Shown here piece after piece: positions 1 to 64,000 of a DNA stretch of 64,000 nucleotides; positions within the stretch are counted from its first letter, which is position 1; each line of letters begins with the position of its first letter. The stretch is from Doris montereyensis (Eukaryota; Mollusca; Gastropoda; Nudibranchia; Dorididae): contig JAXRKP010000854.1 in NCBI GenBank assembly GCA_037039925.1, positions 5,001 to 69,000 on the forward strand. Direction: 5' to 3'. Both the position numbers and the translations under genes were made by a program. Under the pieces are notes generated by a model. It did no database searches, was not told the DNA's origin, and saw only the letters and a list, made by a program, of their open reading frames with translations.

Positions 1-3000
1 CATGGACAGACACTCCCAATGTTTTGATACTCTCGTTGGAAAGTTTCACAATCGACAGTCAGTCCCAATGTTTTTGATACTTCACTGGAACGTTTCCCCA
101 TGGACAGTCAATCCCGACTCATTGATACTCTAGCTGGAACGTTTTCACCATGGACAGTTAGTCACAATGTTTTTATACTCACTGGAACATTTCTACCATG
201 GACAGTCAGTCCCAAATCGTTGATACTGTCGCTAGAACGTTTCATCATGGACAGTCAGTCCCAAATTGTTGATACTCTCACTGGAACGTTTCACCATGGA
301 CAGTTAGTCCCAATGTTTTTGAAACTCTTGTTGGTACGTTTCACCATGGAAAGTCAGTCCCAATGTTTTGATACTCTCGCTGGAAGGTTTAACCATCGAC
401 AGTCAGTCTGATTTGTTGATACTATGACTGAGTTACAGCGTTTAACCATCGACAGTCAGTCCCCATTTGTTGTTACTCTCGACCATGGACAACTCAGTCT
501 CAATGTTTTGATACTTTCACCAGAACGTTTAACCATGGACAGTCAGTCCCAATGTTTTGCTACTCTCGCTGGAAAGTTTCACCATTGAGACAGTCCCGAT
601 GTTGTGAAACTCTCGTTGGAATGTTCCACCATGGACAATCAGTCCCAATGTTTTGATACTCTGGCTGGAAAGTTCCACCATGGACAGTCAGTCCCAATTT
701 TTTTATACTCTTGCTGGAAGTTTTACCATGGAGAGTCAGTCCCAATGTTTTGATAGTGTTGCTGGAACGTTTCACCATGGACAGTCAGTCGCAATATTTT
801 GATACTCGATCAATTTTTACCATGGACAGTCAGTCTCAATGTTTTGATGCTCTCACTGGAACATTCGAACATGGACAGTCAGTCTCAAAATTTTGATACT
901 GTCGCTGAGAACAATTTCATCATGGACAGTCTGTCTCTATGTTTTCATACTCTCACGGAAAGTGTCACTATGGACAGTCCCAATGTTTTGATACTTTCGC
1001 TGGAAAGTGTCACAATGGACAGTCGAGTCCCAATGTTTTGACTCTGACTGAAAAGTGTCACCGACAGACAGTCCCAATGAGATACTTTCACTGGAAAAAT
1101 TCCCAATGTCCCAATGTTTTGATACTCGCTGGAAAGTTTCACGTTTCACCATGGACTCTCACTGGAACGTTTCACCACCATGGTAATCGATCCCAATGTT
1201 TTTTGTTGTTTCACCATAGACTCTTTGTACTCCTAATGTTTTGATACTCTGGCTGGAAAGTTTCCATGGACAGTCAGTTCCGATTCGTTGATACCTGCTG
1301 GATGTTTTCACCATGGACTCTCGTTGGTACGTTTGGAACATTTCAGCATGGACCATATTTTGTACTCTCGCTGGAAATTTTCATCCAATGTTTGATACTC
1401 TGGGTTGGTCACAAATTCTTGATACTCTTTCACCATGGACCGTCAGTCCCAATGTTTTGAGACACTCTGGTTGATACGCTTTTAACAATGGACAGTCAGT
1501 CCAATTTGTTGATTAAAGTTTCACCATGCACAGTTAGTCCCAATGTTTTGATACTCTGGTTGGTACGTTTCACCATGGACAGGTAGTCCCAATGTTTTGA
1601 TACTCTGGTTTGTAAATTTCACCATGGACAGTTAGTCCCAATGTTTTTGAAACTCCTCGTTGGTACGTTTCACCATGGACCGTCAGTCCCAATGTTTTGA
1701 TACTCTCGATGGTACGTTTAACCATGGACAGTCAGTCCCAATGTTTTGATACTCTGGTTGGTACGTTTCACCTGAAAAGTTTCAATATGGACAAATGGAT
1801 CAGTCCCAATGTTTTGGTACTTTCTCTGCACAGTTAGTCCCAAGTTCACCATGGACCGTCAGTCCCAATGTTTTGATCCGATGGAATAACCTGGTTCTGT
1901 TCATTTGTTGTTACTTTCACTGAAAAGTTTCACCATGGACAAATAGTTTCTCACTAGAAAGTTCACCATGGACAGTCAGTCTCAATGTTTTCATACTCTC
2001 ACTGAAAATTTTCACTCAGTCAGTCTCAATGTTTTGAAAGTTTCAACATGGACAATCACTCCGGATTTGTCGATACTCTCGCTGAATCTTCCAGCATGGA
2101 CAGTCAATTACAATGTTTTGATACTCTCGCTGGAAAGTTCCACCATGGACAGTCAGTTCTAATGTTTTGATAATCTTGCTGGAACATTTCACCATGAACA
2201 GTCAGTCCCGATTTTTTTTGATACTCTCACTGGAAAGTTTCTCCATGGACTGTCAGTCCCGATTTGTTGATACTCTCACTGGAAAATTTCACCATGGACA
2301 GTCAGTTCTTATTCGTTGATACTCTCACTGAAAAGTTTCACCACGGACAGTCCGTCCCGATTTGCTGATACTCTCACTGGAAAATTTCACCATGGACAGT
2401 CAGTTCTTATTCGTTGATACTCTCGCTGGAACGTTTCACCATGGACAATCAGTCCCGATGTTTTGATACTCTCACTGGAACGTTTCACCTGGAACAGATA
2501 GTTTCAATGTTTTGATAGTCTTGCTGGAACGTTTCACCATGAACAGTTAATTTCAATGTTTTGATATTCTCACTGGATCGTTTCATCATTGACAGTCAGT
2601 TCCAATGTTTTGATACTCTCACTGGAACGTTTCACCATGGACGGACAGTTTCAATGTTTTGATAGTCTTGCTGGGACGTTTCACAAGGACAGTCACTTCC
2701 AATGCTTTGATACTCTCAATGGAACTTTTCACCATGGACAGTTAGTCCCGATGTTTTGATACTCTCGCTGGAACGTTTCACCATGGACATTCAGTCCCGA
2801 TGTTTTGATACTCTCACTGAAACGTTTCACCATGGACAGTTAGTCCTTTTGATACTTTCACTGGAAGTTTCACACTGACAGTCGTCCAAATGTTTTAGCT
2901 CTCACTGAAACGTTTGACCATGGACAGTTAGTCCCAATGGGACAACTCTCACTGAACGTTTCACCATGGACAGACAGTTTCAATGTTTTGATAGTCTTGC

Positions 3001-4205
3001 TAGAACATTTCACCATGGACAGTCAGTCCCGATTTGTTGATACTCTCACTGGAAAGTTTCACAAGGACAGTCGTCCCGATTTGTTGATGCTCTCACTGGA
3101 AAATTTCACCATTGACAGTCAGTCCCAATGTTTTGATACTCTTGCTGGAACGTTTCACCATGGACAGTCAGTCTTGATTTGTTGAAACTCTCGCTGGAAA
3201 GTTTCACCACGGACAGAACTTTTTGATAGTCTCAATTTTTTGATACTCTCACTTAAACGTTTCCCCATGGACAGTCAGTCTCAATGTTTTAATGCTCTCG
3301 CTCAAAGTTTCACCTTGGCCAGTCGGTCCCGATTCGTTGATACCTTCGATGGAACGTTTCACCACTGACAGTCAGTTCCAATATTTTGATACTCTCGCTA
3401 GAACGTTTCACCACAGACAGTCAGTTCCAATGTTTTGATTCTCTCGCTCGAACGTTTCACCAAGGACAGTTAGTTCCGATGTTTTGATACTCTCGCTGCA
3501 ACGTTTCACAATGGACAGTCAGTCTCGATGTTTTGATACTCTCGTTGGAACGTTTCACCATGGATAATCCGTCCCAATCTTTTGATACTCTCGCTGGAAC
3601 GTTTCACCATGGACAGTTAGTTTTCGATGTTTTGATACTCTCACTGGAAAGTTTCATCTTGGACAGACAGTCTGAATGTTTTGATACTCTCACTGGAATA
3701 TTTCACCATGGACAGACAGTCTCAATGTTTTGATACTCTCACTGGAACGTTTCACCATGGACAGGTAGTCCCGATGTTTTGATACTCTCACTGGAACATT
3801 TCACCATGGACAGACAGTTTCAATGTTTTGATACTTTCACTGGAAAGTTTTAGCATGGTCAGTCAGTCCCAATTCTTTTATACTCTCCTGAAAAGTTTCA
3901 CCATGGATAGTCAGTCCCAATTGTTTTATACTCTCGCTGAAAAGTTTCACCATGGACGCTGAGTACAATTTTTTTTTATACTCTCGCTGAAAAGTTTCAC
4001 CATGGATAGTCAGTCCCAATTTTGTTATACTCTCGCTGAGGAGTTTCACCATAGACAGTGATAGTCTCGCTGGAAAGTTTCATTATGGACGATCAATTTT
4101 GATACTCTCGCTGGAAATTTGCATTATGGACAGTAAATCCTGGTGTTTGGACACTCTTGCTGAAAAATGTCACCATAGACTATCAGTCCCGATTTGTTGA
4201 TACTT
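1..4205. repeat. 49-bp tandem array, about 85 copies
   Basis: The unit reads approximately TTTGATACTCTCGCTGGAAC followed by a GTTTCACCATGGACAG block and a GTCAGTCCCAATG block. The 49-bp spacing was measured between successive TTTCAcC blocks near 3652 and 3701. The array is already running at base 1. Units diverge by substitutions and short indels. The part around 900-1450 is the most irregular, with truncated units. Open frames inside it on either strand are repeat artefacts. The sequence suggests an intronic minisatellite or satellite, because the array lies upstream of a receptor exon on the same strand. Confidence 0.93.
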
Positions 4206-4374
4206 CGCTGGGCTATGCGACATTAATTTGTTTGAACGTTGTTATAACAGTCTGAACACCTGCCGTATATCTGACAACTTTTATGTCTGTGATTTTGCTA
4301 CGTTTATTTTGCATTTACGCAAACATTCATTTTCCATTTGTACATGAATTGTTGCAAGGATTGTGTCGTGAGGC
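4206..4374. other. Unique AT-rich stretch between two arrays
   Basis: Non-repetitive sequence lying between the 49-bp and ~67-bp arrays. It has no convincing exon, RNA gene or mobile element. Its position upstream of the first exon makes it probable intron. Confidence 0.5.
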
Positions 4375-4905
4375 AAATAGAGATAATTGTTTCTTATTAA
4401 TATAATATATTACGTTGCCTTTATATCGCTTTATGTGAATAAAATGGAGATAACTGTATCTTATTAATAGCTTATCTTATTTTACTTTTATACCGCTTTA
4501 TGTGAGGCAAATGGAAATAATTGTATCTTATTAATATATTTTGTTATCTTACTTTATTTCGCTTTATGTGAGGCAAATGGAGATAACTGTATGTTATTAA
4601 TATCGTGTCTCATTTTACCTTTATCTCGCTTTATGTGAATCAAATGGAGGTATTTTTATCTTATTAATATCTTATCTTACCTTACCTTTATTTTGCTTTA
4701 TGTGAGGCAAATAGAGATATTTTGTTATCTTATTAATATCTTATTCTGACTTGCCTTTATCTCGCTTTATGTGAGGCAAATGGAGATAGTTGTTATCTTA
4801 TTAATATGTTATCTTACCTTACTTTTATCTATTTTATGTTAGGAAAATGGAGATAACTGTTTCTTATTAAAATCTTATCTTATCTTACCTTTGTCTCGCT
4901 TTATC
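4375..4905 (+). repeat. ~67-bp tandem array, about 8 copies, abutting an exon
   Basis: GCTTTATGTGAGGCAAATGG recurs with variation near 4430, 4495, 4561, 4628, 4695, 4763 and 4831 (spacing 65-68 bp), joined by TCTTATTAATATCTTATC-like sequence. The last unit runs without a break into the acceptor of the exon at 4911, so TTTGTCTCGCTTTATCCTCAG is a variant of the repeat's own CTTTATCTCGCTTTATGTGAG. The array therefore looks like repeated duplication of the 3' end of this intron. Confidence 0.88.
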
Positions 4906-4910
4906 CTCAG

Positions 4911-4976
4911 GCCCTGGATGCCAGAATAATTGTTGGGAATTTCTATGGAGACAAGGCGAGACTTGTCATGTGTGCT
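4911..4976 (+). CDS. Exon: GABA-B receptor-like ligand-binding domain (part 1)
   Basis: This is a 66-nt internal exon, phase 0 at both ends, coding 22 residues that contain ALDARIIVGNFY and then DKARLVMCA. It is bounded by a pyrimidine-rich acceptor ending in TTTATCCTCAG and a donor GTAAGT at 4977. The DxRIIvGxFyxxxAxxVxC pattern is typical of the extracellular Venus flytrap domain of metabotropic GABA-B receptors (class C GPCRs). These are plasma-membrane receptors that bind GABA and signal through Gi/o proteins. The call is strengthened by two further exons downstream, same strand, correct order, from the same domain. Upstream exons and the seven-helix region are not in the window. It could belong to a GABA-B-like paralogue rather than the true GABA-binding subunit. 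Homology is from memory of the family, not from a search. Confidence 0.78.
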
Positions 4977-5119
4977 GTAAGTTCAAGCCATTAGTTAGAA
5001 AACACATTTGTATAGTTCACATTGCAACACCTCTTTGTTGTTTACGCTATTTATCATTTTTATTGCTAAAGATCTAGATCTAGAATTATTTTCTTTGTCA
5101 TACTGCTATTTGGGCATCT

Positions 5120-5330
5120 TTCTCACTGTTTTTTTCTTTCTTCCTCCTTTTAATTTTTTCTTCTGACATCACATTGTGTGGTGCATTAAATAGTGCTTAG
5201 ATCTAGATCTAGGTTCTAGGTATTTCTCGTTTGATGTCTGACGAAGGGTTATACCTGAAACGTCACGTTTTTGTTCTGTATTCATTGGTGGAGTCATTTA
5301 TTGTCATTTGTCACCTTAGTTAGAAAGCAG
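5120..5330 (+). mobile_element. Dispersed hairpin element, 3' portion, + copy
   Basis: Runs from a CT-rich lead-in through CTGACATCACATTGTGTGG and AGATCTAGATCT to CTGACGAAGGGTTATACC and ends near TTGTCATTTGTCACC. The same ordered blocks recur at ten other places in the window in both orientations, which is what marks it as a dispersed element. This copy has no adjoining 22-bp array. No coding capacity is visible. Confidence 0.75.
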
Positions 5331-5576
5331 TACATTCGTACGGAGTTACAATTAAAGACATATTCATATAACTAATATTAAAGACATATTCCTATAACCA
5401 ATAACTACAACTACAATACTATATCGTTGAGCATAAAGCATACAATAAAGTTAATAATTTATTAATAATATTACGCATACAAATCGAACTTTTTAAACAC
5501 TAGATATCATACATTATCATCAAAAAGCCAATACTATTGTGAAAGCTGCGAGCTCCTAGATAATCCTTAGCAGCAA
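5331..5576. other. AT-rich intronic stretch
   Basis: Low-complexity AT-rich sequence containing a local duplication of TTAAAGACATATTC (about 5354 and 5380). No exon, RNA or mobile element was recognised. Confidence 0.4.
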
Positions 5577-6518
5577 GGTAGGAATGCCACGCAGTGAAAT
5601 CTACCATTGGGCTCTGGTGGCAAGGTAGGAATGCCACGCAGCCAATATACCATTGGGTCCTGGTAGCAAGGTAAGAATACCACGCAACGAATCTACCATT
5701 GGGTCCTGGTGGCAAGGTAAGAATACCACGCAACGAATCTACCATTGGGCCCCGGTGGCAAGGTAGGAATGCCACGCAGTGAATCTACCATTGGGCCCTA
5801 GTGGCAAGGTAGGAATGCCACGCAGTGAATCTACCATTGGGCCCTAGTGGCAAAGTAAGAATACCACGCAACGAATCTACCATTGGGCCCTGGTGGCAAG
5901 GTAAGAATACCACTCAACGAATCTACCATTGGGTCCTGGTTGCAAGGTAGGAATGCCACGAGCAAATCTATCGTTAGGCCCTGGTGTCAAGGTAGGAATG
6001 GCACGGAGCGAATCTACCATTGGACCCTAGTGGCAAGGTAGGAATGTCACGCAGCGAATCTACCAATGGGCTCTGGTGGCAAGGTAGGAATGCCACGCAG
6101 CAAATATCTACCATGGTGCCCTGGTGGCAAGGTAGGAATGCCACGCAGCGAATCTACCAATGGGCCCTAGTGGCAAGGTAGGAATGTCACGCAGTGAATC
6201 TACCAATGGGCCCTAGTGGCAAGGTAGGAATGTCACGCAGCGAATCTACCAATGGGCCCTAGTGGCAAGGTAGGAATGCCACGCAGCGAATCTACCAATG
6301 GGCCCTGGTGGCAAGGTAGGAATGTCTCAGCGAATCTACCAATGGGCCCTGGTAGCAAGGTAGGAATGTCACTGTAGCGAATCTACCAATGGGCCCTGGT
6401 GGCAAGGTAGGAATGTCACGTGGGAGAATCTACCAATGGGCCCTGGTGGCAAGGTAGGAATGTCATGCAGGTAATCTACCAATGGGCCCTGATGGCAAGG
6501 TAGGAATGCCACGCAGCT
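5577..6518. repeat. 46-bp tandem array, about 20 copies
   Basis: The unit contains GGCAAGGTAGGAATGCCACG then CAGCGAATCTACCAATGGG and CCCTAGT. Spacing is 46 bp. The first third has AATACCACGCAACGAATC variants and the latter part AATGTCACGCAGCG variants, so sub-blocks were homogenised separately. Each unit carries GGGCCC inside a longer imperfect palindrome (ACCA...TGGT). Confidence 0.93.
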
Positions 6519-6889
6519 GTTTCTTATTTACGACTTATTGCAATGTTAAATATAATGTAATATTGTTACTGATTTACACAAGACACTGTCAAATGGTTCA
6601 GGAGTGTTGGGCAGTCTGTCCACGTCCATTTCTGGGGCGGATTTACCTGTTGATACATGCTATCATTTTAGTGCAGAGCTAATAAAGCAAGTTCACATAC
6701 TTCTCCCTTTAAGACGCGGAGTAATACCAGCTGGTCTGCAAAAAAGATATGAATAAAGCGTTAATTTAACAAAGCAACAACAACAAAAGAAGAAGAAAAA
6801 AAGGGTCACCGTGGGAACTGTATAATACATTAGATCTTCTATCTTGCTTTTAATCTTGTGTATATGTTCTTTAAAATACTCTTTTCAAG
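6519..6889. other. Unique intron sequence upstream of exon 2
   Basis: Non-repetitive AT-rich DNA with an A-rich run near 6778-6805. It ends in a plausible branch/pyrimidine region and a CTTTTCAAG acceptor (AG at 6888-6889). No other exon was recognised. Confidence 0.6.
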
Positions 6890-7018
6890 GCTTTTCAACT
6901 TGACACAACAGGCGAGTGGTACAAGAAGCTGGTTTGGCTTTTGCCATCATTTTTGGATCGTCGGTGGGTTGACCGCAAGGAAAATCTGAAAAATTGTACT
7001 TCTGCTAATATAAGACAG
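6890..7018 (+). CDS. Exon: GABA-B receptor-like ligand-binding domain (part 2)
   Basis: This is a 129-nt exon of 43 codons, phase 0 at both ends, so it joins in frame to the exon at 4911-4976. The peptide begins AFQLDTTGEWYKKLVWLLP and continues through a RRWVDRK block to ENLKNCTSANIRQ. The YxxxVWxLxxxxxxxxW...NCT pattern corresponds to the stretch that follows the DARIIVG segment in GABA-B receptors. NCT is a potential N-glycosylation site, as expected for an ectodomain. The donor is CAG|GCAAGT, a GC-AG intron with an otherwise strong consensus. An alternative acceptor at 6911 would put the rest out of frame, so 6890 was chosen. A (CA)n-type microsatellite begins about 50 bp after the donor. 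Family assignment is by motif recognition only. Confidence 0.78.
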
Positions 7019-7067
7019 GCAAGTTTTTACACAAATTAATATACTTATGAAGGCATATCCTATCTTT

Positions 7068-7385
7068 TCAGATACACACACACACACGCGCGCGCACACA
7101 CACAAACGCATACACACAGACACACAGATACATACACACACCCAGATAGACATACACAGACACACACACAGACACACACACAGACACACACACAGACACA
7201 CGCACACAGACACACACAGACACACACAGACACACACACAGACACACACAGACACACACACACAGACACACACAGACAGGCACACATACACAGACACACA
7301 CACAGACATACAGACACAGACACAGACACACACACAGACACACACAAAGACACACACAGACACGCACACACAGACATACAAAAAC
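7068..7385. repeat. CA/CAGA microsatellite
   Basis: About 320 bp of CACACA interspersed with CAGACA. Open frames on both strands (TH-rich or CV-rich peptides) are artefacts of the dinucleotide repeat. Confidence 0.95.
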
Positions 7386-7519
7386 CAATGCGCGGATACA
7401 CCTCATACATATACGGATTTACAGGTAGAAATAAGATGAATTAAACAAAAATATTAAATCTCTTTCTATTCATGTGTGCTCATTAATGCTTGTTAAAGTC
7501 AATAATTATCCATTCCTAG

Positions 7520-7660
7520 ACACACATACACACATACCGACACATAAAAAAATGTGAAAGCCAAAAACCTAACGACCCTCACAAATACAACACACACACG
7601 CACAGAAACACGCATACAAACACACACACAAAGACAAACACACATACAAACACTGACAGT
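7520..7660. repeat. Degenerate CA-rich microsatellite
   Basis: Interrupted ACACAC/ACAAAC runs, a weaker relative of the microsatellite at 7068-7385. It leads directly into a retrotransposon remnant. Confidence 0.75.
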
Positions 7661-7699
7661 AACAACAACTGACCATACTAACACTATCCAAAGCATAAT

Positions 7700-8015
7700 G
7701 ATAATACATTTTGACATGAATTGTTGGGGTGGGGAACGTAACAAAGCCAAAATGAAAATAAAATTGACAGAATCCTTTCTTAGGCAAGAAACGTTATCAA
7801 GCAGGACATACCAACATTTCAAGAACTTTTCAATCTTGATATTCTAAACAAAGGAAAACAGATTCTAGAGGACGATAGTCGCCATCTAAATGAAACAAAA
7901 AATATATATATATAAGATCTACTAAGAGCAGACGACTTCTGTCAATTCAAGCCAGAACAGAAAGATACAAAAATTCATTTATTCCAACATCTACAAGAAA
8001 AATGAAGTCCTATGA
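7700..8015 (+). mobile_element. Non-LTR retrotransposon remnant (reverse transcriptase C-terminus)
   Basis: Broken coding sequence from the end of a LINE-type polyprotein. One frame reads NCWGGERNKAKMKIKLTESF (from about 7719). A +1 shift near 7783 opens ARNVIKQDIPTFQELFN followed by ILNKGKQILEDDSRHLN. A second shift after an AT-run near 7905 opens SRRLLSIQARTERYKNSF and IPTSTRKM. The order CWGGN-like, R(A/K)..I....P...E.., KIL.D.SHPLN-like, SGRR-like, RT.RY.NSFIP matches what follows the polymerase domain in many invertebrate LINEs. Stops, two frameshifts and a missing LLPSG motif show it is dead. It sits inside the receptor intron on the same strand as the gene. Confidence 0.72.
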
Positions 8016-8151
8016 CGTACATAATGTAATTAATTCCCTCTGGAAATTATGCTGTATATGTATTACTGTGAACATTATCCTAAGCATCATATAGTAAAAT
8101 GATTCATTGTGTGTGTATGCGTGTGTCTGCGTGTGTGTGTATGTAATACAG

Positions 8152-8604
<453 letters not shown>

Positions 8605-8814
8605 GATAGATAGAGAGCTTCCAGAGGTTCAATGTATTTCCCAGAAGACTTCTTTATAGGAGACTTTTTCTTTGAGAGAGAGAGATTCTAGTCTTGTAGA
8701 GAGACAGTTACATTTTTCAGAGGAGAGAGAGTTAGAGATAGTTTGAGAAAGAGAAGGAGAAGATAAACAGACAGACAGACAGAGATAGGTTTCAAGATAA
8801 ACAGAGAGGGAGAA

Positions 8815-10245
8815 AGCTACTTCTCCATATGCTCTACACCCCTTTTGCTTCAGAGGTTGTAAGAAACCACTTCTTTATAGGATCTACGTTTTGACCCGGC
8901 CCTCGTTGTGCCTACGTCCCCCCATAGGTTGTAGAAAGCTACTTTTTCATAGGATCTACGTCCGTTTACTCCATAGTTTGTAGAAAAAGCTACTTCTTCG
9001 CCCCATAGGTTCTACGTCCCCTTTGCCATAGGCTGTATAAATTGTAGATAGGTATTTCATCATAGGTTCAATGTATTTCCCATTCCCCTTTGCCCCATAG
9101 GTGGTAGAAAGCTACTTCTTCATAGGTTCTACGTCTTCTTTTCTCCAAAAGATTGTAAAGCTATTCTCTTCTCCCCATAGGATGTCCCATAAGTTAGAAG
9201 GCTACGTTTTCATAGATTCTACGTCTTGTTACCCTCGTAGGTTGTAGACAGTTACGTTTTCATAGGTTCTATAGTCCTCTATGCCCCATAAGTTGTAAGC
9301 TCCTTCTTATTTCCTCCATAGGTTCACCGTCCCTCTATGTCCCAAAGGTTGCAGAAAGCCACTTTTTCATAGGTTCTACGTCCCCTTTGCCCATAGGTCA
9401 AGTTGTAGAAATCTACTTCTTGTAGCTACTTTTCATAGGAATTTTACATTCCCTTTTGTCCCATAGGTTGTGAAGATATTTCTTCATGGGTTCTACGTTC
9501 CCTTTGCCCCCATATCTTGTCATAGGTTCTACGCTACGTAGTTATAGGTTCTACGTCCTCTTTGTCCCATATGTTGTAGAAAGTAAGTATTTCTCCTTAG
9601 GTTGTACGTTCCATTTGCTCCATATCTTGAAGCTCTTCTTCAGAGGTTCTACGACCCCTTTGTCCCATATGTTGTACAAAGTTACTTGTTCACAGGTTGT
9701 ACGTCGTCTTTGCCCCATAGGTCATACGACGCTGTTGTATTTATACTTCTTTACGTCCCCGTCTTCTTCCCATTTTGCACTTCTTCATAGTTTCTACGTC
9801 CCCTTTTGCCCCATTAGTTACATCCCTTTGCATAGTAAAACACTTCTTCATATTGTTTCTACGTACTTCCCCATAGGTTGTAGAAAGTTACTTCTTCATA
9901 TGTTCCCATGCCCATAGGATTTAGCAAACTACTTCTTTATTGGTTCTACGTTTCTGCCGTATGCCCATAGGATGTAAGAAGTTACTTCTTTATTGGTTCT
10001 TGCCCATAGGATGTCAAACTACTTCTTTATTTCTACGTCCCTTTTAGCCCATAGGATTAGCAAACTACTTCTTTATATGTATGCCCATAGGAAGCAAACT
10101 CCTTCTTTATAGGTTTCTTCACCCCATAGATGTTCTACGTGTCGTATCTCAAACTACTTCTTTATTGTTCTCGCCCATATGTAGCTGGTTCTAGGTCCTT
10201 TATACCCCATAAGCTAAGGAGTTAGGTTCTTCTTTTCATAGGTAA
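8815..10245 (+). repeat. 50-bp tandem array, diverged left block
   Basis: Copies of a 50-bp unit containing CTACTTCTTCATAGGTTCTA then CGTCCCCTTTGCCCCATAG and GTTGTAGAAAG. This block is strongly eroded, with many truncated units. It has the same orientation as the main block at 12790-16390, so the two were probably one array split by the inverted elements between them. Confidence 0.85.
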
Positions 10246-11310
10246 TACGAATGAGCCACCGTGGAGTCAAGTCAAAGGGAAATATGACAATAAGTGACAA
10301 CTCCACTAATACAGACAGAACAAACACGTGATGTTTCGGGTATAACACTTCTTCATGTGTTTTACGTCCCCAGACAACAAACTTAGAAATATTCCTTAGA
10401 ATCTAGATCTAAGTTGTAATACCTCCGGCATCACACAATGTGATGTCTTTTTCATAGAAGAAAAACTGTAAAGAGAAAGAAAGAAAGAAAAAGACAGTGA
10501 TGTTAAGAAACGTAGAAAGAGGGGGTATGAAAAAAGAGTTGTAAAAAGTTACTTCTGGAAGGTTCCAGATCTAGAATGAAATAAAAATATGAAAATAAGT
10601 AAGTAACAAAAAAGGTGAGAAGGAGACTAGAGAGAATGAGAGAAAGAGAGCAAAGAGAGAGGTCCTTTAGAGATAAGAGAGTTATTTCTTCAGAGGAGAG
10701 AGAGAGTCAGAGAGAGAGTCAAAGGAGAAATATGAGATAGAAGAAAGACCTAAGAGAAGAGAACAGAGTGAGAGACGTGAGAGTATAACCTTTCGAGACA
10801 AGAACGAGAAATAGGATAAATCTAGAGAGAGAGAGATGTGATGTCTAGAAGAAGAAATGATAGAGAATGAGAGAAAGAGAGAAAGTAAATCAAGTACAAA
10901 AACAGAGCAGGTGGAAGGAAATCTAGAATAAATAAAAATTGAAAATCAGTAAGTAACAAAGGTGAAGAATTAAAGAAACTGAGAAAAGAAGAGCAGGGAA
11001 AGAAACCTAAGAAGAAGAAAAAAGGAGAGAGACGTATGAACAATAACTTTCTCTAACCTATGGGAGAATGAGAAATGATGAAGTTTGGACAAAAAAAAGT
11101 TATCGGGGGAAATCAAAGGGAAAGAGACGTGAACCTGTGAGTATTATAAAAAGAACGAATAAATTATAAATGTAAACTGGATCTTTCACTGAAGTCAGGA
11201 AGAGATTAATCTCTTCAACTTATCAATCAAGAAAATTTGTAACTGAAGGTGCGAAATGCCAAATTTATCGATGTCTTGATTGATACTTGTTTTCAAACAT
11301 TTCTAGAAAC
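10246..11310 (-). mobile_element. Dispersed hairpin element, long copy, minus orientation
   Basis: Read on the minus strand this matches the spacers at 28893-29613 and related loci. The minus-strand order is a CTTCAGT block followed by a long CT-rich tract (seen here as GA-rich 10450-11050), the CATCACATTGTGTGATG palindrome, AGATCTAGAT, and the hairpin segment ending in GTCACTTATTGTCATA at about 10280. The hairpin region here is mutated (TTTCGGGTATAACACTTC on the + strand), so the stem is not intact. No open frame of interest was seen. Confidence 0.7.
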
Positions 11311-11470
11311 CTATGATCTAGATTTCAACAATGGGGCAAAGGCGACATAGACGTATGAACAGCTTTCTTTCTCTAACCTATGGGGCAAAGGGGAAGAAAT
11401 GACAAAAAAAGTTTGTACAAGCTATGGGACAAAGGGAGAAGCAGTTACTATCAAAACATATGATCTAGGA
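11311..11470 (-). repeat. Antisense copies of the 50-bp unit
   Basis: AACCTATGGGGCAAAGGGG and CTATGGGACAAAGGGAG are reverse complements of the CCCTTTGCCCCATAGG core of the flanking 50-bp arrays. A few eroded units lie here between two oppositely oriented elements, so this is part of a large inverted arrangement. Confidence 0.65.
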
Positions 11471-11879
11471 CATTTATGACGTCTTGTTTCGAAATGTTTT
11501 CTTTCTCTCTTTCTCATAAAATAATATAAAATTATAAAAAAACTGGCATTTTTTGAAATTTCAGATAAGTTCTTTAATCTCTGTCTCCTTATTCTCTCTC
11601 TCTGATAAATTTGTTTATATACATTCTCTTACCTTCATCGATAAATTTCTTGATTGCTATATACTTGCTTTCATTCATTCTCTATCATTTCTTCATTCTA
11701 GACTCATATAGATCTAGTCGACATTTTTCGTTCTTGTTTAGATCTCAGTCTTACATTTATCTATCATTTCTCTTCTTTCTAGACCCAGTGAGATATAGAT
11801 CTAGTCGTACATTTATTTTTTCGTTCTTGTTTCCTACGTCCCTCTCTCCCTTTTTTTTCGTTTCTTTCTTTTTCTCTTT

Positions 11880-12165
<286 letters not shown>

Positions 12166-12365
12166 GCTATATACTTGCTTTCATTCATTCTTCTCATTCA
12201 TTGTCTATCATTTCTTCATTCTAGACCCATTGAGATATAGATCTAGTCGTACATTTATCCTATCATTTCTTCTTTCTAGACCCAGAGATATAGATCTAGT
12301 CGTACATTTATCCTATTTTTCGTTCTTGTTTCCCATACTCACGTCCCTCTCTTCTTTCTTCATCA

Positions 12366-12600
<235 letters not shown>

Positions 12601-12789
12601 TTCTCTCATTCTTCTTCATTCATTCTCTGTTTCTTCTTTCTAGACCCAGTGAGATATCGTCTAGTACATTTTTTCGTTCTTGTTTCCCTAGTCCCTCTCT
12701 CCCTTTCTTTCTTCCCTCTGTTTTCTTTCTTTTTCTCTCTTTCTCCCTATGCCCCATAGGTTTTCTCGCTCCCTCTCCTCTCTCTCTCT

Positions 12790-15700
12790 CTCTCTCTCTC
12801 GCTCAAAAACTACTTCTTCATAAGTTCTACGTCCCCTTTGCCCCATAAGTTATTTTCAGGAAGCTTACTTCTTCATAGGTTCTTAACATATTGTCCCTTT
12901 CGTCCTTTTGCCCCACAGGTTGTAGGAAACTAGATCTGTAAATAGTTTCTACGTGCCCTTCCTACCATAAGTTGGAGAAAGCTACTTCTTCCATATGTTC
13001 TACGTCCCCTTTCCCCATAAGTTTGTCATACAGGTTGAAGAAGGGTACTTGCCCTTTCATAGTTGTTCTTCCACATTCCTTTTGTTACAGGTTGTCATAC
13101 TTTGTTCTAAGAAGCAATTTCTTCATAGGTTCTACTCGCCCTTTGCCCCATAAGTTTTAGGAATCTACGTATTCTTAGGTTCTTCATCTTTTTTGTCCCA
13201 TACGTTGTAGGGATCTACGTTTTCATAGGTTCTACGTCCCCTGTATCCAATTGGTTGTAGGAAGCAACTTCTTCATAGGTTCGACGTCGTCATTGTCCCA
13301 TATGTTGTAGGTAACTGCTTCTCCTTAGTTCCTACGTCCCCTTTGTCCCATTGCTTGTACAAACTTTTTTCATAGGTTCTTTGTCCCCTTTGCCTCATAG
13401 GTTAGAGAAGTTATTGTTCATACGTTCTACGTCGCCTTTGCCCCATAGGCTGTTGAAATCTACATCTTCATAGGTTTTACTTATTGGCTCTGCCACCTTT
13501 GCCCCATAGTTTGTAGAAAGCTACTTCTTCATAAGTTCTACGTCCCCTTATCCCCATAGGTTAGAGAAAGTTATTCTTCATAAGGTCTACGCCACCTTTG
13601 CCCCATAGGTCGTAAAAAGCTACTTCGTCACTGGTTCTACGTCCCCTTTACCTCATAAGTTGTGGAAAGCTACTTCGTCATAGATTCTACATCCTCTTTG
13701 CCCCATAGGTTGTAAAAAGCTACTTCGTCATAGGTTCTACGTCCCCTTTGCCCCATAGGTTGTAAAAAGCTACTTCGTCATAGATTCTACGTCCCCATCG
13801 TCCCATAGGCTGTAGAAAGCTACTTCTTCATAGGTTCTACGTATTGGCCCAACCCCCTGTGCCCCACAGGTTGTAGGAAACTACATCTATATAGTTTTTT
13901 TCGTCCCTTTTGTCCCATAGGTTGTATAAAGCTACTTCTTCATATGTAATATGTCCCCTTTGTCCCATACGTTGTAAAAAATGCTTGTTCATAGGTTCTA
14001 CATCCCATACATCGTGAGAAGCTGTTTCTTCATAGGTTTTACTTCGCCGTCACCCCATAGGTTATAAGAAGATACATATTCATAGGTTATACGTCCCCTT
14101 TGCCCAAAAGGTTATAGGAAGCTAGTTCTAGGTAGATTATACGTCCACTTTGTCCCTAGGTTGTAGAAAGCTACTTCTTCAGAGGCTCTACATCCTCGTT
14201 TCCCCATGGGTTGTAGAAAGCTACTTCTTCAGAGGTCTATATTTCTACGTCCTTGTTTCCCCATGGGTTGTAGAAAACTACTTCTTCGTAGATTCTACGT
14301 CCCCTTTGCCCCATAGGTTGTAGAAAGCTACTTCTTCAGAGGTTCTACTTCCTCGTTTCCCCATCGGTTATAGAAAGTTAATTCTTCAGAGGTTCTACGT
14401 CCTCGTTTCCCCATCGGTTGTAGAAAGCTACATCTTCATAGGTTCGGCGTCCCCTTTATTCCATAAGTTGTAGGAAGCTACGTATTCATATGTGCTACGT
14501 CCCTTTGGAGCCATATGTTGTAGGAAGCTACTTCTTCATAGGTTATACGTCCCCTGTGCCACATAGGTTATGGAAAGCTACTTCTCAATAGTTACTACGC
14601 CCCCTTTGTAGGAAGATACCTATTCATAGGTTATACGTCTCCGTTGCCCCATATGTTATATAAAGCTACTTCTTCATAGGTTCTACGTCGCCTTTGTCGC
14701 ATAGTTGTAAAAAGTGACTTCTTCATAGGTTGTACGCCCCCCTTGTCCCATTGGTTGTAGAAAGCTACTTGTTCAGAGGTTTTACGTCCCCTCTGCCCCA
14801 TTGGTTGTAGGAATCTACTTCTATATAGGTTTCACGTATACCTTTGCTCGATAGGTTGTAGAAAGATGCGTCTTCATAGGTTCTACGTCCCCTGTGTGCC
14901 ATAAGTTGTAGGAAGTTAATTCTTTATAGGCTCTACGTCCTCTATACCCCATAAGTTGTAGAACATTACTTCTTCATATGTTGAACGTCCCATTTACCCC
15001 TTAGGTTATAGAAAGCTACTTCTTTATCGATTCTACGTCCCCTTCGCTTCATAGGTTGTAGAAAGTTACTTCTTTATAAGTACAACGTCCCTTTGTCCCG
15101 TGAGTTGTAGAAAGCTACATATATATGTGCTACATCCCTTTTCAGCCATATGTTGTAGGAAGCTACTTCTTCATAGGTTCTACGTCCTCTTTGCCCCATA
15201 GCTTGTAGAAAGCTAATTCTTCATATGTTCTACGTCCCCTTTGCCCCATAAGTTGTAGAAAGCTCCTTCTTCAAAGGTTCTACGTCCCCTTTGCCCCATA
15301 AGTTGTAGAACGCTACTTCTTCACAGGTTCTACGTCCCCTGTGCCCCATAACTTGTAGAAAGCTACTTTTTCATAGGTTCTACGTCCCCTTAGCCCCATA
15401 AGTTGTAGAATGCTACCTCTTCATAGGTTCTACTCCCCTTTGCCCCATAAGTTGTAGAAAGCTATTTCTTTATAGGTTGTACGTTCCCTTAGCCCTATAA
15501 GTTGTTGAAAGCTACTTCTTCATATGTTCTACGTTCCCTTAGCCCTATCAGTTGTAGAAAGCTACTTCTTTATATGTTCTACGTCCCCTTAGCCCCATAA
15601 GTTTTAGAAAGATACTTTTTCATAGGTGTTACGTCTTCTTTGCCCCATAGATTCTAGGAAGCTACTTCTTCATAGGTTTTACGTCTTCTTTGCCCCATAG

Positions 15701-16390
15701 ATTTTAGGAAGCTACTTCTTCATAGGTTTTACGTCTTCTTTGGCCCATAGATTTTAGGAAGCTACTTCTTCATAGGGTTTACGTCTTCTTTGCCCCATAG
15801 ATTTTAGGAAGCTACTTCTTCATAGGTTTTACATATTCTTTGCCCCATAGATTTTAGGAAGCTACTTCTTCATAGGTTCGACGTCCCTTTTTGTCCCATA
15901 GGTTGTAGAAGGCTACTTCTTCATAAGTTCTACGTCCCCGTAGCCCCATACGTTGTAGAAAGCTACTTCTTCATAAGTTATACGTCCCCTTTGCCCTATA
16001 AGTTGTAGAAAGCTGCTTTGTCATATGTTTTACGTCTTTTTTTTGCCCCGTAGATTTTAGAAAGCTACTTCTTCATAGGTTCGATGTCCTCTTTATCGCA
16101 TAAGATGTAAGAAGCTACATATTTATTTGTGCCATGTCTGTCCCTTTTGAGCTATATGTTGTAGAAAGCTACTCCGTAATAGGTTCGACGTCCCTTTGCC
16201 CCATAAGTTGTAGATAACTAGTCCTTCATAGGTTCTACGTCCCCTTTGCCCCATAAGTTATAGAAAACTACTCCTTCATAGGTTCTACGTCCCCTTTGCT
16301 CTATAAGTTGTAGAAAACTATTCCTTCATAGGTTCTACGTCCCATTTGCCCCATAGGTTGCCGGAAGCTACTTCTTCACAGGTTCGCCAG
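12790..16390 (+). repeat. 50-bp tandem array, main block, about 70 copies
   Basis: The unit is GTTGTAGAAAGCTACTTCTT, CATAGGTTCTACGTCCCC and TTTGCCCCATAG, 50 bp in total. Units between about 15220 and 15600 are the best conserved. A local subfamily with ATTTTAGGAAGCTACTTC and TTTTACGTCTTC repeats in series at 15630-15860. Sequence drifts gradually at the left edge. Confidence 0.95.
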
Positions 16391-16585
16391 CTCACGTCGA
16401 TGAGGATGGCTACCAACCAGTAGGTGATTTTCCTCGGGGACCAGGAGTTCATTTATACGAGTAGGTATATTTACACAGCTTATATTCTCTTGCAGGCATC
16501 TATTTTTAAGCTCAAAACTTTACAATTTATACATGTAGGTATGTTTATATTAATTATATTATTTATTTAAGAATTGAATATTAAT
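16391..16585. other. Unique island after the 50-bp array
   Basis: The first ~75 bp (16391-16465) is GC-richer than its surroundings and is open in one + frame, with a peptide containing HVDEDGYQPVGDFPRGPG. It is flanked by a CAG before and GAGTAGGT after, which resemble splice sites. The peptide does not match the missing receptor segment and I could not assign it. The rest is AT-rich with no feature. Confidence 0.35.
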
Positions 16586-16845
16586 TCCATTTGCAATGTA
16601 CCGAAAAAGACGTATTCAGAATTGAAAAAATACAAGGTTGTGCAGGAGCGAGATACGCCACTGGAGATTATGACCCGACAGTGATGTCACTAGGACTCGT
16701 GAAGGGGAGAAGTGTTGGCACAGTGTGAAACGTTCATCACATGGCTCATGACAACCCGTATTCTTACCCGAGAAGTTGCTATCATCAAAACATCAGTGCT
16801 TTAGCAGCGACACACAGAGGACTGGTACAAGCTCCAGCGATGCTA
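16586..16845 (+). mobile_element. Second non-LTR retrotransposon remnant (RT C-terminus)
   Basis: One frame reads EKDVFRIEKIQGCAGARY followed by ATGDYDPTVMSLG, ending at a stop near 16729. The IEKIQ..AARY.TGDY...TVTSML..LGW pattern is the classic region after the polymerase core of Jockey/CR1-like LINEs. Beyond the stop, another frame gives RHTEDWYKL, resembling the RT..DWN.L motif near the end of such proteins. It is degenerate, with at least one stop and frame changes, and is truncated by the 38-bp array on the right. The assignment rests on motif order only. Confidence 0.55.
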
Positions 16846-19800
16846 ACCTAGGTGTAACATTGACAAATGCGCCTTTTGGCAACGCCTTGGTGGAACATCG
16901 ATAAATGCGCCTTTTGGCAACGCCTAGGCGGAAAATTAACAAATGTGCCTTTTGACAACGCCTGTGTAACATCGACAAATGTGCCTTTTGGCAACGCCTA
17001 GGTGGAACATCGATAAATGCACCTTTTGACAACGCCTATGTGTAACATCGATAAATGTGCCTTTTGATAACGTCTATGTGTAACATCGATAAATGTGCCT
17101 TTTGACAACGCCTATGTGTAACATCGATAAATGTGCCTTTTGATAACGTCTATGTGTAACATCGACAAATGTGCCTTTTGGCAACGCCTACGTGTAACAT
17201 CGATAAATGCGCCTTTTGACAACACCTATGTGTAACATCGACTAATGTGTCTTTTGACAACGTCTAGATGTAACATCAACTAATGTGCATTTCGTAACGC
17301 TTAGGTAAAACAGCTACACATGCGCCTTTTGGCAACGCCTATGTGAAACATCTACTAATGCGCCTTTCAGCAACACCTGGGTCAAACATCTACACATAGG
17401 CCTTTTGGCAACACGTAGGTGTAACATCGACTAATGTGCCCTTTGACAACGCCTACGTGTAACATCGACTAATGCGCCCTTTCACAACACCTACGTGGAA
17501 CATCGACTTATGCACCCTTTGACAATGCCTACGTGTAACATCGTCTAATGCGCCCTTTCACAACACCTACATGTAACATCGACTAATGCACCCTTTGACA
17601 ACGCCAATGTGTAACATCGACTAATGCGCCCTTTGACAACACCTACGTATAACATCGACTAATGCACCCTTTGACAACGCCTACCTCTAATATAGACTAA
17701 TGCACCTTTTGACAAGACCTAGGTGTAACATTGACTAATGCACCCTGTGACAATACCTACGTGTAAATTCGACTAATGCGCCCTTTGACAACACGTAGGT
17801 GTAACATCGACTACGGTGTTATTTGACAAGACCCAGATGTAACATCAATTAATGCGCCCTTTGACAACGCCTACGTGTAACATCGATTAATGCGCCCTTT
17901 GACAATACCTAGGTGTAACATCGACTACGGTGGGGTTTTTTGACAAGATCTAGGTGTAACAATGATTAATGTGCCCTTTGACAACGCCTTTGTGTAACAT
18001 CGACTTATGCGCCCTTTCACAACGCCTAGAGGTAACATAGACTAATGTGCCCTTTGACAATGCCTACCTGTAACATTGACTATTGTGTCCTTAGACAACG
18101 CTTAGGTGTAACGTCGACTAATGCGCCCTATGACAACGCCTAGGTGTAACATCAAATAACGCGCTTTTTGACGAGACCTAGGTGTAATATCGAATAACGC
18201 GCTTTTTGACAAAACCTAGGTGTTACACCGACTAATGCGCCTTTTGACACGACCTAGGTATAACATCCACTAATGCACCTTTGACAAGATCTAGGTGTGA
18301 CATTGACTAATGTTACTTTTGACAAGACCTAGGTGTAACATCGACTAAAGCACATTTTAACAAAACCTAGGTGTAACATCGACTAATGAAGCCTTTGACA
18401 ATACCTAGGTGTAACATCGATTAATGTAGCCTTTGACAACACTTAGGTCTAACGTCGACTAATGTAGCCTTTGACAACACCTAGATGTAACGTCGACTAA
18501 TGTGCCTTTTGACAACACCTAGGTGTAACATCGATAAATATGCCTTTTGGAAACACCTAGGTGTAACATCGACTAATGTAGCCTTTGACAACACCTAGGT
18601 GTAACGTCGACTAATGTAGCCTTTGACAACAGCTAGGTGTAACATCGACTAATGTGCTCTTTGACAACATCTAGGTGTAACATCGACTAATGTGCTATTT
18701 CACAACCACTAGGTGTAACATCGACTAATGTGCCTTTTGACAACAGCAAGGTGTAACATCGACTAATGTGCCTTTTGGCAACACCTAGGTGTAACATCGA
18801 CAAAGGTGCCTCTTAACAACACCTACGTGTAACGTCGAGAAATGTGTTTTTTGACAACACCTAGATGTAACATCGACAATGTCCCTTTTGGCAACACCCA
18901 GGTGTAACATCGACAATGTCCTTTTGGCAACACCCAGGTGTAACATCGACAAATGTGCCTTTTGGCAAGACCTAGGTATAACATCCACAAATGCACCTTT
19001 TGACAAGATCTAGGTGTGACATTGACTAATGTACCTTTTGACAATACCTAGGTGTAACATCGACTAAAGCACATTTTAACAAGACCTAGGTGTAACATCG
19101 AGTAATGCAACTTTTGACAAGTTCTAGATGTAACATCAACTAATGCGCCTTTTGACAACGCCTAGATGTAACATCGACTAACGCGGCTTTTGACAAGATC
19201 TAGGTGTAACACCGACTAATGTGTCTTTTGACAAGACCAAGGTGTAACATCGAATTAGGCGCCTTTTGACAACGCCTAGCTGTAACATCGACTAATGCAC
19301 CTTTTGACAACGCCTAGGCATAACATCGACTAATGCGTCTTTTCACAACGCCTACGTGTAACATCGACTAATGCGCTCTTTGACAACGTCTAGGTGTAAT
19401 ATAGATTAATGTAGCCTTTGACAACACTAATATGTTTTTTGACACTACCTAGGTGTAACATCGACTAATGTAGCATCTGACAACACCTAGGTGTAACGTC
19501 TACTAATGCATCCTTTGAAAACACCTAGGTGTAACATCGACTAATGTAACCTTTGTCAACGCCTACGTTTAACATTGACCAATGCGCCTTTTGACAACAC
19601 CTACCTGTAACATCGACTAATGCGCCCTTTAACAACACCTAGGTGTTACTTCGACTACAGTGCTTTTTTGACAAGACCTAGGTGTAACATCGATTAATGC
19701 GTCCTTTGACAACGCCTAGAGGTAACATAGACTAATGCGCCCTTTGACAACGCCTACGTGTAACATTGACTAGGGTGCCGTTTGACGTCGCCTACGTGCA

Positions 19801-22488
19801 ACATCGACTAATGCGTCCTTTGACAAGACTTAGGTGTAACATCGACTAATGCGTCCTTTGACAAGACTTAGGTGTAACATCGACTAATGCGTCCTTTGAC
19901 AAGACTTAGGTGTAACATCGACTAATGCGTCCTTTGACAAGACCTAGGTGTTTTGACTACAGTGCTTTTTTGACAAGACTTAGGTGTAACATCGACTAAT
20001 GTTTGACAAGACTTAGGTGTAACATCGACTAATGCGCCTTTTGACAAGACCTAGGTTTAACATCGACTAATGCACATTTGACAACACCTAGGTGTAACAT
20101 CGACTAATGCGCCATTTGACAAGACAAGGTGTAACATCGACTAATGCACCATTTGACAAGACCTAGTTGTAACATCGTCTAAAGTACCTTTTGACAAGAC
20201 CTAGGTGTAACATCGACTAATGTAGCCTTTGACAATACCTAGGTGTAACGTCGATTAATGTAGCCTTTGCCAACACTTAGGTGTAACGTCGACTAATGTA
20301 GCCTTTGCCAACACTTAGGTGTAACGTCGACTAATGTAGCCTTTGACAACACCTAGATGTAACGTCGGCTAATGTGCCTTTGCACAACACCTAGGTGTAA
20401 CATCGATAAATATGCCTTTTGCAAACACCTAGGTGTAACATCGACTAATGTAGCCTTTGACAACACCTAGGTGTAACGTCGACTAATGTAGCCTTTGACA
20501 ACAGCTAGGTGTAACATCGACTAATGTGCCCTTTGACAACACCTAGGTGTAACATCCACTAATGTGCTATTTCACAACCACTATGTGTAACAGCGACTAA
20601 TGCGCCTTTTGGCAACACCTAGATGTAACATCGACAAAGGTACCTTTTAACAACACCTAGGTGTAACGTCGCGATATGTGCATTTCAACAACACCTACGT
20701 GTAACATCGACAAATGTGTTTTTGACAACACCTAGGTGTAACATCGACAATGTCCCTTTTTGGCAACACCTAAGTATAACATCGACAAATGCGCCTTTTG
20801 GTAACACCTAGGTGTAACATCGACAAATGTGCCTTTTGGCAACACCTAGGTGTAACATCGACAGATGTGGCTTTTGGCAACACCTAGGTGTAACATCGAC
20901 AAATGTCCCCTTTGACAACACCTAGGTGTAACATCCACTAATGCCCTCTTTGACAACACCTACGTATAACTTCGACTAATGCACCCTTTAACAAGGCCTG
21001 ACTTTAACATCGACTAATGCACCTTTTGACAAGACCTAGGTGTAACATCGACTAATGCACCCTTTGACAAAACCTCCATTTAAATTTGACTAATGCGCCC
21101 TTTGACAACACCTAGGTGTAACATCAGCTACGGTGCTTTTTGACAAGACCTAGGTGTAACATCGATTAATGTGTCCTTTGACAACGCTTACGTGTAACAT
21201 CGACTTATGCGCCCTTTGACAATGCCTAGAGGTAACATAGAATAATGCGCCATTTGACAATACTTACTTGTAGCATTGACTATTGTGCCCTTTGACAACG
21301 CTTAGGTGTAACATCGACTAATGCGCCCTTTGACAACACGTAGGTGTAACATCGATTAATGTAGACTTTGACAACACCTAGGTGTAACATAGACTAATGT
21401 AGCCTTTGACAGCACTTATGGTGTAACGTTGACTAATGTAGTCTTTGACATCACCTAGGTGTAACATCGACTAATGTGCCCTTTGACAACACCTGGGTGT
21501 AACGTCTACAAATGTAGCCTTTGAAAACACATAGGTGTAAAATCGACTAATGTAGCCTTTGACAACACTAGGTGTAACGTCGACTAATGTAGTCTTTGAC
21601 AGCACTTAGGTGTAACGTCGACTAATGTAGTCTTTGACATCACCTAGGTGTAACATCGACTAATGTGCCCTTTGACAACACCTAGGTGTAACATAGACTA
21701 ATGTGCCTTTTGACAACACCTACTTGTAACATCGATTAATGCGCCCTTTGAAAACACCTAGGTGTATAATCGACTACGCTGCTTTTTTGACAAGACCTAG
21801 GTGTAACATCGATTAATGTGTCCTTTGACAACGCTTACGTGTGACATCGACTTATGCGCCCTTTGACAATGCCTAGAGGTAACATAGAATAATGCGCCCT
21901 TTGACAATGCCTACATGTAGCATTGACTATTGTGCCCTTTGACAACGCTTAGATGTAACATCGATTAATGAAGCCTTTGACAACACCTAGGTGTAACATA
22001 GACTAATATAGCCTTTGACAACACCTAGGTGTAACGTCTACTAATGTAGCCTTTGAAAACACCTAGGTGTAACATAGACTAATGTAGCCTTTGACAACAC
22101 CTAGGTGTAATATCGACTAATGTAGCCTTTGACAACACCTAGGTGTAACGTCTACTAATGTAGCCTTTGAAAACACCTAGGTGTAACATCGACTAATGTA
22201 GCCTTTGAAAACACCTAAGTGTAACGTCGACTAATTTAGCCTTTGCCATCACCTAGGTGTAACATCGACTAATGTGCCCTTTGACAACATCTAGGTGTAA
22301 CATCGACTAATGTGCCTTTTGACAACACCTAGGTGTAACATCGACTAATGTGCCTTTTGACAACACTTAGGTTTAACATCGACTAATGTGCCTTTTAACA
22401 ACACCTAAGTGTAACATCGAGAAATGTGCCTTTTGGTTACATTTAGGTGTAACATCGACAAATGTGACTTTTGGCAACACCTGGGTAT
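16846..22488 (+). repeat. 38-bp tandem array, block 1, about 148 copies
   Basis: The unit is ACCTAGGTGTAACATCGAC followed by TAATGNNNCCTTTTGACAAC, measured at exactly 38 bp (for example 50341 to 50379 in the sister block). Each good unit is centred on the perfect 12-bp palindrome ACACCTAGGTGT. Position 26-30 defines subfamilies (GCGCC, GTGCC, GTAGC, GCACC) that occur in runs. Longer duplications are visible: about 1.87 kb (GATAAATA marker at 18533 and 20405) and 646 bp (marker at 21135 and 21781). Confidence 0.96.
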
Positions 22489-23175
22489 TCTATCTGTCCC
22501 TCTAGTATTTTTACAACTTTTAAGATCAAGCTTTGTGCCTAGACGCTTTGATGAGCTGTTGTACCACAGAGCTTCACGACCGACCTGTTTTGTATTATTG
22601 CTAAGCAATTTTGGTCAGTACACAGAATACACGAGCAAAAAAGACAAAACACAGAATCCAAACAAGACTTGCATGGATGGAGTGTGTGGTCAATGATCTG
22701 CATCTTTTATTTTGTTGTGTGAAACTGTTTGAAAAACCCCCTTTCCCTTGTTAAGTTAAAGCAAAAACAAACAAACAAACAAAAAGAAGAAAAACGAGTG
22801 ACAAGACCTTAGAACACACATAAAAGCAATGTTGCTCTTTGATGTACTGACACTACTTGACAAACACCAGAGACTTAGCTTATAACAAACTGTGGCCAAT
22901 TGTTAACTATGCAATTTTTACACATTGGCTACTTTTTCCCCCTACCGTTGAAATAATTCATGTTTGGTCTCACCAATTTTATATAATTTTTGATGTTATT
23001 TTCAAAATTATTGAATTTGCCATTTGCAGTAATCAAAAACATTGACGTTTGTTTGAAGACCTGTTTTTCTTTGACAAAAATTTATGACCAAAAAAATCAT
23101 TGCATGTGCTTAATAAAAAAAACGTTATTGATAGGTTCATAAAAAAAAAATTAAATTGAAAAAAAAACAAACCCC
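22489..23175. other. 0.7 kb non-repetitive insertion inside the 38-bp array
   Basis: Unique AT-rich DNA bounded on both sides by 38-bp units (ACACCT before, ACCTAGG after). The right end is A-rich (runs near 22755-22790 and 23116-23170), so a retro-inserted segment with an A-rich tail is possible. Open frames of 60-90 codons exist but have no recognisable motif. I see no exon with suitable splice sites and phase. Confidence 0.5.
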
Positions 23176-26100
23176 CACCTAGGTGTAACATCGACTAAGG
23201 CATCCTTTTGACGACGCCTACGTGTTACATCGACTAATGCGCCTTTGACAACACCTAGGTGTAACATCGACTAATGCGCCCTTTGACAACGCCTATGTGT
23301 AACATCGACTAATGCGCCCTTTGACAACACCTACGTGTAACATCGACTAATGCGCCCTTTGACAACACCTACGTGTAACATCGACTAATGCGCCATTTGA
23401 CAACGCCTACGTGTAACATCGACTAATGCGCCCTTTGACAACGCCTACGTGTATCATCGACTAATGCACCCTTTGACAACGCCTATGTGTAACATCGACT
23501 AATGCACCCTTTGACAACACCTATGTGTAATATCGACTAATGCGCTCTTTTGACGACGCCTAAGTGTTACATCGACCAATGCGCACTTTGACAACGCCTA
23601 CGTGTAGCATCGACTAATGCACTCTTTGACAACACCTACTTTTAACATCGACTAATGCACTCTTTGATAACGGCTACGTGTAACATCGATTAATGCATCC
23701 TTTGACAACGTCTATGTGTAACATCGACTAATGCACCCTTTGACAACACCTACGTCTAACATCGAGTAATGCACCCTTTGACAACGCTTACGTTTAACAT
23801 TGACTAATGCGCCTTTTGACAACACCTACGTCTAACATCGACTATTGCGCCCTTTAACAGCACCTAGGTGTAACGTCGATTACGGTGCTTTTTGACAAGA
23901 CCTAGGTGTAACATCGATAATTGCGCTCTTTGACAACGCCTAGACGTAACATAGACTAATGCGCCCTTTGACAACGCCTACGTGTAACATCGACTAATGC
24001 ACATTTTGACAAGACCTAGGTGTAACATCGACTAATGCATCTTTTGACAAGACCTAGGTGTAACATCGACTAATGCCCATTTTGACAAGAACTAGGTGTA
24101 ACATCGACTATTGCGTCCTTTGACAAGATCTAGGTGTATCATCGACTAATGCGTCTTTTGACAAGATCTAGGTGTAACATCGACTAATGCGTCTTTTAAC
24201 AAGACCTAGGTGTAACATCGACTAAGACACCTTTTGACAAGACCTAAATGCAGCATCGACTAATGCACCTTTTGACAAGATCTAGATGTAACACCACTAA
24301 TGCGTCTTTTGACAAGACCTAGGTGCAACATCGACTAATGCGCCTTTTGACAATACCTAGGTGTAACACCGACTATTGCGTCCTTTGACAAGATCTAGGT
24401 GTAACATCGACTAATGCGTCTTTTATCTTGTAACATCGACTAATGCATCTTTTGACAAGATCTAGGTGTAACATCGACTAATGCGTCTTTTGACAAGACC
24501 TAGGTGTAACATCGACTAATGCGCCTTTTGACAATACCTAGGTGTAACACTGACTATTGCGTCCTTTGACAAGATCTAGGTGTAACACCGACTATTGCGT
24601 CATTTGACACGATCTAGGTGTAACACGACTAATGCGTCTTTTGACAAGACCTAGGTGTAACATCGACAAATTCGCCTTTTGACAAGATCTAGGTGTAACA
24701 CCGACTATTGCGTTCTTTGACAAGATCTAGATGTAACATCGACTAATGCTCCTTTTGACAACACCTAGGTGCAACATCGACTAATGTAGCCTTTGACAAC
24801 ACCTAGGTATAACATTGACTAATATAGCCTGTGACAAGACCTAGGTGTAACATCGACTAATGCGCCATTTGACAACACCTTCGTGGAACATCTACTAATG
24901 TAGCCTTTGACAACACCTAGGTGTAACATCGACTAATGTAGCCTTTGACAACACTTAGTTTAACGTCGACTAATGTAGCCTTTGACAACACATAGGTGTA
25001 ACGTTGACTAATGTGCCCTTTGACATCACCCAGGTGTAACATCGACTAATGCGCCTTTTGACAATACCTAGATGTAACATCGACTAATGTGCCTCTTGAC
25101 AACACCTAGGTTTAATATCGATTAATGTGCCTTTTGGCAACACCTAGGTGTAACATCGACAAATGTCCCTTTTAGCAACACCTAGGTGTAACGTCGAGAA
25201 ATGTGCCTTTTAACAACACCTAAGTATAACATCCACAAATGTGCCTTTTTGCTACTCCTAGGTGTAACATCCACACACATGCCTTTTGTCAAAACCTAGG
25301 TGTAACATCGACACATGTGCTTTTTGGGAACACTTAGATGTAACATCAACAAATGTGTCTTTTGGCAACACCTAAGTGTAACATCGGCAAATGTGCCTTT
25401 TGACAACACCTAGGTGTAACATCGACAAATGTGCATTTTGACAGCACCTAGGTGTAACATCGCCTAGTGTGCCTTTTAACAAAACCTAGGTGTAACAGCG
25501 ACAAATATAGCCTCTGACAACACCTAGGTGTAACAGCGACTCATTTAGCCTCTGACAACACCTAGGTGTAACATTGCTTAATGCGCCCTTTGACAATGCC
25601 TAGGTGTAACATCGACTACTGCGTCTTTTGACAACTCCTAGGTGTAACATCGACTAATGTAGCCTTTGACAACACCTAGAAATAACATCGACTAATGTAG
25701 CCTTTGACAACAACAAGGTGTAAAATCGACTAATGTAGCCTTTGGCAACACCTAGGTGTGACATCGACTAATGCAGCGTTAGACAACAATTAGGTGTAAC
25801 GTCAACTAATGTAGCATTTGACAACACCTAGATGTAACGTCGATTAATGTAGCATTTGACAACACCTAGGTGTAACGTCGACTAATGTAGCTTTTGACAA
25901 CACATAGGTGTAACATCGAGTAATGTAACCTTTGACAACACCTAGACGTAACATCGACTAATGCTCCCTCTTAAAACACCTAGGTGTAACATCGAATAAT
26001 GCACCCTTTGCCAACGCCTACGTGTAACATCGATTAATGCGCCTTTTGACAACACTTAGGTTGTAACATCGACTAATGTGCCTTTTGACAACACCGAGGT

Positions 26101-26810
26101 GTAACATCGACTAACGTGTCTTTTGACAACACCTAGGTGTAACGTCGACTAGTGTGCCTTTTAGCAAAACCTAGATGTAACAGCGACAAATGGGCCTTTT
26201 GGCAACACCTAGGTGTAACATCGACAAATGTGCCTTTTGGCAACACCTGTAACATCGACAAATGTGCCTTTTGACAACACCTAGGTGTAACATCGATAAA
26301 TGTGACTTTTGGCAACACCTAGGTGTAACATCGACAAATGTAACGTTTGGCAAAATGTGGGTGTAACATCGACAAATGTACCTTTTGGCAAAACGTGGGT
26401 TTAACATCGACAAAATGCCTTTTGGCAACACCTAGATATAACATCGAAAATGTGACTTTTGGCAAAATGTGGGTGTATCATCGACGAATATGACTTTTAG
26501 CAAAACGTGGATTTAACATCGACAACTGTGACTTTTGGCAACACCTAGGTGTAACATCGACAAATGTTTCTGTTAACAACACCTATGTGTAACGTCAAGA
26601 AATATGCCTTTCAACAACACCTATGTGTAACATCAACAAATGTGCTTTTTGACAAAACCTAGGTGTAACATCGACAAATGTGCCTTTTGACTACACCTAT
26701 GTGTAACATCAACAAATGTACCTTTTGGCAACTCCTAGGTGCAACATCGGCAAATGTGCCTTTTCACAACACTTAGGTGTAACATCGACAAATTTGCCTT
26801 TTGACAACAC
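23176..26810 (+). repeat. 38-bp tandem array, block 2, about 96 copies
   Basis: Same unit and orientation as block 1. GCGCCC/ACGTGT variants dominate at 23180-23850, AAGACC/AAGATC variants at 24000-24720, TAGCC variants to about 25930, and GTGCCTTTTGGCAAC variants near the right end. Units near 26350-26540 carry AAACGTGGGTTTAAC in place of CACCTAGGTGTAAC, which destroys the palindrome. Confidence 0.95.
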
Positions 26811-27200
26811 CTGGCCAAATTCTTTTAACCAACTTGCCAAATTCTATTAATCAACTTGCCAAATTCCATTTACCAACTTGCTCAATTCTATTTACCTATT
26901 TGCCAAATTCTCTTTACAACTTGCCAAATTCTATTTACCAACTTGCTCAATTCTATTTACCAACTTGCCAAATTCTATTTACCAACTTGCCAAATTCTAT
27001 TTACCAAATTGCCAAATTCTATTTACCAACTTGCTAAATTCTATTTACCAACTTGCCAAATTCTTTTTACCAACTTGCCAAATTCTGTTTATTAACCGGC
27101 CAAATTCTATTAACCAACTTGCCAAATTCTATATACTAAACTTGCTAAATTCTATTGACCAACTTGCAAAACTTAATTGCCCAACTTGCCATACTCTATT
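26811..27200 (+). repeat. 22-bp tandem array, copy 1, about 18 units
   Basis: The unit is CAACTTGCCAAATTCTATTT plus AC, 22 bp. It is fused to the 38-bp array at ACACCTGGCCAAATTC, where the two units share similar bases. It ends at the inverted element copy. Confidence 0.93.
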
Positions 27201-27351
27201 AAGGCAAAATATGACAATAAGTGACAACTCCACAAATAAAGACAGAACAAACACGTGATGTTTTGGGTATAACCCTTTGTCAGACAACAAACGAGAAATA
27301 TGTAGAATCTAGATCTAAGTAATACCTCCGGCATCACACAAGAAATACACA
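27201..27351 (-). mobile_element. Hairpin element end, minus copy
   Basis: Begins TATGACAATAAGTGACAACT and passes through the hairpin complement (GTTTTGGGTATAACCC), AGATCTAAG and CTCCGGCATCACACAA. The outer half of the palindrome is missing and the element goes straight into the 55-bp array. Because the + strand has TTTTGGG where an intact hairpin would give TTTCGGG, this copy's GAAA box reads AAAA. Confidence 0.75.
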
Positions 27352-28892
27352 CGTTCACCTTTTACCGGAAGCACCTTTTCACACGGTTTCTTACCATTAC
27401 GGAAATGTTCACCATTTACCGAAAAAGCAACTTTTGAATACGTTCACCATTTACATAAGTTTACCGTTTCTTACCATTGCGGAATACATTCACCGTTTAC
27501 CGGAAGCAACTTTGCGCTCGGTTTCTTACCATTACGGAATATGTTCACCATTTACCAAAAAGACCTTTACTCACAAATTCTTACCATTACGGAATACGTT
27601 CAACATTTACCGGAAGCACGTTTCCACACGGTTTCTTACCATTTCGGAATACGTTCACCATTTAGCAGAATAACGTTTGCGCACAGTTTCTTACCATTAC
27701 GGAATACATTCACCATTTAGCAGAAGAACCTCTGCACATAGTTTCTTACCCTTACGGAATACGTTTCACCATTTACCGAGAGCAACTTTGCGCACAGTTT
27801 CTTCCATTACGGAATACGTTCACCATTTACAGGAAGAACTTTTGCACACAATTTCTTACCGTTGTGGAATACATTCACCGTTTACCGGAAGCAACTTTGC
27901 GCTCGGTTTCTTACCATTACGGAATATTTTCACCATTTACCGAAAAAGACCTTCCATTAGGGAATACGTGCACCATTTACCTGAAGCAACCTTGCACAAA
28001 TTTTTGTACAATTACTGAATTTGCTCACCTTTTACCGGAAGCAACTTTGCGCGTGGTTTCTTACCATTACGGAATACGTTCACCATTTACGGGAAGAACA
28101 TTGGCACACAGTTTCTTTCCATTGCGGAATACGTTCACCATTTACCGAAAAGACCTTTGCTCAGAGTTTTTTACCATTACGCAATACGTTCACCATTTAC
28201 CTGAAGCAACTTTGCACACAGTTTCTTACCATTGCGGAATTGGCTCATCATTTACTGGAAGCAACTTTGTGCGTGGTTTCTTACCATTACGGAATACGTT
28301 CACCATTTACGGGAAGAACCTTTGCACAGAGTTTCTTACCATTGCGGAATATGTTCACCATTTACCGAAAAGACCTTTGCTCAGAGTTTCTTACCATTAC
28401 GGAATACGTTCACCATTTACCTGAAGCAACTTTGCTCACGGTTTCTTACCATTACGGAATTCGTTCACCATTTACCGCAAGCAACTTTGCGCACAGTTTC
28501 TTACCATTACGGATTACGTTCACCATTTATGGGAAGAACCTTTGTACACAGTTTCTTACCATTACGGAATGCGCTCACCATTTATCGGAAGCAATTTTGG
28601 CGTGGTTTCTTAACATTACGGAATACGTTTGCCATTTATCGGAAGGAACTTTGCGCACGGTGTCTTACCATGACGAATACTTTCACAATTTACCGAAAGC
28701 AACTTTCGCACGGTTTCTTCCCGTTAAGGAATATGTTCACCACTTACCGAAGAACTTTGCGCACGGTTTCTTACCATTTAGGAATCTGTTCAACCTTTAC
28801 CGGAAACAACTTTGCGCACGGTTTCTTACCATTACGGAATACGTTCACCATATACCGGAAGAAAATGTGCGCACGTTTTCTTTCCATTACGG
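27352..28892 (+). repeat. 55-bp tandem array, segment 1, about 28 units
   Basis: The unit is TTACCATTACGGAATACGTT, CACCATTTACCGGAAGCAAC and TTTGCGCACGGTTTC, 55 bp (28061 to 28116). A good unit has no stop codon in any + frame, and 55 is not a multiple of 3. Long + frames in all three phases therefore give the same 55-residue cycle. These are not genes. Confidence 0.95.
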
Positions 28893-29613
28893 AATAGACC
28901 CTATTTTATCACCTAGGAGAAAATACTTGAAGCTTTGATAACTTGGATAGCATCAGCTAGTCCTAACTGGCATTTTTTGAAATTTCAGATAAGTTGCTTA
29001 CTCTCTTCCCTTATTGCATCGATTATTATGGAATTTATATACATTTCGCACCTTCAGTGTAAATTTTTGCCTTGATTGATACTTCCTTTTATTCATTCTC
29101 TATCATTTCTTCTTTCTAGCGCCAGTGAAATATAGATGTAGTCTTACATTTATCCTTTTTTTTTTTCCTTCTTGTTTCCCATACTCACACGTCTCTCTCT
29201 CCCTTTCTTACTTCCCTGCCTTTTTTCTTTCTTCATCTCTCTCTCTTTCTCTTTATTTCTGTCATTCTCTCTATCTCTTTCTCACCTTTTATTACTTACT
29301 TATTTCCATGTTATTTATTTACTGTAGATCTGAACCTTCCACTCTCGCTCATTCTTCACACCCCTCTGCTACGTTTCTTATCATCACTGTCTTTTTCTTT
29401 CTTTCTTTCTCCTTTATATTTTCTTCTGACATCACATTGTGTGATGCCGGAAGTATTTCTTAGATCTAGATTCTACATATTTCTCGTTTGTTGTCTGACG
29501 AAGGGTTCTACCCGAAACGTCACATGTTTGTTCTGTTTTTATTAGTGGATTTGTCACTTATTGTCATATTTCGCCTCTGACTTCACTTCACTGTAGCTCC
29601 TTCGTATTACATA
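28893..29613 (+). mobile_element. 0.7 kb spacer with hairpin element, + copy A
   Basis: Starts TAGACCCTATTTTATCACC, then ACTGGCATTTTTTGAAATTT, a CT-rich middle, the perfect 17-bp palindrome CATCACATTGTGTGATG (about 29428), AGATCTAGATTCT, and CTGACGA (29495) with the GGGTTCTACCC hairpin and GAAACGTCAC. It ends at TTCGTATTACATAC against the 22-bp array. Four close relatives share every block. There is no coding capacity. Whether it moves as a unit or was amplified with the arrays is unknown. Confidence 0.8.
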
Positions 29614-30390
29614 CTTTATTAACCAACTTACCAAATTATATTTACCAACTGACCAAATTCTATTTTTCAACTGACCAAACACTATTTACCAACTGGCCAA
29701 ATTCTTTTAACCAACTTCCCAAATTCTATTTACCAACTGGCCTAATTCGATTTTTCAACTGACCAAATTCTATTTACCAACTGGCCAAATTCTTTTAACC
29801 AACTTGCCAAATTATATTTACCAACTGGCCAAATTCTATTTGTCAACTGACCAAACTCTATTTACTAACTGGCCAAATTGTTTTAACCAACTTGCCAAAT
29901 TCTATTTACAAACTGGCCAAATTCTATTTTTCAACTGACCAAATTCTATTTACCAACTGGCCAAATTCTATTGACCAACTGGCCAAATTCTCTTTTTTAA
30001 CTGACCAAATTTTATTTACCAACTGGCCAAATTCTCTTTACCAACTGGCCAAATTATATTTACCAACCGGCCAAATTCTATTTACCAACTTGCCAAATTC
30101 TTTTTTTTAACTGACCAAATTTTATTTACCAACTGGCCAAATTCTCATTTACCAACTGGCCAAATTTTTTTACACTTTGCTGAATTCTATTTACCAACTT
30201 GCCAAATTCTATTTACCAACTTGCCAAATTCTATTTACTAACTGGCCAAATTCTATTAACCAACTTGTCAAAGTCTATCGACCAACTTCCCATACTCTAT
30301 TAACCAACTTGCCAAACTCTATTAACCGACTTGCCAAATTCTATGAACCAACTTCCCAAACTTTATTGACCAACTTGCCATACTCTATTA
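29614..30390 (+). repeat. 22-bp tandem array, copy 2, about 35 units
   Basis: CAACTGGCCAAATTCTATTT units in which TTGCC, TGGCC and TGACC versions alternate in a loosely regular order (CTGGCC, CTGACC, CTGGCC), suggesting multi-unit amplification. It lies between a + element copy on the left and a minus copy on the right. Confidence 0.93.
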
Positions 30391-30555
30391 AGGCAAAATA
30401 TCACAATCAGTGACAATTCCACTAATAAAGACAGAACAAACACGTGATGTTTTGGGTATAGTTCCCTTCGTCAGACAACAAACGAAAGATATCTAGAATC
30501 TAGATCTAAGTAATACCTCGGCATCACACAATGTGGTGTCAGAAGAAAAACACAC
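30391..30555 (-). mobile_element. Hairpin element end, minus copy
   Basis: Inverted partner of the + copy at 28893-29613 across the 22-bp array. It contains GTGACAATTCCACTAATAAA, the hairpin complement with a TTTTGGG change, AGATCTAAG, CGGCATCACACAATGTGGTG and GTCAGAAGAAAA. It then joins the 55-bp array. Confidence 0.78.
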
Positions 30556-33500
30556 GTTCACCATTTACCGGAAGCCCGTTTTCACACGGTTTCTTACCAT
30601 TACGGAATACGTTCACCATTTACCGCAAACAACTTTGCGCATGGTTTCCTTACCATTACGGATTACATTCACCATTTAGCAGAATAACGTTTTGCACTGT
30701 TTCTTACCATTACGGAATACATTCACCATTTCGCAGAAGAACCTTTGCGCATAGTTTCTTACCATTACGGAATACGTTTCATCATTTACCGAAGCAACTT
30801 TGCGACAGTTTCTTACCATAACGGAATACGTTCACCATTTATGGGAAGAACCTTTGCACACAATTTCTTACCATTGTGGAATACGTTCACCATTTATCGG
30901 AAGCAACTTTGCACGGTTTCTTACCATTACGGAATACATTCACCATTTACCGGATGCAACATTGCGATGGTTTCTTACCATTACGGAATATGTTCACCAT
31001 TTACCGAAAAGACCTTTGTTCACAGTTTCTTACCATTAGGGAATACGTTCATCATTTATCTGAAGCAACTTTGCACACAGTTTCTTACCATTACGGAATG
31101 CGCTCACCATTTACTGGAAGCAACTTTGCGATGGTTTCTTACCATTACGGAATACGTTCACAATTTACCGGAAGAACCTTTGCACACAGTTTCTTACCAT
31201 TGCGGAATACGTTCACCATTTACCGGAAAGACCTTTGCTCAGAGTTTCTTACCAGTACGGAATACAATCACCATTTACCTGAAGCAACTTTTGCGCGACA
31301 GTTTCTTACCATTACCGAATGCGCTCACCATTTACCGCAGGCAACTTGCGCGTGGTTTCTTACCATTACGGAATACGTTCACCATTTCCGGGAAGAACCT
31401 TTGCACAGAGTTTCTTACCATTGCGGAATAAGTTCACCATTTACCGGATGCAACATTGTTTCAGGGTTTCTTACCATTACGGAATACGTTCACCATTTAC
31501 CTGAGGCAACATTTACCGACAGTTTCTTACCATTACGGAATGTGCTCACCATTTACCGAAGCAACTTTGCACGTGTTTTCTTACCATTACGGAATACGTT
31601 CACCATTTGACGGAATAACCTTTGCACAGAGTTTCTTACCATTGCGGAATAAGTTCACCTTTTACCGGAAGCAACTTTGCTCGACGGTTTCTTACCATTA
31701 CACGAATACGTTTCACCATTTACCGGAAGCAACCTTTGCACACGGTTTCTTACCATTACGGAATATGTTCACCATTTACCGAAATGGCCTTTGCTCAGAG
31801 TTTCTTACCATTACGGAATACGTTCACCATTTACCTGAAGCAACTTTGCTCACGGTTTCTTATCATTACGGAATTTGTTCACCATTTACCTGAAGCAACT
31901 TTGCACAGGTTTCTTACCATTACGGAATACGTTCACCATTTACGGAAAGAATCTTTGCACACAGTTTCTTACCATTACGGAATACATTCACCATTTATCG
32001 GAAGCAACTTTGCGCGTGGTTTCTTACCATTGCGGAATACGTTCACCATTTACGAGAGGAACCTTTGCACAGAGTTTCTTACCATTGCGGAATAAGTTCA
32101 CCATTTACCGGAAGCAACTTTTCGATCGGTTTCATACCATTACGGAATACATTCATCATTTACCGGATGCAACATTGCGCAGGATTTCTTACCATTACGG
32201 AATACGTTCACCATTTACCTGAAGCAACTTTGCGCAGTTTCTGACCATTACGCAATGTGCTCACCATTTACCGAAGCAACTTTGCGTGGTTTCTTACCAT
32301 TACGGAATACGTTCACCATTTACGGGAAGAACCTTTGCACAGAGTTTCTTACCATTGCGGAATAAGTTAACCTTTTACCGGAAGCAACTTTGCGATCGGT
32401 TTCTTACCATTACGGAATACATTCACAATTTACCGAATGCAACATTGCGCACGGTTTCTTACCAATACGGAATACGTTAAACCATTTACCTGAATCAACA
32501 TTTTGCGCACAATTTCTTACCATTATGCAATGTGCTCACCATTTACCGGAAGCAACTTTGGCGTGGTTTCTTACCATTACGGAATACGTTCACCATTTAC
32601 CGAATGCAACATTGAGCACGGTTTCTTACCATTACGGAATACGTTCACCATTAACCGGAAGCAACTTTGCGCTCGGTTTCTTACCATTACGGAATACGTT
32701 CACCATTTACGGAAGCAACCTTGCACACGGTTTCTTACCATTACGGAATATGTTCACCATTTACCTAAAAGACCTTTGCTCAGAGTTTCTTACCATTACG
32801 GAATACGTTCACCATTTACCTGAAGCAACTTTGCTCACGGTTTCTTACCATTACGGAATTCGTTCACCATTTACCACCAAGCAACTTTTGCGCACGTGGT
32901 TTCTTACCATTACGGAATACGTTCACCATTTACGGGAAGAACCTTTGCACACAGTTTCTTACCATTACGGAAAGCGTTCACCATTAATCGGAAGCAACTT
33001 TGCGATGGTTTCTTAACATTACGGAATACGTTTGCCATTTATCGGAAGCAACTTTGCGCCGCGGTTTCTTACCATTACGGAATACGTTCACCATTTACCT
33101 GAAGCAACTTTTGGGCACAATTTCTTACCATTACGGAATGTGCTCACCATTTACCGGAAGCAACTTTGCTGTGGTTTCTTACCATTACAGAATACGTTCA
33201 CCATTTACGTGAAGAACCTTTGCACAGAGTTTCTTACCATTACGGAATAAGTTCACATTTTACGGAAACAACTTTGCTCACGGTTTCTTACCATTACACA
33301 ATACGTTTACCATTTACCGGAAGCAACCTTGCACACGGTTTCTTACCATTACGGAATATGTTCACCATTTACCGAAAAGACCTTTGCTCAGAGTTTCTTA
33401 CCATTACGGAATACGTTCACCATTTACCTGAAGCAACTTTGCTCACGATGATTTACCATTACGGAATTCGTTCACCATTTATCGCAAGCAACTTTGCGCA

Positions 33501-33910
33501 CTGTTTCTTACCATTACGGAATACGTTCACCATTTACGGGAAGAACCTTTGCACACAGTTTCTTACCATTTACGGAATGCGCTCACCATTTATCGGAAGC
33601 AACTTTGCGTGTGGTTTCTTAACATTACGGAATACGTTTGCCATTTATCGGAAGGAACTTTGCATACGGTGTCTTACCATGACGGAATACGTTCACAATT
33701 TACAGAAAGCAACTTTCGCACGGTTTCTTCCCGTTAAGGAATAGTTCACCACTTACCGGAAGAACTTTTTCACGGTTTCTTACCATTTAGGAATCTGTTC
33801 AACCTTTACCGGAAACAACTTTGCGCACGGTTTCTTACCATTACGGAATACGTTCACCATATACCTCTTTACCAAAGGAAATTTGCGCACGTTTTCTTTC
33901 CATTACGGAA
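30556..33910 (+). repeat. 55-bp tandem array, segment 2, about 61 units
   Basis: Same 55-bp unit as segment 1. Variants GAAGAACCTTTGCACAGAG and GATGCAACATTGCGCA recur every few units, so multi-unit blocks were amplified. The closing ~400 bp closely resembles the closing part of segment 1 (TTAACATTACGGAATACG, then TTCCCGTTAAGGAATA), showing that the 55-bp array and following spacer were copied together. Confidence 0.94.
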
Positions 33911-34626
33911 TAGACCCTATTTTATCACCTAGGAGAAAATACTTGAAGCTTTGATAACTTGGATAGCATCAGCTAGTCCTAACTGGCATTTTTTGAAATT
34001 TCAGATAAGTTGCTTACTCTCTTCCCTTATTGCATCGATTAATATGGAATTTATATACATTTCACACCTTCAGTGTAAATTTTTGCCTTGATTGATACTT
34101 CCTTTTATTCATTCTCTATCATTTCTTCTTTCTAGCGCCAGTGAAATATAGATGTAGTCTTACATTTATCCTTTTTTTCCTTCTTGTTTCCCATACTCAC
34201 ACGTCTCTCTCTCCCTTTCTTACTTCCCTGCCTTTTTCTTTCTTCATCTCTCTCTCTTTCTCTTTATTTCTGTCATTCTCTCTATCTCTTTCTCACCTTT
34301 TATTACTTACTTATTTCCATGTTATTTATTTACTGTAGATCTGAACCTTCCACTCTCGCTCATTCTTCACACCCCTTCTGCTACGTTTCTTATCATCACT
34401 GTCTTTTTCTTTCTTTCTTTCTCCTTTATATTTTCTTCTGACATCACATTGTGTGATGCCAGAAGTATTTCTTAGATCTAGATTCTACATATTTCTCGTT
34501 TGTTGTCTGCCAAGGGTTCTACTCCGAAACGTCACATATTTGTTCTGTTTTTATTAGTGGATTTGTCACTTATTGTCATATTTTGCCTCTGACTTCACTT
34601 CACTGTAGCTCCTTCGTATTACATAC
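33911..34626 (+). mobile_element. 0.7 kb spacer with hairpin element, + copy B
   Basis: Nearly identical in order and sequence to copy A. The hairpin boxes are altered (CTGCCAAGGGTTCTACTCCG), so the CTGACGA box is broken here. Ends at TTCGTATTACATACTC. Confidence 0.8.
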
Positions 34627-34895
34627 TCTATTAACCAACTTACCAAATTATATTTACCAACTGGCCAAATTCTATTTTTCAACTGACCAAACTCTATTTA
34701 CCAACTGGCCAAATTCTTTTAACCTAATTGCCAGATTATATTTACCAACTGGCCAAATTCTATTTTTCAACTGACCAAATTCTATTTACCAACTGGCCAA
34801 ATTCTATTTAACCAACTTGCCAAATTATATTTACCAATTTCTGGCCAAATTCTATTTGTCAACTGACCAAATTCTATTTACCAAATGGCCAAATT
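34627..34895 (+). repeat. 22-bp tandem array, copy 3, short, about 12 units
   Basis: A short run of the 22-bp unit that breaks off into mixed sequence near 34880. Unlike copies 2, 5 and 6 it is not closed by an inverted element copy. Confidence 0.88.
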
Positions 34896-37166
34896 CATTT
34901 ACAAGCAACTTTCGCAGTTTCTTACCATTGGAATAAGTTTCTTTACCATTTACGGGAAGAATTCTTTTTCTCATTTACTAAGCAAAGAACCTTTGCCAAA
35001 TTCATTTACCATTTGTGGATGCAAATGCATGGTTTCTTACCATTACGGAATATGTTCACATTTACGAAAAGACCTTTGTTCACAGTTTCTTACCATTAGG
35101 GAATACGTTCACCATTTACCTGAAGCAAACTTTTCATTACGGAATTTTCTTAATGGTTTCTTACGGAATACGTTCAAAATTTTATTTACGGAATATCGTT
35201 CACCAACTTTTTTTTACCATTAGGGAATTTCACCATTTACCAGCAACTTTGGCCAAATTTTCTTACCGAATGCGTGGAATACGTTCAACAATTGGTTTCT
35301 TACCAACGGAAATTCTTTACCGGGAAGAACTTCATTCAGAGTTTCTTACCCATTTACCAGATGCAACATTGCCAAATTCTATTTACGGACCATTTACCTG
35401 GCCAAATTCTTTTACAAATTCACCATTTACGGGAAGAACCTGCACAGAGTTTCTTACCTTCACCGCTATTAAGCAAGAACCAAAATACGTTCTATTAGGC
35501 AAAATTTACCGAAGCAACTTTGCTCACCATTTACCTGAAGCACTTTGTCAGTTTCTTACCATTACGGAATACGTTCACCATTTACCGGGAACTGACCAAA
35601 TTCTTACCTTTACGGAATACGGCCAAACCTTTTCTATTTGCGATTTTCAATTACTGGCCACGGTTTTTACCATTTAGGAATCGTTCTTTTACCGGAAAGA
35701 ACTTGCGCACAGTTTCTTACCATTACCGAACTGGATTATGCAACCATTTACCGACGGAAAGACAGAACTTTGCACAGAGTTTCTTACCATTACGGAATAC
35801 GTTCACCATTTACCTGAAGCAACTTTGCTGACAGTTTCTTACCATTACGGAATACGTTCAATACCGGATGCAACATTGCGCATTTACCTTTACGGAATAG
35901 CAATTTTTCTTTGCGCACAGTTTCTTACCATTACGGAATACGTTCACCATTTACGGAAGAACCTTTGCACAGAGTTTCTTACCATTACGGAATACGTTCA
36001 CCATTTACGGAAGCAACTTTGGATCGGTTTCATACCATTACGGAATACATTCACCATTTACCGGATGCAACATTCGGAATACATTCACCATTTACGGAAG
36101 AACTTTGCCCACGTTTCTTACCATTTACATTTACCTGAAGCAACTTTGCGCAGTTTCTGACCATTACGGAATGTGCTCACCATTTACCCCAAGCAACTTT
36201 GCACGTGTGGTTTCTTACCATTACGGAAATACGTTCACCATTTACGGGAAGAACCTTTGCACAGAGTTTCTTGCCATTGCGGAATAAGTTCACCATTTAC
36301 CTGAAGCAACTTTGCGATCAGTTTCTTACCATTACGGAATACATTCACCATTTACCTAATGCAACATTGCGGTTTCTTACCATACGGAATACGTTCACCA
36401 TTTACCTGAATCAACTTTGCGGAATAAGTTTTTTACCATTATGCAATGTTTCTACCATTTCACCGGAAGCAACTTTCGGTTTGGTTTCTTACCATTACGG
36501 AATACGTTCACCATTTATCGAATGCAACAACGGTTTCTTACCATTACGGAATACGTTCACTTAACGGAAGCAACTTTTGTTTTCTTACCATTACACAATA
36601 CGTTTACCATTTACCGGAAGCAACCTTGCACACGGTTTCTTACCATTACGGAATATGTTCACCATTTGAAAAACCTTTGCAGAGTTTCTTACCATTACGG
36701 AATACGTTCACCATTTACCTGAAGCAACTTTGCTCACGGTTTCTTACCATTACGGAATTCGTTCACCATGTACCGCAAGCAACTTTCACGCCACAGTTTC
36801 TTACCATTACGGAATACGTTCCATTTACGGAAGAACCTTTGCACACAGTTTCTTAACAAATCACCATTTGAAGCAACTTTTGTGGTTTTTTAACATTACG
36901 GAATACCCTTGCCATTTATCGGAAGGAACAACGGTGTCTTACCATGACGGAATACGTTCACAATTTATCGAAGAACTTTGCCCACGGTTTCTTCCCGTTA
37001 AGGAATATGTTCACCCCTCACCGGAAGAACTTTTCACGTGTTTCTTACCATTTAGGAATCGGTTCAACATTTACCGGAAAGAACTTTGCGCACGGTTTCT
37101 TACCATTACGGAATACGTTCACCATATACCGAAGAAAATTTGCGCACGTTTTCTTTCCATTACGGA
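34896..37166 (+). repeat. 55-bp tandem array, segment 3, left part a mosaic with 22-bp pieces
   Basis: From about 34896 to 35720 truncated 55-bp units are mixed with GGCCAAATTCTTTTAC-type 22-bp fragments (for example 35368-35420 and 35590-35660), with many small deletions. From about 35760 regular 55-bp units return, though shortened units continue to 36960. The closing block before the spacer matches the ends of segments 1 and 2. Confidence 0.85.
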
Positions 37167-37886
37167 ATAGACCCTATTTTATCACCTAGGAGAAAATACT
37201 TGAAGCTTTGATAACTTGGATAGCATCAGCTAGTCCTAACTGGCATTTTTTGAAATTTCAGATAAGTTGCTTACTCTCTTCCCTTATTGCATGGATTAAT
37301 ATGGAATTTATATACATTTCGCACCTTCAGTGTAAATTTTTGCCTTGATTGATACTTCCTTTTATTCATTCTCTATCATTTCTTCTTTCTAGCGCCAGTG
37401 AAATATAGATGTAGTCTTACATTTATCCTTTTTTTCCTTCTTGTTTCCCATACTCACACGTCTCTCTCTCCCTTTCTTACTTCCCTGCCTTTTTTTCTTT
37501 CTTCATCTCTCTCTCTTTCTCTTTATTTCTGTCATTCTCTCTATCTCTTTCTCACCTTTTATTACTTACTTATTTCCATGTTATTTATTTACTGTAGATC
37601 TGAACCTTCCACTCTCGCTCATTCTTCACACCCCCTCTGCTACGTTTCTTATCATCACTGTCTTTTTCTTTCTTTTTCTTTCTCCTTTATATTTTCTTCT
37701 GACATCACATTGTGTGATGCCGGAAGTATTTCTTAGATCTAGATTCTACATATTTCTCGTTTGTTGTCTGCCGAAGGGTTCTACCCGAAACGTCACATAT
37801 TTGTTCTGTTTTTGATTAGTGGATTTGTCACTTATTGTCATATTTCGCTCTGACTTCACTTCACTGTAGCTCCTTCGTATTACATA
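37167..37886 (+). mobile_element. 0.7 kb spacer with hairpin element, + copy C
   Basis: Same blocks as copies A and B. The box reads CTGCCGAAGGGTTCTACCCG then GAAACGTCAC. The stem is intact, but the CTGACGA box carries one substitution. Confidence 0.8.
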
Positions 37887-38760
37887 CGCTATTAACCAAC
37901 TTACCAAATTATATTTGCCAACTGGCCAAATTCTATTTTTCAACTGACCAAATTTTATTTACCAACTGGCCAAATTCTTTGAACCAACTTGCCAAATTCT
38001 ATTTACAAACTGGCAAAATTCTATTTTTCAACTGACCAAATTCTATTTACCAACTGGCCAAATTCATTTACCAACTGGCCAAATTCTCTTTTTTAACTGA
38101 CCAAATTTTATTTACCAACTGGCCAAATTCTCTTTACCAACTGGCCATTCTATTTCTAACCAATTCGGCCAAATTCTATTTACCAACTGGCCAAATTCTC
38201 TTTTTTAACTGACCAAATTTTATTTACCAACTGGCCAAATTCTCTTTACCAACTGGCCAAATTCTTTTTACCAACCTTGCCAAATTCTATTTACCAACTG
38301 GCCAAATTCTTTTTAACCGACTTGCCAAATTCTATTTACAAACTGGCCAAATTCTATTTTTCAACTGGCCAAATTCTATTTACCAACCTTGCCAAATTCT
38401 ATTTACCAACTGGCCAAATTCTCTGAACCAACTTGACCAAATTTTATTTACCAACTGGCCAAATTCTCTTTACCATTCTAATGCCAAATTCTATTTACCA
38501 ACTTGCCAAATTCTATTTACCAACTGGCCAAATTCTCTTACCAACTTGACCAAATTTTATTTACCAACTGGCCAAATTCTCTTTACCAACAAAATGGTTC
38601 AACACCTTTGAAAATTCACAATAAAGCCAAATTCTATTTACCAACTTGCCAAAAATTACCATCTTGCACTATTTGCCAAATTCTCTTACCAATTACCAAC
38701 TTGCCAAACGTTCACCATTTACCATCTTTGCAAACAAATTTAAGGCAAAATTACCGAACT
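37887..38760 (+). repeat. 22-bp tandem array, copy 4, about 40 units, ragged right end
   Basis: Regular to about 38600. Then 22-bp and 55-bp fragments mix (ACCAACTTGCCAAACGTTCACC near 38700) with no inverted element copy separating the arrays. Confidence 0.9.
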
Positions 38761-41700
38761 TGCCAAATACGTTCACCGGATTTGCAGGAAATTCAACGTT
38801 TACCGCACGGTTTCTTACCATTACGGAAACATTCACCATTTAGAATGCAACACTGCGCAGTTTCTTACCATTACGGAATATGTTCACCATTTACCGAAAA
38901 ACCTTTGCTCACAGTTTCTTACCATTAGGGAATGTTCACCATTTACCTGAAGCAACTTTGCCCAAAGTTTCTTACCATTACGGAATACACTCACCATTTA
39001 CCGGATGCAATATCACAATGGTTTCAATTTACGTTCCACTGAAGAACCTTTCTTACCACCATCGTTAACAAACACCTTTGCTTAGAATATAGTTCACCAT
39101 TTACCTGAAGCAACTTTGCGACAGTTTCTTACCATTACGGAATGTGCTCACCATTTACCGCAAGCAACTTTGCTTGGCGTGGTTTCTTACCATTACGGAA
39201 TACGTTCACCATTTCCGGGAAGAACCTTTGCACAGAGTTTCTTACCATTGCGGAATAAGTTCACCTTTTACCGGAAGCAACCTTTCGATCGATTTCTTAC
39301 CATTACGGAATACATTCACCATTTACCGGATGCAACATTGCGCACGGTTTCTTACCATTACGGAATATGTTCACCATTTACCTGAAGCAACCTTTGCTTA
39401 GAGTTTCTTACCATTACGGAATGTGCTCACCATTTACCGCAAGCAACTTTGCGCGTGGTTTCTTACCATTACGGAATACGTTCACCATTTAGAGGAAGAA
39501 CCTTTGCACAGAGTTTCTTGCCATTGCGGAATAAGTTCACCTTTTACCGGAAGCAACTTTTGCGATCGGTTTCTTACCATTACGGAATACATTCACCATT
39601 TACGGAATGCAACATTGCGCACGATTTCTTACCATTACGGAATACGTTCACCATTTACCTGAATCAACTTTGCGCACAATTTCTTACCATTACGGAATGT
39701 GCTCACCATTTACCGGAAGCAACTTTGCGCGAATGGTTTCTTACCAACTTTACGGAATATGTTCACCATTTACCGAAGCAACATTGCTCACGGTTTCTTA
39801 CCATTAGGGAATACGTTCACATTTACCTGAAGCAACTTTGCGCACAGTTTCTTACCATTACGGAATACGTTTACCATTTACCGGAAGCAACCTTTGTGTG
39901 TGGTTTCTTACCGTTACGGAATACGTTCACCATTTACCGAAAAGACCTTTGCTCAGAGTTTCTTACCATTACGGAATACGTTCACCATTTACCTGAAGCA
40001 ACTTTGCTCACGGTTTCTTACCATTACGGAATTCGTTCACCATTTACCGCAAGCAACTTTGCGATCAGTTTCTTACCATTACGGAATACGTTCACCATTT
40101 ACGGGAAGAACCTTTGCACACAGTTTCTTACCATTACGGAATGCGCTCACCATTTATCGGAAGCAACTTTGCGCGTGGTTTCTTAACATTACATTTGGAA
40201 TACGTTCACCATTTATCGGAAGGAACTTTGCGAAGCAACGGTGTCTTACCATGACGGAATACGTTCACCATTTACCGAAGCAACTTTGCAGCGTTTTTCG
40301 TTCCGGAATATGTTCACCACTTACCGGAAGAACTTTGTGCTCACCATTTACCTGAAGCAACTTTGCACGTGGTTTCTTACCATTACGCATACGTTCACCA
40401 TTTACGGGAAGAACCTTTGCACAGAGTTTCTTACCATTGCGGAATAAGTTCACCTTTTACCGGAAGCAACTTTTTCGATCGGTTTCATACCATTACGGAA
40501 TACATTCACCATTTACCGGATGCAACATTGCGCACGGTTTCTTACCATTACGGAATACGTTCACCATTTACCTGAAGCAACTTTGCGCACAGTTTCTTAC
40601 CATTACGCAATGTGCTCACCATTTACCGAAGCAACTTTGCGTGGTTTCTTACCATTACGGCATACGTTCAACATTTACGGGAAGAACCTTTGCACAGAGT
40701 TTCTTACCATTGCGGAATAAGTTCACCTTTTACCGGAAGCAACTTTGCGATCGGTTTGTTACCATTACGGAATACATTCACCATTTACCGAATGCAACAT
40801 TGCAGACGGTTTCTTACCAATACGGAATACGTTCACCATTTACCTGAATCAACTTTGCGCACAATTTCTTACCATTATGCAATGTGCTCACCATTTACCG
40901 GAAGCAACTTTGCGCGTGGTTTCTTACCATTACGGAATACCTTCACCATTTACTGCGAATGCAACATTGCGCAACTGTGGTTTCTTACCATTACGGAATA
41001 CGTTCAACATTTATCGGAAGAACCTTGCGCACAGAGTTTCTTGCCATTACGGAATAAGTTTCACCATTTACCGGAAGCAACTTTGCGATCGGTTTCTTAC
41101 CATTACGGAATACGTTCACCATTTACTCGAATGCAACCTTGCACACGGTTTCTTACCAATACGGAATACGTTCACCATTTACCTGAATCAACTTTTTCAC
41201 AATTTCTTACCATTAGCAATGTGCTCACCATTTACCGGCAAGCAACTTTTGCGCGTGGTTTCTTACCATTACGGAATACCTTCACCATTTACCGGAAGCA
41301 ACTTTGCTCACGGTTTCTTACCATTACGGAATACGCTCACTGCTTCATCAACCTCGGTTTCTTACCAGAAAATACTTTACCATTTGATAACTTGCACAGT
41401 TTCTTACCATTACGGAATATGTTCACCATTTACCGAAGAACCTTTGCTCAGTTTCTTACCATTACGGAATACGTTCACCATTTACCTGAAGCAACTTTGC
41501 TCACGGTTTCTTACCATTACGGAATTCGTTCACCATTTATCGGAAGCAACTTCAGCACAGTTTCTTACCATTACGGAATACGTTCACCATTTATCGGAAG
41601 ATTCTTTGCACACAGTTTCTTACCATTACGGAATGCGCTCACCATTTATCGGAAGCAACTTTGCGCATTTATCGGTTTCATTCCCAATTTAGGAATCGAA

Positions 41701-41872
41701 CTTTCTTCCGTTAAGGAATATGTTTCGGAAGAACTTTGCGCACGGTTTCTTACCATTTAGGAATCGGTTCAACATTTACCGAAAGAACTTTGCGCACGGT
41801 TTCTTACCATTACGGAATATGTTCACCATATACCGGAAGAAAATTTGCGCACGTTTTCTTTCCATTACGGAA
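38761..41872 (+). repeat. 55-bp tandem array, segment 4, about 57 units
   Basis: Begins in mosaic sequence to about 39100, then regular units. Irregular units reappear at 40190-40340 and 41340-41400. The 382-codon + frame at 40612-41760 is the longest open frame in the window. It consists only of the 55-residue cycle and is not a gene. Confidence 0.92.
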
Positions 41873-42587
41873 TAGACCCTATTTTATCACCTAGGAGAAA
41901 ATACTTGAAGCTTTGATAACTTGGATAGCATCAGCTAGTCCTAACTGGCATTTTTTGAAATTTCAGATAAGTTGCTTACTCTCTTCCCTTATTGCATCGA
42001 TTAATATGGAATTTATATACATTTCGCACCTTCAGTGTAAATTTTTGCCTTGATTGATACTTCCTTTTATTCATTCTCTATCATTTCTTCTTTCTAGCGC
42101 CAGTGAAATATAGATGTAGTCTTACATTTATCCTTTTTCCTTCTTGTTTCCCATACTCACACGTCTCTCTCTCCCTTTCTTACTTCCCTGCCTTTTTTCT
42201 TTCTTCATCTCTCTCTCTTTCTCTTTATTTCTGTCATTCTCTCTATCTCTTTCTCACCTTTTATTACTTACTTATTTCCATGTTATTTATTTACTGTAGA
42301 TCTGAACCTTCCACTCTCGCTCATTCTTCACACCCCCTCTGCTACGTTTCTTATCATCACTGTCTTTTTCTTTCTTTCTTTCTCCTTTATATTTTCTTCT
42401 GACATCACATTGTGTGATGCCGGAAATATTTCTTAGATCTAGATTCTACATATTTCTCGTTTGTTGTCTGACGAAGGGTTCTACCCGAAACGTCAAATAT
42501 TTGTTCTGTTTTTATTAGTGGATTTGTCACTTATTGTCATATTTCGCCTCTGACTTCACTTCACTGTAGCTCCTTCGTATTACATAC
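41873..42587 (+). mobile_element. 0.7 kb spacer with hairpin element, + copy D
   Basis: Same ordered blocks. CTGACGA at about 42468 is intact, the GGGTTCTACCC stem-loop is intact, and GAAACGTCAA follows. Confidence 0.8.
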
Positions 42588-43387
42588 GCTATTAACCAAC
42601 TTACCAAATTATATTTACCAACTGGCCAAATTCTATTTTTCAACTGACCAAATTCTATTGACCAACTGGCCAAATTCTATTTACCAACTTGCCAAATTTA
42701 CCAACTGGCCAAATTCTATTTTCCAACTGACCAAATTCTCTTTACCAACTTGCCAAATTTATTTACCAACTTGCCAAATTCTATTTACAAACTGGCCAAA
42801 TTCTATTTTTACCAACTGACCAAATTCTATTTACCACTGGCCAAATTCTATTTTTAACTGACCAAATTCTATTTACCAACTGGCCAAATTCTGGCCAAAT
42901 TCTTTTAACTGACCAAATTTTATTTACCAACTGGCCAAATTCTATTTACCAACTGGCCAAATTCTATTTACCAACCGGCCAAATTCTATTTACCAACTGG
43001 CCAAATTCTCTTTTTTAACTGACCAAATTTTATTTACCAACTGGCCAAATTCTCTTTACCAACTGGCCAAATTCTTTTTACACCTTGCCAAATTCTATTT
43101 ACCAACTGGCCAAATTCTATTTACCAACTTGCCAAATTCTATTTACCAACTTGCCAAATTCTATTTACCATCTTGCCAAATTCTATTTACCGACTTGCCA
43201 AATTCTATTTACCAACTTGCCAAATTCTATTTTACTAACTGGCCAAATTCTATTAACCAACTTGTCAAAGTCTATCGACCAACTTCCCATACTCTATTAA
43301 CCAACTTGCCAAACTCTATTAACCGACTTGCCAAATTTTATGAACCAACTTCCCAAACTTTATTGACCAACTTGCCATACTCTATTA
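42588..43387 (+). repeat. 22-bp tandem array, copy 5, about 36 units
   Basis: TGGCC/TGACC alternation on the left gives way to uniform TTGCC units from about 43085. The last ~150 bp (TTGTCAAAGTCTATCGACC onward) is almost identical to the end of copy 2, which indicates joint duplication. Confidence 0.94.
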
Positions 43388-43549
43388 AGGCAAAATATCA
43401 CAATCAGTGACAATTCCACTAATAAAGACAGAACAAACACGTGATGTTTTGGGTATAGCCCTTCGTCAGACAACAAACGAAAGATATCTAGAATCTAGAT
43501 CTAAGTAATACCTCCGGCATCACACAATGTGGTGTCAGAAGAAAAACAC
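43388..43549 (-). mobile_element. Hairpin element end, minus copy
   Basis: Almost identical to the minus copy at 30391-30555, including the TTTTGGG change and AATGTGGTGTCAGAAGAAAA at its outer end. This supports duplication of a block containing both. Confidence 0.8.
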
Positions 43550-46328
43550 AAGTTCACCATTTACCGGAAGCCCGTTTTCACACGGTTTCTTACCATTACG
43601 GAATACGCTCACCATTTACCGCAAACAACTTTGCGCATGGTTTCTTACCATTACGGATTACATTCACCATTTAGCAGAATATCGTTTTGCGCACTGTTTC
43701 TTACCATTACGGAATACATTCACCATTTAGCAGAAGAACCTTTGCGCATAGTTTCTTACCGTTTCACCATTACGGAATACGTTTCACCATTTACCATTTA
43801 GAGGATGCAACTTTGCATGGTTTCTTACCAGAATACGTTTTTTACCATTAGGGAATACGTTCACCATTAAACTGGAAGAACCTTTGCACACAATTTCTTA
43901 CCATTGTGGAATACGTTCACCATTTACCGGAAGCAACTTTGTGCTCAGTTTCTTACCATTACGGAATACATTCACCATTTACCGGATGCAACATTGCGCA
44001 TGGTTTCTTACCATTACGGAATAAGTTCACCATTTACCGAAAAGACCTTTGCTCACAGTTTCATACCATTAGGAATACGTTTACCATTTACCTGAAGCAA
44101 CTTTGCACACAGTTACTTACCATTAAAGAATGCGCTCACCATTTACCGAAGGCAACTTTGAGCGTGGTTTCTTACCATTATGGAATACGTTCACTATTTA
44201 CCGGATGCAACATTGCGCATGGTTTCTTACCATTACGGAATATGTTCACCATTTATCGGAATCATATTTGCGCACGGTTTCTTACCATTACGGAATACGT
44301 TCACCGTTTACCGGAAGCAACTTTGCGCTCGGTTTCTTACCATTACAGAATACGTTCACCATTTACCGGATGCAACATTGTGCACGGTTTCTTACCATTA
44401 TTTAATATGTTCACCATTTATCGGAAGCATCTTTGTGCACGGTTTCTTACCATTAGGGAATACGTTTACCATTTACCTGAAGCAACTTTGCACACAGTTA
44501 CTTACCATTACAAAATGCGCTCACCACTTACCGAAGGCAACTTTGAACGTGGTTTCTTACCATTATGGAATACGTTCACTATTTACCGGATGCAACATTG
44601 CGCATGGTTTCTTACCATTACGGAATATGTTCACCATTTATCGGAATCCTCTTTGCGCACGGTTTCTTACCATTACGGAATACGTTCACCGTTTACCGGA
44701 AGCAACTTTTGCGCTCGGTTTCTTACCATTACAGAATACATTCACCATTTACCGGATGCAACATTGTGCACGGTTTCTTACCATTACTTAATATGTTCAC
44801 CATTTATCGGAAGCATCTTTGTGCACGGTTTCATGCCATTTAGGAATATGTTCAACATTTACTGGTAGCAACTTTTGCGCACAGTTTCTTGACCATTATG
44901 GGATATGTTCACCATTTACCGGAAGAACTTTGCGTATGGTTTCTTACCATTTAGGAATGCGTTCAACCTTTACTGGAAACAACTTTACGCACGGTTTCTT
45001 ACCATTATGGAATACGTTCACCATTTACAGGAAGAACCTTTGAACACAGTTTCTTACCATTATGGAATACGTTCACCATTTACAGGAAGCAACTTTGCGT
45101 TCGGTTTCTTACCATTTCGGAATACATTCCCATTTACCTGATGCAACATTGCGCACGGTTTCTTACCATTACGGAATATGTCCACCTTTTACCGAAAAGA
45201 CCTTTGCTCAGAGTTTCTTACCATTACGGAATACGTTCACCATTTACCTGAAGCAACTTTGCACACAGTTTCTCACCATTTCGGAATGCGCTCACCATTT
45301 ACTGGAAGAAACTTTGCGTGTGGTTTTTTACCATTACGGAATACGTTCACCATTTACAGGAAGAACCTTTGCACACAGTTTCTTACCATTGGGGAATACG
45401 TTCACCTTTACCGGAAGCAACTTTGCGATCGGTTTCTTACCATTACGGAATACTTTCACCATTTACCGGATGCAACATTGCGCACAGTTTCTTACCATTA
45501 CGGAATAAGTTCACCATTTATCGGAAGCATCTTTGCGCGTGGTTTCTTACCATTACGGAATACGTTCACCGCTTTACCGAAGCAACTTTGCACTCGGTTT
45601 CTTACCATTACAGAATACGTTCACCATTTGCCAGAAGCAACCTTGCACACAGTTTCTTACCATTACGGAATATGTTCACCATTTACCGAAAAAGTCCTTT
45701 GCTCAGAGTTTCTTAACATTACGGAATACGTTCACCTTTTACCCCAAGCAACTTTGCGCACAGTTTCTTACCTTTATGGAATACATTCACCATTTACGTG
45801 GGAAAAACGTTTGCACACAGTTTCTTACAATTATGGAATCGCTCACCATTTACATGAAGCAACTTTGGCGTGGTTTCTTACCATTACGGAATCGTTTGCC
45901 ATTTTTCGAAAGCAACTTTGCGTTGGTTTCTTCCCATTAAGGAATATGTTCACCACTTACCGAAGAACTTTGCTCACGGTTTCTTACCTTTACGGTATGC
46001 GTTCACCATTTATCGGAAGCAACGTTGCGTGTAGTTTCTTACCATCACGGATTACGTTCACCATTTACCTGAAGCAACTTTGTGTATGGTTTCTTACCAT
46101 TACGGAATACGTTCATCATTTACAGAAAGCAAATTTGCGCACGTTTTCTTACCATTATGGAATACGTTCACCATTTACGTGAAGCAACTTTGCGCACGGT
46201 TTGTTACCATTTAGGAATCTGTTCAACCTTTACCGGAAACAACTTTGCGCACGGTTTCTTACCATTACAGAATACCTGCACCATATACCGGAAGAAAATT
46301 TGCGCACGTTTTCTTTCCATTACGGAAT
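43550..46328 (+). repeat. 55-bp tandem array, segment 5, about 51 units
   Basis: More regular than segments 3 and 4. A block of about 400 bp is directly duplicated: GAATGCGCTCACCA... through CATTATGGAATACGTTCAC appears near 44127-44190 and again near 44513-44575 with few differences. Confidence 0.94.
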
Positions 46329-47049
46329 AGACCCTATTTTATCAAGAATAGAAAATACTTGAAAAGGCTTTGATAACTTGGATAACATCAGCTAGTCCTA
46401 AGTGGCATTTTTTTGAAATTTCAGATAAGTTGCTTACTCTCTTGCCTTATTGCGTTGATAAATTTGAAATTTATATACATTTCAGACCTTCAGTGTAAAT
46501 TTTTGCTTTGATTGATACTTCCTTTCATTCATTCTCTATCATTTCTTCTTCCTAGCGCCAATGAAATATAGATGTAGACTTACATTTATCCTATTTTTTC
46601 GTTCTTGTTTCCCATACTCAAACGTCTCTCTCTCCGTTTCTTACTTCCCTGCCTTTTTTTTCTTTCTTCATCTCTCTCTCTTTCTCTTTATATCTGTCAT
46701 TCTCTCTATCTCCTTCTCACCTTTTATTACTTAGTTATTTCCATATGTTTTATTTACTCTAAATCTGAACGTTCCACTCTCGCTCATTCTTCATACTCCC
46801 TCTGCTACGTTTCTTATCATCACTGTCTTTTTCTTTCTTTCGTTCTCCTTTATATTTTTCTTCTGACATCACATTGTGTGATGCCGGAAGTATTACTTAG
46901 ATCTAGATTCTAGATATTTCTCGTTTGTTGTCTGACGAAGGGTTATACCCGAAAAGTCACATGTTTGTTCTGTCTTTATTAGTGGAGTTGTCACTTATTG
47001 TCATATTTCGCCTCTGACTTCACTCCACTGTAGCTCCTTCGTATTACAT
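46329..47049 (+). mobile_element. 0.7 kb spacer with hairpin element, + copy E
   Basis: The most diverged of the five spacers (ATCAAGAATAGAAAATACTT at its start). CTGACGA at 46932 and the GGGTTATACCC stem are intact, but the following box reads GAAAAGTCAC. Confidence 0.8.
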
Positions 47050-47800
47050 GCTCTATTTACCATCTTGCCAAATTCTATTGACCAACTTGCCAAATCCTCT
47101 TTACCAACTTACCAAATTCTATTTACCAACTTACCAAATTTTATTGACCAACTTGCAAAATTCTATTTAACAACTTGCCAAATCATATTTACTAACTTGC
47201 CAAATTCTATTTACTAACTTGCCAAATTCTATTAACTCACTGGCCGAATTCTTTTAACCAACTTGCTAAAGTCTATTTACTAATTGGCCACATTCTCTTT
47301 ACCAACTTGCCAAATTCTATTCACGAACTGGCCAAATTCTAATTCCCAACTGACGAAATTTTATTAATTAACTTGCCAAATTCTATTTACTAGCTTGCTA
47401 AATTCTATGTACCAACTTGCCAAATTCTCTTTACCAACTTGCCAAATTCTATTTACCAACTGGCCAAATTCTATTTACCAACTTGCCAAAGTCTATTTAC
47501 CAACTTGCCAAATTCTATTTACCAACTTGCCAAATTCTATTAACCAACTTGGCAAAGTCTATTCACCATCCTGCCAAATTCTATTTATAACTTGCCAAAT
47601 CATATTGACCAACTTGCCAAACTCTATTAACCAACTTGCCAAATTCTATTAACCAACTTGCCAAACTCTATTAAGCCAACTTGCCCTATAAGCCAACTTG
47701 CCATACTCTATTGACCAACTTGCCATACTCTATTAACCAAATTACCCAACTCTATTACCCAACTTGCCAAACTTTATTGACCAACTTGCCATACTCTATT
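47050..47800 (+). repeat. 22-bp tandem array, copy 6, about 34 units
   Basis: Mostly CAACTTGCCAAATTCTATTT units, with few TGACC variants. It lies between + copy E and the last minus copy. Confidence 0.93.
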
Positions 47801-47960
47801 CAGGCAAAATATGACAATAAGTGACAACTCCACCAATAAAACAGAACAAACAAGTGATGTTTTAAGTATAACCCTAGTCAGACAACAATCGAGAAATATC
47901 TAGAAACTAGATCTCAGTAATACCTCCGGCATCACACAATGTGGTGTCAGAAGAAAAACA
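47801..47960 (-). mobile_element. Hairpin element end, minus copy
   Basis: Contains GTGACAACTCCACCAATAAA, a further decayed hairpin complement (TTTTAAGTATAACCC), and CCGGCATCACACAATGTGGT to GTCAGAAGAAAA. It is the third clear case of a + element, 22-bp array, minus element arrangement. Confidence 0.78.
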
Positions 47961-48149
47961 CACCTTCAGCATTTACCGGAAGCACTGTTTCACACGGTTT
48001 CTTACCATTAAGGAATACGTTCACCATTTACCTAAAGCAACTTTGCGCACAGTTTCTAACCATTACGGAATATGTTCTCCATTTACCCGAAGCAATTTTG
48101 TGCACAGTTTCTCACCATTACGCAATACGTTCACCATTTTCCGGAAGCA
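47961..48149 (+). repeat. Truncated 55-bp array, about 3 units
   Basis: Three to four units then an abrupt change, within CCGGAAGCACTCGACAAATG, to the 38-bp array. The expected remaining ~2-3 kb of 55-bp array and spacer is absent, so the higher-order series ends by truncation. Confidence 0.9.
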
Positions 48150-51100
48150 CTCGACAAATGTGCCTTTTGCCAACACTTAGGTGTAACATCGGCAAATGCT
48201 CCTTTTGGCAACACCTAGGTGTAACATCGACAAATGTGCCTTTTCGTAACACCTAGGTGTAACATCGACAAATGTGTCTTTTGGCAACACCTAGGTGTAA
48301 CATCGACCAATGCGCCCTTTGACAATGCCTAGGTGTAACATTGACTACTGCGTCTTTTGACAACTCCTAGGTGTAACAGCGACTAATGTAGCCTTTGACC
48401 ACACCTAGATGTAACATCGACTAATGTAGCCTTTGACAACACCTAGGTGTAACATCGACTAATGCAGCGTTGGCCAACACCTAGGTGTAACATCGAAAAA
48501 TGTAGCCTTTGACATCACCTAGGTGTAACATAAACTAATGTAGCCTTTGCCAACAACTAGCTGTAACGTCAACTAATGTAGCCTTTGACAACACCTAGGT
48601 GTGACATCGACTAATGCAGCGTTCGCCAACACCTAGGTGTAACACCGACTAATGTAGCCTTTGACAACACCTAGGTGTAACATCGACTAATGTAGCCTTT
48701 GACGACAACTAGGTGTAACGTCGACTAATGTAGCCTTTGACAACACCTAGATGTAACATCGACTAATGTAGCCTTTGACAACAACTAGGTGTAACATCGA
48801 CTAATGCAGCGTTGGCCAACACCTAGGTGTAACATCGAGAAATGTAGCCTTTGACATCACCTACGTGTAACATAAACTAATGTAGCCTTTGACAACAACT
48901 AGCTGTAACGTCAACTAATGTAGCCTTTGACAACACCTAGGTGTGACATCGACTAATGCAGCGTTCGCCAACACCTAGGTGTAACACCGACTAATGTAGC
49001 CTTTGACAACACCTAGGTGTAACATCGACTAATGTAGCCTTTGACGACAACTAGGTGTAACGTCGACTAATGTAGCCTTTGACAACACCTAGGTGTAACA
49101 TCAACTAATGTAGCGTTAGACAACACCTAGGTGTAACGTTGACAAATGTAGCCTTTGACAACACCTAGGTGTAACGTCGACTAATGTAGCATTTGACAAC
49201 ACCTAGGTGTAACATCGAGTAATGTAGCTTTTGACAACATCTAGGTGTAACATCGACTAATGTGCCTTTTGACAACACCTAGGTGTAACATCGACTAATG
49301 TGCCTTTTGACAACACCTAGGTGTAACATCGACAAGTGTGCCTTTTGGCAACACCCAGGTGTAACATCGACTAGTGTGCCTTTTGGCAACACCTAGGTGT
49401 AACAGCGACGAATGTGCCTTTTGGCAACACCTAGGTATAACATCGACAAATGTGCCTTTTTGCAACACCTGTAACATCGACAAATGTAGCCTTTCGACAA
49501 CACCTAGGTGAAACATCGACAAATGTGCCTTTTGGCAACTCCTAGCTGTAACATCGATAAATGTGCTTTTTGGCGAAACGTGGGTCTAACATCGACAAAT
49601 GTGACTTTTGGGAACACCTAGGTGTAACATCGACAAATGTGACTTTTGGCGAAACATGGGTGTAACATCGCAAATGTGACTTTTGGCAACACGTAGGTGT
49701 AAATCGGCAAATGTGACTTTTGACAACACCTAGGTATAACATCGACAAATTTGACTTTTGGCAAAACGTCGATGTAACATCGACAAATGTGACTTTTAGC
49801 AAAACGTGGGTGTAACATCAACAAATGTAACTTTTGGCAAAACGTGGGCTTAACATCGACAAATGTGCCTTTTGGCAACACCTAAGTGTAACATCGATAA
49901 ATGTGACTTTTGACAACACCTAGGTGTAACATCGACAAATATGACTTTTGGTAACACCTAGGTGTAACATCGACTAATGTGTCTTTTAACAAAACCTAGG
50001 CGTAACATCGACAAATGTGCTTTTTAACAACACCTAGGTAACATCGAAAAATGTGTCTTTTGTCAACACTTAGATGTAACATCGACAAATGTGCCTTTTG
50101 ACAACACCTATGTGTAACATCAACAAATGTCCCGTTCGGTAACACCTAGGTGTAACATCGACAAATGCGCTTTTTGCAACACCTAGGTGTAACATCGACA
50201 AATGTGTCTTTTGGCAACACCTAGGTGTAACATCGATTAAGGTGCCCTTTGACAATGCCTAGTTCTAACATTGACTAATGCGTCTTTTGACAAATGCTAG
50301 GTGTAACATCGACTAATGTAGCCTTTGACAACACCTAGGTGTAACATCGACTAATGTAGCCTTTGACAACACCTAGGTGTAACATCGACTAATGTAGCCT
50401 TTGACAACACCTAGGTGTAACATCGACTAATATAGCCTTTGACAACACCTAGGTGTAATATCGACTAATGTAGCCTTTGACAACACCTAGGTGTAACATC
50501 GACTAATGTAGACTTTAACAACACCTAGGTGTAACATGGACTAATGTAGTCTTTGACACCACTTAGGTGTAACATCGACAAATGTGCCTTTTTGCAACAC
50601 CTAGCTGTAGCATCGACTAATGCTCCCTCTGACAACACCTAGATGGAACATCAACTAATGCGCCCTTTGACAACACCTAGATGGAACATCAACTAATGCG
50701 CCCTTTGACAACACCTAGATGGAACATCAACTAATGTTGCCCTTTGACAACACCTAGATGGAACATCAACTAATGCGCCCTTTGACAACACCTACGTGTT
50801 ACATCAACTAATGCGCCCTTTGACAACACCTACGTGTTACATCAACTAATGCGCCCTTTGACAACACCTACGTGTAACATCAACTAATGCGCCCTTTGAC
50901 AACACTTACGTGTAACATCGACTAATGCACCCTTTGACAACACCTATGTGTAACATCAACTAATGCGACCTTTGACAACACTTACGTGTAACATCGACTA
51001 ATGCGCCCTTTGACAACACCTACGTGTAACATCAACTAATGCGCCCTTTGACAACACCTACGTGTAACATCGACTAATGCGCCGTTTGACAACGCCTACG

Positions 51101-53415
51101 TGTATCATCGACTAATGCGCGTTTTGACAACACCTAGGTGTAACATCGACTAATGTGCCTTTTGGCAACACTTCGGTGTAACACCGAAAACTGTAACTTT
51201 TAGCGAAAGATGGGTGTAACATCAAAAAATGTGACTTTTAACAACACTTCGGTGTAACATCGGCAAATGTGACTTTCGGCAACACCTAGGTGTAACATCG
51301 AAAAATGGGACTTTTAACAACACTTGGGTGTAACATCGACAAATGTGACTTTTGACAAAACGTGGGTGCAACATCGACAAATATGCCGTTTGGCAAAACG
51401 TGGGTGCAACATCGACAAATGTGCCTTTTGACAACACCTAGATGTAACATCGACAACTGCGACTTTCTGCAACACCTAGGTGTAACATCGACAAATGTGT
51501 CTTTGGGCAACACCTAGGTGTAACATCGACTAATGTAGCCTTTGACAACACCTATGTGTAACATCGACTAGTGACGCCTTTGACAACACCTAGGTGTAAC
51601 ATCGACTAATGTAGCCTTTGACAACACCTAGGTGTAACATTGACTAATGTAGCCTTTGACAACACCTAGGTGTAACGTCGATTAATGTTGCGTTTGACAC
51701 CACTTAGGTGTAACATTGAAAAATGTGCCTTTTGGCAACACCTAGCTGTAACATCGCCTAATGCACCCTCTGACAACACCTAGATGTAACATCGGCTAAT
51801 GCGCCCTTTGACAACACCTAGGTGTAACATAGACTAATGTGCCCTTTCACAACACCTAGGTGTAACATCGACTAATGTGCCATTTGACAACGCCCACGTG
51901 TTATATCGACTAATGCGCCTTTTGACAACACCTAGGTGTAACAGCGACAAATGTTCCTTTTGGTAACACCTAGGTGTAACATCGACTAATGTGACTGTTG
52001 GCAACATCTAGGTGTAACATCCACAAATGTGACTGTTGACAAAAACGTGAATGTAACATCGACAAATGTGACTTATCGCAAAACGTGGGTGTAACATCAA
52101 CAAATGTGCCTTTTGGCAAAACGTGGATTTAACATCAAGAAATGTGACATTTGGCAACACCTAGGTGTAACATTCACAAATGTGACTTTTGGCAAAACGT
52201 GGGTGTAATATCGACAAATGTGACTTTTGACAACACCTAGGTGTAACATCGACAAATGTGCCTTTCAGCAACATCTAGGTGTAACATCGACTAATGTGCC
52301 TTTTAACAACACCTAGGTGTAACATCGACAAATGTGCCTTTTAACAAAACCTAGTTGTAACATCGGCAAATGTGCCTTTTAACTACACCTGTGTGTAACA
52401 TCGACAAATGTGCCTTTTAACAACACGTAAGTGTAAATTCGAGAAATGTGCCTTTTGGCTACACTTAGGTGTAACATAGACAAATGTGCCTTGTGACAAC
52501 ACCTAGGTGTAACATCGACTAAAGTAACCTTTGCCAACACCTAGGTGTAATATCGACTAATGTAGTCTTTGACAACACCTAGGTGTAACATCGACTAATG
52601 TAGTCTTTGACAACACCTAGGTGTAACATCGACTAATGTAGCCTTTGACAACACCTAGGTGTAACATCGACTAATGCAGTCTTTGACAACACCTAGGTGT
52701 AACATCGACTAATGTAGCCTTTGACAACACCTAGGTGTAATATCGACTAATGTAGCCTTTGACAACACCTAGGTGTAATATCGACTAATGTAGCCTTTGA
52801 CACAACTTAGATGTAACAGCGACAAATGTGCCTTTTGGCAACACCTAGCTGTAACATCGACTAATGCTCCCTCTGAAAACACCTAGATGTAACATCGACT
52901 AATGCGCCCTTTGACAACACCTAAGTGTATCAACGACTAATGCGCCCTTTGACAACACCTAGGTGTAACATCGACTAATGCGCCCTTTGACAACGCCTAC
53001 GTGTATCATCGACTAAGGCGCCTTTTGACAACACCTAAGTGTAACATAGACAAATGTGCTTTTTGGTAACCCCTAGGTGTAACATCGATAAATGTGCCTT
53101 TTGCCAACACCTGGGTGTAACATCGACTAATGTGCCTTTTGCCAACACCTGGGTGTAACATCGACTAATGTGCCTTTTGGCAACACCTGGGTGTAACATC
53201 GACTAATGTGCCTTTTGCCAACACCTGGGTGTAACATCGACTAATGTGCCTTTTGCCAACACCTGGGTGTAACATCGACAAATGTGTCTTTTCGCAACAC
53301 GTAGGCGTAACATCGAGAAATGTGCCTTTGGGCAACACTTAGGTGTAACATCGACTAATGTGCCTTTTGCCAACGCCAAGGTGAAATTTTTACCCACGTG
53401 CCTTTTTGCAACGTG
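48150..53415 (+). repeat. 38-bp tandem array, block 3, about 139 copies
   Basis: Same unit and orientation as blocks 1 and 2. A nine-unit (342-bp) higher-order repeat is visible: GCAGCGTTGG at 48464 and 48806, and GCAGCGTTCG at 48616 and 48958. Units near 49560-49870, 51190-51420 and 52020-52230 have AAACGTGGGTGTAAC instead of CACCTAGGTGTAAC. The last units (53100-53290) form a homogeneous run with CCAACACCTGGGTGTAAC. Confidence 0.96.
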
Positions 53416-53670
53416 CAGTTCCAGAATGGAATAAGCGTCCACCTAGCGTTATAAAAGCTCAGACCACTGAACACATTTTAAACAACGCTTCTACGTGATA
53501 TGTAACTAATAAAATCATCTGCGAGATAGGCGAATATGTCCTTTGCAGATTAATGAACAGAAACAGAAGCAGAAACATAATACCAATTTTTCCCTCTCTT
53601 TTACGTAAAATATTTTCATACCCATATCACATACCCCACCCCTCCCCTCCCCCAACACCCAAAAAGGAAG
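53416..53670. other. Unique intron end upstream of exon 3
   Basis: Non-repetitive. It ends in a strong C/T-rich tract (53583-53655, with a CCCCACCCCTCCCCTCCCCC-like core) followed by AAAAAGGAAG, giving possible acceptors at 53666 and 53670. I found no additional receptor exon here. Confidence 0.6.
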
Positions 53671-53839
53671 GTGAAAGATGTCATCCCATGCAAGTTTGAC
53701 AAATTATATCGGGCTTCCGGTTGCCATAGTAACACTAGCAGTGTCAGCTGCCATTTACACGCGCAACACAGAGCCGCAGAAGCTTACGACGCTGTTTGGG
53801 CCATAGCACTTGCTTTGAACAACACACTGTCCTACCTTG
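53671..53839 (+). CDS. Exon: GABA-B receptor-like ligand-binding domain (part 3)
   Basis: The recognisable core is EAYDAVWAIALALNNTLSY, matching the AYDAIWALALALN segment of the GABA-B receptor Venus flytrap domain, which lies C-terminal to the two segments coded upstream. The donor is CCTTG|GTAAGT (exon end 53839). The frame stays open back through CKFDKLYRASGC and HLHAQHRAAEAY to the pyrimidine-rich acceptor. With the acceptor at 53670 the exon is 169 nt and enters in phase 0, which agrees with the phase-0 exit of the exon at 6890-7018. It leaves in phase 1. Acceptors at 53666, 53747, 53771 or 53779 are alternatives. NNT is a potential glycosylation site. An expected ~25-30 residues between part 2 and part 3 are not accounted for. 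Confidence 0.76.
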
Positions 53840-54019
53840 GTAAGTCACTTGATTATAATTGTCGTTTATGTTCGCAATGCGTGTTCTCATACTAGAAATA
53901 AAGAAAAGTTCCTTCAAGGCCACTATGGTCTATAGAGTCGGAGATTATTCTGGTTTCAATAGCGCGATAAGGAACAGCTGATGACAATCTTGTACTAAAC
54001 AAGACGCCAGTCTCAGGCA

Positions 54020-54125
54020 GCATTTTTACTCCCCTGCGAGTGATTGTACTCATTTGCACCTGGGTTGAGTGGGACACAAGCATGATAAGTTAAGTGTCTT
54101 TCCCAAGGAACACGACGTTGGACGC
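54020..54125 (-). mobile_element. SINE/MITE-like dispersed repeat fragment
   Basis: On the minus strand the sequence has the CTTGGGAAAGACACTTAAC and CCACTCAACCCAGGTGCAAA blocks. These resemble a repeat I know to be widespread in marine invertebrate genomes (a CCTTGGGAAAGGCACTTTAC-like string plus CACCCAGGTG). It is short, without visible ends or target duplications. The family name cannot be given without a search. Confidence 0.45.
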
Positions 54126-54164
54126 TTATACATGTCTATAGAGCTGAATGTTGAACCTTGGAAA

Positions 54165-57100
54165 AGTAACAATAATGAGACCATTTTATTGACAATTACA
54201 AAATCTAGTAGGGACATCACACAACACACTATGAGGCCATTTCATTGACAATTATGAAATCTAGTAGGGACATCACACAACACACTATGAGGCCATTTTA
54301 TTGACAATTATGAAATCTAGTAGGGACATCACACAACACACTATGAGGCCATTTCATTGACACTTATGAAATCTAGTAGGGACATCACACAACACACTAT
54401 GAGGCTATTTCATTGACAATTATAAAATGTAGTAAGGACATCACACAATACACTATGAGGCTATTTCATTGACAATTATAAAATGTAGTAAGGACATCAC
54501 CCAACACACTATAAGGTTATTTCATTGACAATTATAAAATGTAGTAAGGACATCACCCAACACACTATAAGGTTATTTCATTGACAATTATAAAATGTAG
54601 TAAGGACATCACACAACACACTATGAGGCCATTTCATTGACAATTATAAAATCTAGTAGGGACATCACACAACAAACTATGAAACCATTTTGGTGACAAT
54701 TATAAAATCTAGTAGGGACATTACACAACACACTATGAGACCATTTCATTGACAATTATAAAATCTAGTAAGGACATTACACAACACACTATGAGACCAT
54801 TTTATTGACAATTATAAAATCTAGTAGAGACATCACACAACACACTATGAGGTCATTTCATTGACAATTATAAAATCTAGTAGGGACATTACACAACATA
54901 CTTTGAGGCCATTTTATTGACAATTATAAAATCTAGTAGGGACATCACACAACACACTATGAGGCCATTTCATTGACAATTTATAAAATCTAGTAGGGAC
55001 ATTACACCACATACTATGAGGCCATTTTTATTGACAATTATAAAATCTAGTAGGGACATCACACAACACACTATGAGGCATTATAAAATCTAGTAGGGAC
55101 ATCACACAACATACTATGATGCTATTTCATTGACAATTATAAAATCTAGTAGGGACATCACACAACACACTATGAGGCCATTTTATTGACAATTATAAAA
55201 TCTGGTTGGGATATCACACAACACACTATGAGGCCATTTCATTGACAATTATAAAATCTAGTAAGGACATTACACAACACACTATGAGACCATTTCATTG
55301 ACAATTATAAAATCTAGTAGAGACATCACACAACACACTATGAGGCCATTTCATTGACAATTATAAAATCTAGTAGGGACATTACACAACATACTATGAG
55401 GCCATTTTTATTGACAATTATAAAATCTAGTAGGGACATCACACAACACACTATGAGGCATTATCAAATCTAGTAGGGACATCACACAACATACTATGAA
55501 GCCATTTCATTGACAATTATAAAATCTAGTAGGGACATCACACAACATACTATGAAGCCATTTCATTGATAATTATAAAATCTAGTAGGGACATCACACA
55601 ACACACTATGAGGCTATTTCATTGACAATTATAAAATCTAGTAGGGACATCACACAACACACTATGAGGCTATTTCACTGACAATTATAAAATTTAGTAG
55701 GGACATCACACAATACCTTATGAGGCCATTTCATTGACAATTATAAAATATAGTAAGGACATCACCCAACACACTATGGGGCCATTTCATTGAAAATTAT
55801 AAAATCTAGTAGGGACATCACACAACAAACTATGAAACCATTTTGGTGACAATTATAAAATCTAGTAGGGACATTACACAACACACTATGAGACCATTTC
55901 ATTGACAATTATAAAATCTAGTAAGGACATTACACAACACACTATGAGACCATTTTATTGACAATTATAAAATCTAGTAGAGACATCACACAACACACTT
56001 TGAGGCCATTTCATTGACAATTATAAAATCTAGTAGGGACATTACACAACATAATATGAGGCCATTTTTATTGACAATTATAAAATCTAGTAGGGACATC
56101 ACACAACACACTATGAGGCATTATAAAATCTAGTAGGGACATCACACAACATACTATGATGCTATTTCATTGACAATTATAAAATGTAGTAGGAACATCA
56201 CACAACACACTATGAGGCCATTTTATTGACAATTATAAAATCTGGTTGGGATATCACACAACACACTATGAGGCCATTTCATTGACAATTATAAAATCTA
56301 GTAAGGACATTACACAACATACTATGAGGCCATTTTATTGACAATTATAAAATCTAGTAGGGACATCACACAACACGCTATGAGGCCATTTCATTGACAA
56401 TTATAAAATCTAGTAGGGACATTACACAACATACTATGAGGCCATTTTTATTGACAATTATAAAATCTAGTAGGGACATCACACAACACACTATGAGGCA
56501 TTATAAAATCTAGTAGGGACATCACACAACATACTATAATGCTATTTCACTGACAATTATAAAATGTACTAGGGACATCACACAACACACTATGAGGCCA
56601 TTTTATTGACAATTATAAAATCTAGTAGGGACATCTCACAACACACTATGGGGCCATTTCATTGACAATTATAAAATCCAGTAGGGACATCACACAACAT
56701 ACTATGAAGCCATTTCATTGATAATTATAAAATCTAGTAGGGGCATCACACAAGACACTATGAGGCTATTTCACTGACAATTATAAAATCTAGTAGGGAC
56801 ATCACACATCACACTATGAGGCTATTTCACTGACAATTATAAAATCTAGTAGGGACATCACACAACACACTATGAGGCTATTTCATTGACAATTATAAAA
56901 TCTAGTAGGGACATCACACAACACACTATACTGACAATTATAAAATCTAGAGGGCCATTTCGCTGACAATTATAAAATCTAGTAGGGACATCTCACAACA
57001 CACTATGAGTTATTTCATTGATAATTATAAAATCTAGTAGGGACATCACACAACATACTATGATATTTCATTTAATTATAAAATCTAGTAGGGACATCAC

Positions 57101-57312
57101 ACAACATACTATGAAGCCATTTCATTGATAATTATAAAATCTAGTAGGGACATCACACAACAGCCATTTTATTGACAATTATAAAATCTAGTAGAGACAT
57201 TACACAACACATTTCATTGATAATTATAAAATATAATAGGGACATCACACAACACACTATGAAGCCATTTTATTGATAATTATAAAATCTAGTAGAGACA
57301 TCACACAACAAA
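54165..57312 (+). repeat. 56-bp tandem array, about 56 copies
   Basis: The unit is ATTATAAAATCTAGTAGGG, ACATCACACAACACACTATG and AGGCCATTTCATTGACA, 56 bp (55322 to 55378). Shortened units where GAGGCA joins ATTATAAAATC occur at 55075, 55455, 56115 and 56495, showing a ~1,040-bp higher-order duplication. Units after 56920 are truncated and irregular. No coding potential. Confidence 0.96.
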
Positions 57313-57735
57313 CTGCGTACTTTATATGAGACGCACAGACCACGAAAATACATTTTTTTTCTATCCACAATGAAGATGATCTCAAGGTTTTCAGTAGGAT
57401 TTTTAAAACATTGCGATTTGTACGCGGAACCTCCTTTTGTCGCCCGCATTCGATGGGGCATGTGTCAATATTTTAGATCAATGAGTATGCCTGACTAAAC
57501 GAACAACGACTTTAGCTGTGATGGAGATGTAAAATTGAGTTTTCAAGTAGGCAGTGAATGTTTTGTCCTCTACGCGAAACGAGCTACTTATGATTAATAT
57601 CGATTACAAAAAATAGATGTTTTCAATATCGCATGAAACAGAATACAATTAAATATTCAAGACTTATCGTTGATTTCTATTGATTTGTGGACTATATTAC
57701 CTTTAGATTTGTTTTTCAGTCCAGCCTTGTCTATC
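57313..57735. other. Unique island between the 56-bp and 25-bp arrays
   Basis: About 420 bp of non-repetitive DNA. A + frame from TTTTCAG near 57390 is open for about 34 codons (with EPPFVARIRWGMCQYF), and a 63-codon minus frame overlaps it. Neither matches the next expected receptor exon or any family I recognise, and no matching donor was seen. Probably intron. Confidence 0.45.
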
Positions 57736-60700
57736 AGTGAATATGTTAGCGTTTTCTATTAATGAACCTCTTATCGTTTTCTATCAGCAAAGGAATCTCT
57801 TAGCGTCATTTATCAGCAAACATAATAGCCTTTTCTATCAGCGAATCATTTCGTTTTCTTTCAGTGAGTCTCTTAACGTTTTCTATCAGCGAATCACTTC
57901 GTTTTCTTTCCGTGAATTTCTTAGCATTTTCTATCGGAGAATCACTTCGCATTTTCTATCGGCAAATCTCTCAGCGTTTTCTATCAGCGAATCATTTAGC
58001 GTTTTCTATCGGCGAATCTCTTAGCGTCTTTAATCACCGACTCTCTTAGCGTTTTCTACCAGCGAATATTTTATCAAATCTCATAGCGTTTTCTATCAAC
58101 AAATCTTGTAGCGGTCTATATCTAAACGTTTTCTAGCAGTGTATATCTTAGCATTTTCCATCAATGAGTCTTTTGACGTTTTCTATCACTGAATCTCTTA
58201 GCGTGTTCTAACAGTGAATCTCTTAGTATTTTTTTATCAGTTTATGTCTTAGTGTTTTCTAGCAGATATATCTTAGTGTTTCCCAGCAATGTATCTCTTA
58301 GAGTTTTCTGTATGCAAATCTCTCAGCGTTTACTATCAGCAAATCTCTCAGCATTTTCAATCAGCAAATCTCTAAACGTTTTCCGTCAGAAAATCTCTAA
58401 GCGTTTTCCATCAGCAAATCTCTAAGTGTTTTCTATCTGGAAAGCTCTACGCGTTTTACATCAGCACATCTCTTAGCGTTTCCCATCACCGAATCTCTAA
58501 GCGTTTGCCCTCAACAAATGTCCAAGCGTTTTCCATCAGCAAATCTCAAAGCGTTTTCTATCAGCAAATCACAAAGCGTTTTCCATAAACAAATCTCTAA
58601 GCGTTTTCCATCAGCAAATCTCTAAGTGTATGATTTCAGAAAATCTCTAAGCCTTTTCTATCAGCAAATCTCTAAGCCTTTTCAACCACTTATCGTTTTG
58701 TATCTGTGAGCCTCTTAGCGTTTTCTATCAGTGAGCCTCTTAGCTTTTCTATCAGTAAAAGTTTTAATGTTTTCTATCAGTGAAACTCTAGAGCTTTCTA
58801 TCAGTGAAACTCTTAGCATTATCTATCAGTGAAACTCTTAGCATTATCTATCAGTGAAACTCTTAGCATTATCTATCAGTGAAACTCTTAGCATTATCTA
58901 TCAGTGAAACTCTTAGCATTATCTATCAGTAAAACTCTTAACATTTTCCATTACGTAAGTCTCTTAGCATTTTTTATCAGTAAAAAACTCGTCGCATTTT
59001 TTATTAGTGAGCCTCTTAGCATTTTCTATCAGAAAACCTCTTACGTTTTCTATCAGTGAGCCTTTAAGTATTTTCTATCAGTGAAACTCTCAGCAATTTC
59101 TATCAGTGAGCCTCTTAGCGTTTTTCTATCAGTGAGCCTCTTAGCGTAGTCTATCAGTGAGTCTCTTAGCGTTTTCTATCAGTGAGTCTCTTAGCGTTTT
59201 CTATCAGTGAGTCTCTTAGCGTTTTCTATCAGTGAGTCTCTTAGCGTTTTCTATCAGTGAGTCTCTTAGCGTTTTCTATCAGTGAGCCTCTTAGCGTTTT
59301 CTATCAGTGAGTCTCTTAGCGTTTTCTATCAGTGAGTCTCTTAGCGTTTTCTATCAGTGAGTCTCTTAGCGTTTTCTATCAGTGAGCCTCTTAGCGTAGT
59401 CTATCAGTGAGTCTCTTAGCGTTTTCTATCAGTGAGTCTCTTAGCGTTTTCTATCAGTGAGTCTCTTAGCGTTTTCTATCAGTGAGTCTCTTAGCGTTTT
59501 CTATCAGTGAGCCTCTTAGCGTAGTCTATCAGTGAGTCTCTTAGCGTTTTCTATCAGTGAGTCTCTTAGCGTTTTCTATCAGTGAGCCTCTTAGCCTTTT
59601 CTATCAGTGAAGCTCTTAGCGTTTTCTATCCGAGAGCCTCTTAGCGTTTTCTATCATTGAGTCTTTTAGCGTTTTCTATCAGTGAGCCGCTTAGCGTTTT
59701 CTATCAGTAAGCCTCTTAGTGTTTTCTATCAGTGAGTCTCTTAGCGTTTTCTATCAGTGAACCTCTTAGCATTTTCTATCAGTGAGTCTGTTAGCGTTTT
59801 CTATCAGTAAGCCTCTTAGCGTTTTCTATCAGTGAGTCTCTTAGCGTTTTCTATCAGTGAGTCTCTTAACGTTTTCTACCCGAAAGCCTCTTAGCTTTTT
59901 CGATCAGTGAGTCTCTTAACGTTTTCTATCAGTGAGCATCTTGGCGTTTTATATCAGTGGGCCTCTTAGCGTTTTCTATCAGCGGGCCTCTTAGCGTTTT
60001 CTATCAGCGGGCCTCTTAGCGTTTTCTATCAGTGAGCCTCTTAGCGTTTTCTATCACTGAGCCTCTGAGTGTTTTCTATCAGTGAGCCTCTTAGCGTTTT
60101 CTATCAGTGAGCCTCTTAGCGTTTTCTATCAGCGGGCCTCTTGGCGTTTTCTATCAGTGAGCCTCTTAGCGTTTTCTGTCTATGAGTCTCTTAACGTTTT
60201 CTATCAGTGAGCCTCTTAGCGTTTTCCGTCCATGAGTCTCTTAACGTTTTCTATCAGTTAGGTTCTTAACGTTATATATCAGTGAAACTGTTAGCATTTT
60301 CTATCAGTGCGCATCTGAGCGGGTTTTTTTTAAATCAGTGTGCCTCTGAGCATTTTCTATCAGTGAGCCTCTTAACGTTTTCTATCAGTGAGCCTCTTAG
60401 CGTTTCTTATCAGTGAGACTCTTAGAATTTTTTTCAGTCAGTCTCTTTGCGTTTTTATCAATGACGCTCTTAGCCTTTTTTATCAGTTAGCTTCTTAGCG
60501 TTATCTATCAGTAAAACTGTTAGTATTTTCTATCAGTGCGCATCTTAGCGGGTTTTTTTTTATCAGTGTGCCTCTGACAATTTTCTATGAGTGAGCCTCT
60601 TAGCATTTTCTATCACTGAGCCTCTTAGCGTTTTCTATCAGTGAGTCTCTTAGCGTTTTCTATCAGTGAGTCTCTTAGCGTTTTCTATCAGTGAGTCTCT

Positions 60701-63700
60701 TAGCGTTTTCTATCAGTGAGTCTCTTAGCGTTTTCTGTCAGTGAGACTCTTAGCGTTTTCTATCAGTGAGTCTCTTAGCGTTTTCTATCAGTGAGTCTCT
60801 TAGCGTTTTCTATCAGTGAGACTCTTAGCGTTTTCTATCAGTGAGTCTCTTAGCGTTTTCTATCAGTGAGACTCTTAGCGTTTTCTATCAGTGAGTCTCT
60901 TAGCGTTTTCTATCAGTGAGTCTCTTAGCGTTTTCTATCAGTGAGTCTCTTAGCGTTTTCTATCAGTGAGACTCTTAGCGTTTTCTATCAGTGAGTCTCT
61001 TAGCGTTTTCTGTCAGTAAGACTCTTAGCGTTTTATATCAGTGAGACTTTTCTATTAACTTTTTCTATCAGTGAGTCTCTTAACTTTTTCTATCAGTGAG
61101 ACTCTTAATCTTTTTAGCGTTTATCAGTGAGTCTCTTAACTTTTTTATCAGTGAGTCTCTTAACTTTTCTATCAGTGAGTCTTGAAGTATCTTAGCTTAA
61201 CTTTTTCTATCAGTGAGACTCTTAACTTTTTCTATCAGTGAGACTCTTAACTTTTTCTATCAGTGAGACTCTTAACTTTTTCTATCAGTGAGACTCTTAA
61301 CTTTTTCAGTATCAGTGAGACTCTTAACTTTTTCTATCAGTGAGACTCTTAACTAGCGTTTTCTATCAGTGAGACGTTTTCTTCAGTGACTTTTTTTATC
61401 ATTGAGACTCTTAGCCTTTCTATCAGTGAGTCTCTTAGCGTTTTCTATCAGTGAGTCTCTTAGCGTTTTCTATCAGTGAGTCTCTTCAGCGAGCGTTTTT
61501 TTATCTTAGCGTTTTCTATCAGAGTCTCTTAGCGTTTTTCTATCAGTGAGTCTCTTAGCGTTTTCTATCAGTGAGTCTCTTAGCGTTTTCTATCAGTGAG
61601 TCTCTTAGCTTTTTCTATCAGTGAGTCTCTTAGCGTTTTCTATCAGTGAGTCTCTTAGCGTTTTCTATCAGTGAGTCTCTTAGCGTTTCTATCAGTGATC
61701 ATTGAGTCTCTTAGTGTTTTCTATCAGTGAACATCTTAGCGTTTTCTATCAGTGAGTCTCTTAGCATTTGTCTATCAGTGAGTCTCTTAGCGTTTTCTAT
61801 CAGTGAGTTTCGTTTTAGCGTGAGTCTCTTGTCTATCAGTGAGTCTCTTAGCGTTTTCTATCAGTGAGTCTCTTAGCGTATTCTTGTCTCTTAGCGTATT
61901 CTAGTGAGTCTCTTAGCGTTTTCTATCAGTGAGTCTCTTAGCGTTTTCTATCAGTGAGTCTCTTAGCGTTTTCTATCAGTGAGTCTCTTAGCGTTTCTAT
62001 CAGTGAGTCTCTTAGCGTATTCTATCAGTGAGTCTTTAGCGTTTTCTATCAGTGAGTCTCTTCTCTATCAGTAGCGTTTTCTATCAGTGAGTCTCTTAGC
62101 GTTTTCTATCAGTGAGTCTCTTAGCGTTTTCTATCAGTGAGTCTCTTAGCGTTTTCTATCAGTGAGTCTCTTAGCGTTTTCTATCAGTGAGTCTCTTAGC
62201 GTTTTCTATCAGTGAGTCTCTTAGCGTTTTCTATCAGTGAGTCTCTTAGCGTTTTCTATCAGTGAGTCTCTTAGCGTTTTCTATCAGTGAGTGAAGTATC
62301 AGTGAACTCAGTAATATTTTTCTGATCAGTGAGTCTCTTAGCGTTTTCTATCAGTGAGTCTCTTAGCGTTTTCTATCAGTGAGTCTCTTAATTTTCAATC
62401 AGTCTCTATCAGTGCGTTTTCTTTTCTATCAGTGAGTCGTTTTCTTAGCGTTTTCTATCAGTGAGTCTCTTTTTCTATCGTTTTTCTATCAGTGAGTCTC
62501 TTAGCGTTTTCTCTTCAGTGAGTCTCTTAGCGTTTTCTATCAGTGAGAGCCTCTTAGCGTTTTCTATCAGTGAGTCTCTTAGCGTTTTCTATCAGTGAGT
62601 CTCTTAGCGTTTTCTATCAGTGAGTCTCTTAGCGTTTTCTATCAGTGAGTCTCTTAGCGTTTTCTATCAGTGAGTCTCTTAGCGTTTTCTATCAGTGAGT
62701 CTCTTAGCGTTTTCTATCAGTGAGTCTCTTAGCGTTTTCTATCAGTGAGTCTCTTAGCGTTTTCTATCAGTGAGTCTCTTAGCGTTTTCTATCAGTGAGT
62801 CTCTTAGCGTTTTCTATCAGTGAGTCTCTTAGCGTTTTCTATCAGTGAGTCTCTTAGCGTTTTCTATCAGTGAGCCTCTTAGCGTTTTCTATCAGTGAGA
62901 CTCTTAGCGTTTCCTGTCAGTGAAACTCTTAGCGTTTTCTATCAGTGAGTCTCTTAGACTCTATTGAACGTTTTCTATCAGTGAGTCTCTTAGCGTTTTC
63001 TATCAGTGAGTCTCTTAGCGTTTTCTATCAGTGAGTCTCTTAGCGTTTTCTATCAGTGAGTCTCTTAGCGTTTTCTATCAGTGAGTCTCTTAGCGTTTTC
63101 TATCAGTGACTATCTCTTAGCGTTTTCTATCAGTGAGACTCTTAGCGTTTCCTGTGAAACTCTTAGCGTTTTCTATCAGTGAGACTCTTAACGTTTTCTA
63201 TCAATGAGACTCTTTAGCGTTTTCTATCCGTGAATCTCTTAGCGTTTTCCAGTGAGCCTCTTAGCGTTTTCTATCAGTGAGTCTCTTAGCGTTTTTCTAT
63301 CAATGAGCGTTTTCATCAGTGAACGTTTTAATCAGTTTTATTGAGAATTTTCAAATCAGTGAGCCTTTTAGAAATGTTTATCAGTGAGTCTCTTAGCATT
63401 TTCTATCAGTGAGCCTCTTAGAATTTTCTATCAGTGAGCCTCTTAGCGTTTTCTATCAGTGAGCCTCTTAGCCTTTTCTATCAGTGAGCCTCTTAGCTTT
63501 TTATTATCAGTGAGACCTCTTAGAATTTTCTATCAGTGAGCCTCTTAGCCTTTTCTATCAGTGAGCCTCTTAGCCTTTTCTATCAGTGAGCCTCTTAGCG
63601 TTTTCTATCAGTGAACCTCTTAGCCTTTTCTATCAGTGAGCCTCTTAGCGTTTTCTATCAGTGAGCCTCTTAGCCTTTTCTATCAGTGAGCCTCTTAGCG

Positions 63701-64000
63701 TTTTGTATCAGTGAACCTCTTAGCATTTTTAACAGTGAAACTCCTAGCTTTTTCTATGAGCGAAAGTATTAGCTCTTTCTACCAATGAAACTATTAGCGT
63801 TTTCTATAAGTGAAACTCTTAGCGTTTTCTTTTAGTGAAACTCATAGCGTTTTCTTTCAGCGAACTGTTAGCGTTTTCTATCAGCGAACTGTTAGCGTTT
63901 TCATCAGGGAAACTATTAACGTTTTCTATCAGTGAGGCACTTATCGTTTTTTATCAGGGAAACTCTTAACGTTTTCTATCAGGGAAACTATTAACGTTTT
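57736..64000 (+). repeat. 25-bp tandem array, about 250 copies, runs off the window
   Basis: The unit is TTTTCTATCAGTGAGTCTCT plus TAGCG, 25 bp (two units per 50 bp at 62101-62151). The left edge (57736-58700) is strongly diverged (TCAGCAAATCTCTAAGCG forms). Homogeneous stretches occur at 59150-59600, 60620-61020, 62070-62285 and 62560-62870. The part from about 61040 to 62530 has many deletions and scrambled units. The right edge diverges again near 63720. Confidence 0.96.

What the first reader, a model, noticed from the sequence alone, without database searches (positions are those of the whole stretch)
4911..53839. GABA-B-receptor-like gene whose intron is almost entirely satellite DNA
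Three + strand exons (4911-4976, 6890-7018, 53671-53839) encode consecutive parts of one class C GPCR ligand-binding domain in compatible phases. The intron between the second and third (7019-53670, about 46.7 kb) consists of at least four minisatellite families plus microsatellites. Splicing across this much tandem DNA, and its variation in copy number, could affect expression of a neurotransmitter receptor. Exon identity is from motif knowledge; the gene-model join is inference.
Basis: partly seen in the sequence, partly recalled or inferred. Interest (0 to 1): 0.75.

Follow-up and report, generated by a model that had tools for sequence, protein, structure and literature searches.

The report
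GABA-B-like receptor gene, minisatellite-filled introns
Three small exons of an animal GABA-B-like receptor gene really do sit among tandem repeats that make up about four fifths of a 47-kb intron; the arrangement looks real, but it is an extreme case in a genome that is rich in such repeats.

Summary
Exons A (4911-4976), B (6890-7018) and C (53671-53839) match GABA-B receptors in order, strand and phase. Three further exons (D: last ligand-binding part; E: TM2; F: TM3) follow on the same contig beyond the window. A second contig, C2449, carries the same repeats, exon C (168 of 169 bases, one silent change) and the start of exon D. So one gene is likely. Intron B-C is 78-79% tandem repeats: four minisatellite families (50, 38, 22, 55 bp), microsatellites and a compound repeat with five spacer copies. 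The 50- and 38-bp families were found only here and in C2449 among listed matches. Tandem repeats cover 30% of 59 kb sampled elsewhere, so the intron is extreme, not unique. Between the two copies the 38-bp array differs by one unit, the 56-bp array by 561 bp. Unsettled: B-C is 15 residues shorter than GABBR1 there, perhaps an unrecognised exon. One unit of the 50-bp array (15055-15099) is a speculative candidate; its tests conflict. No effect on expression was tested.

The parts
4911..4976 (+). Exon A, GABA-B-like ligand-binding lobe 2 (ALDARIIVGNFYGDKARLVMCA)
6890..7018 (+). Exon B; GC-type donor CAG|GCAAGT
53671..53839 (+). Exon C; second copy in contig C2449 with one silent difference
7019..53670 (+). 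Intron B-C, 46,652 bp, 77.6% TRF / 78.9% named families
1..4211 (+). 49-bp minisatellite upstream of exon A
4368..4904 (+). 67-bp minisatellite ending 6 bp before exon A; its last unit runs into the pyrimidine tract (by eye)
5573..6517 (+). 46-bp minisatellite in intron A-B
7069..8617 (+). CA, AT and AG microsatellites with unique DNA between
8811..10249 (+). 50-bp minisatellite, degraded / indel-rich part
11873..12596 (+). CT microsatellite
12806..16385 (+). 50-bp minisatellite, main part; all 48 genome-wide matches lie in this intron
15055..15099 (+). Speculative 45-nt exon candidate inside the 50-bp array (VVESYFFISTTSLCP), phase 0, donor CCC|GTGAGT
   Evidence: against: 77, 83
16846..22486 (+). 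38-bp minisatellite, first part
23176..26812 (+). 38-bp minisatellite, second part
26789..48149 (+). Compound higher-order repeat: 22-bp array, 55-bp array and ~735-bp spacer, repeated
28886..29620 (+). Spacer copy 1 (reference)
33902..34632 (+). Spacer copy 2, 98.0% identical to copy 1
37159..37893 (+). Spacer copy 3, 97.8% identical to copy 1
41864..42593 (+). Spacer copy 4, 98.2% identical to copy 1
46319..47057 (+). Spacer copy 5, 92.5% identical to copy 1
48151..53383 (+). 38-bp minisatellite next to exon C; 5,233 bp here, 5,194 bp in C2449, 0.4% substitutions
54175..57314 (+). 56-bp minisatellite in intron C-D; 3,140 bp here, 3,701 bp in C2449
57723..64000 (+). 25-bp minisatellite in intron C-D, continuing past the window; it ends 37 bp before exon D (contig 70542)

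Best explanation
This is most likely one real animal gene for a divergent GABA-B-like class C receptor. Its introns have been enlarged by in-place tandem duplication of short local sequences. Each intron seen here carries its own minisatellites, and in intron B-C one stretch then duplicated again as a compound unit (22-bp array, 55-bp array, 735-bp spacer). The arrays are removed as ordinary intron sequence by splicing. The arrays look old (mean 5-14% substitutions from consensus); of those compared between two copies, one is nearly stable in length (38 bp) and one still varies (56 bp). Shown: exons, phases, array structure, the second copy, two families seen only at this locus and its copy. 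Inferred: transcription, splicing, age, in-place origin.
For: PDB and Pfam matches of the joined exons. Order in a scan of the window. Exon D joins exon C in phase; adding it raises the Pfam match from 3.6e-8 (A-C) to 3.3e-12 (A-D), and A-D align with recalled GABBR1 at 29% over 187 columns. Exon E's end and exon F align with recalled GABBR2 across their junction without a gap (exons). Second contig with the same arrays and exon C, and the start of exon D. The 50-bp and 38-bp families seen only at this locus and C2449 (both score few candidate regions, and 131's list is cut). None of nine window minisatellites in the loci held, apart from the two adjoining ones. Four spacers 92-98% identical to the first.
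Against: Exon D alone hits no Pfam family and in the PDB only chance-level beta-lactamases (E 0.42 and up); it was picked by eye from an open-frame list. Exon F is below the 7tm_3 cut-off. No exon for TM1 or TM4-TM7 was found in the readable contig, and 72.5 kb of 205.6 kb reads N. B-C is 15 residues shorter than GABBR1. The exon C acceptor is weak in the window copy; C2449 has 51 bp more there with a T-rich tract. Two of three checkable GABA contacts are changed. Two array patches have 14-16% indels.
Confidence: 0.8

Rival explanations
1. The receptor gene is damaged: the exon for the strand after NCT..RQ was lost when repeats filled the intron, and what remains is a pseudogene or a receptor with a shortened lobe 2.
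For: 43 residues where GABBR1 has 58; no convincing exon for the segment in a + versus - strand scan; a paralogue in the same genome keeps AVEGHFILSKTF in one piece with the preceding motif. Exon C differs between the two copies at 0.6% of sites, hardly less than its flanks (0.7% and 1.2%) and more than the 38-bp array (0.4%), so constraint is not shown.
Against: Exons A-F read without stops, with usable splice sites and phases that fit where neighbours are known; the one exon C difference is silent.
Confidence: 0.3
2. Assembly artefact: unrelated exon pieces were joined across collapsed repeats.
For: Two array patches with 14-16% indels, and 5 further array segments with 3.4-8.4%; stretches of the contig that read N.
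Against: A second contig has the same order from the 55-bp array through exon C to exon D; 14 of 21 array segments have 0.6-2.2% indels. The B side (window 1-44472) is not covered by a second contig.
Confidence: 0.08
3. The minisatellites are carried by a mobile element, as in oyster Helentron (Cg_HINE) elements.
For: The spacer's 3' part is a dispersed element, found in 3 other places among the loci held (hits to its CT-rich part set aside), and it adjoins 22-bp arrays; an inverted copy lies on the other side of 4 of 6 of those arrays.
Against: At the three outside copies no array is seen in the roughly 100 bases after the element end (by eye); the two array families searched are seen only at this locus and its copy.
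Confidence: 0.08

Closest known systems
Satellite-filled gigantic introns of Drosophila Y genes kl-3 and kl-5 (PMC6508621, abstract)
   Same: Coding exons separated by introns made mostly of tandem repeats
   Different: There megabases, over 99% of the locus, simple satellites, spermatocyte programme; here 47 kb, 78-79%, minisatellites of 22-55 bp, no RNA data
CACNA1C intronic 30-bp VNTR, TRACT (PMC13131567, abstract)
   Same: Kilobase-scale intronic minisatellite in a signalling gene, with length differences
   Different: One family of 3-30+ kb in human; here four families plus a compound repeat in one intron and others in the neighbouring introns
Cg_HINE Helentron elements with tandem-repeat cores in Crassostrea gigas (PMC7492417, abstract and one section)
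   Same: Tandem arrays beside dispersed-element sequence
   Different: Arrays seem private here; the three element copies inspected elsewhere carry no array
Tandem-repeat-rich genome of Nothobranchius furzeri, 21% (PMC2688266, abstract)
   Same: Genome-wide excess of tandem repeats
   Different: Different organism; the sample here gives 30% of 59 kb

Membership tests
Class C GPCR, GABA-B-like | Venus-flytrap ligand-binding domain of the ANF_receptor type | tested here: met
   PF01094 E 3.3e-12 for exons A-D, profile 177-341 of 353; GABBR1 E 3.9e-7 for A-C. N-terminal half not seen
Class C GPCR, GABA-B-like | 7tm_3 transmembrane domain in the same gene | tested here: inconclusive
   TM3 exon PF00003 E 6.4e-5 but 23.2 bits against a cut-off of 33.5; TM2 exon tblastn E 0.002; TM1 and TM4-TM7 not found in readable sequence
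GABA-B receptor (GABA-binding subunit) | GABA-contact residues Tyr250, Trp278, Glu349 | tested here: not met
   1 of 3 kept: Y, F, R (alignment; residues from passages of PMC6429233; mapping checked)
GABA-B receptor (GABA-binding subunit) | Lobe-1 contacts Trp65, Ser130, Ser153, His170 | not testable with these tools
   Upstream exons would lie before window 4911; contig 1-5000 reads N
Intronic VNTR / minisatellite | Tandem array inside a spliced intron | tested here: inconclusive
   Arrays lie between colinear exons; splicing itself not shown
Intronic VNTR / minisatellite | Length differs between copies | tested here: met
   56-bp array 3,140 vs 3,701 bp, 38-bp array 5,233 vs 5,194 bp; whether C2449 is an allele or a duplicate is unknown
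Drosophila-type gigantic satellite intron | Megabase size, over 99% satellite | tested here: not met
   46,652 bp, 78.9%
Helentron/HINE carrier | Array is the core of each element copy | tested here: not met
   No array seen at 3 of 3 outside element ends inspected by eye

The most novel reading that the evidence does not exclude
The missing receptor segment is encoded inside the 50-bp minisatellite. The array was seeded by, or has swallowed, the exon that should lie between B and C, so that many near-copies of a splice acceptor plus exon start (VVESYFFI, like AVEGHFIL in a paralogue) stand in a row. One unit (15055-15099, the only one of 20 open starts with a canonical donor) supplies a 15-residue exon that restores GABBR1's spacing of 58 residues.
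Probability: 0.12. Interest if true: 0.75.

Novelty: new member of a known kind. Interest (0 to 1): 0.38.

Why it matters
It is a clear example of receptor exons standing between introns rebuilt, it seems, by local tandem duplication, with a second copy of part of the region that allows array stability to be measured. If the exon-in-minisatellite reading were true, it would show a minisatellite born from, and hiding, a coding exon, and an intron with many potential alternative splice acceptors for one receptor domain.

Tried and rejected
Homologous-protein search with the 121-aa join found 3 candidates and no hit at E <= 0.001; its length filter excludes full-length receptors. No Rfam family at gathering score, no tRNA. 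Pfam found nothing in ten other open frames of the window and the PDB nothing for 16357-16461.

The candidate 15055-15099. For: best of 25 AG..GT candidates by family score, 14 against 8 for the next (filters: phase 0, pyrimidine-rich, donor match 5 of 9 or more). With recalled GABBR1 as single query the model rises from 40.0 to 47.6 bits, the highest of 25, and 1 of 300 shuffles reaches it. A similar score had chosen it, so this is not independent, and 13510 (47.5) and 46130 (46.0) come close. At AG contexts, 0 of 1,537 + strand sites outside the array and 0 of 3,352 - strand sites reach score 12, against 10 of 327 inside it; simulated chance per site of reaching the array consensus is 9.5e-5. 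In a 12-residue scan the 12 best + strand windows all lie in the 50-bp array, best 19.3 against 14.7 on the - strand. Against: over 25 residues the - strand scores higher (16.3 against 12.3 for 15055). The general Pfam profile falls from 46.6 to 43.1 bits when it is inserted; all six inserts tried lower it, this one and 9633 most. The array's many variant units also give many tries. Left as speculation.

The carrier-element idea was weakened. The organism was not identified; a mollusc-like look (AGATCTAGATCT motifs) is recall only. On checking, I lowered the main confidence (0.85 to 0.8) and raised the damaged-gene rival (0.25 to 0.3), because exon C is hardly more conserved than its flanks.

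Full report
What is there. The window is bases 5001-69000 of a 205,632-bp contig (C3340) of a 513-Mb assembly. Joined, they match GABA-B receptors in solved structures (17 distinct sequences at E <= 1, all named GABA-B receptors, best 3.9e-7, subunit 1) and the ANF_receptor family. A GABBR1 piece searched against the whole window gives exon C (3e-4), exon A (8e-4) and, fourth and tied with three other places, exon B (0.89), in protein order on one strand. B is thus supported by position, phase and the joined match more than by its own score.

One gene. Beyond the window on the same strand lie exon D (contig 70542 to about 70718), found by eye in an open-frame list, which completes the codon split at the end of exon C and improves the family match to 3.3e-12; exon E (83474-83594) and exon F (90745-90858), which align with recalled GABBR2 from TM2 into TM3 with no gap at their junction and one 4-residue gap inside E. 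Exon D alone has no Pfam hit and only chance-level PDB hits. TM3 alone is nearest GABA-B subunit 2, then GPR156 and subunit 1, so the subtype is not assigned. No exon for TM1 or TM4-TM7 was found, and 72.5 kb of the contig reads N. Genome-wide, the A-C query has four matches: the three exons and a copy of exon C in contig C2449. Exons D-F likewise have four: the three exons and the start of exon D at the end of C2449.

The second copy. Of C2449 (21,989 bp), 19,999 bp were read. It follows window 44473-63729 in order: 55-bp array, spacer, 22-bp array, short 55-bp stretch, 38-bp array, exon C, 56-bp array, 25-bp array. Exon C differs at 1 of 169 bases, GCG/GCA, silent. That is 0.6%, against 0.7% and 1.2% in the flanks and 0.4% in the 38-bp array, so no constraint is shown. 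The 38-bp array differs by one 38-bp unit and a few single bases in length; the 56-bp array by 561 bp, 4.4% and 86 gap events. Intron C-D is 11,702 against 12,528 bp. Whether this is the other allele or a recent duplicate cannot be told. No second contig was found for exons A and B.

The intron. Of 46,652 bp, 77.6% is tandem by TRF and 78.9% by named families: a 50-bp family, a 38-bp family on both sides of a compound region, and 22-bp and 55-bp families that alternate with a 735-bp spacer. The spacer starts are 3.3-5.0 kb apart, and copies 2-5 are 92-98% identical to copy 1. Arrays average 5-14% substitutions from consensus; 14 of 21 array segments have 0.6-2.2% indels, five have 3.4-8.4%, and two (8811-10249, 34950-37169) have 14-16% and may be poor consensus. 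55-bp arrays of different compound units are less alike (median best identity 81-93% in 165-bp pieces) than the spacers. The 50-bp family has 48 matches, all in this intron. The 38-bp family has 232; those listed (the list is cut) are all in this intron or C2449. Both searches score only a few best candidate regions and skip very common words. The 55-bp search did not complete.

How unusual. Of 22 stretches asked for elsewhere, one did not exist and three of 21 were unreadable. In the other 18, 17,545 of 59,000 bases (30%) are tandem and 3 reach 75%, against 13 of 21 3-kb pieces of the window. So this is the tail of a genome-wide habit.

The gap. GABBR1 has 58 residues between NCT and AYD; the model has 43. 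By my reading of the alignment the absent stretch may be up to about 27 residues. A GABA-B-like paralogue in the genome, which itself has an in-frame stop, carries the segment as AVEGHFILSKTF directly after the preceding motif. Either a small exon is hidden in the intron, or it was lost. The 50-bp array read from its internal AG gives VVESYFFIGSTS in the right phase and register. One unit has a canonical donor and would restore exactly 58 residues. One scoring method favours it and two do not (over 25 residues, 83). I rate this possible, not likely.

Function. Most likely an orphan or divergent GABA-B-like subunit whose arrays are passive intron filling. That arrays influence splicing is conceivable: minisatellite CeRep25B is over-represented near alternative splicing regions in C. 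elegans (PMC4039745, abstract). Nothing here tests it.

Noticed in passing
53385-53495: Open frame NFYPRAFLQRAVPEWNKRPPSVIKAQTTEHILNN resembles the end of a non-LTR reverse transcriptase (motif recalled; no Pfam hit), between the 38-bp array and exon C.
   Followed up: partly
16357-16845: Unique 460-bp island (16386-16845) between the 50-bp and 38-bp arrays with coding-like reading PAHVDEDGYQPVGDFPRGPGVHLYE and splice-like signals; no family hit for three frames, no PDB hit for one.
   Followed up: partly
5123-5316, 10239-10661, 27202-27341, 30391-30549, 43388-43545, 47802-47957: Dispersed element ending about ..GGCTCCTTCGTATTA, also in L003/L004, L018 and L024; it lies inverted on the far side of 4 of 6 22-bp arrays.
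   Followed up: partly
contig C3340 about 84.7-87.4 kb (L011): Non-LTR retrotransposon-like open frames on the + strand between exons E and F (by eye).
   Followed up: no
L033 7870-7640 (-), L005, L008: Other GABA-B-like receptor exons in the same genome; the L033 one has an in-frame stop.
   Followed up: partly
4368-4904: The 67-bp array runs into the acceptor of exon A: the last unit seems to supply its pyrimidine tract, so the array touches a splice signal (by eye).
   Followed up: no
8811-10249, 34950-37169: Array patches with 14-16% insertions and deletions, unlike the rest; possibly poor consensus.
   Followed up: partly
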